This document shows, in pieces, positions 1 to 64,000 of a DNA stretch of 64,000 nt (position 1 is its first letter; every line of letters begins with the position of its first letter). The stretch lies in the NCBI GenBank assembly GCA_963575745.1, contig CAUYUJ010021059.1, positions 682,584 through 746,583 of the forward strand, given 5' to 3'. Both the position numbers and the translations under genes were made by a program. Below the pieces are notes generated by a model. That model had not been told where the DNA came from. It saw only the letters and a program-made list of their open reading frames with translations, and ran no database searches. The stretch is from Prorocentrum cordatum (taxonomy: Eukaryota > Sar > Dinophyceae > Prorocentrales > Prorocentraceae).

Positions 1-2618
1 CGCAGTGATTGGGCGTTGCGTAATAGGGGGGTCATACATGGGGGGGTGGCGAGAGTGGTACGAAAAGGTACCCAAACGGTACCTAAACGAGCCCCCTGGG
101 GCTCCGGAGGGGCCCGAAAGGGGCACGAAAGGGGACCGTTTCTGACCCCCCCATTTATGACTCCCCCGTTAAGCCACGCCCAAAGTGAATCCTGGAACGC
201 TAGGGCGTCCAACCACTCGCGAATCATGGGGGCTGGGGGGGGTCAAGGGTAACTCCCTGGAGTTCGCGCGTCGGGGGCCCCAACTGGAGTTTCTCCCTGG
301 ACCGGAGTGGTCCTGGAGGACTCTGGCACCCAAGGAGTGATCGGTCAGAGGGGAGTCATCTTGGCCAGGGTGGTCAGCTGTGCGCCACCGCCCAGGTCGT
401 GCACGAGGAGCTCCTCGCGGGAAGGGATGCGCTGGTCCTCCCCTCCGCGGCTGTTTCGACGCCTTCGCCGAGGCTGCGCCACTCGCCACAATATGATCGC
501 AGGCAAGCGCGAGCAGGCTGAGGCGATGGCTCGCTCGGGACGTCCTCCCGAGTCTCAGGCGGCGAAGGAGGCGGCCATGTGGCGACACCCAGATCACCAA
601 GGCCCGTTGGTGGTTGCCGATGCGTTCTTCTCTGGTCTTAGACTGTCTTCGCTGTGTTGCGTACCTGAGGCAAGCAGAGCTTCTGCTGTCCGATTCCATT
701 CCAAAATCCCGAATTAGCGAGGCGGGCGCTCAGATTCCAGCCCAAACCCCTGCGGTGAGTGAGCTGGGTCGCACGATCTCAAGAATAATGCACAGCGATT
801 TGTGCGGCCCCGCTCAAGTCAGGTTTCTCGTCGAGAAGGGCTGCCACTTTTCAGCCAAAGTCTCAATCGACATTGGCAGCCCGATTCCGACTCTCAGACT
901 CTTGCCCGCCATCCGAGACGACCGCGAGAGAACCGCTTTTCTCACCCTCCTCTCTCCTGCTTCTTATCTGTCTCCTCCTCCCTCCCCCTCCATCCTTCCT
1001 CGTCCCTCCCCTCCTCCTCCCTGTCCCTCCGAGGCTTGGACTTATTCAAATCCACTACATGTGAAATTGACCTTCCTGAACCTCGGGAGGCGGTGTATGT
1101 GGATATTTTCGGTTTACCTGGGGCCCAAATATCCTGCAAGCTTACGACGCTTCAAGGTACGACGATACGCACTCCCATGCTGCACTTGGGCGCACTTTGG
1201 GCGCCGGGAGAAGCCCAATACAGTTTTAATGTGTGTCGGAGGTATTTGCTGTAAACAAAAGCCCGCCCAAATCCGCCGCCCCCTGGGGTCCCCTGACCTC
1301 GGCTCCCGGGGCGGTGGATCTGGATGAGTCCCCTCCTCGCAGCCCCTCTCTCAACCTCCCTGGAGGATTCGCGCGGCGCGCAATAGTTCATTGTCTAGTC
1401 CGCACGGCCGCTCCGTCAGATATGGGTCGACAGTCGGGCGGCGATGTTCCGACGTGAAACTGACGCAAGTCGGACATACATCCGACGCAAATCTGACGCA
1501 GTCCGACGTAAGCCCAACGTGCATCCGATGTACATTAGGTCTCGAGTTGCCGCGCGAGTCCTCCAGGATGTTCCACATCACCTCTCTCACAATCCCTCCC
1601 CCCCTCTTCCTTTGCCCAACAACTCCACTCCACCGCTCTCGCGCCGTTCTCTTCGCCGTGGTCGCTGGCTCCCAAGCCCCCCCCGTGTAGCCAGAGTCGG
1701 CGGGGACCCGCGCCGCGGCACGAGAAAGGGACAAGCAGCGGCCCCGCGACCCAGCGCGGGCTACGATTCCGGATTTGAGTATGGTTTCGTTGTTGTCACC
1801 CCGCCGGTTCCCCTTCGTCTTCCCCTGGTCTTCCTGTCCCTCCTGCTTCTTCCACTCCAGCTCCTGCTGCTACTGTTCGTCCTCGTCCTCCTTCCTGATC
1901 CTCCTCCTTTTCCTCATGGCTCATCCTCCTGTTCATCCGCCACCTCCTCGTCCAATGCTCGCAGCTCCCTGCTTTTCCCACTGCGCATAACACGATTGGG
2001 TTATCTTTAGAGTTCCAGGTCCGCTATGGTACGTGTCGGCGGATAGAGAAACAACAGCGCAATCGGAATAGATGGTTGGAAGGGGTAGGATGTCAGATAT
2101 GCCGCGAGGGCACCTGGCTCTAGCTTGTCCCCCCCACTCTTCCCTCATCCCGGGCCGTGTCACAAAACCCACTCTTGTCGTGCAGCCGAGCATCTGATTC
2201 AGGAGCCTCCTCCCGAAAAGTTGGGCGAGCATGTCTTGACCAACTTGCCAGTAAGCTGGCCCACTTTGTTGAGCACGTTCGCCCGTCCAGCGTTAACCGC
2301 AGATGTTGCCCTAGGCTTGCTTCGAGAAATAGTTGTGGAAAGTTGGACCAGATTTATTACGCGATAGTTTGCCCGATCACATGTTCGGCTGTAGTTATTT
2401 TCGAGCAAAGGTGTACCAGTTGCTGTATTCTCTCCACTGGTCCGTTCCGTTGCTTTGACCCGCCATCCCCGCGTACCATTTGGTTACACACAAGATTCCC
2501 ATTGTGCGTTTGTGCTTCTCCAGTCCGAACCTACCCGGTCGCTCGGGAAAGTGTCCTCGCCCCTTCGCATGCCACACGTGGGTCTCCTTTCCACTACCAG
2601 CATGGGTATTAGTTGATG
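1..2618. other. non-coding region, no gene recognised
   Basis: GC-rich sequence with short overlapping open frames on both strands and no recognisable domain. It contains pyrimidine-rich stretches (about 940-1030 and 1800-1950). I see no conserved coding signal, RNA gene or mobile element here. Confidence 0.5.
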
Positions 2619-2660
2619 TCTCTCTCTCTCTCTCTGTCTCTCTCACTATATATATAGCTC
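2619..2660. repeat. (CT)n / (TA)n microsatellite
   Basis: A run of TC dinucleotides with one G interruption passes into a short TATATATA tract. Confidence 0.9.
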
Positions 2661-2801
2661 TGTGTGTCTCTGTTCCTTTTTTCCCTACCTAGGCTCTGCC
2701 TAGAAGGGTTCTTACTCTCTTAGCTTAAAGGGGCCGGGCAGTGGAAATCGCCCCGGGCGGTTCCCCCAGTCCCCGCCCCGCGATTCCCCCAGTCCCCTGG
2801 G

Positions 2802-2937
2802 AGCTTTAGCTTTAGCTTTAGCTTTAGCTTTAGCTTAGCTTTAGCTTAGCTTCAGCTTAGCTTTAGCTTTAGCTAAGCTTTAGCTTAGCTTTAGCTTAGC
2901 TTTAGCTTAGCTTTAGCTTAGCTTTAGCTTAGCTTTA
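2802..2937 (+). repeat. TTTAGC / TTTAGCTTAGC tandem repeat
   Basis: About 135 bp built from the hexamer GCTTTA and an 11-bp variant AGCTTTAGCTT. The first part is pure hexamer and the later part alternates TTTAGC with TTAGC. The unit resembles but does not equal a TTTAGGG telomere repeat, and nothing shows telomeric function. Confidence 0.9.
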
Positions 2938-3476
2938 CTCTTACTACTAATGCTGCTTCCCTAGGGGCTCCAACTCCTAGGTAGGGTCGCACTGGGATAA
3001 TTGTTTATCTCTATATTGATCTACGGAAAGATTTCCCTCTCTTTATGCCCTCTCGCAGTCCCGCTCCATGAAGACGCAATTCGATTTGCTTCAGGAGACC
3101 ATCCTATGCCAGCGGGCGAGGGCTTAGGTGCTGTCTTCGGGACGTCTTAGTCCTGCACGAGCTGGCAGCGCAGGCGATGATACGAGGCAGGGCCCTTTGG
3201 GCAGTATCGGCCGATCTTCACAAGGCGTGCCCGCGTGTCTGGAGGGAGGGGCAGTTGCACCGCGTGTCCACGCACGTCGGAGATCCGACCGTATCTCCGC
3301 GGTCGGGAACCAGCCTAACCCGGCATAGTCCCCGTTTGATCCGGGCTACGCCCGTGCAAATCGGCTTCATCCCCCGTTCATGATGGCCTGGTTTGGCTCA
3401 ATGGCCCCGTAGTCTGGCGTACCAGCCCTCAGTTGTTTGTACGAAGGCCTCCCAGAAGTTGCCTCCTAACCTCTAG

Positions 3477-3678
3477 GCCTCCCAGATGGGATCGGAATTG
3501 ATGGGTCGGAGAATTGCACCGCATCGCCGATGCATCGGCGATGCGGCTCGATGTGAAGCCCGATCTTCTTCACGCGGATGTCGCCGCTGCATCGCCGACG
3601 TCGCCGATGCATCGCCGATGCATCGGCGATGCGGCGAGATCCTCCGACCCCATCCATTCCGATCCCATCCGGGGGGCC
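3477..3678. repeat. ~200-bp palindromic (foldback) element, copy A
   Basis: Terminal inverted repeats of about 26 bp: the left end GATGGGATCGGAATTGATGG matches the reverse complement of the right end at 3645-3670 almost perfectly, and the similarity runs out into the GGCCTCC flank. The interior repeats the self-complementary motif ATCGCCGATGCATCGGCGAT. Related copies lie at 11905-12030 and 19623-19836 and share a central GGCTCGATGTGRAGCC segment. No coding capacity. Confidence 0.8.
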
Positions 3679-3892
3679 CCTGCAACTTTGACCGACGACG
3701 ACTCAGCCCCCTCGGGTTCGAGCGGAGCCTGGGCCGCGTGCGCGGCCGCCCGCTATGGCCGCCGGCGCGCGCGTGCGGGCGCCGCGGCCCCGCTGCGGTG
3801 CCGCCGCCAGCTGCGGCGCGCGCGGCGACGAGGCCTTCAGCCGCCACCGCATCCGTCGGTAGCGGTGTGGGCGTCGACTACGTTTCCCCCCT

Positions 3893-3972
3893 CCCCCTCC
3901 TCCTCCTCCTCCTCCTCCTCCTCCTCTTCCTCCTCCTGCTCCTCCTCCTCCTCCTCCTCCTCCTCTTCCTGC
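3893..3972 (+). repeat. (TCC)n microsatellite
   Basis: Nearly uninterrupted CTC/TCC triplets. It produces long poly-Ser, poly-Leu or poly-Gly open frames on both strands that are not genes. Confidence 0.9.
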
Positions 3973-4142
3973 TCCTTTTCTCCGCGCCACAGAGCGCTCT
4001 GCGGATGGTACGAACGTGGGCGTGGGCGTTGTCGGCGTTCTAATCCCCTCCTCGGAGGAAGAAAAGGTACCGACGCGTCCCCCCGGGCCCACAGCCGCGC
4101 GCCCGATAGACCAGACCCACCCCAGAACGTGCGGGTTCGCCA

Positions 4143-4190
4143 TCGGGGGTCTATCGCCGATTCATCGGCGATGTATCGCCGATTCCAGTC
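4143..4190. repeat. fragment of the ATCGCCGATTCATCGGCGAT family
   Basis: A short piece with the palindromic core seen in copies A-C, here with TTC in place of TGC. It lacks the flanking terminal inverted repeats. Confidence 0.55.
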
Positions 4191-5029
4191 GACGGTCCCT
4201 CTCCCCCTGAGCCAGTCCTCCCCAATCGTTGCCTCTCAGCGGAGGAGGAGGGGGATGACGAGGGCTTCTGCCGATTCGTGCCAGACCCAGGCGCGAACGA
4301 ATGGCAGCCCTCTTGTGCATGGGCGGGAGGCGCACCTGAAGAGCACCTGCGCCACCGAGTGCCCCACGAGAGGGCTACAAAGTGCGGAGCCGGAGTCCTC
4401 CTCGTGGATCCGTCGTCTTCGGGAGCTCGATCGCTTACGGTCAAGACGCTGAAGTCAGGACCACTTTGGGCTCAGGAGGGGCTCTGGTTTCTGGGCCGTT
4501 CTTTAGACCCAGGTCGGGGAACTATTTGTTTTCGAGGCGCCAGGAAAGCCCCCCTGCGTTCGTTACTCAGCGTTCCGTATGGTAGCGCGACGACTGTAGC
4601 GCTTGCGCGCGAGGCAAGCGTGAACGCAGGTGGGGGACGAGTGCGGATGACGAGAGGGACTGCGAGGCACCGCTGTTGGGGTAAAGAAATGTGTGTGTCC
4701 CCCCCCCGGTCCCTCAGACTCGATGCTGAATCTCTGGCGTGCCCTGGCGGGGCTGGGTGTTGGGTGCTCTTTGATGCCGATGCTTGTGCTCGGGCAGCGG
4801 CCGCAGTGGCAGCATCGAAACGCGGGGCTGGGCTGTAGCCCCGTCGAGGCAACATTTCTGGACGGGCGCTTATATTACGCCAGCCCCAGAACGAGCGAAT
4901 GAGATCGGATGAGCACCAGGAGATCGTGAAGAGCCCGATGAAGCGAGCAGGTCGAAGCAGCACCCACCCCGAGGCCTTGCCTGGGCGACTCGGACTTTCT
5001 CTGCCGTGCGGCTGACGACGCCGAGCTCC
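4191..5029. other. non-coding region, nothing recognised
   Basis: GC-rich sequence without domain-like translation. Open frames here continue into the neighbouring tandem repeat and show repeat-type residue composition. Confidence 0.45.
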
Positions 5030-5850
5030 AGCTGGCACTGCTCGTCGTTCTGGCACCCGCTGGCCCAGAAGTGCACTGGCGGCGTCTGTGTCGCCCCTGC
5101 TGCCACTGCCTTCCTTGTTCGCGCGCCGCGGCCTGGGCGTGGTCGCCGAGAGCGTTGGGCTTGCCATTCTTGGCCGCTCGCCTGCCTCTCCGTGCTGACA
5201 CGGCCTGCATTTTCGCACTCTTGCTGCTGCTTCCTGCTGTGGCCACTGTCTGCCTCTCTTGCACGCTGTGGCCGAGCGTTGCAGCCGAGAGTGTTGGGCT
5301 CGGCCTCGCCCCGCTGCCTGCATTCTGCCGCATGCTGCCACTGCCCGCTGCCCCCGCTCGTGGCTGCGTGCTGCCGCTGCCTGCCCTTCTCGCGCGCCGT
5401 GGCCTGCGCGTTGCAGCCGATCGCGTTGGGCACCGCTCGTCCTGCCACCTGCAGCCGCGGTTCCCCCTCCCCATGTGCGCTGCCACACTCTGCTTCCCGA
5501 CTGCTTCCTTGGATACGGTGGTGCCAGCTTGCTGCTGCCACTGCCTGACCTCGCACACGTCCGTGGCACTGTAGCTAGGTACGCTGGGCTCGCTTCCGCC
5601 TCCCGCACCCGCCCGCCCGTTCCCCGCGTGCAGCCTCTGCCCGTTCGCTCTAGCGCCTGATGCCGCTGCTTGCCATCTCGCATGGGGTAGTGTCAGCCTG
5701 CCGCCACTGCCCGAGCGGAATAGCTGATGGCGTTCAGCTTCTACCCGTTCGCTTGCAGCCACTGCTCCGCCGTCTCTCGTCTGCCACCGCTTTCTCATTC
5801 GCACGTGGCGGCTCCTGCCTGCTGCCACTGAGTCCCAGCGCCTGTAGCTG
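5030..5850. repeat. imperfect ~135-bp tandem repeat
   Basis: Diverged units containing GCGCGCCGTGGCC, GTTGCAGCCGAGAG and GTTGGGCT recur at about 5121, 5258 and 5390 (spacing about 132-137 bp), with weaker units to about 5850. The overlapping frames on both strands, rich in Ala, Cys, Arg or Gln, are a by-product of the repeat. Confidence 0.65.
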
Positions 5851-6274
5851 GTGATGTGTGGACTTTCGACTTGGCCCCGGGCGTCGCCTGGTCACCGCGC
5901 TGGCCGCTCCTGACGTTGGACTCCGCCGCGTCCCTCGCCCCACCATTGCAGCTGGTGGTGCTGGGCATTCCTACGGGATTCCGTCTGGCTCAAGTGTCTG
6001 AATGCAGCGCGGGAGCTCGAGACGGACGGACTGTCCAGAGCTCGCGCTGGAGGGTGAGCGGCACGCAGATCGTTTTTGTTGGGGGGATTGTCCAGGCGCC
6101 TCTGGATGGCTCAACCAAGGCACCTGCAGCAACATTAAGCGTTGAAGCAGGCCATGATGCTGTGTCGGCGTCTACCGAGGGCCTCCCAGCCATAGTGCCA
6201 TTCCTCACGCTCCTCGACGGAGGGGGCTTGTATCTGGAACCGAAATATCTGACAGACGCGCCGTCGTTCGAATG

Positions 6275-6473
6275 TAGGGGAACGAGCAATGACATAAACA
6301 TGATAACTCGGAGGTCCGCGCAGATTTCTCGAATCGGCGCTGGGGCCCCCTGGCGGCGCCTCCGGCGCCGCTCCTGGCGCACTCCGCGCGCCAGGGAGGA
6401 GGGTCCAGCACGGATCCGAGAAATCCGCGCGGACCTCCAAGTTCTTACGTTCATGCCATTTTTCGTTCCCCTA
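6275..6473. repeat. ~200-bp foldback element with ~65-bp terminal inverted repeats
   Basis: The left arm (TAGGGGAACGA... then GGAGGTCCGCGCAGATTTCT at 6310-6329) pairs with the right arm ending in TCGTTCCCCTA at 6473. The inner 22 bp match at 21 positions and the outer part is more diverged. The short GC-rich centre contains GGCGCC palindromes. No transposase; probably a MITE-like or hairpin-forming repeat. Confidence 0.75.
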
Positions 6474-6683
6474 GGGTGTCACCTGAGCGACGCAGAACAG
6501 CGGGGTCATCTGCACGGCATTTGCGCGTCAGCTTCCCGCGTCTGGTCGCGCGTCTGCGCCCGCCTTTCCGCGCGGTGTGCCACGCTGGCGGCCTGCGTAG
6601 GCCACTGGGTACGGTCGGTATGCCTTCTTGCGCCAGACCCTGTAAATTTCGCCGCTCATTTTCACCGAGTGCAGACAAGCATC

Positions 6684-6893
6684 GGAGGCCTCGAAATGAT
6701 CACCAACACCAATATCGGCGGTGTGCCTCCACCGAGGGTGCATGATCCCGATCTCGATGATGGTGGTAAGATTCGGGCTTCCTGGGCGTCCGAAAGATTA
6801 CCACCAACACCAAAGTCTAGGACCATCTTACCCCTGTGGAGGCAACCCCTTGTTTTGGTCTTGGTGCTAATTTCCAAGCCTCCAAAAGCAACA
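6684..6893. repeat. second ~210-bp foldback element
   Basis: The left arm GGAGGCCTCGAAATGATCAC... is matched by the reverse complement of the right arm (GGAGGCTTGGAAATTAGCAC...). Both arms carry CACCAA motifs and GTGCCTCCAC/TTGCCTCCAC. Identity is about two thirds, so it is older than the element at 6275. Confidence 0.65.
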
Positions 6894-7599
6894 CTGAACC
6901 ATCTGAGCAGTCGAATGCGATGGTGCGGTGCTCAGTGGCAGCTTGCTCCGCTGCATACAACTTCAAATATGTATGGGGCAGGCACCTTGAGGTACAGGGT
7001 GATAATTATATAGTGATAACATTGGACGGCGCCTTGCTGGTGTGGTGCGGGTTAGAGAAGCACTTTCGTCCGTAACCCTTTTGATTTGGTCGAGCACCTG
7101 CCACGAAGACACTGCACGCCTTCAGATACCCGACCGCTTTGCCCACTGGTGCCCAGCAGTGGCCTGAGCAGGGAAGTACTGCTCGCGCTTCCCTGAGATC
7201 CGACGTTTTGAAGAAATTTGCACTATCGGCACAAATCGCGACCCGAGCCCCGAACCCCACCTTCCTGCATTTTTCGAGCGAGATGGGTCTGTGATGGTCC
7301 CATGGCCTGAAACAGGCCCGGGGGAACCCGCCCAGTGTGAAAAAAAACGCAACGCCCGGATCTCAGCCCACGCATCCGGCGCTCCAACTTTTTCGATGCG
7401 TGGGTCCCAGCTGAAGTATCCACGTCGGGCCACAGGTGCGAGAGCTCGGCGGCCAGGCAGATCGTCGCTCTGGCTTGCTGGACTGAAGTACATCGGATTC
7501 TTCGAGGCTGAGCTCGCAGAGAGCGCGCCACGTCGGGTCTCATGGCGGAGGTGAGGGAGGGGGAGGGGCGAGGAAACGAGGGGACGGAGGCATACAGGG

Positions 7600-7750
7600 G
7601 GTCCAGACATCCGGTGTCTCGAAAAAATCGAGGCAGGTTTTTCATCGTCTTCGACCTCTCGGGCCCTTACCAGGCTTCGGGACCATCAAGAGACGACTCG
7701 GGATGAAAAACTGGTGCCGGGGAAGTGGTCGGGGGGTCGGGGGCCCGCGT
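7600..7750. repeat. dispersed repeat family 1 (GGGATGAAAAACTGGTGCCGG type)
   Basis: This segment (CTCGGGCCCTTACC...GGGACCATCAAGAGACGACT...GTGGTCGGGGGGTCGGGGGC) recurs in diverged form at about 11570-11690, 12600-12745 and 15949-16022. Shared blocks are ACCATCAGAGACG, CCGGGGWAGYGGTCGGG and GGGGCCCGCG. No coding signal. Confidence 0.6.
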
Positions 7751-8699
7751 CTCGGAAAAATCGAGACGCTGGGTGTCTGGGATTGAAGCTGGTTGGGGGG
7801 CTCAGGTGGCCCAACACTGGTGGTTCCGGCCAGCAGGAAGGCGGGAGAGATCTCCCCCTCGTCGCCACGGCTGGAGGCGGCTCGAAGAACTTGTCAATTT
7901 CGACCCTGGGAGGGGTCCGGGGATTGATTTTGAGCAGATTTGCCCTCGTCCCCCTCTGGACCGCAGCGCAGACCCCCCGGCCCCTTCAGGGGGGGCCGCC
8001 TCTACGCACCTCGGTGGTTTGGCCTAGGTGGCCTTGGTGGCAGTGTTGTAGCTAAAGACGTCGGCGTCCACCTTTTTGATGGCTTATGGACGGTGGGCGT
8101 TCATTCCCAAATTGGTCGTCAACGCTTGGCACCCCTGCCCGAGAGCAACATCCATGGGAGGGAGGTGAAAGGGAGGAGTGAGAAGCGAAGGGGGATGAGG
8201 AGGAGGGTAAGCAGGATGAGTGTGGAAGAGACTCTTCCATGTGTTCCTGATTGTTTCATGTTGGGCGGACTTCAAGCTCTGGACTCGCAGCGTTCCTCAT
8301 ATTCCTACTCCTCCTCGTCGACTCGCTCTCGCTCCGTTTCCAGATTTAATTTCGTCCGCTCACGATCTGGTTCCAGGTTCGATTTGCGTGTAGTCGTAGT
8401 CGTAGTCATAATAGAAGTCGTGGTCGCTAGGAGGAAGAAAGGGAGCTGGAGGAGGATGGGCAGGTGGAGGAGGAACCCCTATAGCACGATAGGAAGACTG
8501 AGGGCCTGGAGGCTTAAAAGGAGGAGGTGGCTGATGAGGAGGACGAGGGGGAGGAGGAGGGCCAGTGTAAACCCCCAAGAACATCAACGATACTGCAATG
8601 AACCCTCCCTGCAAGTTCCGTCATCATAGGCTCCTGCGCGGATTAATTCTTTCTGTGGGAGATGCGGCGTTGAAGACAGCCGCGTGAAAATCCGGAATT

Positions 8700-9215
8700 G
8701 TGCCAGACATTTGTTTTTGATCTCGACGCCGCGAATGAGCGTCACTGTTGCGTCTTGACGATCTTGAGTCGTGCCAGAACACCGTTCCTGGGACTTTAAC
8801 GTGACTGTTGCTGCCTGACATTCCGACATCGTGCTGCAACACCATTTCTGGAACGCTAACCATGCGACTACTTGAAACTCTTGCAAATGTTTACGACGAA
8901 CGTTCGCGGCGCTGAGGCGAGAGCCACATTTTGAACAGGAACCGCCTCCACCCGTGAAGCTCTCTGTTCAGACGAAAGTGCGTGGCGCTATGGCGAGAGC
9001 CACACTGAGGAACCGCTCTCCATCCGTGAGAGTCTTGCAAGCTTTAGGACGACTGTGCGCGACGCTATGGCGAGAGCCACATTTTGAAAACGGACAGCCT
9101 TCCATCCGTGAGACCCTTGCATAAGTTTGAGAACGAATGTGCGCGGCACTAAGGCGAGGACCACCTTTTGAAAGCGGGCCGCCCTCCATCCGTGAAGCTG
9201 TTGCAACTTTCAGCT
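8700..9215. repeat. diverged tandem repeats (~60 bp, then ~80 bp units)
   Basis: From about 8700 to 8880 units contain CGTGCCAGAACACC...CGTGACTGTTGC. From about 8893 to 9215 four units of 76-84 bp share GTGCGCGGCGCTATGGCGAG, AGCCACATTTTGAA and CCATCCGTGAGAC. Short open frames inside are repeat products. Confidence 0.7.
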
Positions 9216-9504
9216 TCAGGATCATACATTGAAAGGAAGTCTGCGGCGAAAAGCCTAGCCCGACCTTTCGACCGGCTTCGGGGTGCGACGGGGAGGAAGT
9301 ATTTATCAGGAAAACGAACGGAGGAGGAGAAGGAGGAGTAGGAAGAGGAGGACGCGTTGCCCGCGGGTCTCCACCGGGACATCACAGCGGGGAATCCCCA
9401 TTCCACGTTGCTGCTTTTGAGTATTGGTGGGACCCTAGTCCGTCAATAAGGTCGTCGAAACGCTAATTAGTTCCCACTATTGGGATGGTCTCTGAAGACC
9501 CATC

Positions 9505-9700
9505 GCGGTTAGACGAGGGGAGGGGGGAGAAGAAAGAGGAGGAGGCGAAAGAGGAGGAGGATGAGGAGGAGGGCGGTGGAGAAGAGAAGACAAAGAGAAG
9601 GAGCATGATTGTGTGGGCAAGAAGGGGAGGGAGGCGCAGCGAGGACGAGGAGGACGAGGATGAGGAGGGTGAGGTGTCGGAGCAGCAGCATGAGGAGAAG
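9505..9700 (+). repeat. purine-rich GAGGAG tract
   Basis: An almost pure A/G stretch of GAGGA-type triplets that encodes poly-Glu or poly-Arg frames without other features. Confidence 0.75.
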
Positions 9701-9888
9701 CACGATGTAGGTATGGCGGGGGAGAGCATGACCGAGCATACCAGAAAACTATCAGAAGAGTAAGCGGTAGGGGTCGAGGAGGAGACGAAGAAGAAGGCCA
9801 TGAGGATGAGGGCGCAGTAGGAGGATGATGGCACAGGGAAAGGAGAAGACTTTGAGGAGGAGGAGGGAAATAATGAGGAGCATGGATT

Positions 9889-10541
9889 GTGGTGATGGTA
9901 ATGATGATGACGATGATTATGACTACAATGATGCTGATCATGATGCTGATGATGTTGCTGTTGATGATGCTGTTGATGATTATTGTGATGATATGTATGC
10001 CGATGACAATGACGATGATCATGATGAACATGATGACGATGATGCTGCTGATGATGATGGTGGTGATGCTCATGATGATGATGACGATGCTCATGCTGCT
10101 GCTGATGATGACGATGCCGATACGATGACGATGTTGATGCTGATGATGATGGTGATTATGATGCTGGTGACGAGTACGATGATGATGATGATGATGATGA
10201 TCATGATGATGATGATGCTGGTGATGGTGATAATAATGGTGATGCTGATGATGGTGATGATGATTGTGATGATGATGCTGATGATGATGATGATCATGAT
10301 GATGATGATGCTGATGATGGTGCTGCTGCTGATGCTGTTGATGGTGATGATGATGACGCTGATGATGATGATGCTGATGATGATGATAATGGTGATGGTG
10401 ATGGTGATGGTGATGGTGATGGTGATGATGGCGGTGATGATGATTATGATGATGATAATGACGATGATGATGATGATGATGATGATGGTGATGGTGATGG
10501 TGATGGTGATGGTGATGGTGATGATGGTGGTGATGATGATT

Positions 10542-10605
<64 letters not shown>

Positions 10606-10645
10606 CGACGACGATGATGATGATGATGATGATGATAATGATGAC

Positions 10646-10723
<78 letters not shown>

Positions 10724-10769
10724 AATGAGGAGGAGGAGGAGGAGGAGGAGGAGGGTGATGATGGTGGCG
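9889..10769 (+). repeat. long (GAT)n-derived trinucleotide array
   Basis: About 0.85 kb of GAT triplets with GGT, GCT and GAC variants, ending in a short GAG block. All three frames of the plus strand are open (poly-Asp, poly-Met, mixed), as is the complement (poly-His), so the apparent 340- and 478-residue proteins are repeat artefacts. A sister array lies at 15124-15805. Confidence 0.9.
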
Positions 10770-11569
10770 GTGATGCTGATAGTGGTGATAATGGTGGAAG
10801 ATACGGCCGATACGAGAAGGCCCCAGAGCTCCCGATCCTTTCCCTGAGGCCAGTTTCTCGCCCCGGGGCCGTTTATGATTGCCCCGGGGCTTGAAAACGG
10901 GACCCTGGGGCAAAGATCGAGGAAAACCGTTTTGTCAAAAGTGATTTTTTGCAGAGATCTGGGGAGGACCAGGGTCCGGGCTCACACACCAGGTCAGCGC
11001 TAACGATGGTCAGCCAATCTCACGTGCGGCCGATTCCCATTTTCCGCCTTCCGCTGACCCAGGTTTGGGAGCTACTACGCCTAAGCGCCCCGCCAGGCTT
11101 CACGACAGGGCCCTCGCCGGCCCAGGTTTGTGTCGACACGGGTGAGTGCGTCTCCGAAAGTCGGTTGCGGGCCCAGGGGGGGAAGTGAGAAGGGGCAGGC
11201 CTTCTCAGAAGGTGACGGGGCTTCGCTCGGGCCTTCCCCAGCCCTCTGAAAAGGCCGCGTCGCTGTCTCCGGCGAAGTCTCAGCACACTTCGCGGAAGGC
11301 CCGAGGCCGTCCGCCGAGCCTGCTGACGAGACCCCCTGGCTCCCTCCCTGGGCTCGCCGCCGAGACCGGGGCGTGCCCGATATCCTGACTGGCGGCGGCG
11401 ACCGACGGCCGATGAGGCGGGCCGGCGCCCCTCCGCCCGGGGAGCCCGCACGCTGCCGGCGCTGGCGGCGGCGGCGGCCGCCGCGGCCGCCGCGGGCGCA
11501 GCTTGCCGGCTGGCGGGAAGTCTCTCGGGGGAGCAGGACTCTCGGACCCCTTCGGGACACGGACAAGTC
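10770..11569. other. non-coding region, nothing recognised
   Basis: GC-rich spacer with two CGCCCCGGGGC-like blocks near 10860-10910 and a GGCGGC-rich stretch at about 11455-11500. The overlapping open frames on the two strands show no recognisable domain. Confidence 0.45.
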
Positions 11570-11802
11570 ACGACGTGGGTTTTCCTGTCTGTTGGGTCCC
11601 TGGGGGTCCTTGCCGGGCCTCGGGAGACCGTCAGAGCACGACGCAGGTTGAAGAGCTGGTCCGGGGGGACTGGTCGAGACCTCTGGGGGTCGACGCCATG
11701 AACCAAAAACATGACGTCGGGGGTCTGGGCTCCAGGCCGCCCGGATGGGGCCGGAGTACGGTCGGGGGCTTTGGCTTGGGGTATCGTTCCCCCGGTCCTC
11801 GC

Positions 11803-11855
11803 CCTACCACGCTTCGTCGTGACACGCTGTCCACTTTCTGGCCGCCCGCGGAGCG
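11803..11855. repeat. GACACGCTRTCC repeat, unit 1
   Basis: The segment CCTACCACGCTTCGTCGTGA, followed by CACGCTGTCCACTTTCTGGC, is repeated in diverged form at 12397-12447. The GACACGCTRTSC core occurs several more times to 12552 in both orientations. Confidence 0.65.
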
Positions 11856-11904
11856 GAGAGACACGCTGTCCGGTGTCGGAGCAGACTGGGCCGGAGCGTC
11901 GCTG

Positions 11905-12030
11905 TGCATCGCCGATGCATCGACGATGCGGCCTCTCTGCATCGAGGATGTGGCTCGATGTGGAGCCAGAGTTTCTCCACCCCGATGGAGTTGATGCATT
12001 GGCGACGCGGCGCGATCCTCCGACCCGACC
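11905..12030. repeat. palindromic GATGCATC element, copy C
   Basis: Diverged relative of copies A and B. It has GCATCGCCGATGCATCGACG, then GGCTCGATGTGGAGCC, then GATCCTCCGACCCGAC at its right end. The left terminal inverted repeat is not recognisable, so this copy is probably truncated. Confidence 0.6.
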
Positions 12031-12371
12031 AAATTTGAGAAGCTTTTAAGACCCAGACATACGGCGTCTCGAACAACGGGGGAGCTCTCGGGGGATCTGG
12101 GTCTGGCTCCCAGACGTCCGGTAGGCTTTGGTTTCCTCGGCAGTAGTTTCTGTTAGGATTCGAGTTGTGCGCAGACGGCCCCCTCAGGTGGTCCCGGCTG
12201 GCCTCAACAGGCCCCCCGAGGACTGGCCTCAAGAGCCCCCCCGAATAGTCCAGGGTGGGTCTTGGAAGTTCTCACCAAGGGGCGCTTTGCTTCAGGGTGT
12301 CTCGTCAATCCTCGAATGCGTTCCACGATTTCCAGGATTGCCAAGGTTCCTGATGGTCGGGAGCGTTGGCT

Positions 12372-12423
12372 TAGCGTGTCGCGCCGCCAGTCCTGGCCTA
12401 CCATGCTTCGGCGCGACACGCTA
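12372..12423. repeat. 15-bp perfect inverted repeat
   Basis: TAGCGTGTCGCGCCG at 12372-12386 is exactly complementary to CGGCGCGACACGCTA at 12409-12423, separated by 22 nt. Confidence 0.85.
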
Positions 12424-12488
12424 TCCACTTCCCGGCCCCCCAGCGTCAACGTCCTCAGTTTTCCATCGCCTTTCGCCCCGCGGAGCGG

Positions 12489-12527
12489 AGCGACACGCTA
12501 TGCGCTCGCAGGGCATAGCGTGTCGCT
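12489..12527. repeat. 15-bp perfect inverted repeat with 9-nt loop
   Basis: AGCGACACGCTATGC at 12489-12503 pairs exactly with GCATAGCGTGTCGCT at 12513-12527. The arm carries the same GACACGCTAT core as the neighbouring hairpin at 12372-12423. Confidence 0.88.
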
Positions 12528-12839
12528 GGGGCCGCCGCCTCGACACGCTATGCAAAAGTTCCCTACCGTGGGGCGTTCGGCTTCTGGGCGCGTCATCCCC
12601 AGACACCCACAGATCGAGACGGCGTTTCTCGTAGTCTCTGGCCCCTCGAGGCCCTGACCCTGCCTCGGGAGTCAAAGAACGAGTCGGGATGAGACACCGT
12701 TCCCGGAGAGGGGGTCCAGAGGTCGGGGTCCCGCGGTTCGACGTATCCTGGCGCGGGACCCAAGGACCCAGCCACATGCATCTGCGAGTATCGCAGTTGT
12801 GAGAGTCGTTTTCGGTGGAGCTCCCCAACTACATGGAGC

Positions 12840-15122
12840 CGCGAAGCGTGAGATGGTGCGCCGAAATGGGTCGTGCGGACGCATGTAAATCCTGCAGCTG
12901 GGGCCTTCGGTGGAGCTTCCTGTTGGGCCACGAAGCGTGTGAGGCGTGTGCCGAAATTTGCCGTGCGGGCGCATGTGGGCCCTGCCACTGGGGCCTTCGG
13001 TGGAACATGTCATGGGGCCACGAAACGTGTGAGTGGTGTGCCGAATTGAACCGTGCGGATGCATGGGGACGGGGCCTTCGGTGGAGCCCTATGTGTCCAC
13101 GAAACGTGTGAGGGGTGTGCCAGAATGGGTTGCGCGGACGCGTGTAAACCCTGTCGTTGGGGCCTTTGGTCGAGCACCCCATGGGGCAACGGAGCGTGTG
13201 AGGGGTGCGTCGAGATGGGCTGCGCGGACGCGTGTAAATCCTGCCGCTGGGGCCTTCGGCGGAGCTCCTTAGTGGGCCGGTAAACGTGTGAGGGGTGTGC
13301 CGACATTGGTCGCGCGGACGCATGTAAAGCATGCAGCATGCCCTTGGGGCCTTCGGTGGAGCTCCCTATGGGAGCACGGAGTGTGTGCGGGGTGTGGCGA
13401 CATGACTCGTGCGGACGTTTGTGCAATTTGACAGTGGGGCATTCGGTGGAGCTCCCAATGGGGCCACGAAACGTGTGCGTGATGTGCAGAAATGCGTCCC
13501 GCGGACGCATGTTGATTCTGCCACTGGGGCCTTCGGTGGAGCCCCCTATGAGACTACGACAGCTGTGAGGGGTGTGCGGAGATGGGTCGCGCGGACGCAT
13601 GTAAACCCTGCCATTGGGGCCTTCGGTGGAGCTCCCTGTAGAACCAAAAGTGTGTGATGGGTGTGCCGCCATGGCTCGCGCGGGCGCATGTGAACCGTGC
13701 CACTGGGGCTTTCGGTGAAGCTCCCCACGGGGCCACGAAGAGTGTGAGGTGTGTGCGTGTGTGCCAAAGCTGGTCGCGCAGACGCATGTGAACCCCGCGA
13801 CTGGGGCCTTCGGTGGAGGTTCTTATTGGGACGCGCAGCGTGTGAAGGGTTTGCCGACATGGGTCGCGCGGGCGCATGTAAACCTTGCCACTTGGGCCTT
13901 TGGCAGAGGCCCTTGATGGGGCCACGAGCGTGTGAAGGGTGTGCCGAAATGGGTCGCGCGGACGCATGTAAACCCTGCCACTGGGGCCTTCGGTGAAGCT
14001 CCCCATGCGGCCACGCAACGTGTGAAGGTTGTGCCGACATGGGTCGCGCGGGCGCATGTAAACCTTGCCATTAGTGCCTTCGATGGAGGCCCCTATCGGA
14101 CCACGGAACGTGTGAGGGGTGCGCCTAAATTGGTCTCGAGGGCGCATGTGAACCCTGCCGTTGGAGCCTTCAGCGGAGCTCCCCACGGGGCCACGAAATG
14201 TGTGAGGGATGTGCCGAGATGGTCGCGCGGACGCATGTAAACCCTGCCACTGAGGCCTTCGGTAGAGCCTCCTTATGGGGCCACGGAACGTGTGAGGGGT
14301 GCGCCGACATGTGTTGCACGGACGCATGTACACCCCGCCTTCGGTGTTTTCGGTGGAGCTCCCCAGTGGGGCCACGAAACGTGTGAGGGGTGTCCCGAAA
14401 ATGGATGCGCGGACGCATGTAAACCCTGCCACTGGGCCCTTCGGTGGATCTCCCCATGGGACCACGAAGCTTGTGCGGGGTGTGCCGATATGGGTCGCGT
14501 GGACGCAAGAAAGCCCTGCCATTGGGGCCTTCGGTGGAGCTCCCTATGGGGCCACGAAACGTGTGATGGCTGTGCCGCGTTCGCACGAACGCATGTGTTT
14601 GTTTTGCCATTGTGGCCTTTTGTGGAGCTCGTTCGCTGGGGGGCCACAAGACGTGTGAGGGGCTTGCCGAGATGGGCCGCGCGGACGCATGTAGACCTTG
14701 CCGCTGGAGCCTTCGGTGGAGTTCCTTATGGGGCCACGAAACGCGTGAAGAGTGTGCTGACGTTGGTCGCACGGGTGCATGCGGACCCTGCCATTGGGAC
14801 TTTCTGCGGAGGTCCCTTACGGGGCCACGAAACATAGAAAAGGTGTGACGAAATGGGACGTGCGGACGCATGTAAACCCTGCCACTGGGCCCTTCGGTGG
14901 AGGTTCCTATGGGGCCACGAAGCATGTGATGGGTGTTCCGAAATGGGTCGCGCGGAGGTGTGTAAACCCTGCCATTGGGGCCTTCGATGAAGCTCCCTAT
15001 GGGGCCACGAAGCGTGTGACGTGTGTGCCGACATGGATCGCGCGGACGCAGGTGAACCCTGCCTTTGGGGCCTTCGGTGGAGCTCCCCATGGGGTCACGA
15101 AACGTGTCAGGGGTGTGCCGGC
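12840..15122. repeat. ~90-bp tandem satellite, about 25 units
   Basis: Units of mostly 89-92 bp read roughly GGGTCGCGCGGACGCATGTA, AACCCTGCCACTGGGGCCTT, CGGTGGAGCTCC, then GGGGCCACGAAACGTGTGAG. Because the unit is near 30 codons, long frames stay open on both strands. Plus frames give a Cys-rich GRADACKPCHWG...GHETCEGC repeat and minus frames give GRVYMRPRDPFRHTPHTFRG. Length changes in single units switch the frame repeatedly. I read it as satellite DNA; a coding origin cannot be excluded. The array passes directly into a GAT array at 15124. Confidence 0.85.
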
Positions 15123-15123
15123 A

Positions 15124-15184
15124 TGATGATGATGATGATGGTGGTGGTGATGATGATGATGGATGGTGATGGTGATGGTGACGG

Positions 15185-15236
<52 letters not shown>

Positions 15237-15662
15237 AACAATGATGGTGATGGTGATGGTGATGGTGATGGTGATGCTGATGGTGATGGTGATGGTGATG
15301 GTGATGGTGATGGTGATGGTGATGATAATGCTAACGATGATGCTGCTGATGATGATGGCGATGCTGCTGATGATGGTGATGATGAGGCTGATGATGAAGC
15401 CGCTGATGCTGATGCTGCTGATGATGAAGAAGATTGGTAATGATGATGGTGCTGATGGTGATGATTATGATGATAATGACGATGATGATGATGCCGACCA
15501 TGATGATGATGAGGCGGAGGAGGATGGTGATGCTCATGATGATGATGATGATGATGGTGATCGTGATGGTGATGGTGACGGTGACGATGATGATGATGCT
15601 GATGATTATGATGATGGTGATTGTGATTGTGATGGTGATGATGATGATGATGATGATGGTGG

Positions 15663-15726
<64 letters not shown>

Positions 15727-15805
15727 GGTTGTGATGATGGTGATGATGATGCTGATTATGATAATGGTGATGATGCTGCTGATGATGATGGTGATGATGA
15801 AATGG
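15124..15805 (+). repeat. (GAT)n-derived trinucleotide array
   Basis: GAT triplets with GGT and GCT variants directly abut the 90-bp satellite. As at 9889-10769, all plus frames are open, so the long Asp-, Met- and Ile-rich translations are not proteins. Confidence 0.9.
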
Positions 15806-16289
15806 CAGGTGGGAGAGGGAGGAGGAGTAGGAGGAGTGAGCGGGAGAAGCCGTGGGACTCGGGGTGATGTCTCTTCATAACGAAGACCCAACACCACAGG
15901 ATGGTTGGGAACAACTCGAGACGACGGATGTCTTGGTCGGGTTCCATGCAGGACCATCAGAGACGGATCTGGGGCGTAAAACTGCCGCCGGGGTAGCGGT
16001 CGGGAGCTCCGGGGCCGCGCATGCAAAAATCACATTGGCGGAGATGTCTGCGTCCACCGGTGTCGCGGAGCGCAGGGGTGTGGGCGCGCCCCGTCCTCAG
16101 GCCATTGCGGGGGGGCGTCCATGGTCCCACGCTGCCCCGGGGTGTTCGGGGACGTGTCTCGGGCGGGTGGTAGGTACTGGGGGGTGGGGTTAAGGAAAGG
16201 GCCCCTTGAGGGCAATTTTTCCTTCATCCCCCATGTGGGTCACCCCCCATCACTACCACCGCTCGAGCGTCCCTAAGATTTTGGCGGGC

Positions 16290-16450
16290 GTGGGCGAGTC
16301 CCCGGCGCGGGTCCTCGGCGGAGTGCAAAAGAGGCACCCTCCACTTTCCCCAGAATGCGCCCTAACGAGACATTTCGAGGAGGATCCCGCCGTGGCGACG
16401 AGTGACACAGGGGAGGCCCCCACAATGCGAAACACGACACCCAAATCAGG
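16290..16450 (-). repeat. dispersed repeat family 2, inverted copy
   Basis: The reverse complement contains GGCCTCCCCTGTGTCACTCG and CGTCGCCACGGCGGGATCCT, which correspond to the plus-strand copies near 19310, 20180 and 22030. Confidence 0.5.
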
Positions 16451-16746
16451 TCCTCGCTAGAGTGCGCCAGCCTACCCTGGTCAACGAGACAAGGCGAGAG
16501 GATTTGGGCAGGTTCTGAAGGACTCATCCGATTTTTTAGCAGACTACGTCTGGGGCCCGTAATCCCGTAATCCTCCTCCTTCTCCTCCTCCTCGGTCGGT
16601 CGGTCGGTCAGTCGGCGCGCAGAAGGTTCGACGCACGTATGGACACATAGGAAGCGAGAAGGCCAACGGGTGAAGCGAGCAGCGGCAGCAGTATATCCAC
16701 GAGTGGAAGCACTGCCAGACGCCAAAGCGCCGCTCTGCCAAAAGCA

Positions 16747-16918
16747 GGAGCCAACACACACATACACACACAACACACAAAACACACACACACACACACC
16801 ACACACACACACCACACACACACACACGCACACACAAAACACACAAAACACACAAACACCACACACACACAACACACACACGCACTCGCACACGCGCACA
16901 CGCGCACACACACACAGA
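16747..16918 (+). repeat. (CA)n microsatellite
   Basis: ACACAC tract with periodic AACACACAAAACAC interruptions. It gives poly-(Thr-His) and poly-(Cys-Val) translations that are not genes. Confidence 0.92.
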
Positions 16919-17405
16919 GGTACGATCACTTCGATCTGATGACGCTCGAGACTGAACAGGGCAGAAAAGACCCCCCATTTACTGCCAGAGGCGCAGTTGG
17001 GGCTTCTGGGTTCCTTCTCCTCCTCCTCCTTCCCCTCCTCCGCCTCCTCCCCTCCTCCGCCTCCTCCTAGCCGTTTGGGCTCGGACTGCCTGCGGCACCG
17101 AGCAGGCGCAAAGCGCAGCAGGTCGGTGTCGATGATCCGTGGCTCCAGAAGCCGCAGTGGTGGCCTGTTCCCCCACCGCCGCCGATGCGTCGTCCGAACT
17201 TGCAGGCCAGCCCCAGCGACAGCAAGAAGAAGCGTTCGTCATGGAATGGTTGGGCTTGGGTGTCTGAGTTGCGGATGTACCAGCGCTCCCTTCAGCAACC
17301 AACCTCCCACTGAGGACGGCAAAAGGTGGCGTTGGTGATGGAGGCAGGCAGTCCAGAGGAAAGGGCCCGTCTCGGTTCCAGGAGTCGATCTCGGATCCCA
17401 GGTCT

Positions 17406-18319
17406 GTGTTGGGGGCGGTGATCGAGAACCGTGCTGGTTCTGAGCAGGCAGAGGCGGCTCAGGCGCTTCCCCAGGGCACTCGGGCCGAGGGCAAGCGGCC
17501 AGAGTCCTCGCAGCTAGTCGCGCGGCAGGTGACAGCGGTGGCGAGCAAGGTCCAAAGGGCTCAGACCGCCGTCGATGAGGCGCAGAGCCAGCAGCGCAAG
17601 CTCACGCTGGGGCTCACTAAGTGCAACACAGGTAAGTGCAAGAAGGTCCTTCAAGAGGCAGCGATGGATCTGGCGCAGGGTGAGCGTGAACGTGCTGAAT
17701 GGTCATGGTTCCGCCACAGCAAGCTGGAGGGGGGTCCCCGGTGTGCTCGACTATTGGCCATTCGGCATTGGTGGTTGCATCGAATGTTGATGATTCTCCC
17801 TGCTCTACCCCGTTGGGTTTGGAGTTTGCCAGCGATGATGGTCTCATTGATGCGGTTGGCATGGCCGAGATCGACAAGAGGAAGAAGGCAATGGTGTCTG
17901 CTCTCCTTCAGACGTTGAAGGCCGCATTCGGTGAGGCGCATGAGAAACTCAAGGAGCACCGTGACAAGTGCCCGGACATATGCGAGAATATCACCTAGAA
18001 GCGGAAGCAGAATTCTGTAGGTCGCCCTCCATCTCAACAGGCATGAACTGCAGCGGCTCCGGCAAGTTCGGGGTCAGGGGCAGCTTCTTCGGTGGCTGGT
18101 TCTGCGGGCCCTGCAACGGGAGGTTCGGAGGCATCGCAATTTCCGACTGAGGGTGTCAATGCTCCTGTCGATCAAGTGCGACGTACTGGGTTGGAGGCGA
18201 CTTGCAACGAGCTGGAGTCGGATGCGGAGGCTCTCCTGAGCGATGCGCTATCGGCGGTTGCTGGTGACGATGCGTCTTCATTGGAACGTGCACGACGCCG
18301 TCGGCTTCGGCGGGTCTGA
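17406..18319 (+). pseudogene. decayed LINE ORF1-like coiled-coil gene
   Basis: Three overlapping frames give fragments of one coiled-coil protein: 17406-17690 (ASKVQRAQTAVDEAQSQQRK, then a Lys/Glu-rich helix), 17699-17998 (EIDKRKKAMVSALLQTLKAA...HEKLKEHRDKCPDICENI) and 18092-18319 (LEATCNELESDAEALLSDAL). The composition and helical pattern resemble ORF1 of the LINE at 61.1 kb, which has the same order of Ala/Gln/Glu-rich helices. Frame changes and stops between fragments, and no endonuclease or RT downstream, point to an old 5' fragment. Assignment rests on resemblance of pattern, not on a clear domain. Confidence 0.5.
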
Positions 18320-18775
18320 GAGCCGAGGGGTTATGATTCAGTTCGACCATTTCATGTCCTGACCTTTCGATGCGACCCAGCGCCGCCCCATAGAAGGCTG
18401 CCCCAGTGTATCCCAAAGATCGGGGCCCAAGCTTGGAGCCATGTGCGTGCTCCCCTCCTCAGGTAAATTGCCCCGTAGTGCGAGGAATTCTCTGGCGAGA
18501 ATCCGTGAGGGGAAGCACTCAGAAATTGGGTTAAGATTTTCGGAGGAGTCTTTTGAATCTTAGTTTGTTTCGCCCCGCCCCGTCGCCTGTCGTCATTACC
18601 CCCCCCAATTACTGTCGCCGCGCACGCCTTCCTGGCGCTGTCGCGTTTCGGCGGCTAGTCGCGGGGTCGGACTGGCGGGATGGACGGAAGGGTGGGCGGG
18701 GCCTCCTTCCGCTTGGAGGGGTCTCGCGAGTGAATTGATTTTACTCTCATGGCTAAAACCTCTTGAAACCTCCTC

Positions 18776-18868
18776 CATCTCCTCTTCCTCCTCCTCATCC
18801 TCCTCCTCTTCCTCCTCCTCCTCCCCCTCCCCCTCCCCCTCTGCCTCTTCTTCTTCTTATTATTATTA

Positions 18869-18907
<39 letters not shown>

Positions 18908-18912
18908 GTCTC
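18776..18912 (+). repeat. (TCC)n / (TTC)n microsatellite
   Basis: A CTC/TCC run passes into TTCTTATTATTATT and TTCTTC triplets. It creates poly-Ser and poly-Pro frames. Confidence 0.9.
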
Positions 18913-19309
18913 TTTCCGAGACCTCGGCCAGCGGGCTCGTGCGGCTGGCCCCGCGGCGAGCCGAACTCGGACGCGCCGGCGGTTTTCTCCAAGCCGCGTT
19001 TCCGTCTGCCGCGCGGCAAGCTGAAGGACCTGCTGAGGTCGCGCCACCAGGACGGTGGCGGATGGAGGCGGAGAAGGGGAAAGGGTATCAGAGAAAGAAA
19101 CAGGCAATGTTTGGGGGGGATCCCGAGAGATTCGGGCGTTCTCGTCGGATGTCGGCTGTTTTCCAGCCCCAGGGTACGATCCGGCAGCTGCGCCTCGCCG
19201 AGAGCACTCCCCAGGGTGCCCAGATGGTTTCGAGCCGCTGCCGGAGGCCCGAGGTATGGCCCGAAGGCCACAGCGGACGCAGAGGCCAACCATTCAAGAG
19301 GAGGGAGGG

Positions 19310-19420
19310 GTACCGATACCGCTGCTCCTCCTGGAGCTCCCTCGTGGCCACCGTCGGGTGCCCCTCGGGATTCTGGCCAGAGCGCACCCCTGGAGAGGTC
19401 CAACGTATTGAGCGACGACA
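19310..19420 (+). repeat. dispersed repeat family 2, copy 1
   Basis: Contains GGTACCGATACCGCTGCTCC, then CTCGTGGCCACCGTCGGG, GATTCTGGCCAGAGCGCACC and CCTGGAGAGGTCC. The same blocks in the same order occur at about 20185-20315 and 22030-22172. Confidence 0.65.
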
Positions 19421-19622
19421 AGACGGGTGTTTCCCGGCCGTTTTCGGCCTCTGGGAGCCTTCGGCGGGCCACGGGACTGTCAAACAACCAGACTCAGGAA
19501 CATGGTCCGCACTTCCCGGGACGGCCCGTGGTGGGAAAACCGAGATAAAATCTGATCTCTGGGGAGGGGGCGGCAGAAGGGGGAGGAGAGGGTGGCGAGC
19601 GAGGACTTCCCTTCCCTCTCTT

Positions 19623-19836
19623 GGCCTCCTAGATGGGGTCCGACTAGATGGAGTCGGAGGATCGCGCCGCATCGCCGATGCATCGCCGATACGGCTCGAT
19701 GTGGAGCCCGATTTTCTCCACGCTGGCGTCGCCGATGCACCGCCGACGTTGCCGATGCATCGCCGATGCATCGGCGATGCATCGGCGATGCGGGACGATC
19801 CTCCGACCCCATCTGCCCGGATCCCATCTAGGAGGC
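19623..19836. repeat. ~210-bp palindromic (foldback) element, copy B
   Basis: Its ends CCTCCTAGATGGG and CCCATCTAGGAGG are perfectly complementary over 13 bp. The next segment, with GTCGGAGGATCG, pairs with CGATCCTCCGAC on the right. The interior repeats ATCGCCGATGCATCGGCGAT. It is clearly homologous to copy A at 3477-3678 along its whole length. Confidence 0.82.
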
Positions 19837-20184
19837 ATCTACCCCCGCCGCCTTCTCCCCGGAGTAGGTGGCGTAGTTGGCGTAGGTGGCGTGGTCCTCG
19901 TGCCACGTGGCACCACCCTGCTCGGCCCTCTCTGATTCAGCGAAGCCGCGCGTCGCATCTTCAGCCTCCTCCCCCTCCTCCTCCTCCGGCCTCGGGCCTC
20001 AGATCTCGGAAGAGTCTCCGTGGGGTTCCGCGGCGCGGTGCTCCTACTCCCATCATCCTCCGCCTGCGCCTCGTCGTCCCGTTGTCCTCTCTTCTCTCTC
20101 CCTCCGCGGAGGGAGGGGTGCAGCATGAGGAGGGCGGGGGAAGTGCGGGGGGAGAGGTGAGGGAACAGCAGGTCGGAGGAGGAA

Positions 20185-20315
20185 GATGCACCCATACCGC
20201 TACCCTTCGCCCGTTTCCTTCTTTTGCGCCCTCCTGGGAGGCCCCCGTCGCCACCGCTGGATTCACCTTGAAATTCTGGTCAGAACACACCCCGGGAGAG
20301 GTCCAGGGAGTAGCA
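20185..20315 (+). repeat. dispersed repeat family 2, copy 2
   Basis: ACCCATACCGCTACCCTTCG, CCCGTCGCCACCGCTGGATT, GAAATTCTGGTCAGAACACA and CGGGAGAGGTCCAGGGAGT match copy 3 at 22030-22172 closely. Confidence 0.7.
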
Positions 20316-22029
20316 ATATGGGTCTTTTTTTGATTTCACCAGTAGGGACGGAGGAGTCAGGGGACCATGACAAGACGAGCGGGAGGACGAGGGGGAGTGA
20401 ACGAGGGGACGGATGCGGAGGAGGCGAGGGAGGAGAAGGAAGAGATCCTCCTCCTTCTCCACTCCTCCTTTCCCCACCCCGGCCACGAAGAGGGGGCGGA
20501 ATGAGATCCGTACGAACTATCTTGCGCAAGTTCATAACGCTCGCCCGTCGTCGCTTGCACTGGACTTGCTGTTTCCCGATGCGTTGTTCATCATCTTATT
20601 TTGTTTGTTTGTTTCTCTCTGTCTATATTTTGTTGGTGTTGTGTTTCTCTCTCTCTCTCTCTTGTTATTTCGCTCTCTCCCTGTCTTTCTCGCATATGTG
20701 GGGCGGGCTGTACCACGGCCCCACCGAAAGGCGCTGCCCAGGAGACGGACCTCGACTCTTTTTTATTCCGAGCGTCCCACTTTCTCCGACCCAGACGTTC
20801 TCGAACGGCGGATCCGCGTGATCGGACCATGCGAATGGGATGGTCAATGCGCATACAGAATCAGCGGCGGTTGCTTCACTAATGGTATGCGAGTGTGGAT
20901 GCATCGACTTGTGCAGCGAGTGCAGGGTGATGCACCAGGGGGAGAGTGTGGGCACCGTCCCGCCGACGGTCATGCGCTGGATGTGGCAGCTGTGTCCTGG
21001 TCTTCTTTGCGTACTTTCTCGGCTTCTCCGTTCCACGCTGCTGCGCAGGTTGGCTGCCTCTGCAGCGACAGCTGACGGGCTGGCTTTATCTTGATGCGCG
21101 GGAAACGAAAGCACAAACATGGCCGGCAGCCGAAATATCGGCCGACTGAGATCAAGTCAGAGTTGCCGTGGTCGGCATTTTGGGGTGAACGCGCCCTCGC
21201 ATTCCCCTCTCTCTCGCCCGCCGACGTCGAAACTTTATGCCCACGTTGAACGTTTCTCATTGTTCATCCTCCCCCTCCTCCTCCTCCTCCTCCTCCTACT
21301 CCTTATCCTCCTCCCTTCTCCCTGCCTTCTCCGTCGCTCCCTCGCTCCCCCACCACCCCACTCCTGACTCCCTCGCCCCCTGGCCCTCCTATTCCTTCGT
21401 TCCCGCTCCCCCATTCTCCCTCCCCTACAACGAGGGAAAGCAATACTCATTAGGAGAACGAAGAGGACTTCCTCATGCTTCCCGCTTCCCCCGCCCCTCC
21501 CTCGCTCCCCCGGCGAATCAGCGGCCTGGCTGAGCCACACGTTGTGGTAGATTCTGTTCGCTGCTCCAACAGCGAGGGGGGAAGCGGAGGAAGAGGGTGA
21601 GGACGAGGATGAAGATCGGGCTGGACGAAAGGAGGGGATTGGCAAAGGGGGGGGCGAAATCTGTTGCATGCAGCTGGTTTTCGCCCCGCCGCCGGGCCCA
21701 TTCCTGAATGCACTGGTGCCTCCCAGCACCAGGAGGCGCCAGGAAAACCAACTATGTGAGCTTATTATTTACTCTACCCTTTGCTATCCTATCCGTTCGT
21801 CCCCCCCGAGAGGAGGAGGATTAAGAGCGCTTGCAGGACGACGAGGAGATGAGCGACTTGTACGCGTACGACGACGACGACGACAAGCTCATCCGGGCCC
21901 CCTCCAGGCTCGGCCAGACCAGAGCATGTGACGGGTCATCCCTCGGGAGGAGTGAGAGGGGGTTGAGGCACCAGGGGGAGGGAGGAGGAGAAGAAGGGTG
22001 GAGAAGGAAGGAGGAAGTCAGAGGAGGAA
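20316..22029. other. non-coding region with pyrimidine-rich tracts
   Basis: No domain recognised. It includes TCTCTC runs (about 20648-20690) and CTCCTC tracts (about 21265-21420). A short frame near 20840-21094 contains a CECGCIDLCSEC cluster, but it is isolated and unsupported. Confidence 0.4.
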
Positions 22030-22172
22030 CAGGTACCGAATGCTGATACCCTTCCCTCGTTTTCGCCAGTTGGGGCCTTCTTGGGAGGCCCTCGTCGCCA
22101 CCGGAGGATTCGCGTGGAAATGTTGATCAGAACGCACCCCAGGAGAGGTCCGGGGAGTTGTGGTATCCGTAC
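22030..22172 (+). repeat. dispersed repeat family 2, copy 3
   Basis: GGTACCGAATGCTGATACCC, then GGAGGCCCTCGTCGCCACCG, TGATCAGAACGCACCCC and AGGAGAGGTCCGGGGAGT. This copy lies just outside the 5' LTR of the copia element and ends in the purine-rich tract that the element has entered. Confidence 0.7.
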
Positions 22173-22373
22173 TTTTTGGTTTCCCCAAAGGGTGTAGAAG
22201 GAAGGAGGAGGAGGAGGGATGAGAAGAAGTAGAAGGGCGGAGGAAGAGGAGGACGAGGTGCAGGAACGGGGGACGAGAGGGAGTAAGTAGGGGGAGGGCG
22301 GAGAGCAGTGAGGAGGAATGCGGAGGTAGGGACAGGATGAGGAGGAGGAGGAGTGTGGATGAGGAGCGGGGAG

Positions 22374-22378
22374 GAGGG
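22374..22378. other. target-site duplication, left copy (GAGGG)
   Basis: The 5 bp before the left LTR equal the 5 bp after the right LTR (38475-38479). The flanks on both sides are GGA-rich, so the match is weaker evidence than it would be in complex sequence. The length is normal for Ty1/copia integration. Confidence 0.6.
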
Positions 22379-22611
22379 ACTTTAAGGGTAGCTCTTTGGG
22401 AGATGTTATAGAGGATCGGGAGTATAGCCTGCGCGCCGTTGCCTTTGGCTCAAGGCACGCGCGCCCTATTTGCCCGGACACTGCTGGTGTTCGCTATGTG
22501 CTGGAAAGGTCATTACATCGATCTTATGCTATCTTATCTATCCACTCCCCATACTGAACTAACACAGCATGGAATTGGATGCTATTTGACTTACCATAGT
22601 CATTTCAGACT
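22379..22611 (+). repeat. 5' LTR of the copia element
   Basis: Identical in length (233 bp) to 38242-38474 and about 94% identical by direct comparison. It starts ACTTTAAGGG and ends TTTCAGACT, so it lacks the usual TG...CA termini. It contains a hairpin around TTGCCTTTGGCTCAAGGCA. The primer binding site begins at the next base. Confidence 0.92.
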
Positions 22612-22626
22612 TGGTAGCGGAGCTGG
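22612..22626 (+). other. primer binding site, initiator tRNA-Met type
   Basis: TGGTAGCGGAGCTGG immediately follows the LTR. TGGTA...GAGC is the complement expected for the 3' end of a eukaryotic initiator tRNA-Met, the usual primer for Ty1/copia elements. The exact dinoflagellate tRNA was not checked. Confidence 0.75.
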
Positions 22627-24232
22627 CCGCACTCTCGTGCGGTCAGCTCTTGCTCTTCTTATCCTCACGCTATCCGGCACGATCTTCGTGACCAACTACC
22701 ATCCTGCGCCACCACTCCAACTACATGTACGAGGATCAATTCAAGAGCAAGAAGCAACACGAGAGGTACGACGTCTAGACAACAACATTGGTACCATATG
22801 CGCTTCATCACTACGCTACTACCAACCGCTCGGCAACGAGCCAAAAGCGCAGTACTTGAAGCAGAGGCGGGGAGACCCGCAAGATAAAGCGCCTCGTAGA
22901 CTTGACAAGGCGCTACAAACCCTACCCCAGCGCGGCAACGCGCCTGATAACCACCCATATCTTCACAGCCTTGGGTTTGTCATCTTCGCCATCATATGGT
23001 TTGCGCTGGGGGCAGCAATCGGACACATGCGCCGAGGAGACAACAGCACAGATGGGCAAACACATGGCCCATACTGGGACCCTCAAGGCAGCGTGCCTTT
23101 CCGCGAATACGTTTATGAGGTCAACGCGTGGCTTAACGTCACAAGCGGACGCATGACGCCACAGGCCCAAGCAGCCGCCATACAACGCGGCCTGGGTGGC
23201 CTAGCGAGGACACTCGCCATGAGGGTACCACCTGACACTATAAACTATGGTGCGGACATCGATGGTGTCCACACCGACCCAGTAACATACATTATGCTCC
23301 TCTTAAGCATGAAGTTCGAACGCCTGGAAGATGAGCGCCAGCTCACTTCAGGCACTCAGCTCATCGACTTTCATGTGCCTCACGGAGAACGAATCGATGC
23401 AACCCTCACTCGGTTCGAGATGGCCCGTCTTGGGGCACAGTCGGTGGGGCTTGACCTTCCCAACTTCCAACTGCTCACTACTATCCTGTTCCGCGCCCTA
23501 GGCGTTGGCAACCAGCGAGCCATGGAACTCTTACAGCCACTCAACCACCAAATGCCCCGAACACAACAACAGTATGATGAGTTGTGTGAGAGGATGCGTT
23601 CGATTGGCCATTTGTCAGAACGGTCTCCTGGCAATATAGGATCAGTATTTGCATGGGGAAGGGGAACTGGCAGTGGAAATTTCTATACTACCTTAACCAC
23701 TGAAGCTCAGCCTGGAGATGGGCCCTCAAACATATGGGCCGACGATCCTGGATAATATACTGCCCTACTAACAGGGGATCGTTCACAACCAAGCTGGGCA
23801 ACCAGCCCTCCTCCTAGAGAACCTCAACCACACCGTTCCCTATGGGGTGAAGCGAATCCCCTAAACGACGGTGTATCCACCTACCTAGGCAATGACGACT
23901 TCGACTCCGGCACCGACACCGATGCCATATCATCAGATGGTATCGAACCCCTAGATTGGTCCGATATCATGCAAATGGACGGGGACAGTCAGCGTGCCGA
24001 ACACCTGTTCTGGTTATTACAACAGGCAAAGCGGAGGTGGAGGAGGTTCACACGAAAACCAGTGCGTCGTGTTAGGAGGAGGATACGGAGGAGCTTCAAA
24101 GCAGAATGTAAAGGCAAACGGGGTCGCCGAAGGTTGAATGGACGAGGCATCTCGGCTTTCCTCCAGAGGCTTTCAGATGATCAGTATGATGAGATATTTT
24201 TCGGGGGAAAAAGGCCGTGGAAAAGGCCGTAG
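22615..24232 (+). CDS. gag-like frame of the copia element, interrupted by a stop
   Basis: One frame is open from the primer binding site to a TAA at 23753-23755 and continues in the same frame to a TAG at 24230-24232. The first internal ATG is at 23027, so the start is uncertain. Upstream residues include two hydrophobic stretches (LALLILTLSGTIFVTNY; GFVIFAIIWFALGAAIG). The part after 23060 (EYVYEVNAWLNVTSGRMTPQ...LLLSMKFERLEDER) has the look of a copia gag capsid region. The tail is Arg/Lys-rich (WRRFTRKPVRRVRRRIRRSF), suitable for RNA binding. Three GNRA hairpins in this frame encode LGNEP, RGDPQ and RGNAP. The frame leads into the next one near a GGGGGAAAAAGG run. Confidence 0.7.
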
Positions 24233-25895
24233 GGATACCTCAGGCAAAGGTAAAGGTAGGCGGGGAAACCCGCGAGGTAGAGACGGCCAGATCCTAAAGT
24301 GCCATGAGTGTGATAGTACCGATAAGATTGTAAAGGATTGTCCAGCGAAGGGAAATGGAAAGGGCAGATCAACCGAAGTCCATTTCGGCTCAAGTGAACC
24401 AGCTATTGAATACTTGAGCCTCCAAGATTTCGAGGCTGTGAAACAGATATTTTTCACTTGGGCTAGCAGTATGGACAATTTGGATGAGCTCGAGGCGTAC
24501 GGCCATGGACTGTACGCGTACTACCTCGAGTACCTCCGCAGGTTTGTTCTCGGTAATATCGAACTTACGCCTGTGGAAAACGGAACGCTGGGAAACCAGC
24601 CCCTTTCTCCTTTCGACTGGATGTTCGGCAACCCAGGCAACATCATGGCCTACGAGAGCAGCGACGAGGAAGTCACTGTTGAGGCCTCGCCGTCGGAGGT
24701 TGACTACAACCTTCGACGTCAACCCGACCTTATGCCTGGAAACCGGCCCACTCCAGTATATCCTCCAAATCATGGTGATCTGATGGAATTAGAGGCGCAA
24801 GCATTCACCGTGGGCGTGCCAGGAAACCCACACGTGCCACCTGGCATGCTCGCGCCAGGCGAGTACGGACCGCACACGATACTGCAGACTCTCATGCAGA
24901 TGCACGCTGTACTGGTCGTAGCATATCCCGAGAGTCAAGAGAGTGTCGAGAGTGGCCACATGATGCTACAAGACACCGATGCTTGTGACGACTCGGAGTT
25001 AGTATTTGCGGCCCTTACTCTCATCGACAGCGTGCACCCTGAGGACGTGCAGCGACATGTGTGGTATTCTGGAGGGAGATGGCGCCAAGCCCTTGAAAGG
25101 GCCATCTCCATGCGTGGACAGGCTCTCCCTCCGCCGGGATGGGGTGTCCAGGCGGCGGGACTACAGCCCAACCACACGGCCATGCGAAATGTTATCGGGC
25201 AGCCTTCATATGACTATGATCATCTCGAGGCGCGCGCTATGCTCGGTAACCAGCCTGAGCCGACTACCGTGCCGCCGACGCCGGGACAGTCAAGCGATGC
25301 TCAGACGCCTGCGCAGCAGGGGAACCTGCCCGTCCTGGCTGGACCAATGACCATCGTCATTGGCAATCCTATGTCAGAAGATGAAGAAGGTGATGGATGT
25401 GGGATGTGCGAGGACGAGACCACCACCCTCACGATGATGGAAGTCAATGGTGAAGACGAGGAGGTGGATTTTAGCCCAGACAGTCCTGACACACCACCAC
25501 CCGCACAGGAGCCAATCATGCCAGACTCCAGTCAGCAGGGAGACCTGCCTGCCCAAGATGCGCCTCCTGCGGCCCCGCAGGAACCCCCGCCGGCTCCTGC
25601 TCAGGCTACGTCGGCGTCATCATCTGATGAACATGCCAGGAGGTCTCGCTCGCATCCACGCCTTAGGGACGACCCTCACCCTCAAGCACGGCTCCCACGC
25701 GAATGGAGGCAAGCAGCCCCATCAGAGCATGCCTCTCGACGAGGGGGTCAGTTGCTCGCCTACAACGACCCTAGGCGCCAAACAGGTGAGCACTCTGCCT
25801 TTGGAACAAAGGCAACCCAGCCTACAGGGATACCCGAGGCAGGTCCATACGGGGTGGCTATCAGCTCGCGACGAACATTCGTCGCCCTGAGATAG
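24138..25895 (+). CDS. zinc-knuckle and low-complexity linker part of the polyprotein
   Basis: The frame starts inside the gag tail, shifted +1 relative to it, and contains a basic Gly-rich stretch (GRGKGRRDTSGKGKGRRG) followed by CHECDSTDKIVKDC. That is a CCHC zinc knuckle in spacing (C-x2-C-x4-x-x4-C) but with Lys where His is expected. A long acidic, Pro-rich region with no recognised fold follows. Six GNRA hairpins lie within it (24260, 24587, 24734 and 25241 with mismatches, 25316, 25535). It ends at TAG 25893-25895. The role is probably nucleocapsid RNA binding plus spacer. Confidence 0.7.
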   Translation: MDEASRLSSRGFQMISMMRYFSGEKGRGKGRRDTSGKGKGRRGNPRGRDGQILKCHECDSTDKIVKDCPAKGNGKGRSTEVHFGSSEPAIEYLSLQDFEAVKQIFFTWASSMDNLDELEAYGHGLYAYYLEYLRRFVLGNIELTPVENGTLGNQPLSPFDWMFGNPGNIMAYESSDEEVTVEASPSEVDYNLRRQPDLMPGNRPTPVYPPNHGDLMELEAQAFTVGVPGNPHVPPGMLAPGEYGPHTILQTLMQMHAVLVVAYPESQESVESGHMMLQDTDACDDSELVFAALTLIDSVHPEDVQRHVWYSGGRWRQALERAISMRGQALPPPGWGVQAAGLQPNHTAMRNVIGQPSYDYDHLEARAMLGNQPEPTTVPPTPGQSSDAQTPAQQGNLPVLAGPMTIVIGNPMSEDEEGDGCGMCEDETTTLTMMEVNGEDEEVDFSPDSPDTPPPAQEPIMPDSSQQGDLPAQDAPPAAPQEPPPAPAQATSASSSDEHARRSRSHPRLRDDPHPQARLPREWRQAAPSEHASRRGGQLLAYNDPRRQTGEHSAFGTKATQPTGIPEAGPYGVAISSRRTFVALR

Positions 25896-26026
25896 AGGCA
25901 GTACGGGATCAGCTGCGGGCCATCATTGCGGCACGCAAGCTCTACAGGCCAAACACAGTCTGCGGCCCGTGCTCACAGCCATTCCAGGAACACAGGCCTG
26001 GGTGCCCTGTAGGTCTCAACGAGAGC

Positions 26027-26545
26027 TTGAGCCCGAATAGAGGCTGCACTGCTGCAAAGGAGGGTCATCCACCGTTGGTTCCTATGACCCAGGCTGAGAT
26101 CGACGAGATCAACCGTCGTCTCGGAACCACGGCTCACCGGAGCCCTATGGCCGAGGAGGTTCAGCCTCCGAGAGGACTTGTGCCTATTACCCAGGAAGAG
26201 AAAGATGCGCTCAATCGTCTTCCTGGAATGCGGGGAAACCCGCCTGACGTCTCCAGTCAGGCCCAACAGCCAGAGATGATGGATGACGATGAACAGAAGG
26301 TTCAGCGAGCCGCAGCAGATACGGAGCGCAGGCGAGTAGCAGACGAACGCGCCCGCGAGGCAACCCGCAGCATTCCTGCTGGAGTCACAAAAGATCTATA
26401 TGAAGGGGGCAAGGAAGCCCCCACTCCAACCGAAGGCCAAGAGCGAAACACGTGCACCCAGGACGCCTTCGGGGGAAAGACAGAAAACGTCGGCCCGCTC
26501 AGAGGAACTCGGGTTCGATGTGCAGATGGAGAGGCCCCGTTCTGA
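26027..26545 (+). CDS. polyprotein linker with an internal LVPxTQ duplication
   Basis: A frame between the zinc-knuckle segment and the Tpt1-like segment. It contains two similar 18-20-residue units: LVPMTQAEIDEINRRLGTT and LVPITQEEKDALNRLPG. The hairpin at 26230 follows the second and encodes RGNPPD; a one-mismatch copy is at 26355. A charged helix (EQKVQRAAADTERRRVADER) comes next. The coding signal then passes to another frame near 26400. No function recognised. Confidence 0.5.
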   Translation: MSPNRGCTAAKEGHPPLVPMTQAEIDEINRRLGTTAHRSPMAEEVQPPRGLVPITQEEKDALNRLPGMRGNPPDVSSQAQQPEMMDDDEQKVQRAAADTERRRVADERAREATRSIPAGVTKDLYEGGKEAPTPTEGQERNTCTQDAFGGKTENVGPLRGTRVRCADGEAPF

Positions 26546-28541
26546 AATGCCGAAGTCACCGACTCGAGCAACTCCTGCGCAGAGACCTGACCCCAGGCAA
26601 CAACCTCAGGACTCCTCGGAGGTCCGCAGACGACAGCCTAGCCGTAGCGGCTCTATCGCCAGCAAGGCCAAGGCTTTCGAGCGCACAGGGTTTACCCCTA
26701 CGCCGGCCTCGCCTGTGGCGACACGCTCCAAGAGGTCTGAGGAAGGTGCTCCATCTAGGGGTACCTGGGTGCCTGAGATCAGGGGCAGCGCCAGCCGAGA
26801 AACACCGCGGGGAAACCCGCCAGGCGCTGCAGCTGCAGCATCCTCCTCCTCAGGAGCCGCAGCCTCTTCGGCGACAGGGGCTCCTTTGCGGGGAAACCCG
26901 CCTGAGGATAAGCTGCATCACCCAGGGGATACTTCCTTTACCAGCGGGAGTCAGGCGTTAATCAATGATCGACGTGCCCTGCGGAATCTTCCACCGATGC
27001 GCTCGGCGGACGAAGCGTTCATGGGGAGCTGCAGGCAGAAAGGTCTTGTTCCGAGAAGCAATCATACACTCAAGCAGCTTAGTAAATGCCTCAACAGGAT
27101 CTGCAGACACGCGCCTGATAGACCACACAATGCAGCGTGGAGCCTTGAGACGCTCGACGATCGCGATGGATGGATCAATCTCGATGAGCTCGCACGCGAG
27201 TTTCCGCGGCACAACGGACGTACGAGACAGGACGGGTACAACCCGAGAATGGATGAGGCCAAGATCATCGCCGAGACCTTCTACGATAGAACGGTTGACC
27301 AGATGGCTGCCATCATGATGGCGATCGCCCACGTTCGCGAGACGGGCGGTGAAGAGAAGCAGCGTCTGCAGTTCAAGGTCCTGGTGCGAGATTCTGGCAA
27401 ATCCGATATATTCATCCGTGCCTCGCAAGGGCACTCGTGGACGCTCAAGGTCCCTTGGTCGTTGTACAAGTACATTGTACTGCACGACAATCCTGCCGGG
27501 AGACCGGCCCCATGCCCCGAGGTTGCCACGCACGGCACACGGTGGATAGCCTTTGAGGGCATCATGTGGCATGGCCTTTCTTGCCGTAAAGAACACAACA
27601 CCAAGCAGAGAGGGACTGGCCGATCACGCATCCACTTTGTTCCGACGCTTCGTCGTCGCGGCGTGCAGAGTGGATGGGACCCCGACTCCGAAATCGCTAT
27701 CTTTGTGGACTGGCACCAAGCCCTGAAGGACGGGATCGAATTTTGCTGGCCCGACAATGGGGTTCTCCGATCAGAAGGAAAAGACGGCATTATTGAGCCG
27801 TATTATATTACACACGTGGAAGAACTCCCCACAGGAAATCAATGGCGGAACCCAGAATATCTGGGCAGTCGCCATGCACGCGTCTCCACTGCCATAATGA
27901 CGGCCCCGAACAGGTGGAACACTGTGGGCAGTGCTAGTATCAAGCACAGATGGTCTCTTGACCGAGAGGCTAATGAGCCTCATACGGTTCATGGTCAAAG
28001 ACAGGTGGGGGACCATTACAGCCCAACAGTGCTGGGAAACCAGCCCGAAATCCACCAGATCTTCATGATCAACGAGAGCGAGGCAGGAAGCGCGGCTCCA
28101 AGCCGTGCTCCAAGCCAAGGGCCTAGTGCCATATCTTGGCAGGTCCTCAGCACCTCGGATCTGGATCAGATCGCGGCTGCTTTAGATCCTGAGCAGGTGG
28201 AACAGCTAGCGGACAGACTGTGCCAGCAAGATCCCTGGGCCGCAGGTCAGGGAGCTATGTCCGCCATGGTGACACGTGACCGCCAGGCCACGCAGGGAAA
28301 CCGGCCCGTTAATGGACTCAGAAACGACATGCCCGAACCGCAGGGAGACCCGCAAACGTTCGGCCGCATCTTCGGAGAGCCTGCTCGATTCGAGCAGATG
28401 CTAGGGAGCCCCTCGCATAGCATGCACACCGAGGGGCATGGCCCCAGTGGCGACACCACCAGCGCAGTCTCCGTTTGGGACTCCTGGTCGGTCTGCCACG
28501 AATGGCACTCTCATGGAGCGGATCGCCGCGGCCAGAGCTGA
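26400..28541 (+). CDS. Tpt1/KptA-like RNA 2'-phosphotransferase domain in the copia polyprotein
   Basis: Tpt1/KptA enzymes transfer a splice-junction RNA 2'-phosphate to NAD+. After about 190 low-complexity residues, residues ~220-490 show the family motifs in order: LKQLSKCLNRICRH (family LSK-LRH), DGWINLDEL, QRLQFKV, FIRASQGHSW at 27411-27440 (family IRAxQGHS), ATHGTRW (family HGT, NAD site), IMWHGLSCRKEHNTKQRGTG with RIHFVP, LRRRGVQSG, then IAIFVDWHQALKDGIEFCWP and NGV. The Arg-His, Arg and Arg residues of the known catalytic tetrad can all be placed. Spacing is longer than in bacterial KptA. The tail after ~500 is a linker with hairpins at 28031, 28292 and 28340. The domain has no known role in retrotransposition; it may be a captured host gene. 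Confidence 0.85.
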   Translation: MKGARKPPLQPKAKSETRAPRTPSGERQKTSARSEELGFDVQMERPRSEMPKSPTRATPAQRPDPRQQPQDSSEVRRRQPSRSGSIASKAKAFERTGFTPTPASPVATRSKRSEEGAPSRGTWVPEIRGSASRETPRGNPPGAAAAASSSSGAAASSATGAPLRGNPPEDKLHHPGDTSFTSGSQALINDRRALRNLPPMRSADEAFMGSCRQKGLVPRSNHTLKQLSKCLNRICRHAPDRPHNAAWSLETLDDRDGWINLDELAREFPRHNGRTRQDGYNPRMDEAKIIAETFYDRTVDQMAAIMMAIAHVRETGGEEKQRLQFKVLVRDSGKSDIFIRASQGHSWTLKVPWSLYKYIVLHDNPAGRPAPCPEVATHGTRWIAFEGIMWHGLSCRKEHNTKQRGTGRSRIHFVPTLRRRGVQSGWDPDSEIAIFVDWHQALKDGIEFCWPDNGVLRSEGKDGIIEPYYITHVEELPTGNQWRNPEYLGSRHARVSTAIMTAPNRWNTVGSASIKHRWSLDREANEPHTVHGQRQVGDHYSPTVLGNQPEIHQIFMINESEAGSAAPSRAPSQGPSAISWQVLSTSDLDQIAAALDPEQVEQLADRLCQQDPWAAGQGAMSAMVTRDRQATQGNRPVNGLRNDMPEPQGDPQTFGRIFGEPARFEQMLGSPSHSMHTEGHGPSGDTTSAVSVWDSWSVCHEWHSHGADRRGQS

Positions 28542-29457
28542 GCATGGCACAGCTCTTTTGAGCCTGATGCCACCGGGCACTCCAACGAGTCTGCAGGGAA
28601 ACTTGCCCGGCACTCCAGTACACAACCGACCTTTTGCTGGCCAAACTATTGCTGCTGGAGTGCCTGATGACTACCGCGCAAGGGTGGCAGCTGCGGTGCA
28701 ACAGGTGCCGAGTCACAACCTGCCCCACCCGAGCGGTCAGAGGTGGAGGCCAGCCTGGTCCTGGGAGCCAGAGGGTCCGAATCCACGTGACCCTGCTCGG
28801 CAGCGAGCCTTTATCCCGGCCTTCAATGCTCATCCGAGCATGGCTCAGGGCCAGAGGCCAGCGCCAGCACCAATGGATCCGCCACTGTACCCAGACGGGT
28901 CTAGAGTCCCGAACAGATTTGTTCGCGAGACGGCGGATCAGTTTCATAGCCTTACGAATGTGCGCTGCAGTGACCAGCCCATGTATCCGCACGTGGATTT
29001 CATGCCTGCACCGACAACGCCAGAGGTGGCCGTCCAGCCTACTGCCCATTCGATATCACCAGGCAGTCGGGGAGTACCAGGCTACATCAGGCAGACGTAC
29101 CACACTCAACAGGCGTGTTTTAGGCGCAGGCAGGTAGTACAGAGTGTACGTGACCAAGCACGTGCAGCCGCACTTGAGGTCGTGAGGAACAGAGGCTCAC
29201 CCATGCGAGGAAACTCGCCAGCCGTGTCGCCCGCAGCCTCCACTACGGCAGCTCCTCCAGCAGTGGTTGCCGCAGCGCCGGAGGCACTGGCTCCCGCAGG
29301 AGATCCTCCAGCTGCTTTCCTGGGCTCCGAAACAGTCCTGGAGCGGCGGCGGCGGGTGTGCCCTAGGGCGGCAGACGTGGAAATCTATACTGGATGGAAG
29401 ACACCTGCGCGGTATGCCTCGAAGAGTTTCTGCCGAGGGAGAACATCTACCGCTTGA
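28438..29457 (+). CDS. Pro/Ala-rich linker of the polyprotein
   Basis: It overlaps the end of the Tpt1-like frame by about 100 bp in another frame. The protein is rich in Pro, Ala, Arg and Gln. The segment RWRPAWSWEPEGPNPRDPAR and a charged helix (QVVQSVRDQARAAALEVVRN) can be seen, but no known domain. Hairpins at 28593 (encodes QGNLP) and 29205 (RGNSP) are in frame. The coding signal moves to the RING frame at about 29380-29394. Confidence 0.5.
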   Translation: MAPVATPPAQSPFGTPGRSATNGTLMERIAAARAEHGTALLSLMPPGTPTSLQGNLPGTPVHNRPFAGQTIAAGVPDDYRARVAAAVQQVPSHNLPHPSGQRWRPAWSWEPEGPNPRDPARQRAFIPAFNAHPSMAQGQRPAPAPMDPPLYPDGSRVPNRFVRETADQFHSLTNVRCSDQPMYPHVDFMPAPTTPEVAVQPTAHSISPGSRGVPGYIRQTYHTQQACFRRRQVVQSVRDQARAAALEVVRNRGSPMRGNSPAVSPAASTTAAPPAVVAAAPEALAPAGDPPAAFLGSETVLERRRRVCPRAADVEIYTGWKTPARYASKSFCRGRTSTA

Positions 29458-29762
29458 GGTGCAACCATCTGTTCCACGAGGAGTGCTGGAACTCGAATGT
29501 GGTGGGCCATGTTGCGAACCAGCGAGAAGGAGATCCTCGGCAACCAGTATGTGCTATCTGCCGAGCGCCAGGTATCATAGCGCCATCGTTTCCATGGACC
29601 GGCTCCGTCACTCAGGCTCCCGAACAGGCAGCGAGGGAGCTGCGGGAGTCGAGGAGCATGGTGGAGGAAATGAAGGCCAGTACGCTGGACAGGCAGACAG
29701 CACAGTCCCAACAGCGGGGAGACCCGCCGGAGGAGGTGAGGACGCCGATGGAGACGGGGTAA
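29394..29762 (+). CDS. RING-H2 finger domain in the copia polyprotein
   Basis: The first 55 residues contain a complete RING-H2 signature: C-x2-C-x14-C-x1-H-x2-H-x2-C-x21-C-x2-C, including CAVCLEEFLPRE, RCNHLFHEECW and CAIC. RING-H2 domains usually recruit an E2 enzyme and act as ubiquitin ligases. The Leu after the second Cys and the Trp after the sixth ligand are typical positions for E2 contact. The rest is a helical tail with the hairpin at 29714 (RGDPP). It lies between the Tpt1-like and protease segments in the same transcript. Whether it is made as part of the polyprotein depends on a frame change upstream. Confidence 0.82.
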   Translation: MEDTCAVCLEEFLPRENIYRLRCNHLFHEECWNSNVVGHVANQREGDPRQPVCAICRAPGIIAPSFPWTGSVTQAPEQAARELRESRSMVEEMKASTLDRQTAQSQQRGDPPEEVRTPMETG

Positions 29763-29780
29763 TTCGACCAGCTGATCCCG

Positions 29781-30575
29781 ATGACGGCGCCACAGCAGGG
29801 AAACCTGCCTAATACCCCACCTGCGCCGATTCTGCCAACTCATTACGAGCCTGGAGTCGGGCAGGTGGCTCCTCCGATGTCACCCCAAGGTGGGGGTGGG
29901 ACCGAGTTGCCACTAGACCCTGAACAGCTGCGAGAACTGCGTGTTCGCCACTTCCAGACCCAGATGGACAACGCACACACCACGTTCATGCTGGACGCCG
30001 ACAATCCTGAGAGCGAGTCGTTTGACCTCTCAGACTCTTCAGTGGCGACAGCGGCAACAGCAGTCAGGGCCGTCGAGCTCTCAGCTACGAACAATGAGTT
30101 CGACGAGTGGTTGCAATGCAGGGACCACCTTACGAATGAAGGATTACAGGACATCGCCCTTCATACGTATTTGACGCTGACGCGACGCACTACCCGCGAA
30201 CAGTACACGAGCATACGTGATGAGTATGCCAATTGGTGGGAGGAACAGGGCACTCAAGTCCAGAACGTGTCGTACTTCCAGTACATCGACCTGACACGTA
30301 TGGCCGCAGGAAGGCCAGGTGCCAGCACGATGCGGGGAGACCCGCCAAGAAGCACGACCGAGATGCGGGGAAACCCGCCAGACAGTGCAGCCGGCACGTC
30401 AGAGACAGTGCACATCAAGCAGCCGAGTAAGACATTTCTCGAGGATGGTGGAAATTCAATCCTCATAGACGTGGGCTCGAAGATTAACGTCATGGGAAAA
30501 ATACGAGCCGCAAGTTCTTCCAGGCTGCTGAGGCACATAAACGTCTTTGTACGTTTGAACTTCGTTCTCGATTGA
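29781..30575 (+). CDS. linker and N-terminal half of the copia protease
   Basis: In the same frame as the RING segment, after a TAA at 29760-29762. An acidic helical region is followed by LEDGGNSILIDVGSKINVMG, the active-site strand of a retropepsin-type aspartyl protease (Asp-Val-Gly-Ser for the usual Asp-Thr/Ser-Gly). Hairpins at 29795, 30332 and 30365 encode QGNLP, RGDPP and RGNPP. The protease continues after a frame change near 30575. Confidence 0.72.
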   Translation: MTAPQQGNLPNTPPAPILPTHYEPGVGQVAPPMSPQGGGGTELPLDPEQLRELRVRHFQTQMDNAHTTFMLDADNPESESFDLSDSSVATAATAVRAVELSATNNEFDEWLQCRDHLTNEGLQDIALHTYLTLTRRTTREQYTSIRDEYANWWEEQGTQVQNVSYFQYIDLTRMAAGRPGASTMRGDPPRSTTEMRGNPPDSAAGTSETVHIKQPSKTFLEDGGNSILIDVGSKINVMGKIRAASSSRLLRHINVFVRLNFVLD

Positions 30576-31357
30576 ATATCAACGGGGTAGGCGAGGGGTC
30601 GGCCCCAGCTGATGCCGCGGGCACTTTCAGCATTGCCTGCGAGTGCCAGGGCTCGACCCAGCTCGACTCGTACAAGACTATTGTGTCAGGCTGTGGCAAG
30701 GACCTGCCAGCTATCCTGGGCCCCAACAGTATGCGGGACAAGCGCGCTATCATTGTGCTCGAACGAGGCCAGGAGAAGCTGATATTCCCTTGGAAGGGAC
30801 AGGTCAAGATGGAACTTCCCGAGGGCTCCAAGATCATGTCGACAACGAAGTTGCCATCAGGACATCTGTCAGTCAGGTGTGATCGATTTGGAGCCGCGGG
30901 GCAACCCGCCTCGGGTACAAGTACAACATCGTTCCAGACGGTGCTGACAGGCGAGCCGTCCCCTGCGCAAGAGCGCCAACAATTGCAGGGAAACCTGCCT
31001 CAGGGGTTGCTCGCGATACTCGCCAAGGCGACGATGAGAGGCGACAGCGTCGATGATCTGGAGACGTTCGATTGCTTCGTAGCCAGGACACTGGCCCAGC
31101 ATTGCGGACTTGTACCCATGGATGCTGGACGGTCCCGCCGGAAGATAGTGATGGGATACACGAGCCATGAGCTGCAGACGGTCAACGACGCAAGGTCGAA
31201 AGGCTTATTGAAGCAGCTGGTGGATAATCCATCCATGCTGGCCACGTTTGCGGCGCAATCCGCCTCTGAGGCTACCGCGCGCTGCAGTGCTGAGCTCCAG
31301 CATCTGAGGGAAGCCCAGATGCTGGCAGATGTTGCAGGCGCATCTTCTTTATCTTGA
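30572..31357 (+). CDS. C-terminal half of the copia protease and linker
   Basis: NINGVGEGSAPADA continues the protease fold, and DLPAILGPNSMRDKRAIIVL with EKLIFPWKGQVKMELPEGSK resembles the flap and C-terminal strands of dinoflagellate copia proteases. Hairpins are at 30896 (AGQPA, a different codon register) and 30985 (QGNLP). The tail is helical. It is separated from the first half by a frame change, so this copy may not make an active protease. Confidence 0.65.
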   Translation: MNINGVGEGSAPADAAGTFSIACECQGSTQLDSYKTIVSGCGKDLPAILGPNSMRDKRAIIVLERGQEKLIFPWKGQVKMELPEGSKIMSTTKLPSGHLSVRCDRFGAAGQPASGTSTTSFQTVLTGEPSPAQERQQLQGNLPQGLLAILAKATMRGDSVDDLETFDCFVARTLAQHCGLVPMDAGRSRRKIVMGYTSHELQTVNDARSKGLLKQLVDNPSMLATFAAQSASEATARCSAELQHLREAQMLADVAGASSLS

Positions 31358-31765
31358 AGATGGCAGGGCGACGCTGCCCCCTCGTCGCCTTGCCTGATAG
31401 CCGAAAGGCCAGGGGGTGACAAGGACAGCGGGGCAACCTGCCATAGTAAAAGAGCTTTCGTCATCGAAGATACGAGAAAGGCTTGCGCTGACCTCCGCAC
31501 CCGAGGTTAGTTATGTCTGTGATCGCATCTCCCACAATGAGATCATGGCGACTGTGGGCACAGATTACCTGGGTGCGGTGATCAGTGGGGACTATACACT
31601 AATATGGGTTAGTACCCTAGGTGACTGGTACGTACGAACCCCAGGAAAAGAGAGTAGCCCCACACTGGTCGCGCATTCAAAACCTTCTGACAGAAGCTAA
31701 GAAGCTCCGCGAGAAAATTATAGTGTTAGGCCCCCCAGGATACGTTTGGAAGTTATCTCCAATAC

Positions 31766-32368
31766 GTGATACTCTGGAAGATCTTAATTAAGTTGACGGT
31801 AGTGCGGATGCGGTTATGTCATTTCGGTATTCGGTTTAATCTGCAAGACAATCCACCGAGTGGTACCTATATGCAGGTAGCCACATCGATACCGACTAGC
31901 TCTAAGTTGTGGGCATGTACGTGCAAACTGGCGATACCACAACATGTGTTGGATTGGTACGGCCAAACGGTACGACATGCTGAATGGCGAGCCCAGACAC
32001 GCATCACACTTATCCGTCACCTCAACGACAAAATCCTGGGAAGCAGCACTACGCACGGGAACGTGCCGATATACTTGAACACCTATACACGTACGGATCA
32101 CAACATACATCACTATGTGGCGACCAATAAAGGGGGACCGAAATTGTCTGATGTCATCCGACGTGTAACGATCAACCTGGACGCCAACGCGATTATTCAG
32201 GATATCGCAGTAGCCGATCAACCAACAGGATATGATTGGGCATGCACCACTACCTACAGGGGTTGCCAACATCAGTACACGGATGTACTGGCAGCCCGAG
32301 GAACCTGTCATGTTCGGGAACGAGCCTACTCAATCACCACAGAAACCCAGACGCGTCATCATAGATGA
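31766..32368 (+). CDS. hypothetical segment of the copia element
   Basis: An open frame with a balanced, folded-protein-like composition (QHVLDWYGQTVRHAEWRAQT...KILGSSTTHGNVPIYL). It matches no family I recognise. The hairpin at 32053 encodes HGNVP. The preceding stretch 31358-31765 contains short frames and the hairpin at 31428 but no recognised domain. This could be part of the polyprotein between protease and methyltransferase-like regions. Confidence 0.4.
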   Translation: MILWKILIKLTVVRMRLCHFGIRFNLQDNPPSGTYMQVATSIPTSSKLWACTCKLAIPQHVLDWYGQTVRHAEWRAQTRITLIRHLNDKILGSSTTHGNVPIYLNTYTRTDHNIHHYVATNKGGPKLSDVIRRVTINLDANAIIQDIAVADQPTGYDWACTTTYRGCQHQYTDVLAARGTCHVRERAYSITTETQTRHHR

Positions 32369-33443
32369 CTGTCCTTCTCCCCTCCCGACTCTGGCGATTG
32401 ACGCAGGTACCTACTCATCAACGACGATGGGCACGCAGACCGGTGGACAAGACGAGCAAGTCTTACTTACGGAGTCGCGTATCAAACAGAAGGAAAGGCT
32501 CAAAGCCGAAAAGGAGGCAGGCATCAAGCCTCGCCGCATCAAAAAGCACGTTGAAGATGGAAACGATGATTGCGGTGCCGACTTGTCAGGGCTCGGACAG
32601 GATCTTATGGCGGCCTGGAGCATTGACGTCCCTGTCGAGCTGATTAGCTCAGATGAGGAAGATGACCTGTTCCTTACCCTCCCCACATCTATGCCCGACA
32701 CACACGCGGACATATATATCATAGTGGCTACTCTATGTTATGGTCACAACAACTGCGTGGATATGTTGGAGCTTTGCGGAGGAGAGGGTCGCATTTCAGA
32801 GCTTGCCTTCTCAAGGGGTCTCTCCTCAGGAGGCAACTTAGACAAGACCACGTGTGTCGACCTGGGAGATCCCTCGGTGCAGCGAGCTGTAGAGCACTAC
32901 TTCGCAGTATGCCACGTACGAGTAGCCATGCTACAGCCCAGCTGCCGCACCACAGGACCACCATCCTACTACAACTACAAAGCCAACTATAACACTTGGG
33001 AACAGCATCATAAATAATATGTGCCACGCATAACTTACTGTGGTAAAACAGATGCTACTCAAGATAATGCACGGAGGTGGTTTACACGCGAACAACCCAC
33101 AGGAACATGGGTGGATGATATTTCCCCATGGAAAGAACTTGCCGACCGATCGCATATCACAACCGCACGCATCGACCAATGTGCGACGGGACTTAAAGAT
33201 ACGGCTGGTGACTATATCAAGAAGCCGACAAATATCACCAGCAACGACGAGACAATTCTTAAACCCTTTGAGCGACTCAAGTGCAACGGTAAGCATGCGC
33301 ACGCACAACCGTGCAACAGGGAGCTTTCACTGGCACAAAAATACACTCGAAGACTGCAGTCTGCCTTTGTGGAAGCCGTCTATCTGGCGAAAGCCATCGA
33401 CACCACGCGCGGAGAAGCGCCTACACGAACTGCGCATGCTTAA
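32232..33443 (+). CDS. SAM-methyltransferase-like domain of the copia polyprotein, one in-frame stop
   Basis: A basic coiled region (IKQKERLKAEKEAGIKPRRI) precedes CVDMLELCGGEGRISELAFS, which looks like the glycine-rich SAM-binding motif I of class I methyltransferases. LQPSCRTTGP sits where the cytosine-C5-type Pro-Cys motif IV would be. The frame stops at TAA 33015-33017 and continues unchanged with ATTARIDQCATGLKDTAGDY, IKKPTNITSNDE and LKCNGKHAHAQPC. From memory this arrangement is common in dinoflagellate copia polyproteins, but its activity is unknown to me. The Pro-Ser-Cys in place of Pro-Pro-Cys and the stop argue against catalysis in this copy. The hairpin at 32312 encodes FGNEP. Confidence 0.65.
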
Positions 33444-33482
33444 CCTGCCGACCTTCCTGATCAAGCTGAACCAGGAGAGGGT

Positions 33483-33764
33483 ATGAGACGCATCGGCGAT
33501 CGCATCATCCCAAAAGTGGCTACATGCCCAGCATGCATCGACAATGTCCGAAAGGGCAGTCCCAGCCACAACAGAGATCCTACACAATGTAAGCATCATG
33601 ACTCTATCTCTGTATACTGGCCATGTCCTGCATGCCAAAGGGACCTTGCGAGAAGCAAGGGTGTTAAGAACCACCTCGACACTGAGCCCGGCAAATGCCG
33701 TTTTGCTGAGCCGTTCAAACTCCCAGATGATCATGATCCCGAGGGCCGCAATGCGCCAGCTTGA
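33483..33764 (+). CDS. Cys/His zinc-binding motifs between methyltransferase-like and integrase parts
   Basis: Two similar units: CPACIDNVRKGSPSHNRDPTQC and CPACQRDLARSKGVKNHLDT followed by EPGKC (written here in parts). Each has C-x2-C, then His, then Cys, as in a small zinc finger pair. In frame with the upstream and downstream segments. They could bind nucleic acid next to integrase. Confidence 0.6.
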   Translation: MRRIGDRIIPKVATCPACIDNVRKGSPSHNRDPTQCKHHDSISVYWPCPACQRDLARSKGVKNHLDTEPGKCRFAEPFKLPDDHDPEGRNAPA

Positions 33765-33896
33765 TGGAAACCCTTACCCAAGCCTGGGGAGGGCCACGCT
33801 TCGGCATCGGGTGGCCGTCAGGGCGCTCGCGCCAGACCACCACGACCACGAGCCTTTGGGAACGCTGATCCTACATCTGGCGCCAGCAGTTACGAC

Positions 33897-35966
33897 ATGC
33901 TGCGAGACGCGCCCGAGCGTGGAAACACGCCCTCCGCGTCTTCAGGCGAGCCGCCACAAGTAGCGGCCCGCCGTGGTCGCCTGCAAGGCGTACCTCCACC
34001 ACCAGATGCAGTTGACGAGGGGGGCCGACTGCGGAGAGCCACGAGGAACCCTCTTGCCTCAACCGGCTCGGGGGCTCCACGACTGCCCGACTGGACGAGA
34101 TTTGACATCCAACGCAGTCTGCAAAACCTCCGTAGTCACGAACCTCACGTAGTCAAAAAGGAACTCCGTAAACTGCACCTACGGTGGCATCATGCGAAGG
34201 AACCCGAGATGAGGCGGATCCTAGACAAAGTGGGACTGGATAACGTGCGATTAAATATGACCAAAGAAATCTGTGACACATGTCGGGAATGTAGAGCATG
34301 GGAACGTCCAGGTAATTCTACGCTACCTTCCGTAAGCCTTCCTGGAAATTGGCTTGACGAAGGCGAAGTAGATCTCATGTTTTACAAGAAACGAACCATA
34401 TTTCATATTATGGACCGATGCATCCGCCTGGCAGCAGGTCGAGAGATTGCTGATCGAGAACGTGACACTATACTCGACGCCTACCACTATTGCTGGATTG
34501 CCGATCATGGACCCAAAGTCTTGTATTCAGATGGAGAAGGCGCCCTCAACAATGACACTGCCAAGGCCATGATGGCGAACAAGGGTGCGACACTTCGTAT
34601 CCGAGCACCTGGCCAACACGCGACCTCGATCGAGTCACGTAACGGCATCCTTAGGGGTACTCTCCATATGATTGAGGAAGAGCTGAACAGACACAACATC
34701 CCCGTTGTATTTACTAGAGCATTGGCTGAAGGCATCTTTGTCACCAACGCTTTCACGTTTTACAACGGAGTATCGCCGTACCAAGCACACACTGGGCGAC
34801 AGCCCTCTTTTCTTCCTGACCTCGACACCCTTGACTTCCCTAGGGGGCCCGAGACGTCAGGCCACGAACGAGAACGCCGTGTGAGGGAAGTTAGCCTGGA
34901 AGCAATAACTCAAGCCACGGGTGTAGCTAAGACACATCGTGCTCTCAGGGCTAAGACGGCCCCAGATGGTGCTCGCCTTTACTCAGCAGGGGACTTGGTC
35001 GACTATCACCGACCTACAGCCACTAAGGACGACCATGGAGGCTGGAATGGCCTGTTTCCTGTGATCCGTAACGTGCCTGAACGAGGACACGTTGTCGTCA
35101 AGGCAGGATCGCGTGAGGTAATTGTAATGTACCCTGATGCTCGCCACACGCTATACATTGAATGCCTTCTTACCAGGGAACTTGGCATGGACAACATGGC
35201 CATGCAGACCGTCCTTACATATGTGGCACACCTTGGTGCAGGGAAACCTGCCGAAGTCTTTGGCTATATTTCAGACTACAAGGGGAATCTCAATCTTTCG
35301 GACGACAGCAAGTTCCACCCGCGCGTACACCTTGCACTGCAGTATCTCGTGCGAAATTATTTCCGGGCTGAACGTGTAATAGCCGTGAGATTGGCCAAGA
35401 ACGTGTCAAATCTACCTGCAGTAAAGTACGCCACCGGGTCTGCACTCATCCACTACGACAATGATGTTAACCCAGCCTTCCACTATTATGAGTGTGTGGG
35501 CACCGGCCTGAACATCTCTCAAATCACTGGTAGCACTCACTCCAGACTCATCCAGTGCCTGACGTCACAAGTTCCTTCCCTAGGATTTCATGATGACCTT
35601 GCCAAGTATCAGCACTTGGGCACAACGTCTGGAGAACACGACCAGCCTGGAGACAGGCCTCCACCAGACACCCCAGGTGCTTCATCACCAAGTGAAAGTC
35701 GCCTGTCTACAATCTACGAAGAAAGCGAGGGACATGACATCGAGGCTATGATGATGGAGGAGTGGTACGATGAGTTGCGTATGGACCTTCATCCCACAAC
35801 GGTTATCGACGACCATCTCTACTGCGTCCCAACAACTATGCTGCCCGACCAATGTGTCTTGGTCTCAGCATTCGTGGACGAGGAAGATACCGTAGTGTCG
35901 GAGATGCTCGGAGACGAGCCTGAACTACAAGAGCCCTGTCTTATCTCTATGCTCGACTGCACCTGA
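33897..35966 (+). CDS. copia integrase with C-terminal extension
   Basis: A 689-residue open frame. The N-terminal zinc-binding region is LHLRWHHAKEPEMRRILDKV...ICDTCRECRAW (HHCC type). The catalytic core has GEVDLMFY (first Asp), VLYSDGEGALNND (second Asp) and ESRNGILRGTLHMIEEEL (Glu), the D,D-E triad of retroviral-type integrases, which insert the cDNA. NAFTFYNGVSPYQAHTGRQP is the conserved post-catalytic segment. About 350 residues of C-terminal region include GDLVDYHRPTATKDDHGGWN, an SH3-like copia feature. Hairpins at 33917, 35238, 35645 and 35906; the one at 35238 is in a different codon register (AGKPA). This is the best-preserved frame of the element. Confidence 0.9.
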   Translation: MLRDAPERGNTPSASSGEPPQVAARRGRLQGVPPPPDAVDEGGRLRRATRNPLASTGSGAPRLPDWTRFDIQRSLQNLRSHEPHVVKKELRKLHLRWHHAKEPEMRRILDKVGLDNVRLNMTKEICDTCRECRAWERPGNSTLPSVSLPGNWLDEGEVDLMFYKKRTIFHIMDRCIRLAAGREIADRERDTILDAYHYCWIADHGPKVLYSDGEGALNNDTAKAMMANKGATLRIRAPGQHATSIESRNGILRGTLHMIEEELNRHNIPVVFTRALAEGIFVTNAFTFYNGVSPYQAHTGRQPSFLPDLDTLDFPRGPETSGHERERRVREVSLEAITQATGVAKTHRALRAKTAPDGARLYSAGDLVDYHRPTATKDDHGGWNGLFPVIRNVPERGHVVVKAGSREVIVMYPDARHTLYIECLLTRELGMDNMAMQTVLTYVAHLGAGKPAEVFGYISDYKGNLNLSDDSKFHPRVHLALQYLVRNYFRAERVIAVRLAKNVSNLPAVKYATGSALIHYDNDVNPAFHYYECVGTGLNISQITGSTHSRLIQCLTSQVPSLGFHDDLAKYQHLGTTSGEHDQPGDRPPPDTPGASSPSESRLSTIYEESEGHDIEAMMMEEWYDELRMDLHPTTVIDDHLYCVPTTMLPDQCVLVSAFVDEEDTVVSEMLGDEPELQEPCLISMLDCT

Positions 35967-35983
35967 CGAGGGCTATTCTCTTG

Positions 35984-37147
35984 ACAGTGATGAACATGGT
36001 CCTTATGTTGAGCTATGTTTCACACCAGAAATGTCAAAGGTAGTGTTGGATCAGACCCAACTTGCACAGCTTGAAACTGACATGGTCGCAACGATGAGAG
36101 TATATGTATAATCGGCTGCTAAACGTGCTGTGGTAGTCAAGGAAGCTGACCTACTCACCAAAGCCGATATAGCAGCACACCCTAAATAGGTTAGTGAAGC
36201 TTTGTACACCGAACTCAAGATCTGGCTTGACAACCGGTGCTTTGAGATGTTTGACCAACATCATGACATCCAGATATGTATACAAGTGGAAGTTTGTGAA
36301 GGTAGGCACCGAGAACGTTAAAACCATCTGTCTCAGACTTGTCCTTGCCGGATTCATGGACGCGGAGGCGTTCGATGTAGAAACCTTTTCAGGAATTGCT
36401 CGAAGGCAGTCCCAGAGGCTCCTGGCAAGTGAGGCGGCATGTCATCCAGAATGGAGCTTAGTATCTATGGATATCGACAAAGCGTTCCTCAAAGGTCTGA
36501 CCTATGAGGAACTTGCTCATGCCACCGGCGAGGAAACTCGCATGGTTTGCTTCACTCTTCCACCAGGAAGTGCCCAGGTGCTTCGTGCACTACCAGGCTT
36601 CTCTTCTTACGATGAAAGCCGACACTGCCTCAGGTGCCTCAAGCCAGGAACGGGTACAAAGGACGCCCCAAGAGCGTCCTCCCTCAAGCTTCGTACGACT
36701 ACACGAGCTATAGGCCTCATACCAGCAAGTTACGACCCTGAGTTTGAATTCAGTCAGGATCTGTTAACGGCAAAACATGTCGACGATATCAATATGACAG
36801 GCCTAGAGAAAAACGTAGATGACTATGTACAACGTGTCGAAAAGGTGTTTGGTAAATGCAAGCTCAACAAACATTCTTATACGAACTGCGCCGTTCGCTA
36901 CACTAAGAATGAACAAGGGGATGTGATCATGGATCAGGACGAGTACATTAAACAATTACGTCCTATCACACACCCTGAACTTACGGGAGCGGCGGCAGAC
37001 GCCAAAGCTACCAAACTCATCACCGACATGTTCGTTAGCCTGCGAGGAGCTCTCGCCTATGCCCTTCTTAGTCAAGTCTGGCTTATGGTGTATGTGGTCT
37101 CTCCCAGAAGATCCAAGAGCCCGCCAACTTACAAGTCAGACGACTGA
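35984..37147 (+). CDS. copia reverse transcriptase, frame-disrupted at its N-terminus
   Basis: The N-terminal part (about 36100-36240: KRAVVVKEADLLTKADIAAH, then SEALYTELKIWLDN) is split by stops and frame changes. From 36194 one frame gives TSRYVYKWKFVKVGTENVKT, LVLAGFMDAEAFDVETFSGI, WSLVSMDIDKAFLKGL (first catalytic Asp region) and AKHVDDINMTG, with the Asp-Asp pair of the RT active site. Integrase before RT confirms the copia group. The hairpin at 36528 encodes GEETR, not the common GNxP register. TGA at 37145-37147 separates it from RNase H. Confidence 0.85.
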
Positions 37148-37152
37148 ATGCT

Positions 37153-37848
37153 GTGGCGCGAAAGCTGATCAGCAGGCCGAAACGCATCACCTTCCCTCGG
37201 ATGAAACCGACGAATGAAGTAGACGTACACAGTGATTCGGGGTATCGGAAGCTCACCGGGGAGGAGGACGATGAAACCAAGGGCTACGGTATTCGTGGGG
37301 CTATCGTACGGCGAGGAAACTCGCCTCAAGGCAAGTCCGTCATTCACCTTTGCGACGGACTATGTAAATCACACCGACTGCAGGTGAGGTCCAGCTATGC
37401 CGCTGAGGCGCTTGCAGCTGCACACAATCTTGATGAATGTTATCCCACGCTCATCACTCTCCACGAGCTCAAGGCAGGGGCACTTACTCCACGACAACTA
37501 CGAGATATGCGTGAAGTTGGAGGCCTAGCTATCAAAGTATCCCTTACTATAGACGCTGAGTCTGTATACAAGTCGCTATCCAGCAAAGATCTTAATATAC
37601 CGACGGAACGGACTTTGTTGGGACATATCAGCTGGATACGTGAGCTCATGGATATAGGCATAGTGCATAACGTACAGTGGTGTGATACTAGAGACATGAC
37701 CGCAGATGGGCAGACAAAGGGGAGTATCGATCGGGAGCTGCTTTTGGAAGTGATGTCAGGCACTCAGTCATTTAAGTATGACGTGAAGCAGTTTGTTCCC
37801 TTTCGTGGCCCTAAGGACAGCAGTCAGCCTAAGTCGAATCAGTTTTAG
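37153..37848 (+). CDS. copia RNase H domain
   Basis: The four acidic positions of RNase H can be placed: EVDVHSDSGYRK, RSSYAAEALAAAHN, SLTIDAESVYKSL and WCDTRDMTADGQTKG. It removes the RNA strand during cDNA synthesis. The hairpin at 37311 (GGCGAG-GAAA-CTCGCC, six pairs) sits between the first two motifs and encodes RRGNSP. It ends at TAG 37846-37848 and is followed by the 3' non-coding region. Confidence 0.85.
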   Translation: MARKLISRPKRITFPRMKPTNEVDVHSDSGYRKLTGEEDDETKGYGIRGAIVRRGNSPQGKSVIHLCDGLCKSHRLQVRSSYAAEALAAAHNLDECYPTLITLHELKAGALTPRQLRDMREVGGLAIKVSLTIDAESVYKSLSSKDLNIPTERTLLGHISWIRELMDIGIVHNVQWCDTRDMTADGQTKGSIDRELLLEVMSGTQSFKYDVKQFVPFRGPKDSSQPKSNQF

Positions 37849-38241
37849 TCAGTCCTTGTTGCCCCCGCGGTCCAGTTTGCCAGCACGGGCGCCTAATACA
37901 GAGGCGCCCTCCTAGCCGCTCGGAAGCGAGCCCTACTTTTCACGCTTGGCAGCGAGCCTGTTCAGATTGGTTCAGGCTCTTTGCTTTAATACCTTTTTGC
38001 CTGGAGAGGAATAGCCTGTTTGGCTTACCTCTAGCTGGGCCGATAGCCCTTTGATATCCAAGGGGCTATCCTGCGTATGCGTGAAAATGTTTTGCGAGGA
38101 AACTCGCCGGCGAATAATCTCGCCCTACAGTCTGGTGTTAGGCCAGACTGTGCGTACTGTTTTTCTTGCAAACAGTTGTGCGCGCGGCCTTTCTAGAGCC
38201 TAACGGCTGCGCGGCTATACTCTCCGTCTCCTCCCCTCCCG
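37849..38241 (+). ncRNA. structured 3' non-coding region with a chain of hairpins
   Basis: Perfect or near-perfect hairpins in sequence: GGGCGCC/GGCGCCC (37887-37909), GAGCCTG/CAGGCTC (37954-37979), nested AGAGG..AGCC/GGCT..CCTCT (about 38004-38031), GATAGCCC/GGGCTATC (38042-38070), the GNRA hairpin at 38094-38107, CAGTCTGG/CCAGACTG (38128-38150) and ACTGTTT/AAACAGT (38156-38176). The end (38180-38236) is an imperfect inverted copy of the LTR segment at about 38276-38330. No polypurine tract is visible before the 3' LTR; there is a pyrimidine run (CTCCTCCCCTCCC). Confidence 0.75.
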
Positions 38242-38474
38242 ACTTTAAGGGTGGCTCTTTGGGAGATGTTATAGAGGATCGGGAGTATAGCCTGCGCGCC
38301 CTTGCTTTTGGCTCAAGGCACGCGCGCCCTAGTTGCCCGGACACTGCTGGTGTTCGCTATGTGATGGGAAGATCATTACATCGATCTTATCTTATTTCAT
38401 CCATCCACTCCCCATACTGAACTGACACAGCATGGAATTGGATGCTATTTGACTTACCATAGTAATTCCAGACT
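38242..38474 (+). repeat. 3' LTR of the copia element
   Basis: 233 bp, matching 22379-22611 with about 15 differences. It contains TTTTGGCTCAAG at 38306-38317, the last 12 nt of the dinoflagellate spliced leader, inside a short hairpin. It is followed by GAGGG, the right target duplication. Confidence 0.92.
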
Positions 38475-38720
38475 GAGGGGGAGGAGGAGGAGGAGCAGCA
38501 GGAGCAGGAGCAGGAGCAGGAGGATGAGGAAAAGGAGGAGGAGGAGGAGGAGCGAGGAAGATGACTGAGTAGGACGAGCGAGGAAGGAGAGGCGACGAAA
38601 CAAGGACGATGGGAAGGAAAACGACCGAGGAGGAAACGGACAGGGGATGACGAGGAGGAGGAGGAGGAGGAGGAGGAGCCGGAAGGAGGAGGAGGAGGAG
38701 GAGGAGGAAGTGGGAGGTGG
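38475..38720 (+). repeat. GGA/GAG-rich tract at the insertion site
   Basis: Purine-rich triplets that look like the continuation of the tract left of the 5' LTR (22200-22378). The first five bases are the right copy of the target duplication. Confidence 0.75.
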
Positions 38721-39437
38721 CAAGAAGGAGGGTTGGGATGATGAGCGGAAATGAGTTATTACCGAGGTGGTGCCGAGATGTTACATCACACCCACCCCTA
38801 AGCCAATCATTAAGGCTTGCCCCGTCATATTGCCTCGTCTTCTGGGGCTTTCCCTCCTACTGACGACCGTGCAATAAGTGAGCGTTTCCATCTGTCGGTG
38901 CGCAATGCAGTGTAAGTTGACGAACTCCTGCGTGCCGATAGGGGACGCCGTTGATGGAGACTTCCGCGTGCGCCTGTTTCGTGCGGTACCCTGTATGAAC
39001 TGATGCAAGGCGCGCTGCATGGTGCGCGAGAGCCCCGCGCGGCAGGACCTCGTGGCATCAAGTAGCTTGTTCATGATAGTACATGTGTGTGGAATTTATG
39101 TAGAACGACATGCGCCTATTTGCCATGCACAGGTGTGTATGTGCATGTGTATGTACGGATACGTAAACGATGAAGCGGTCTTATGGTATACCTCACGTAT
39201 ATGATAATGTACGTCGTGTAAGTGCATAATGATTCACATCTCATTGTACACATATACGTCATATGAGTGTGTAGATCTACACAAGACTGCGTTGGCGTTT
39301 CGCGCCATGCATCTTGGTCGCCCAACCAGCCCATCCAGAAATGATGCCCAGGGGAGTTGAGGTGATCAGGTAAGTGGGGGAACATGCAGAAGAACAAAGG
39401 GTATGGAGTCGTCATATACCCTAAGAGGGAGAGGATC
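38721..39437. other. non-coding region, nothing recognised
   Basis: Mixed-composition sequence, including TGTGTATGTGCATGTGTATG runs at about 39130-39160. No coding signal. Confidence 0.4.
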
Positions 39438-39439
39438 GA

Positions 39440-39487
<48 letters not shown>

Positions 39488-39490
39488 TGA
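39438..39490 (+). repeat. (GTC)n microsatellite
   Basis: An uninterrupted run of CGT/GTC triplets followed by GAGGAG. Confidence 0.92.
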
Positions 39491-39579
39491 GGAGGAGGAG
39501 GAGGAGGAGGATGTGGAGTAGGACGAGGACGAGGAGGACGAGAAGGAGGAAAAGGAGGAGAGGGAGGGAGAGTTGGGTA

Positions 39580-39900
39580 CCTCGGGGATCCTCTTGAGGC
39601 CTCGTATGGGATCTCTTTGGAGCCTCTTGAAGGCCTCTTGGGGCCGTCTGGGCGCCTCTTGGGGCCCTCTTGGGGCGCTCTTTGGAGCTTCAGAGACGCT
39701 CTTGGGGCTACCTTGGAGGACGTCGATGAAAAAAGAGTGGAGCTTCAAGTAGCCTCCCCCCTCGGGAGCACCGAATGTCATCTCCTGGACCCCTCTTGGA
39801 ACGCTCTTGGGGCGCTCTTGGGCGCTCTTGGGGCAGTCTTGGGGCTCTATTGGGCCGGCCTTTCCTGGGGCTCTCTTGGACCGTATATTCGGATCCACGG
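39580..39900 (+). repeat. CTCTTGGGGC dispersed low-complexity repeat
   Basis: Short units such as GGGGCGCTCTTGG and GGGCCCTCTTGGGGC repeat irregularly. The complementary form (CCCAAGAGGGCC) builds the tracts at 47050-48480 and 56360-56790, and the same-strand form is at 53540-54180. Confidence 0.7.
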
Positions 39901-42900
39901 GACCCTCTGGGGCATCCTCCGATCCGCCCACGGACTTGAGGACCCTCGATACAGTGCCTCGCGGCACAGTGCTGGATTTGCCAGGGGAAGGAAGGACTCG
40001 GGCCACATTGGGTTTCTCCATTGTGAGATAAGATTTGCGGGTAAGAATGCGCGCGATGTACACTGCATGTATTATTTTTCTGAGAACGTGCCTGGGAACG
40101 GATCGGGGCTGGTCCCGCAGGACATGGACAGCGGTTATTCCATTGTGTCATAGTTACAAGAGAGATGACGATGGAGGCAGCGGGGTTAATGAAGATAAGG
40201 TGGGATGAGGACTCGTGGCATGATGAGTAGCAATCGAAGGATACGACAGCACTAATTAAGAAAACGGGGATGGTGTAAGAGGTGGAGCCAGAGGGACAGG
40301 ATGGAGGAACGAGGAAGGACTAGGGAGGATGGGCAGGCAGGGAGAATGCGAAAGCGACGTTGGGGCGAGGCTGGGACGGGCGGTGCCTCCTAACGTCGGG
40401 CGCCCCTGCGGCGGACGTGACGAGACCCGCCCCCCTTCGCGCGGGCGGGGGTCCAGCCGAGCTCTCGGGGGGGCGCCCGCCTTCGACGTGGTGGTCATGG
40501 TGAACGAGACGGAGGGGCTCCTGAACAGCCTCCTCCAGGAGAGGAGCAGCAGCAGCAGGAGGAGGCGAGGGCGAGGGCGAGGAGGATGAGGAGGAGGAGC
40601 GGGAGGGTGGCGAGGAGGGGGGCCGAGGCGAGGTTGGGGCGGCCGATGGGGAGGATGGGAGGGAGAAGGGCGAGAGCGAGGATGAGACGGACGAGTACGA
40701 GCGGCGGCGGCGGCGCTCCATGGAGTCCGTTCGCGCCCGACGCCCAGCGCGGTGCCGAGCACACGGGTATGAGGGCTTTCCCCCAATATTCTCCATTGTT
40801 CGGCCCGCCCTTGCGGGCCGTGCAGGTGCCCTTCACTCTCAGGGTCGAGCTGGGTCCGCCGGCGAGCAGCAACGGCGCGGAACAAGGCGCTTGGCCGACA
40901 TTGTGTTGCCCCAGCCCGCCCGGAGGACGAATCCAGGCAGCGATGGGCCGCGCCCGAAGGGTAGCGGGAGAGGCTATAAGGCCGCCGCGGACGGAAGGGC
41001 GTGGGAGCTGGGAGGGACGCGACGACACGCGCGACGGCAAGCTGGGCCATACAACTGCGAAAGAAGGGGGCAGGATTGCCCGGGCTCGCACAGCGACAGC
41101 GAGGCGGCACAATGTCCGCCAGCAACACTTGGACTAGGCTGGACACCACCACGCTTGTGAAACGCACTGCCACTCACGATGTCGCTCACTAAGATCATAT
41201 CTCCCTCCGCCGTCCTCCATCGCCTCCACCATCCCCTCACCCTGGTAGTTCTCGCTGAACTTCCATGGCCCTCTCCTCACCCGTTTACAAAACGGTGTCC
41301 TACTTCCCCAGAGCTTTCATGATCTACGAGCCACACGCAGGCACAACCGGTCGACGAAGACGTGGGGGCGCGGCCTAGGCATAGATAGACCAGTTGAATG
41401 AACACACATACACATCAAGCAAGATTGGCTGCACCAGCAATGCACTAAGGTCGTGCCCAGTGGCAGAGCGGCGTCTCCCATTCGATCACAATCGTTGCTG
41501 CATGTCCCCAAATACATGCCCGAAGAGTGCGGCCAGCAAAAGCACAAGACGTTCTGGGGATCGTACCACGATTGCACCATTTGAGACATTGGGGCTCTAA
41601 TTCAGTGCTGTGTGTTTGCAGCTTCAGCTTTTCTTGCACGGCAGGATTAGTCAGCGCCGCGTATATTTTCTTATGCTCTGGAGTGGTCGCCGTCTTCAGA
41701 CACCATTTACCTTGTAAAGCTCGCCGCATCCTTCACGCCCTCCATGCACTGAAGCTCCGTCTTTCCTCGGGGCACAGTGACCACCTCTGCTAGCATCGCC
41801 CCCTCCACCGTGCTCTTGAAGATGACCTCCCTTTACTTTTCCACTCGCCACGTCAGACCAACAACTTCCAAATACTGCATATGACTTCTGATCCCACTAA
41901 ACTCGATGATCGCAATCAGGTTTTCAACTGCCTTGGAAATGGATCAGGGCTCCAAGATATGTCGCTCCCCTTCCTCACCGTCCCCGCCATTTGATTTCTA
42001 TTCCTGTACAAGCGTCTCATACCATAAAGTATTACCGTTATTTTTAAAAGGATCGGAGAAGTCAGCTGGTCACCACTCAGTAAAGCACCAATTTAGTGCG
42101 AGAGCGGCACTGGGTGCCATCGTCCATTTCAGGCGCACGATCTACGACCAACATCATCCGAGAAGTTGAAAGTATATCAAGACAGTTCTAGGCAATTGAG
42201 TTCAGAATCTGTCTGTTTTCCTCACCTTTTGCTCGTCGTGCAGTGTCTTGGTAGACAAATCACCGTAGCATTAGAATCACGAAACCTACAAAGCGGTCAA
42301 TTGTCAGATCCTAGAAACCAAGGACATGCAACCGTACAGTCTGGACGAGTCCTGTGCCCAATCCCGGCCACCGGTTCGCCGTCTGTGCACTCGATACCTA
42401 CACGTGCGCGCCTGGCTATTTGTCCAAGCAAGTCGGCCCCAAACCCGTCACAGTGCCCCGAGACAGAAGCATACAGTATACCCTGGCACACGCTGTGTAA
42501 TTCGTTCGTGGCATCTTACAGGGCTGTGGCCTTGCCCATCTTGTTGCCGTGGAGACGGGCAGTGCACATACATGGCGTCTGATTTGCTTCCTCCTCGGAT
42601 GCAACCCCTGGGAGGTCAAATTATGACTTTGCCCTGGTCCGAGATCCGGCTGGGTCCGGCTTGATTTCGTTTAATCTGGCTCAATCCCGCTTAATTTCAT
42701 TTATTCCCGCTAAATCCGCGGCGTAATCCGGCGTAGCAGCCCCTCAATTGGGGCTCAATCCTCCTGGATCCTTCCGACGAAGACTTTCCGCCGGTTGCCT
42801 CCTAATTCCTCCTTCCGCCCAAGCAGATTCCCAAACGCGCACAAGCGCTCATCCTGCACAGTGAGGATCGGGTATGCGTTCCAGGTGTAGCCAAAGCATC

Positions 42901-44498
42901 TGGCCCTTGCATTCGCCTGGCGAAGACGCCTGGCCCTGATGCCTTGGAGAGGCGCCTCCCGATGGTGGCGCACAGAAGTACAGATCCACCGCAAGCATCG
43001 GGTGGTGCTTGGGAAATGCCAGGCAGGTATTAGTTCAAAGTGTAGCGGGGGTCCAGATGAGCGTGTATATGTATGTCTATATATATACACATCCGTTCGG
43101 TCACATTATGGGACACCACGCTCCGAATGGCAAGCTTCAGTAGGGCGGCGCTCGTCTCAAGTTGGCTCTCATCATCCGTGCCCTCACCGCGGCATACCTC
43201 GCGCCGTGTACTGGTTGCTTCGCGACAATGCCGAGTATGCGTCAACAAATCTTGCCACGATGTTCTAGCCGCGCCCGTGGGGCACAACACGTATCTGTTT
43301 GGCGTTGAGGCATGTTTGGCGATCAGGCCAAAGAGTTTCCAGCAGCGCGCGCAGCTTTTCCGTCTTTCCTCGTCAGAGCAATTTCATTAGCATGTGCATG
43401 CATCAGCACGCGCAGCTGGTGTCTATAGCCTATACGCTGCTTCAGAGCGTGCATCGTGCCGGTTGGCCTCGGGCCGACCTTGGGTTGCCTTTTCCAGCGT
43501 TCACTAGCCTGCGCGTCCACCGCGCTGCGCACGACGTCATACACCGCGCACGCTCCATGGGGACAATCCTTGGATGTCAGGCGCAATTTGTTCCAGGCAA
43601 TTCTCCCACCGCCGACTGAAACTCATATTTTCCTTACCCGTATCGGAAGCAGCGAGGAATGCAGTGAGGCATACCGGCATGTGTGCGGGCTTGCTCTTTC
43701 AACTCAAGGCATGGGCCGACAGCGAAGCGCTGCACTCGGGGAACGCGCTTACCCCCCTCACCCGCGTTCGTATATCAAAGATTTGCAGCCGATCCCCCGC
43801 CCTCTCACCAGCCTCCAAATTCGCAAGGGCACAGGCTAATGCACAAACGTAAGCAACATTATATGCGTGCAGGCCAGAGCCGTCATACTCAGTTGGCCTT
43901 GTATTCGAAACCTGCTCATAACTCCCAAGTGGTGGTGTCCAAGTGTTTCTTTCATGTTCTTGCAGCTTACCGACGATCTTAGAACGTCTTTTGTTGAAGC
44001 TGTTTGCATGTTGTTTCCTAGTCCCGATAATTCGTGGTGGGACCATGGGGTTCGACAGGAGCGTGTTCCACCACGAACGTGATGTCAATGGGTTGACCTT
44101 TACACTTCACTGCACCTCGTTCACCTTCGAATCCCCTTTGTGTCGAAGCGACATGGTGTATCATGTGTCCCTGCACTAGCTTGTCATGCACGAGCCGTCG
44201 TGCTTTTGTTAGACGTCTCTCAGATTTGGAGCCCGAGGCCAGCGACGCCGATGAAAGCGAGCAGCACGAGTTCGCGCGAGGCCGAGCGTTCAGTACTTCG
44301 AAGCCCCACCGCAGGGCCCGACATCAACTGCTGCGTGATGTCCTCTCGGTCGCCTTCCTGCCGCAGAGGCCGCACGATGCAAGTAGGCACCGAAGCGACG
44401 CACGGCGTGGCTGCGCAAAGGTGAGCACTTTGGAGGTGTCGGAAGCGCGGAGGTGGCGGCGTAGCGAGGGCACTTGGACTAGCAGGGTTTTCAATTGA
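39901..44498. other. long region without a recognised gene
   Basis: GC-rich open frames overlap on both strands at about 40256-41173 without domain similarity; one strand is GAGGAG-rich. From 41.3 to 44.5 kb the sequence is less GC-rich and has many short frames on both strands, none recognisable. A local TTAATYTCGCT-type imperfect repeat sits at about 42660-42730. No RNA gene seen. Confidence 0.4.
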
Positions 44499-44606
44499 GC
44501 ACGAGGAGGAGGAGGCGGAGGAGGCAGAAGAGGGCGAGGAGGAGGAGGAGGAGGAGGGCGAGGAGGATGACGAGGAAGATGAGGACGAGGAGGAAGACAA
44601 GGAGAA
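44499..44606 (+). repeat. GAG-rich microsatellite
   Basis: Almost pure GAGGAG/GAGGAC triplets that give poly-Glu or, on the complement, poly-Ser frames. Confidence 0.85.
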
Positions 44607-44639
44607 GGAGTGGAGGCTGGAGCTCCTAGGCTCCAGAAC

Positions 44640-46960
44640 TTCCTTCTGCATTTGACGTGTGCCTGTCAGTCTTGTTGCCGTCGCTGTCCTCATCCCTTCT
44701 CGTTGTCCCCCTTCTTCTACACCTCCACCTATCGTAGTCCTGCTCCTGTCTCGTCTCCTTTCCCCTGCTCCTCATTGCGCATTCTGGCTTCTCTTTTCTC
44801 CTCGTCCTCTTCGTCCCTCCCCCCCCTCATTGTCCTTCCCCTCCTCCTTCCCTCCTCATCCTCGTCATCCTGATTTCCCCCCTCGTTCTCGCCCTCACTC
44901 CCTTCAGTGTCTATCAGTCTTATATTTCCGTTCTCGCTTCTCCTCCTCCTCATCCTTCCCTCCGGTTCCAGTATCACCCCGCTTCCGGTTTTCCTCCCCA
45001 TTTTTCCTTTTATGGTCCTTCCTCCGCTTCCGCATGGTTTCTCGTCCTGACAGAGGAGTGCCTCAGCGCGTCCCATCCTGCCTGTTCCTGATCACTCCTG
45101 CTGCCTCCCGCATCGGTGCCAATTCGCCTTTTCGCACCCTGATGGAGGCTTCCGACTTGTGCGATCGCCGAGTCCGCAGTTCACATTGGGCATTGTTCTT
45201 TTTTATCTTTCATCTTGGTTCCTACGTTCTCCACCTTCAATTTCCTCTCATCCGTTCTCTATGTTGCCGCCTGCCCCCATCAGCCCTTATCTGGTTATCT
45301 GTCTCATACCTCCTTACCATGTCTCTGTTTCGCCATCTTCCTCGAGGAAATGTGGCCGCAGCTCGGAAACTTCATCGAGGGGATCTTGAAGACGACAGTT
45401 CAGACGGCGATCCAGAGGTTCGTTCTTCTTAATCCTGCTCCTACTCCGACTCCTCCTCTCCCTCATCATCAATGCTCCTCTTACCTTCTGGTATTCCTCC
45501 TGATCATCCTTCCCCACTTCGTTTTCCGTCCGTTTCCCTTCACATTCTCTCCTCCATTCCTCCTCCAAATTCTGCTCTTACTCTGCTTTCTCTACGCACT
45601 TCTACATCTTCTCCGTCCACTTACTACGTCCTCCTCCCCCTCGTCTTCCTTGCCCGTCCAAGTTCTACACCCCTCCTTCCCTCCTCTTCCTTGCACGTTT
45701 ACCGTTTAATTTCTGCACCCCCGCCTCCTCGTCCTCTTCTCCATCACCTTTCCAGGCCAAGCCCACAGCAGCTGGCGCGCTTACCAGAAGAGCTGGCGCT
45801 GGCCCGCCCACCTTCGCGGCAGCCGAAGCTAACACGGTGTTTTCTTGGGCCAGGGCCGTGGTGCCAAAAGCACGGATGGCACGACGTCTCGCGCAGGTCT
45901 CCCGCAACGGACGCCTGCCCGGTGTGCAGCTGGCCCCGTGCCAAAACGAGGGGCGCGACTGCACTGGGAACTTGCCGGAGTGGAGAGACGCACTGTGAGA
46001 GGTTCCTCCATTGCCGCACGCGCAGAGCGAAGCTCTCGGGGTCAGGCCTATGTTTGTGCGACTCGAACCCGGACACCTGAAGGGACGACGCGACCGTGCG
46101 AGTATGACATGGACACATTTGCGAATCTAAACTTCTCTTATCTGCGTGGGCTGCCCTGTGTATCTGAAGCCAGGGTGGGGCCACGAAGCGAATCTTCTGA
46201 TGGACACGAATGCAGACACTAATGTCAGCGGCAATGTGCCAGCACAGCGCTTACCGTCGGCAAAAGGTTTTGCTTTGTCGAGCGTGTATTTGGGCATGCC
46301 GCTCGCTGCACACAGGCAAACATGCAAACCAACCCCTCGGCCGAAATGACTACATATGTGTACGATCACTACTGCCCGCTGGCCCTGATATTCGACGCGG
46401 GCACGAGCCCTTTTGTCCGTCATTACGCTTCCCAACCATTTGCCTCCTTCTCCTCCGGCTCTCTCACTCCTTTCCTCGTCGTTCACGTCCTCTTCCTCCC
46501 CGAATTCCTTCCCACCGTCGTAACGATGCCATGCTCAAGTATTATGTTTGTGTTCTGTCCTCATCCTTAGTTCTTCTTCTCGTCCCCATCTCCTTCTCCT
46601 CTCCATCCTCATCCTTCCCCTCCACCTACCTTCCCCCTAGTGTCCTCGTTTTTTCCCACCCTCTTTTCCTTATCTCCTCCTCCGCTTCTTCCGCATGTTT
46701 GTTGGTAGCCTCCCTTCTCAGATCCATCTTCCTATTCATCCCTACGCCCTCATAGTTTTCTTCCTCTCACCTGCTCGCTTCTCCTGCTCCTCCCCTCCAT
46801 TCCCCTTCCCTTTCACTCCTCCTCCTCCTCCTCGTATGATCCCTCAACCGAGGCCTCTTCGCTTGTCTTCAGTATAACGGTGTGCTGTCCTCTTCTCCTT
46901 CTCCTCCGTCTCCCCATCCTTCTCCTCCTCTCCATCCCGAGGAACCGAGGTGCTGGCGTA
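44640..46960. other. pyrimidine-rich non-coding region
   Basis: Mainly CT-rich sequence with long Ser/Pro/Leu-rich open frames of repeat composition. A less biased segment at about 45780-46340 has frames on both strands but no recognisable domain. Confidence 0.45.
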
Positions 46961-47049
46961 AAATCCAAGCGTTGGAAGTGACTTCACGTGGGACCGCATA
47001 CGTTACACATGGTCGACTTCATATAATATATAAAGAAAAACCGCCCCCC

Positions 47050-48480
47050 CCCAGCCCTGGGTGCCACACCTCCCGCCACATCTCGGGGACGCTCCCGGTA
47101 CCGCTCCCCCGGGCGTTCCGGGGAGCCTCCACAGCGCTCCAGGAGGGCGCAAGACACTCCCAGGAGCGCCCAGAATGCGAAAGGATGGTCCAAGGCGCTC
47201 CCAAGCAGCCCAAGTTAGCCTTCCGACGGCTCTCGAGGCTCCCAGGTAACCTCCAAGAGACCCTCAAGAGAGGTCCGAGAGGCGTCCCAGGACAGCCCGA
47301 AGACGCCAAAATCGTAGATTTTCATGGTTAATTGTTATGTTTTTTTGCTTCTCACCTTTTCGAGCTTCCAATGGTCCAAGAGCGCCGAAGAGGCTCCCAA
47401 GACCGCCCTAAGACCACCCAAGAGACTTTCAGGACGGCCCCGAGACGGGCCAAGAAGGCTCCAAGACTGCCGAAGAGGCGCCCAGGACAGCCCCAGACCA
47501 CCCCAGAAGAGGCCCAATATGGGCCCAAGAGCGGGAGCAGGAGGCTTCCACAGACCTCCGAGAGGCCTCCGGGACCCCCCAGAGGTCCCCCAAACACCCC
47601 CGATCCTTGAGAGGCCCCAAAAAGACCCCGACGAGGCTCGAAGAACAGCCCAAGAGAGCTGCGAGAGCCGTCCCGAGAGAGCCCAAAGAGGGTAAAATCG
47701 TTGATTTCCCCAGGTTTTTTTCTAATGTTTTTCGCCTTCTCACGTTTTCCTACTTCCAACCCTCGAAGATCGAGGATTTTGAAAGAAAAGGAATTCCCAG
47801 AATTCCCTTTTTTTTCAAAGTGGGACTCCCACTCGGGGGTCCTACACATCCCCTGACATCTGGCCGGTACCGCGCCTCCCGGCTTCCCGGCGGGAGACCC
47901 CAAGACGCCGAAGGACAGCCCATGACGACCCCAAGGAACCCCCAGAACGTAAAGAACGGCCCAACACGCTCCCGCGCAGCCCGAGACACCCTTCCGACGG
48001 CTCTCCAGGCCTCCAGGAGGCCTCCAGAAGGCCCCAAGAGAGGTCCGAGAGGCGTCCCGGGAAAGCCCGAAGAGGATGAAATCGTCGATTTGGATTGTTT
48101 CTGTTCCTACGTTTTTGGCCTTCTCGCGTTTTCGAGTTTCCAACGGTCCAAGACCGCCCCAAGACCGCCCAAAAGACTCCCAGGACGGGTCCAAGACGGG
48201 CCAAGAAACCCCCGAAATTGCAGAAGAGGCGCCCAGTACCGCGCCCCCTTTTTTCCCTCAAAGTGGACCCCTATTCGGAGATCCCATACATCCCCTGACA
48301 TCTGGCCGGTACCGCGCCTCCCGGCTTCCCGGGGGGCCCCAAGACGCCTAAGGACAGCCCAAGACGACCCCAAGGAGCCCCCAGAACGTAAAGAACGGCC
48401 CAACACGCTCCAGGGCAGCCCGAGACACCCTTCCGACGGCTCTCTAGGCCTCCAGGAGGCATCCAGAATCCCCAGGGGGT
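47050..48480 (-). repeat. CCCAAGACG/CCCAAGAGGC dispersed repeat block
   Basis: Irregular units of the type CCCAAGACGGCCCAAGAGG. The open frames on both strands are repeat products. It includes a direct duplication (next entry). Confidence 0.7.
47818..48465. repeat. direct duplication of a ~205-bp segment
   Basis: 47818-48025 and 48260-48465 share CATCCCCTGACATCTGGCCG, GTACCGCGCCTCCCGGCTTC, CCAGAACGTAAAGAACGGCC and CGAGACACCCTTCCGACGGC in the same order, with spacing about 440 bp. A more diverged relative starts near 47060. Confidence 0.8.
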
Positions 48481-49890
48481 CTGGAAGATCCCACATCCCT
48501 GAGGGGCCCAGCTAACACAAACCGCGAGGCACAAACAAAAAACGGCGCCGAGGAATTGGAAAAGATGGGAATCCTACAATTCCTTTTTTTTTCTTTCCAA
48601 GTTTGGCCCACGGTCTACTCTTGCACAACAGACCACAATTCAGACCCCCCTCACCTCCCAAAAAAGAACCCAGGAAGCCTTTGAGGACCCCAAACCGTTG
48701 AATATCTACAGTGGAGATTAATGGTTTCTGCGTTTTCGCACTTCCCCTTCTATACGATTCCGAGGCTTGCGCAGGGCCTCCAAGGGAGTCCCTGGACGCA
48801 AGAAGCGACCAACATGCTATTACATGAGTTAGCCTATCAAACCTAGCTAGAACTTGAGCGCGCGCGAAGCGCGCGATGGTTCTAGTACATATAGACATAT
48901 ACATGTATGGATTCCTTTCTTGTTGGTGGCCTCCCATGCCTTGCCGCCATGCGTCCCCCTGTGCTCTTTTTCGTTTTCCGTTTCCTCCGCTCCCGTATTT
49001 TCTGCCTTCCCCCCTCGCTTGTGTTTCTCTTCCCTCCCTTGGTCTCCCCCTCTGGCTTCCGCCCTCCGCTCGCCCATTATTGTTCTCCTTCCCCCCCTGC
49101 CTCCCTCCCCCCACCCTCCCTCACAGGACCGCCCACTTAGGATGCAATTCCTGGGAGTGGGAGGTTCAGCTCAGCATCGGCGCTGCTATATCCGTGGTCG
49201 AAAACAGGCCCAACCTGGCAAAGTTCCGCCCAATTCTCCACAATCCGACTTACTCCTGGGCATATGTTGGTCTATTGCGGCCCAAATGGCGTCTTCATCT
49301 GGTTCAGTAGCCCTTGATCGTTCTTCCGAAGACCTCCCAGGAGTTGCCTCCCAACTCCCCCCTCTTCCCTTCCTGCTCCAGCCCCCGTCTTGTCTGGCTG
49401 ACGCTCTGGGAGGGCATGTGCTCAGGGGAGGTTGCAGCACCGCTCAACGATGTGCTGCCAACCAAACCAGCAGGGTGGCCCCTGCCAATTTTTCTGTGCA
49501 CTTCAGCTCTGGTTTCGGCTTCAGCCGTGGGTGCGGCGTGAAGCGCCTTCGGGCCAGCTCACCCGAGTCGGTTTTCCCCTCACACGGGCGACCCCCCCCC
49601 TTCTCACATCGTCGAGGATAAGAGAAACACCCCAAGCCCTAACTACAACATTACACAGTGAAGACGTGGCCTCACTTAGGCCCCCGTCTCTGCCTTAGGG
49701 CTAAGAAGTCTGGGCGGTCTGGTTTGATGCATCTGCAGGAAAGACCCCAGGTCCCTCGTGCCTCTGGCCTTCCTACATGTGGCCCGATCCCAGGAAGGGT
49801 CAGGGGTCCTCTCGCTGCGAATCGTCACGCTCCGCCCCCGTCCCCGCTGGGCTCCCTCGCTGGGCCCCCCCCCCCGGGGGGAAGACCGCG
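48481..49890. other. non-coding region upstream of the E-Syt-like gene
   Basis: Includes a CT-rich stretch (about 48920-49130) and a GCGCGCGAAGCGCGCG palindrome at about 48858-48874. The 5' exons of the downstream gene should lie here or further upstream but cannot be identified. Confidence 0.4.
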
Positions 49891-49899
49891 TGAGGGTGA

Positions 49900-50391
49900 G
49901 AGGCGTCTGCCCCCGTCGCTGAAGAGCCTCGGGTTCGGCGACCTCTCGTTCGGGGAGACGGCCATCGAGATCGAGAACTCCGTCGTGCAGAGGGTGAAGC
50001 GGCAGACCTACGAGGGCGAGAGGACGGACCTGAAGGTGACGTTCGGCCTCAGCTGGGACGCCGACACGGACATAACGCTGAAGGCCTTTGCGGTCGGCCT
50101 GGTGGCCACTCACGTGAAGATGTCCGGGTCGTTTGCGCTGTACTTTGTCAAGTGCTTGCCCAGGCTCCCCTTTTTCAGCGGCGTGCGGCTGTATTTTACA
50201 GATCGCCCTGCGATTTCACTCCAGCTGGAGGGCAAGACCTTTGGGAAGCGAGTCAACCTTGGCTGGCTGAACCACATGCTATCTGACGTCATCCAGGATC
50301 AGCTTGAGCGCAGGATGGTGATCCCCAATGTGATCGGCATACAGTTCCAGCGCAGTGACCCGCACGCCTGGTTCCAGATCAGGACGGCCTG
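49900..50391 (+). CDS. extended-synaptotagmin-like protein, SMP-domain exon
   Basis: Encodes most of an SMP (synaptotagmin-like mitochondrial lipid-binding) domain: GETAIEIENSVVQRVKRQTY, DLKVTFGLSWDADTDITLKA, KMSGSFALYFVKCLPRLPFF, RLYFTDRPAISLQLEGKTFG and NHMLSDVIQDQLERRMVIPN. This is the order found in E-Syt, tricalbin and plant SYT proteins, which tether ER to plasma membrane and move lipids. The start is uncertain: the upstream frame is open but low-complexity, and an acceptor AG near 49900 is likely. The N-terminal membrane anchor must be in unseen exons. A break at Trp (TG/G) joins it to the C2 exon through an intron at 50392-50561 read as GC...AG. Confidence 0.82.
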
Positions 50392-50561
50392 GCCCAGGGT
50401 GTCCCCACCCTCCTCCTCTTCCTCCTGCCCTCCCCCTCGCCCTCCTTGCCACGGACTTGCCGATGCGCAGATAACGGCGTTCTCAGCGAGGGAGGGGGCT
50501 TAGGAAATGATAGATGGACTCTGAGGGACGCTCCGCCTCCTGCCCTCTCCCCCCCATGCAG
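50392..50561 (+). other. predicted 170-nt intron with GC donor and AG acceptor
   Basis: Joining 50391 to 50562 restores one frame (…RTAW-RILPEGIL…). The donor would be GCCCAG and the acceptor CCATGCAG with a C-rich tract before it. A GT donor at 50399 does not give the right phase with this acceptor. Dinoflagellate introns often use GC donors. Confidence 0.6.
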
Positions 50562-51597
50562 GAGAATACTGCCCGAGGGTATCCTTACCCTCCGCGTCCT
50601 TGGTGCCCGCGACCTGGCTCCGAAGGACTTCGGCATTCAGCTACCGTTCGGGGTCAACCTGGGCCACTCCACCTCGGACCCATACTTTGAGGTGGCCCTC
50701 GGGGGCGTGCGCTGGACATCTACCACGAAAATGCAGACGCTGCATCCGACCTGGGAGGAGGACGAGGGGACTAGAGACTTCCTCGTGCACTCGCTGGACG
50801 AGCAGCAGCTGCAGCTCCGGATCTTCGACGCGGACAACCTCTCGCAGGACGACTTCATCGGCGAGAAAAAGCTGGCGGTGAGAAGCCTGGTGCGCGGCCA
50901 AGGCGGCTCCTACGAGCTGGAGGCGGCCGGGGAGGACGGCCCGCAGGGCACGGTGCAGGTCGAGGCGTCCTACGCCCGGCTGCGCCTGGATCCGGAGCAC
51001 CTCCGAATCATGGTCAGTGATCCGGCGCGCGCTCAGGCCATCGGTGCGCGCTTCGTACTCTTCGTCGGCGTGGACAAGCTGCACCACCGTGACCCAGTCC
51101 CGGACACCGGGCTCTTTGGGTCCTTTGTTTGCGAGGTCGACGCGGCCGGGGGCTTCGAGGACGGCCCGAGGATAGTGCGCAGCCGCCGCGTTCAGCAGGG
51201 CACCCCCCCGCGCCGGGTGGAGCTGCCTGCGCCTGGCAACCGGACGCGAGGCCGGCAGGACGCCGCTACGCCGCTCGGTGAGTCCATCTTCCAGAACGTG
51301 CTGACCGAGGTGTTCCAGAGCCCGCTTCCAGAGGTGGTCCGCTTCACGGTCACCAGGGGGCCTCGCGAGGGCCGCGAGCCAGAGGTTCTGGGTCGGGGGG
51401 AGTACAGCTTAGCGCGCCTCCTTGACGCGCAGGCCAGCACAGAGGAGGCCACGCTGAGGCTGGACGGGCAGGACGGCGGCAGCCTGGACGTGCTCTTGCA
51501 GCTGCGGCTGGCGTTACCGCACGACGGGGAGCACGGCCACGAGGCATCTGCTGTGGGGAGCCATACCTGGCAGTTGTGGCGGCCTTGGTGGAGATAG
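50562..51597 (+). CDS. extended-synaptotagmin-like protein, C2-domain exon
   Basis: The first C2 domain runs from PEGILTLRVLGARDLAPKDF through STSDPYFEVALGGVRWTSTT, QTLHPTWEEDEGTRDF and RIFDADNLSQDDFIGEKKLA. Aspartates sit in both calcium-binding loops (DPYFEV; DADNLSQDD), so calcium-dependent phospholipid binding is plausible. About 200 further residues look like a second, degenerate C2 domain: ARFVLFVGVDKL, IFQNVLTEVFQSPLPEVVRF, GRGEYSLARLLDA and GGSLDVLLQLRL, without the acidic loop residues. The frame stops at TAG 51595-51597. SMP followed by C2 domains is the E-Syt/tricalbin layout. Well conserved, so probably a functional host gene. Confidence 0.88.
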
Positions 51598-51849
51598 TTG
51601 ACGCGGCAATGCGTCCGTCCAGCAGGCCGAGGAGGCTCACTGGTCGAGCTGAGATGATTGTCGCGACCAGCCCTCCACCCTGGGATGGGGCGTCACCCGC
51701 AGCCTTGCCAGATGTAACGTTATACTTTGTGATCTCTGATCTCCTTCATAAAGGTTTGCTCAAGCCCCGGAATGCATCAGCCCACACAGCTTCGGGTAAT
51801 GAGGAGTGGTGTCTACGATGCTGAAACAAAAAATGCGTCGGGCTTGGAG

Positions 51850-52135
51850 GGGGCTCGCTGCTCCTTGGGTCTCTCCGTGGTTGTTCCCATCGTGTGGCAT
51901 GGATCGGGGAACTACCCCCTGCGTTCCCCCTGCAGGTGTCAAAGAAATGCCACGCTTGCCGCGCCCTGTCAGCGTGGCACGGTTGCCTGAACCAACCCTT
52001 GCGCACTCACTTTGGCGCCGAGGACGTGCAATGCCTGCCAGGCCCTGCGAGCTTGACACGAATGCCCGAACCACCCCTTGCGCAACCCCTTCTGGTGTCG
52101 AGGAAATGCCACGCCTACGAGGCTCCTGACATGCT
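51850..52135. repeat. imperfect ~80-bp tandem repeat
   Basis: GTGTCRAAGAAATGCCACGC, TGCCTGAACCAACCCTTGCG and CCCTTGCGCAACCCC blocks recur at about 80-bp intervals (about 51937, 52016, 52096), giving 2.5 to 3 units. Confidence 0.65.
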
Positions 52136-53480
52136 CCTGAGAGGGTCCTGCGAGTGTGTCTGCCAGACAGATCAGGCAAGAGGGTGCGTGTCTGCGTGCT
52201 GGTCGAGCGCGTGCTGCACGGACCGGTCCATCATCACCGCCTGGGGGATCGATTTTCGGTGACCTTGGCAGGCGATCGATATGGATATATACGGGCACTC
52301 TGCCCGCTGATGTCCCAGGGTGTTGGGTCCCCAGGCGGTGGATATGGATAGATCTCCGCTTCGCAGGAGGTAAGAGACAGTTGAGGCGGAGGAGGCGCGG
52401 GTGCGACGCGGCTGGACAAGAAAGCCAGAGCCCCACCCAGCACGTGGGGAGTAACCGCGCTCTCGTCACGGAGCAGGGCTCTCTCCACGGAGACAGTTTC
52501 ACAATATTCACTCTGGGAACGCGTTCTCGCCCAACGGCAACTATCCCATCAAAGCACACCCTAATAGTAGCGAAGAGGCGGGTCGTGGAGTAGAAGTTCG
52601 AGACACGGCCATGTGCACCTTCGTCTATTTCTTAGTGGGTCCTGGCCGTTTGGACAATAAATGCAGCCGCCTCTGAGCCGAGAGCACGGTCCCTGAATAA
52701 ATGGTTCGGAGGTCTCAAGCGGAACGGTTGCCGGACCGGGCGAACTAGGGCTTCCCGTCACCTTTGTGAGACTCTTCTGTGGCCCTTCTAACTTATACGA
52801 TCAAGTTCCCGCAGAGCATGGCGATCTGGGGACAAGGGCTGCCTCTCGAGGGCGTCTCTTCCCTGAAGCTGTCGCAATCTCAATTCCCTGACCCTTGGAA
52901 ATCCTACCAGGGACTCCCTCGCTCGTCTCTCCTCCTCTCCTCCCTCCCCCTCTTCCTCCAGTACTCTCGTCCTCCCTTCTTTTTTCTCTCGCTCCTCCCT
53001 CTTCCCGAGCGTGATTCAGCCCCGACGCGGCTCGCCCGCCCGGGTTGAGGTCCGCCTGCCCGGATCGACTAAGTTCACCCATCCCTGCATTGAGAAGGAT
53101 CCCCTGCAGACGGGGCCCAGGGCACGATCGAAGACGAAGTTGGCTGGAGTCGAGGGCTTGGGGCGTACCTTGCTGAATGGCGCACGAGCAGGTTAGAACG
53201 AGCTGTCTTGAAACAGTTGTTGCTGTAGCCAGGGGGGCCCATGCAGTTTGGCGCACAATGCCGTGCTTGACGCCGGAAAGAGGGTACGAGCGTGGTGTGG
53301 CTTCGTTGGGTTGAGAGATCCAAGTGCACCGGTGAGGGGCATCAACACTTACACTATTCAGATTCTATAGGCGTACGCCACATCCGCCGACCCCTATATC
53401 AGGTACTGCGCCTCCAGGACTGCATTTCACGAGGCTTGTCCGAATCATGACACGGCGCTCGACATCGTTCCTGTTGCTTC
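52136..53480. other. non-coding region, nothing recognised
   Basis: Mixed sequence with a CT-rich stretch at about 52915-53000. Short frames on both strands show no domain. Confidence 0.4.
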
Positions 53481-53539
53481 GTTGCTGTTATCGTACCTCT
53501 TGGTGCTCTTTTGTGACCTCTTGGTGGCATCTTGGCCTG

Positions 53540-54180
53540 TCTGCAGGCCATATCCGGCCGCCTCGAGGCATTTTGGGCCAAGTTTTGGGGCCTCTTTGGG
53601 GCTTCCTGGGGGCTTCTTGGAGGCCTTTGAGGTTCTTTTGGGGGTCCCTCAGGGCCTCTTGGGCTGTTCTTGGGGCAGGCTGGGGGCGTCTTGGGGCCGA
53701 AGGCTCGAACAGGTGTCGTCTTGGGGCCGTCTGGGGGCCCTCTTAGGCTGTCTTGGGGGCTTCGGGGGCTGCTGTTGGACCCTCTTCGACCCTTCTTGGG
53801 GGCCCCTTTGGCCGTCTGGGGGCGATATTGAAGTGGGACGTTGTGAAAACCGAATCGGCGAGCATGCGAACAATGCTTATTTTTCGAGGGGAATGGGACG
53901 ATTTCTGTTTCTTGGGACCCTTTTGGGGCGCATGTTGCGGGCCTTTTGGGGCGTCTTGGCAGCTTCGGAGGCCGCCTGGAGGCCATCGTGGTCGTCCAGG
54001 GTCATATTTCGGCGAAGCGTGGCCCCCTGGGACCGTCTGGGGAGCGTTCTGGTGCCTTCATGGCCAGTTTTGGAACCCTCCGCTCCCCCGTGACGCGTTC
54101 GGTCCGGGGTCGCCCGGGGCCGGGGGGGGGGGTCAAATCTCCGGTTTGGGGTCCCTTGGGGGGTTCTGGGGGGGGGAACC
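53540..54180 (+). repeat. CTTGGGGCC dispersed low-complexity repeat block
   Basis: Irregular units such as CCTCTTGGGGCTTCCTGGGG, the same family as 39580-39900. Confidence 0.65.
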
Positions 54181-54394
54181 ATCTCACACGCCTAGAGACC
54201 CACAAGGGGTCGGCGGACTTGGCAGGTCAGTGCTATTACCTTCCTGCTCCATGGCTATCATGCTTCCAATTGTTCATCATAATACCATCTCCCATTCATG
54301 TCGTATTATGCCCAGGGGGGTCAACGCCTCATACCACCTCTTCTGATACACATTGCCATCTTCGGCTCAGCCGGCACGCGGGCGTCGCAATCGG

Positions 54395-54640
54395 TCCAGA
54401 GCCTTTTGGAGAGGCCGCAGAGCCGCCAGGAGAGACTCCAGAGCCGCTGGGAGAAGCCTACGAGCCTTTGGGGAGGCCTCATGACCTCTCGGGAGAGCCC
54501 TTGGGAGAGGTCTCAGGGCCTCTGGGAGAGGCGCCTCTAGCAGAGGCATCTCCTGGAGAAGCCTCGGAGCTTGCGGGAGAGGCTTTGGGGGTTTTGGGAG
54601 AACCCTCGTGGCCTTTGGGATAAGTCTCCGAGCCAGCGGG
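54395..54640 (+). repeat. ~24-bp tandem repeat (GAGCCTCTGGGAGAGGC)
   Basis: About ten imperfect units of GAGCCTTTGGGAGAGGCCTC type. The downstream 54700-54900 has a GGCCGACCCTATMGGTCTTC direct repeat. Confidence 0.7.
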
Positions 54641-54900
54641 AGAGGCCTGAAGGCCACTTGGGACTCATGTTGGGGCCACCTCGTGAGGGCCAGCTCCAAG
54701 GGGCCGACCCTATCGGTCTTCAGCGATGGGTCGCGATGCCGCTGTCGGGGGCAGGCTTCAGGCCTCCGCAGAGGGCCGACCCTATAGGTCTTCAAGCCAG
54801 CTGGGGGGGTCTCAAAACTCTTAGGGCGGTGCCAGGACCCATGGGAGAGGCATCGGAGCTCTTGGTTCCTGGGGGAATATCAGGGCTTATGGGGGAGGCC

Positions 54901-56081
54901 CCCGAGCTTGCGGAAGAGGCCTGACATGAGGCCTCGCGGCCTTTCCAAGATGGGAGCCCCCCCGGCAACTGGCGCCCAAGAGGGAGCAACATACCCGAGA
55001 AGAAGGAGTTCTCGTTCGGAGCGTTATTCTTAGGGTCGGCTGGTTTCGGCGCGCCCTCCAAACGTGCGAGCGTACCGCGTTCGCAAAACCGATAGCCAGC
55101 GCCCAGGCGGCAGAGCCAGGGCCCATTACGGGGCATCCAACAATACTTTACTACCCAAGAACTATCATTGGTAAGCCCTTATTCAGCTACGCACTCCAGG
55201 ACTATTGAAAGATCGCTCCCTCTGCGAGGCCTTTTCCACGCACCGCTTCTACGTTCTCGTGAACCCACCTTCTTGCTCGAACAATGTACCCCTGTACAGG
55301 ATGCTGTCCGCATGAGGTCTGGCCTCTACGCAATATTCCACACTGTCAGCGGTGGTGGTGTGCATTCGAGCGGTGCCCACGACGTTCGCGTTCTTTTCTT
55401 AATTTGTTGCGACGCAGGGCTGAATAATAGAGTAATTAAGATCTAGAGTTTGTTGTGCGCCAGCGCTCTGGGAGTAATGTTACCTACAACACGTTCTCCA
55501 TTAGTGCATAGTTATTTTCCGCTTGTGCTCATGCCCACGCTCCGCCTGGCGTGGCGTGTCAGTCGGCCAGTCTGTTTGCTTGATCGTCGCATCGGCTGTC
55601 ACTCTGTATAGCCGTCGGCCCGTGGAAAAAAATGTGAGACCTTCCCCTTCCCTCACTCGGATGGCGGTTTGTTAGACGTGTAGTGTTGCGAGGCTGCCTT
55701 TGGAGAGCCCCAATCATCATGTGGAATGGCCCAAGGAACTTTGTTATGGCAAGTGATGGGCCACGCATGGTTGCCGCAAGCATCGTGCGATCTACTCGGC
55801 GACGGTTGTTGCAACCTACAATTTGCAACCATGTACTCTCTGTCTCTCTCTTGTTCTCCCTCTCCCAGACATGTTTTCGCACTTGTTGGCGCAATCCTGC
55901 ACGACGTAATGTACACTCGGATGTCCCAGCCACGCTAAACAGCTCATGACAACGAGCACTTTCACACGAGCGGCCACATGTGCTATGCGACATGCTGCTC
56001 TTACTCACCGTACAATGTCCACATCTAAGTTGGAGCATGCGTTGTTCCATCTGCGCAGCAAGGCGTGCAGCGTGACGCATA

Positions 56082-56082
<1 letters not shown>
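54901..56082. other. non-coding region, nothing recognised
   Basis: Complex, less GC-rich sequence with short frames on both strands. No domain, RNA gene or repeat family recognised. Confidence 0.4.

Positions 56083-56113
<31 letters not shown>
56083..56113. repeat. (TA)n microsatellite
   Basis: An uninterrupted TATATA run. Confidence 0.92.
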
Positions 56114-56159
56114 GATACACAGATTATGATTCCTATTTTTGTATTACCCGTACCCCCAC

Positions 56160-56790
56160 CCCCACCCCTAAATCGGACCCCCCCAGGGACGCCCCAGACG
56201 CCCTTTCGGACGTCTCGGCGGCCCCCTGGACGCCCTTGGAAATGGTCAGCTCGCCCTTCCCGGCCTCCCAGGGCGCACTGCCGCACCTTGCGAGCAGACT
56301 CAAAGTGATCAGAAGGGTCATCGGAAAGGCTCACGAGAGACCCAAGACAGCACAAGAGCGCTCCAAGAGGAACCTCGACTGAAGACGGCCGAAGAGGCAC
56401 CCAAGACGCCTCAAGAGGGCGTTAAGAGAGCCCCGAAGGAGCAAACATCGTCCCATCCCCGCAGGAAAATGTAGATTTTCAGCATATCCGCTTTGGGGGT
56501 CTTCGCAGCGTCCAACACTGCCCGATGGGCCCCCGATATCGCCCCAAGACGGCCTAAGAGGCTCCCCAGAGAGTTTGAAGACGGCCCAAGAGGGCCCCAA
56601 GACTACCCCAGATAGCCCCGAGACTGGCCACAAGAAGCCCAAGATGCCCCCAGAAGGCTCCCAAAAGAGACCCGCGAGCCCTAGATGGCTTCAGAAGACC
56701 TCTGGAGGGCCCCAGCTCCCCAAGACGGCCCAAGAGGGCCCTAGGATGGCCCAAGTGGGCCCCAGGATGGCCCAGAAGAGCCCCCAAAAC
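56160..56790 (-). repeat. CCCAAGAGGGCC dispersed low-complexity repeat block
   Basis: Units such as GGCCCAAGAGGGCCCCAAGA, complementary to the 39580 and 53540 blocks. Confidence 0.65.
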
Positions 56791-56799
56791 ATCCGAACG

Positions 56800-57930
56800 G
56801 CGTTCTCCTACGAAGTAGATCGAGTTGACCCGAAGATCCTTGTTCCACGCTTGAGGCTCCTGGTTTAAATTCCCCGATCGAGAGAGACAGGTCTCCCCCC
56901 CTCCCCCCTTCCGCCTCCTCAGCCCCCCTTTCATCCCTGCTCCCTTCCCGTTCCCCGTTCATGGACAAGCGCCACCGGAACAGTTTGATTCTTCGTCGTT
57001 TGCCAGCACGTTCGCGCGTGAAAAATCATCATGCCTTCCCCACTCCTGCGCACAAGCGTGCAAGCGCATCGGGCGCACGCGATGTCAGCAGGCACCAGGG
57101 ATGCCAGAAGAATGAGCTGGTCGCCCGTCCAGGCCTCGAGGGCCCCCCTGCTGAAGCAAGCGATGATTTATTGCTTTACCCGAGAATCGTCCAGAACAAG
57201 GCGCATGGCGCGAAGCGCCAATGCAGTCTTGTATATACGTATATAAGTACATATATAGATATACACGTATATGTATGTACAGACACATATGTTTTGCAAT
57301 ACTGGGCAGGCACCAGCGCAGTGTAACATTATGCGCATGGCATGTTCGAAAGTGCCTCGGTTCCAAGCTGAATTTTTGTTATACGCGCTCGAATTTGGCA
57401 GGCGCCGGAGCGCCATGGAAATCACAGAGTGCGGCTCGCGGCCAGCTGCGCCCGCTTGCCCCCTGGCGTATGGCGCAGCCAGCGCTTGACGGAAGCACTC
57501 TATCCCCTGACCCCTCTCGGGGATATCCCTGATCCGCTTTTCGACGCGGCTCCAGCCGTGGCGACGAGAAGCGTCCAAGAGGCTCAATTGGATCGAACAG
57601 CGCCTGGCAGGGCCACCGTTGTTTTAGTGGCCCTCCCCGACTTTCCCTCCCGCCCACCCACCCGACATCAGCGGGACAGGCTTGGATCTCCCGAGGCTGC
57701 GGGTTGCTCGACGTGGGATTTGGTGTAGCGGCTTTCGCGGGCCCTGCGAAGGAAGGGGGGCGGCGCGCGGGCTGTCCCCGCCCCAGGAACATATGCTGAA
57801 GTGAGAGGGGGATGTGTCCTCCGCCGTCGTCCGCGTCAAAACCAACAAGAAGCCCGCACCCCCCCCCCCTCAGAGACACTAGGACCACCACCTGGCTTCC
57901 CCTAGTTCAAAGCCTCCCCCTTGCGGTGGG
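56800..57930. other. non-coding region, nothing recognised
   Basis: Includes an AT-rich TATACGTATATAAGTACATA stretch at about 57230-57290 within otherwise GC-rich sequence. No gene recognised. Confidence 0.4.
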
Positions 57931-57939
57931 GCGTGCGTG

Positions 57940-58080
57940 GAAGACTGCGCCCAGCACACCCTGGAGCATTCCTTATCTGATGAGGGCGGCATTGATGTCC
58001 ATGGCCAGGCCTCAATTGGTGTTCCACCGGATTCCAGGCTCTGGGTTTCTTCTTTAAGGGCTCTTTGTCCAACACGGTCA
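57940..58080 (+). repeat. dispersed repeat family 3, copy 1
   Basis: CCCTGGAGCATTCCTTATCT, GGGCGGCATTGATGTCCATG, GCCAGGCCTCAATTGGTGTT and CAGGCTCTGGGTTTCTT align with 60255-60400 (copy 2) in the same order. Confidence 0.65.
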
Positions 58081-58569
58081 CCATATCCCTTCCCCTTGTC
58101 TCCTTCCCTTGTCAGCCCTCCCCTCCTTCTCCCTCCCTCCCTCCACCCTCTTCTTCCTCTTCGCGCGGTCGCCGGCTGGGCGCCAAGGCGCCGCTGCGGG
58201 AGCTGCGCCTCGCGCGCGGGCGCTCGCGCGCGCAAGCGCGCGCGAGGATGTTCGAGAGTTTCATCATAGACGGCGGCAAGGGACAGGATCCGGGGGGCCC
58301 AGAAATTCTGGCGGAGTCCAACCCACATTCCGGACGATATCCGTAAGGGCTTCGCCCTCTGCCGCCGCCCTTCCCTATCATAACGGAACATGCAAGAGTT
58401 ATGTTGGGATGCTTGTGCGCCGTCGTGAAGCAGTATCGAAACCTCGCGCGAGGACGGTTGGTAATCTTCAAGGCAAATTGAGATCCAGATATTGTTGTTC
58501 TCGGTGTAGTTGTTGCTTCGGATTTCCCTAATGCTGTGTATCGGAGGCACTATTGGAACGACTGTGGGC

Positions 58570-59600
58570 TGCTTGAGGTTACGTTTGACAAAATCGCGCG
58601 GCTTGGACGGTCTTCAGGTTCCTCGGCATCTTTTCAAGGGGCCGTGTTTGCTGGGACGCGAACTTGGCGCAATTCATTTGGACTCGTTGCCTCGGGGGCG
58701 AAAGCACAGCGTAATTCACTCGATATTCTGGTCTCGGCGCGAACGTTGCATAATTTTCTAAGGATCGTGGCCTCGGGGACGCGAATATGGCGTAGTGTAC
58801 GAAGGATCGCCGTCTCGGGGACGCGGATATTTAATTATTGACGAGGGATCGCGGCCTCGGAGACGCAAAGTTGGCGCAATGTATTGCGAGTCGTAGCCTC
58901 GGGGACGCGAAGTTCGTGCAACTTGCTAAGGACCGTTGCCTTGGTGTCACGAACGTTGAATACATTTACACCAGGTCGCAACCTCGGGGGCGCGAATGAG
59001 GCGTCATTTGCGAGGGATCGTGGCCGTGGGGACGCGAATGCGGCGCGATCTGCGAGGGACGTTGCGTAACTTACGAGGGGGATCGTGGCCTCGAGAACGC
59101 GAACATGGTTCAATTTGCGATCGGTCCCGACCTCGGGGGCACAGCAGCTGCATTTTCCGAGGGAGCGTGGCCTCGGGGACGCGAACCTGGTACAATTCAC
59201 GGGGGATCGCGGCCTCGGGGACGCGAACATTGGATGCTTTACAACTGATGGTGGCCTCGGGGACGCGAGTCATTTACAAGGGATTGTGTCCACAGGGGCT
59301 CGAACATAGCGTAAAGTACGAGGGATTGTGGCTTCGGGAAAGCGGCTACGGTGCAATTTGCAAGGGATCGTTACTTCGGAAACGCAATCATCGCGTGAGT
59401 CATTTAGGATCGTGGCCCAGGGGGCGCGAAGCTTACGTTTGCGAGGGATCGCAGCCTATGGGGCGCGAGCGTTGCATAATTTACTCGGGACTGCTGCCTC
59501 GGAAATGCGAATCTCATACAATGTATGAAGTGTCGCTGTCTCGGGGGCGCGAACATCGCGTAATTTACGAGGGTTCGTGGTCGCCGCGTGGGCGCGAATC
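58570..59600 (+). repeat. 42-bp tandem satellite, about 23 units
   Basis: Consensus near CGAGGGATCGTGGCCTCGGG, then GACGCGAACATGGCGCAATTTA. GCCTCGGGGACGCG recurs at 41-43-bp steps (58771, 58812, 58854, 58896, and on), with one longer step near 59065. The unit is 14 codons, so frames stay open, but the units are too diverged and frame-shifted to suggest a protein. Confidence 0.85.
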
Positions 59601-60254
59601 TCATGTTTTTTTTGCGTGTCCCACGGCTCCGCTGGAATACAGCACGCGATTTTGGGGATGCTGGCCAGGACGGTTTTCGCGCAGTCAGTAACACTTTGCA
59701 ATAGGAGGTAGAAAGTAGGACTATCACATGGGAGACTTCAAACTGAAACTGGAGCAGGAAGTAGCAAGCCTAACCCACGCAGTCTGATGGCCCCACAGAG
59801 GGGCCCCGCTTTGTTGTTGTTCATTCCTGGCGTTTTTGATTCTCGATTTCGGCAACGGCAGGGCCCGTGATCCGGGGCGAATTGCAGCCGTGGAAGGGAT
59901 GGAGACTCGTGGGCCCCTTTCAACAAACAGTAGAAACGTGTCGCTCCGCAGCAGCTCATAGAAGCCTTGTATATCCTCGACGCTCCGTCGTTGTAGTACA
60001 CTCACGTGCGCTAGCGTCTGGCAGTCGATGAGAAGCGCCAGTTTCGCGTGGATTGGGGTCGGTTTAGCGACGGCTTAGCGTCGATGAGCGTTGGTTCGCG
60101 CAGCGTTGACTCCCAACAGCCAGCAAGATAACATGAGAGGCCCCCCTTTGCGTTGCCGCAGCAGGAGCTTCGGATGATGTCTGGGAACGGTGCACCGACG
60201 CCGGGCGTGGCCAGGCCAGCCCCCGTGCGCCCAGGATCGGAGCACGGTGGGGGC
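59601..60254. other. non-coding region, nothing recognised
   Basis: Sequence between the 42-bp satellite and dispersed family 3. No coding or structural signal seen. Confidence 0.4.
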
Positions 60255-60400
60255 GTTCGTTCGGGAATGTGCCCAGGAGGCCTCGGACCCTGGATGACTC
60301 CTTGTCCAATAGGGGCGGCGGTGCTGTCCACGGCCAGGCCGCAGTTGGCGCTCCACTGGCTCTCAGACCCTGGGTTCCTTATTCCAAGGATTCCTCATCC
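60255..60400 (+). repeat. dispersed repeat family 3, copy 2
   Basis: Homologous to 57940-58080: ACCCTGGATGACTCCTTGTC, GGGCGGCGGTGCTGTCCACG, GCCAGGCCGCAGTTGGCGCT and CAGACCCTGGGTTCCTTATT. Confidence 0.65.
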
Positions 60401-60885
60401 AACGTTTTTCTGGCTCAGGCCTGGAGTGCGCATGCCTTTCCGATTCGGGGCCGCGGATTGGCCTAGCCAGGATCGGTGGCACCGTATACCGGAAACAGAC
60501 AGAAACCCCACCTTGCCAAGTCGATCAGCGAATCTGGTCCTGAGTCGTTTTGATTAAAGGCCATTTGGCTAAAGGGGGCATTTCCATGCCGGGGTGCAGT
60601 TGCTTTCCTCCTTCATTCGTCAGTGAGGTCAACATCCTCGAACTCCACCTCCCAGGAAAAGGCGAGGACCACGTAAATGTCCTTTTGCCTTGGGCTTCGA
60701 CGGCTTTCCCCCAGTAGGGGAGAGGATGTGGGGGAGGTGGCGGCAGGGGTGGGGACATGGGGAAGGGTGGAGAATTGGGGATCCCTCCTCCCTGTTTCAT
60801 CCTCCCTCCCTGCCGCCTCCACCCATCTTCCTCGGTCTTTTCTCAGGACTCTTTCCTCCTCCCGTCTCCGTTCTCGCTTCGCCAG

Positions 60886-60907
60886 TCCGTAGCCATTTTG
60901 GCTCAAG
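60886..60907 (+). other. relic dinoflagellate spliced leader (DinoSL), complete 22 nt
   Basis: TCCGTAGCCATT then TTGGCTCAAG equals the full DinoSL that is trans-spliced onto dinoflagellate mRNA 5' ends. It is not followed by a GT donor, so it is not an SL RNA gene. It is a genomic copy of an mRNA 5' end, as expected for a retroposed cDNA. It precedes the LINE ORF1 by about 180 nt. Confidence 0.93.
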
Positions 60908-60927
60908 TCCGTAGTGTTTCGCTCAGG
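60908..60927 (+). other. second, degenerate spliced-leader relic
   Basis: TCCGTAGTGTTTCGCTCAGG directly follows the first SL and resembles it with a 2-nt deletion and substitutions. Tandem SL relics mark repeated cycles of trans-splicing and reinsertion. Confidence 0.7.
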
Positions 60928-61089
60928 GTTTGAGATTCTGGCGTGGGGGAGGTGCGGCCCCCGATCGCTCTCGCGTCTCCCGAGTGGCCTGCCCAGGCCT
61001 GCAAGCGCTGCTGCATACCGTGTGCTGTACGCGGGTTTCCCGCCTGAGCACAGCACGATTTCTTTTTCATTCTCGAGTACGGAAGGCCC

Positions 61090-61928
61090 ATGGCGCCCTC
61101 TCATGCTTCTCAAGGCGGTGCGCCGCCCTCAGGTCACAAGCAGAGGCGCCGGGCGTGGGCCAAGCCATGGTATTGCAAGCACTGCTGGTCGCATCAGATT
61201 GGCGATAGGTGGTGGAACAAAGCGGATCTCGATCACTGTTCGCTATGCAAGCAGCCCAAGGCGTCAGCCTTTGCAGGGATCAAGAAGCCAGCCACTCCCT
61301 CTGTGTCGGCGCTTAAGGCCCCTGCGCAGCCCGACCCCAAGCTCACTGCCGAGCTCAAGAGGTTGCGCGATGAACTCACACAGCTACGGAAGAAGGAGGT
61401 TGCAACAAAACCCGACGGCGACATTATGGATGTCGACGAGGGCAAGGACAGCGACGCAGACTTACGCAAGGAGCTCGGGGCAGTCACCGAGAAGGTGCAG
61501 AAAGTTGCAGATGTGGAAGGCCCAGAGTTCGATGAATTGCGGGAGAAGTTGCGAGCGCGTCAGACCACTTTGCGAGGTCAGATCACTCGCGGCAAGTCTC
61601 TGGACACGCGGCTCAAAGAGATGTCTTTTCAGCATGCGAAGTTAGCCAAAAAGCGGGAGCGCCAGTCCGAAGTGGTCGAGGAGCTCAAGCAGGTTGCGGC
61701 AGACGCGCAGAAGGCTGTGGAGGACGCGGCCAAGGCGCTTCAGGCCACAGTCACGGAAACCACGGAGTTGGACAAGCAGTGCCAGTTGGTGGCTGGCGCG
61801 CCACGGGCCCCTGAGAAGCGCATTAACGACGGCGCACAGGGCTCAAGCAGCTCCTTGCCAGCAACCTCACGGTCGAGAAGTGTGGCGAGTTGCTCGAGGG
61901 TTCTGGTGGCAAGCCAGCTTTGGCGTAG
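61090..61928 (+). pseudogene. LINE ORF1: zinc ribbon and coiled coil
   Basis: From ATG 61090 the protein has WYCKHCWSHQIGDRWWNKAD followed by LDHCSLCKQPK, two C-x2-C pairs about 22 residues apart, as in a zinc ribbon. A long coiled coil follows (LTAELKRLRDELTQLRKKEV; LREKLRARQTTLRGQI; EVVEELKQVAADAQKAVEDA). Near 61835 the coding signal changes frame, and the new frame has a TAG at 61926-61928. Such ORF1 proteins bind the element RNA. A decayed relative is at 17.4-18.3 kb. Confidence 0.7.
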
Positions 61929-62525
61929 AATGTGTTCGAGTGCTTGGCCGAGGCGAAGGCGGCGGAGGAACATCACAGTGCTCAGCAGCGCCGCGCCGCC
62001 GAGGAGGCGAGGCAGCGGCGGCAGCAGCAGCAGGAGGCCGAGCAGGCCGCTCAGGCTGCTGCAGCTGCGTCGGCTGAGCACTGGCAGCGTTGGGAGCAAG
62101 CCATCCTGTCGGAGGCGGACGATCCAGAGGCGCTGCGAGCCGCTCGGTCGAGCAGCAGGTGCCAGATGATGGAGTTGAACTGCGTGAAGCAGCCAACAGG
62201 ACGGGCCCAATGTCGTTGTCGTTCGCGAAGCGGCACAAGGCGGCGTCGTTGGCAGTTGGCGTTGGTTGGTATGTATGTGTGCTTGTTCTCTTTTGTCGGC
62301 GTCATGACGCGCATTGCTACTGCCAACACTACGTCGTTCAACCCGCCTGCTGAGATGTTCGAGGCCGATGCTCCTGTGCTCGGAGATGAGCAGCCTACCA
62401 TGTGCGCACAGGAGCATCACGTCACGGCTGCGAGGATCACACGAGCGCGGTCGGCTATCACGGCGCGTGGGCCCCAGCCAAGGAGACTGGCCACGGGCAT
62501 GGCACAAGCGGTGGCGTGGCGGTGA
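61929..62525 (+). pseudogene. LINE ORF1 continuation: Gln/Ala/Glu-rich coiled coil
   Basis: In the frame that follows the TAG at 61926, VFECLAEAKAAEEHHSAQQR and RQRRQQQQEAEQAAQAAAAA form a coiled coil that continues ORF1. The later part loses this character, and the coding signal passes to the endonuclease frame near 62400. Confidence 0.55.
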
Positions 62526-63574
62526 TTGCGCCGAAGAAGGTGCAGGTGACGGCTGGGCCGTTGCTGGCAGACACCCAAGGTGTGTTGCTGGACAAGAGAA
62601 TTGTTGCGGCCCTAGTGCACAACTGGTTCAACGGAGGCTTCGTGGCAGCGTCAGCTCATGTCCACGAGAGCGAAGAGATGGGGCAGAAGAGTATGACATC
62701 GCTCACGATGTTGGCTCCGTATCTGATCAGAGTGCGAGCGCTTGGGTATGAGTGGATTGTTGCAGCTGGCTACAACGTGGACCTCGCTCTGACGCAGCCA
62801 TGGGCGGCTTCTATAGGAGGAGTTCTGGTGGCGCCGTCTGCGCCCACATGTGTTCAGAGTACACCAGGTACGACGATTGATTACTTCATCATGTCTGAGG
62901 GGTTCGCCATCCGTATTTGGATGATTGAAGTGGTGGACACCGCGACGATCTGGCCACATAGGCCTGTGCTGATGCAAGTTCGCGCCAAAGACGCAGTCTT
63001 GTGGTGCCGAATTGCTGATCAACCAAAATCTCTTCCTGCGCTGGGCAAGCCAGGTTGTGAGCGGCTTTCATGTGATTGGGAGTAGCTTCGTGATGATATT
63101 CAACATGCCACGACAGCTGATCAGTTGGCAGTTTTCTGGGACTTCACGATTCAGGCTGTCGGGGCTGAGCTTCTGGGCCGGCATGATGTCGTTGGACCCC
63201 GTCGCCACAGTTACGGAGGCAGGGCTGGAGAGCACCAAGTTCGTTGGAAGAAGCTCCGCGCAGTCCCGCAGCGCCGACAGCCTCGACCCTCGTGCGAGTA
63301 TGCAGCGTGGAGCGCAGCGGCCAGGTGGGCCAGGCATCTGCGTAGTGCGCGCATCGTGCTGGAGTCGTACATCCCCAACCTTGACGCGGACTTGGACGAG
63401 CAGCCGGGGAGGCTGAAGCGCGTTGCCAAGGTTCTGATCGGCACCGAGGCCATCCCTGGCAGGATCCAGAGAGTCGACTGGGCGTTCGCCCACCCCGACG
63501 TGCTGACGGCAAGGTTTTTCAGGTCTGGAGTGGATGTGATAGGTGATCCGTCTACGCCCGATTTGATTGAGTGA
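62402..63574 (+). pseudogene. LINE endonuclease (EEP/APE-like), one in-frame stop
   Basis: HTSAVGYHGAWAPAKETGHG, GTSGGVAVIAPKKVQV, YEWIVAAGYNVDLALTQPWA (family GDFN, here AGYN), TTIDYFIMS and IWPHRPVLMQV (family SDH, here WPH) are the successive blocks of an endonuclease/exonuclease/phosphatase domain, which nicks target DNA for LINE insertion. The catalytic Asp and Ser-Asp-His residues are altered, so it is probably inactive. After a TAG at 63083-63085 the same frame continues with AELLGRHDVVGPRRHSYGGR, the usual next segment. Confidence 0.72.
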
Positions 63575-63917
63575 GTTCTGCCCCTGGCCAAGGAAAAGGG
63601 CCGTGTTTTTGGCAAGCAAAGAGGGAGCCTGGAAGTCCTGGGTCATGGAGGCGTTTATCGACGAGGCCAAAGTTACCCATCGTTTTACCAGGGTCCGTGG
63701 AATCCAAGACGTGCTGACCGAGCACCTTCGGGTCCAACCTTTCGAGCTTGCCGACGATGCGCGCCGCGAGTTGTCCCTTATTTGGACCATTCATTGTCGC
63801 GACGATTTGGAGTTGCCGAGCGATTCGAAGGATTGGGCGAGCCTGCCGCCGCCCGGGGTCGACTTTGAGGAGAGCGATTGCGCGATTTCCCCTGAAGACG
63901 GCGGTCGGCTGTTGTAA
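63567..63917 (+). pseudogene. LINE linker between endonuclease and reverse transcriptase
   Basis: After a frame change, KEGAWKSWVMEAFIDEAKVT, HRFTRVRG and LTEHLRVQPFELADDARREL resemble the region before RT in dinoflagellate LINEs. The frame stops at 63915-63917. The last 83 bp may start the RT region. Confidence 0.55.
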
Positions 63918-64000
63918 GATCCATCATCGCGCGGTCAAGTACTTTTCTGATGCGATGCTAGCCGCGCTTGCGTCGCTACTTATGCATTGTGAAAAGGGCA

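Follow-up and report, generated by a model that had tools for sequence, protein, structure and literature searches.

The retrotransposon and its coding parts

The window, a stretch of 64,000 nucleotides from Prorocentrum cordatum, contains one 16.1-kb Copia-type LTR retrotransposon (22379-38474; all features given below lie on the plus strand). It is bounded by two LTRs of 233 bp, the 5' LTR at 22379..22611, with ends set from alignment and sequence, and its direct repeat, the 3' LTR, at 38242..38474 (22378-22611 versus 38241-38474, 94%). A GAGGG target-site duplication was read from the sequence at 22374..22378 and 38475..38479. The reverse transcriptase open frame (36173..37144) has an RVT_2 match (E 1.4e-7). 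The putative primer-binding site TGGTAGCGGAGC (22612..22623), also read from the sequence, adjoins the 5' LTR and resembles sites of the initiator-tRNA type. For comparison, five other copies (A-E, in ten pieces) were drawn from the same 4.13-Gb genome.

Comparison of copies delimits a Gag capsid-like region of 257 aa (22982..23752), with 92-94% amino acid identity in copies B-E and fragmentary in copy A; its predicted structure has a pLDDT of 38.9, and the model leaves a capsid fold unconfirmed. An arginine-rich stretch (AKRRWRRFTRKPVRRVRRRIRRSF..., 24026..24133) is kept in all five copies, with two substitutions in copy A. The zinc knuckle region (24300..24341) is degenerate in the window (CHECDSTDKIVKDC), has the CCHC pattern in four of the five copies (A-D) and reads CHERGSSDHLVRDC in copy E; the zf-CCHC profile match of copy D (E 7.8e-4) is just under the cut-off. 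The knuckle and its position suggest that this part is Gag. Further downstream lie a Tpt1/KptA RNA 2'-phosphotransferase domain (27072..27776; PF01885, E 3.6e-19), a RING finger placed by eye at approximately 29400..29570 (frame broken in the window copy; zf-RING_11, E 1.4e-8, in copy D), an in-frame TGA between ORF1 and ORF2 (31355..31357), arranged likewise in copy D, and an integrase-like or linker open frame (33765..35963) with 14 homologous proteins. The latter frame has no Pfam match itself, and its relative P0012 has a weak rve match. A distant relative is named from Effrenium voratum.

A family of GNRA hairpins on the sense strand

On the sense strand of the element, a 15-nt unit composed of GC-NN-G, a GNRA loop, C-N'N'-GC and a final C recurs 43 times when near-matches are counted; the final C is present in 38 of the 43. 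These are the 44 matches with at most one deviation, minus 33899, whose stem is unpaired; 30 match all fixed positions. Sites were assigned by a pattern scan of the window and comparison with copies A-E.

Among the sites with the GCGGG stem are GCGGG-GAAA-CCCGC C at 26230..26244 (compensatory GCGAG/CTCGC in copies B-E), 26807..26821, 26888..26902 and 30365..30379, the same hairpin followed by G at 24260..24274, GCGGG-GAGA-CCCGC C at 29714..29728 (compensatory GCAGG/CCTGC in copies B-E) and 30332..30346, the same followed by A at 22867..22881, and GCGGG-GCAA-CCCGC C at 30896..30910. GCAGG-GAAA-CCTGC C is found at 29795..29809, 30985..30999 and 35238..35252, GCAGG-GAGA-CCTGC C at 25535..25549 and GCAGG-GGAA-CCTGC C at 25316..25330. 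GCGAG-GAAA-CTCGC C occurs at 29205..29219, 37311..37325 and, 3' of the last ORF, 38094..38108; it is followed by A within the RT domain (36528..36542), and GCGAG-GACA-CTCGC C lies at 23204..23218. GCTGG-GAAA-CCAGC C occupies 24587..24601 (compensatory GCTCG/CGAGC in copy D) and 28031..28045, with GCTGG-GCAA-CCAGC C at 23793..23807. Other stems are represented by GCTCG-GCAA-CGAGC C (22828..22842), GCTCG-GAGA-CGAGC C (35906..35920), GCGCG-GCAA-CGCGC C (22930..22944), GCCGG-GAGA-CCGGC C (27495..27509), GCCAG-GACA-CTGGC C (31082..31096), GCACG-GGAA-CGTGC C (32053..32067), GCGTG-GAAA-CACGC C (33917..33931) and GCCTG-GAGA-CAGGC C (35645..35659).

The remaining sites deviate in loop or stem. The loop of GCTCG-GCAG-CGAGC C (28795..28809) is GCAA in copies A, B, D and E, and that of GCTCG-GAAG-CGAGC C (37918..37932, 3' of the last ORF) is GAAA in the copies. 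G.U pairs are found in GCAGG-GAAA-CTTGC C (28593..28607), GCGGG-GCAA-CCTGC C (31428..31442) and, twice, GCCTG-GAGA-TGGGC C (23710..23724), while GTTCG-GGAA-CGAGC C (32312..32326) has a U.G that is C-G in A-E. GCTTG-GCAG-CGAGC C (37944..37958, 3' of the last ORF) has one pair broken in copies B-E. One mismatch occurs in GCCTG-GAAA-CCGGC C (24734..24748; also in copy E, paired in A-D), GCTCG-GTAA-CCAGC C (25241..25255; paired in A, B, C and E), GCGAG-GCAA-CCCGC A (26355..26369; paired in A, B, D and E), GCAGG-GAAA-CCGGC C (28292..28306; paired in A-E) and GCAGG-GAGA-CCCGC A (28340..28354; paired in copy C but not in A, with no site located in B, D and E). The closing pair of GCGCG-GAGA-AGCGC C (33407..33421) is broken in the window and paired in A-E. 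An additional site outside the 43, GCCTG-GCAG-CAGGT C (34426..34440), is GCCTG/CAGGC in copies B-E.

A 14-nt descriptor of the unit matches the plus strand of the 64,000 bases 32 times (28 fully Watson-Crick, four with G.U) and the minus strand once (G.U); 31 of the 32 (28 Watson-Crick, three G.U) fall within 22828-38107, and the other is at 62378. The fixed-position pattern GCNNGGNRACNNGCC, which does not demand pairing, has 30 exact matches on the plus strand of the element (25 all Watson-Crick, two with one G.U, three with one mismatch), and none on its minus strand or on either strand of the other 48 kb. The preliminary description had put the family at about 30 copies, about 27 of them fully Watson-Crick, with nine different stems: the first figure is exceeded, the second becomes 28 and the third, by our count, is ten Watson-Crick stems. 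The main loops it named (GAAA, GAGA, GCAA, GGAA) agree with ours. It also stated that equal frequency in host sequence or on the antisense strand would refute the structure; in the window, the exact 15-mer occurs nowhere but on the sense strand of the element.

Chance gives far lower numbers. Dinucleotide shuffles of the element (n=1000, 14-nt form) produced a mean of 0.25 fixed-position matches (maximum 3) versus 35 observed, and 0.02 Watson-Crick copies (maximum 1) versus 28; synonymous-codon shuffles in 13 open frames gave a sum of means of about 1.3 Watson-Crick copies versus 26. In the 30 exact 15-mers, selected with pairing not demanded, 92.9% of free-pair cells pair versus 45% after shuffling, and the covariation score is 1.19 versus 0.22, each value being reached by 0 of 500 shuffles. 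Among perfect 5-bp tetraloop hairpins in the element, GNRA-like loops alone stand out. In local folding, mean pairing probability is at or below 0.5 at 11 of the 43 sites, mostly mismatched or G.U, with the fully complementary 22930 and 28795 among them. The same hairpins moved elsewhere in the element fold almost equally (0.69 versus 0.72), so the surroundings contribute little.

GNRA loops are classic docking motifs. They could bind RNA receptors in the same or in another genomic RNA and so compact or pair these molecules, but the loops vary across hairpins (GAAA, GAGA, GCAA, GTAA, GGAA) and the halves of the 11-nt GAAA receptor are not enriched as pairs. In a scan for this one receptor type, with expectations from mononucleotide shuffles, CCTAAG occurred twice versus 4.3 expected, TATGG 14 times versus 11.6, and pairs within 60 nt 0 times versus 0.34. 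We consider docking quite improbable.

Conservation and coding frames

Copies A-E carry hairpins at homologous sites, and complementarity there is as a rule not lost: 191 of 205 complete homologous 15-mers are fully paired, distinct double changes keep pairing in five of five cases, and most or all copies pair at six sites where the window has a mismatch or a weakened stem. No unit was found on the antisense side of the ten pieces. Between the window and the four more distant copies B-E, identity is 94% in the hairpins and 75% in the five bases flanking them on each side; hairpin blocks reach 94.3% and random blocks 81%, with none of 2000 samples attaining the hairpin value. Genome-wide, with element and non-element sequence pooled, GCGNGGAAACNCGCC has 9,890 matches versus 291 for the reversed control, N/N being complementary in 99 of 100 among the matches listed; a loose pattern has 108,589 versus 32,022, which indicates chance background. 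Sense-only occurrence and the pairing kept in copies support the selected, covarying RNA structure first proposed from the letters, and we regard it as near certain that RNA structure is under selection: both arms change together and the hairpin survives, so it is the RNA shape itself that is selected.

Of 248 cells, 247 have G at position 5 and 244 have C at position 10, a count that includes the 43 window rows selected by the pattern itself. GNNA loops fold also in DNA, and the hairpins might have their role in plus-strand DNA, when it is single-stranded in the course of reverse transcription or integration. This we rate very improbable, since stable DNA mini-hairpins prefer C-G closing, against the G-C closing seen here, and sense single-stranded DNA is seldom exposed.

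Small palindromes copied within elements, spreading without benefit to them in the manner of Rickettsia palindromic elements, would account for the many hairpins in variable linkers and for the single stem reused in some lineages (P0028 has PGNR/PGDR eight times, seven followed by I; P0018 has HG[ND]V six times). However, every hairpin is sense-oriented, and compensatory change and conservation above the flanks require selection. At the RT-domain site 36528, none of the 10 other loci compared (two of them apparent duplicates) shows a change, and the alignment with relatives is gap-free at this point (ATGEKER, ATGEATR), so that the site arose by substitution and not insertion. This explanation is already disfavoured, and we hold it improbable.

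The hairpins span the internal region, none being in an LTR. In the ORFs of copy D they use all three frames (26, 6 and 5 of 37, hand-derived), and three window sites lie 3' of the last ORF. These features, with the sense-only orientation, speak for action at the RNA level. In related polyproteins, 63 of 110 linker motifs have complementary codon pairs (26 expected, permutation maximum 44); the xGNx motifs of some clade lineages show little complementarity (P0020 1/7, P0019 1/6, P0022 1/5), and in outgroup proteins 3 of 19 motifs are complementary. At the protein level, hairpin covariation thus appears limited to one clade of elements. Selection for a repeated peptide (xGNxP), with the hairpin a by-product of codon choice, would agree with the 26 of 37 hairpins in one frame and with P0020 and P0022, whose GN motifs are mostly without complementarity. 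As a full explanation it is refuted by the three frames, the post-ORF sites, the loss of most hairpins on synonymous shuffling and residue pairs that covary as complementary codons, and we find it hardly credible.

Possible role of the hairpins

Of the roles that the preliminary description listed as possible (protein docking, packaging, processing), packaging or assembly is our first choice. Our best guess, tentative and given slightly less than an even chance, is that the approximately 40 hairpins serve as packaging signals dispersed along the RNA, with the element's own Gag as their ligand. The genomic RNA would carry some 40 recognition hairpins of five base pairs, each with a G-C-closed GNRA tetraloop and a 3' C. 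As stem pairs 3 and 4 can be nearly any complementary pair, the ligand would read loop shape and closing pairs and not sequence. The arginine-rich stretch and the CCHC zinc knuckle would be the RNA-binding part of Gag, and many Gag molecules along the sense RNA may select and condense it and nucleate the particle, in the manner of the dispersed packaging signals proposed for several RNA viruses. If so, recognition and packaging of this RNA may depend on the hairpin shape.

For Gag speak the arginine-rich stretch (5/5 copies), the CCHC pattern (4/5) and the profile match of copy D; against the packaging reading as a whole, the pLDDT of 38.9, the zf-CCHC value just under the cut-off, the irregular spacing of the hairpins (CV 0.79), the lineages lacking complementarity and the 11 of 43 sites poorly paired in local folding. 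A host RNA-binding protein with a part in the export, stability, localisation or translation of the unusually long RNA would likewise fit shape-specific, sense-only hairpins across coding and 3' untranslated RNA. We judge this unlikely, because the exact 15-mer is absent outside the element in the window and, at the protein level, a single element clade has the covariation (outgroups 3/19), yet a host protein would be open to all elements.

Packaging by Gag can be set beside known systems, and literature text searches found no earlier description of the hairpin family. Retroviral packaging signals are usually in the 5' leader, which counts against this reading. The dispersed signals of icosahedral RNA viruses are degenerate. 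Lambdoid boxB hairpins, to which arginine-rich N peptides bind, share the five-pair stem, the GNRA-like fold and an arginine-rich stretch, which here is in the element, but their loop has five bases, not four, and they occur once or twice, not about 40 times. Rickettsia palindromic elements are also tolerated in coding frames; they are mobile and of about 100-150 nt, whereas the hairpins here are of 15 nt, in a single orientation and conserved in position.

According to PMC7793301, the enterovirus E genome has multiple conserved RNA sites with coat protein affinity, likewise many, small, in coding regions and conserved among variants; they were found by SELEX, while the unit here, in an LTR retrotransposon, is uniform, can be recognised by eye and has free covarying pairs, its binding by a coat protein being putative. 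According to PMC7599994, retroviral NC knuckles bind hairpin tetraloops, and the psi hairpins (HIV-1 GGAG, MLV GACG pair) likewise combine a short stem, a purine-rich tetraloop and a CCHC-knuckle Gag, but as one or a few hairpins with other loops in the 5' leader, in contrast to about 40 along the whole RNA. The same source states that packaging was not significantly affected when the GGAG loop of HIV-1 was replaced; contact with a tetraloop is thus not necessarily a packaging determinant. Ty1, also Copia-type, has an RNA packaging and dimerisation region (PMC5454406) and needs structured RNA for packaging; its cis-acting sequences lie in the 5' terminal part and use kissing loops, whereas the GNRA loops here are purine-rich.

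The hairpin array in the retrotransposon

A single Copia-type LTR retrotransposon, complete at both ends, lies in the window; it is bounded by a 5' LTR (22379-22611, +) and a 3' LTR (38242-38474, +) of 233 bp each, which are 94% alike. The target-site duplication GAGGG is found on either flank, and a putative primer-binding site, TGGTAGCGGAGC, lies directly after the 5' LTR. The reverse transcriptase (RT; 36173-37144, +) matches RVT_2 with an E-value of 1.4e-7 (31.8 bits, cut-off 31.6); an RVT_2-type RT together with the LTRs, duplication and primer site places the element in Ty1/Copia.

The preliminary description counted about 30 GNRA-loop hairpins along this element, and the count holds: its descriptor has 31 sense-strand matches at 22828-38107, one elsewhere on the + strand of the window and one on the - strand. 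Scanning the window with GCNNGGNRACNNGCC, in which complementarity is not required, gave 30 exact matches, all sense and all within the element. Fourteen further sites are off at one fixed position; one of them (33899) was discarded because its stem is unpaired, leaving 43 sites, named here by their start position. Chance in GC-rich DNA was rejected, as shuffled sequence yields 0.02 Watson-Crick copies versus 28 observed. Among the 30 exact 15-mers (21 distinct), 92.9% of the free-pair cells have a standard pair (45% after shuffling), and 20 cells are changed on both sides (5.7 after shuffling). Two of the five measures in the same test, both coarser, do not exceed the shuffles: pairs changed on both sides (454/500) and further pair types (69/500).

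Base 15 is C in 38 of the 43 sites, and G stands opposite it at position -1 in 1 of these 38. As evidence that the stem stops at five pairs this is only suggestive, with P 1e-4 relative to base composition and about 0.007 with a codon baseline of 0.17. Regarding local folding, the mean pairing probability exceeds 0.5 at 32 of 43 sites and averages 0.72 overall. Moved to other positions, the same hairpins reach 0.69 within the element and 0.61 outside; since 0.69 is close to the value in place, the surrounding sequence helps folding little. Rfam covariance models gave no matches in 22300-38600 at E-values up to 1.

Genome-wide, GCNNGGNRACNNGCC has 108,589 matches versus 32,022 for its reversed control (4.13-Gb assembly, element and non-element sequence together). 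Dense arrays of GCCAGGCGACGTGCC and GCCAGGGGACGTGCC were observed at one place in the assembly (G000:C2:1466971-1505910); this repeat satisfies the loose pattern but does not make the full hairpin, and it inflates the loose-pattern count. The narrower GCGNGGAAACNCGCC has 9,890 matches versus 291 for the reversed control. Among 100 places listed for it, 99 are complementary at both N's, with all four Watson-Crick pairs represented, mostly in runs of shared orientation. Dividing the 9,890 matches of this one stem class by about nine per fuller listed run gives an estimate of roughly 1000 element-equivalents carrying the unit. The Prorocentrum cordatum genome is reported at ~4.15 Gbp (PMC10449503).

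Complementarity in other copies and in related proteins

Using the window RT as query, 123 scored places were obtained among 10,474 candidates in the 4.13-Gb assembly. Five other genomic copies (A-E) were each analysed as two separate pieces, those of A and B ending before the 3' end of the element. Identity to the window at the DNA level is 91-94% for copy A and ~75-84% for B-E. The pieces carry 35, 38, 43, 39 and 42 hairpins, respectively (43 in the window), on the sense strand only. The antisense strand, proposed beforehand as a refuting test, has no exact GCNNGGNRACNNGCC in the window element and no hairpin in the ten copy pieces. This sense-only orientation disfavours a DNA palindrome. 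RPE-like palindromic mobile elements insert in either orientation, and the absence of antisense units from the window element and all ten pieces speaks against such a mobile palindrome.

The 43 sites in five copies make 205 complete 15-mers and 10 incomplete ones. It had been suggested that homologous sites losing complementarity would count against selected structure; complementarity is largely retained, with 175 of 205 all Watson-Crick and 191 when G.U is counted. Collapsed over copies, the five distinct double changes relative to the window are all paired (four Watson-Crick, one G.U), so that none leaves a broken pair. Distinct single changes comprise nine that restore Watson-Crick pairing, five from Watson-Crick to G.U and ten that break a pair. 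Compensatory changes include GCTGG/CCAGC to GCTCG/CGAGC at 24587, GCGGG/CCCGC to GCGAG/CTCGC at 26230 and GCGGG/CCCGC to GCAGG/CCTGC at 29714; at 22867 the closing G-C is A-U in copy C. Pairing that is lost or weakened in the window at six sites (24734, 25241, 26355, 28292, 32312 and 33407) is intact in most of the copies or in every one, so the window faults reflect mostly recent decay. The exceptions are 24734, mismatched in E too, 25241, gapped in D, and 26355, in which another pair is broken in C.

Identity to B-E is 94.3% in hairpins, 81.3% in random 15-base blocks and 80.8% in blocks taken no more than 120 nt from a hairpin, and none of 2000 samples is as conserved as the hairpins. By position it is 98% in the fixed stem, 93% in the free stem, 90% in the loop and 92% at C15. 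A larger repeat enclosing the hairpin was rejected: over the five bases flanking it on each side identity drops to 75%, and the 43 sites have no consensus beyond the 15th base. Copy A, the close one, shows little contrast (95.5 versus 93.3%). Site 36528, inside the RT domain, is identical in all ten other loci compared, two of them probably duplicates.

A profile built from four proteins identified 28 related proteins, one of which comes from Effrenium voratum. In the main frame the hairpin encodes x-G-[N/D/S]-x', with the requirement that x and x' have complementary codons; this allows residue pairs such as H with V, L with E/Q, P with R, and R with A/P/S/T. The clade contributes 110 linker motifs in 23 proteins; 63 are complementary (75 with G.U), while shuffling x' gives 26.3 (sd 4.3, maximum 44; 20,000 shuffles, relatedness ignored). 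The background rate is 15.9%, and conserved-domain sites, in columns picked by eye, are complementary in 4 of 79 cases. One homologous column fits in 11 of 14 proteins with five kinds of pair (R-S, R-T, H-V, L-E and P-R). The protein sequence is here dictated by an RNA constraint, the pairing of codons being what makes the linker residues covary. A protein repeat as the full explanation was rejected on the synonymous shuffle, the use of three frames and the sites after the last ORF.

Fit is poor in P0020 (1/7), P0019 (1/6) and P0022 (1/5), and P0023, P0025, P0031 and P0002 have no fits in one or two motifs each. As outgroups fit in only 3 of 19 cases, the trait belongs to one clade, some parts of which have it weakly or have lost it. 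Two relatives, P0028 and P0030, repeat PG[ND]RI, often preceded by D; as predicted from the protein, D plus PG[ND]RI would encode an extended stem, GATCCG...CGGATC. Within a lineage, the stem sequence seems homogenised. A P0028-like subfamily was not found in this genome, where none of 150 scored places is closer than 71%. No relatives were confirmed in viral contigs or genome contigs.

A possible ligand and known systems

The sense orientation, the sites after the last ORF, the three frames and the compensatory changes suggest that the hairpins act as RNA. The combination of a GNRA loop, closing pairs that hardly vary and freely changing middle pairs suggests a ligand that recognises shape. 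A plausible candidate is the element's own Gag, which would bind hairpins along the genomic RNA and so promote assembly or packaging. The arginine-rich stretch of Gag is retained in all five copies, and the CCHC knuckle (CX2CX4HX4C) is present in copies A-D and lost in E and the window; in copy D the zinc-knuckle profile match has an E-value of 7.8e-4, below its cut-off. The predicted model of the Gag capsid-like region is poor and did not confirm a capsid fold, and a PDB sequence search with the capsid-like region returned no matches at E-values up to 1. On the strength of the arginine-rich stretch (5/5 copies) and the CCHC knuckle (4/5), we tentatively favour dispersed assembly or packaging signals. 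Binding by a host RNA-binding protein ranks second and is considered unlikely. A more specific form of the Gag reading, itself doubtful, is that the whole genomic RNA is an array of some 40 uniform, shape-coded Gag docking sites and that certain lineages have each drifted to a stem sequence of their own, uniform from site to site, giving a lineage-specific, protein-read address code through coding sequence, even inside the RT domain.

The 11-nt GNRA tetraloop receptor is CCUAAG...UAUGG. Its half-sites occur 2 and 14 times, with no pairs within 60 nt and not above shuffled sequence; this receptor, the only type tested, was rejected. Lambdoid boxB has a five-base GNRA-like loop on a five-pair stem, whereas the loops at the 43 sites have four bases, as the pattern demands. 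Five-pair stems that close a five-base loop show no enrichment, with 17 in the element (1.06/kb versus 1.63/kb elsewhere).

In RNA viruses, dispersed packaging signals are contested on account of their degeneracy. Like them, the array has several hairpins with one motif along a genomic RNA (43 in the window) and evolutionary conservation of the sites. The unit in this element is almost exact, recurs about 40 times and covaries at homologous sites; by estimate, one genome has roughly 1000 element-equivalents of it. These properties make the packaging idea directly testable; the array is also a clean natural model for a protein reading RNA shape along coding sequence. In how they work, the nearest known systems are dispersed packaging signals (PMC7793301) and retroviral NC-tetraloop contacts (PMC7599994), but the available text of these sources describes no uniform covarying array of ~40 through coding sequence. 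None of the papers listed by a literature search, with subscription journals mostly not covered, describes the hairpin array.

Coding regions and other features of the element

The internal order is Gag-like region, Tpt1/KptA, RING finger, integrase-like region and RVT_2 RT. The window copy is decaying, its reading frame broken several times; the relative P0029 is a single protein of 2159 residues whose RT and RNase H parts are 84-87% identical to it. Pfam gave no match in 33765-35963, upstream of the RT. This region may be integrase-like, judging from relatives: rve matches P0012 below threshold (E 0.0057) and the more distant P0035 with an E-value of 7.7e-7.

The Tpt1/KptA RNA 2'-phosphotransferase domain (27072-27776, +; window region 26340-28538, inside ORF1) has an E-value of 3.6e-19, and 2.9e-21 in copy D (L046:1-5700, -). 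It might strip 2'-phosphates that would block reverse transcription. The Tpt1-bearing ORF has no homologues among 8000 scored candidates, and a search of titles and abstract openings found no publication on Tpt1 in retrotransposons. A RING finger occurs in the same ORF (window ~29400-29570) and is clear in copy D (L045:6755-9901, -; E 1.4e-8).

One stop codon parts ORF1 from ORF2 in the same frame in copies D (L045 reverse complement 3148-3150) and E and, by eye, in the window (31355-31357). Since the ORFs are in frame with a single stop between them, the arrangement suggests that Pol may be expressed through stop readthrough rather than frameshift. Ahead of the 3' LTR, where a polypurine tract is usual, the sense strand instead has a pyrimidine-rich tract (38221-38241). 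The LTR ends are ACTTTAA...CAGACT, not TG...CA. Outside the element, an ORF at 61090-62166 has a weak CENP-K/filament-like match, and one at 50446-51594 has a clear C2 domain (E 6.5e-15).
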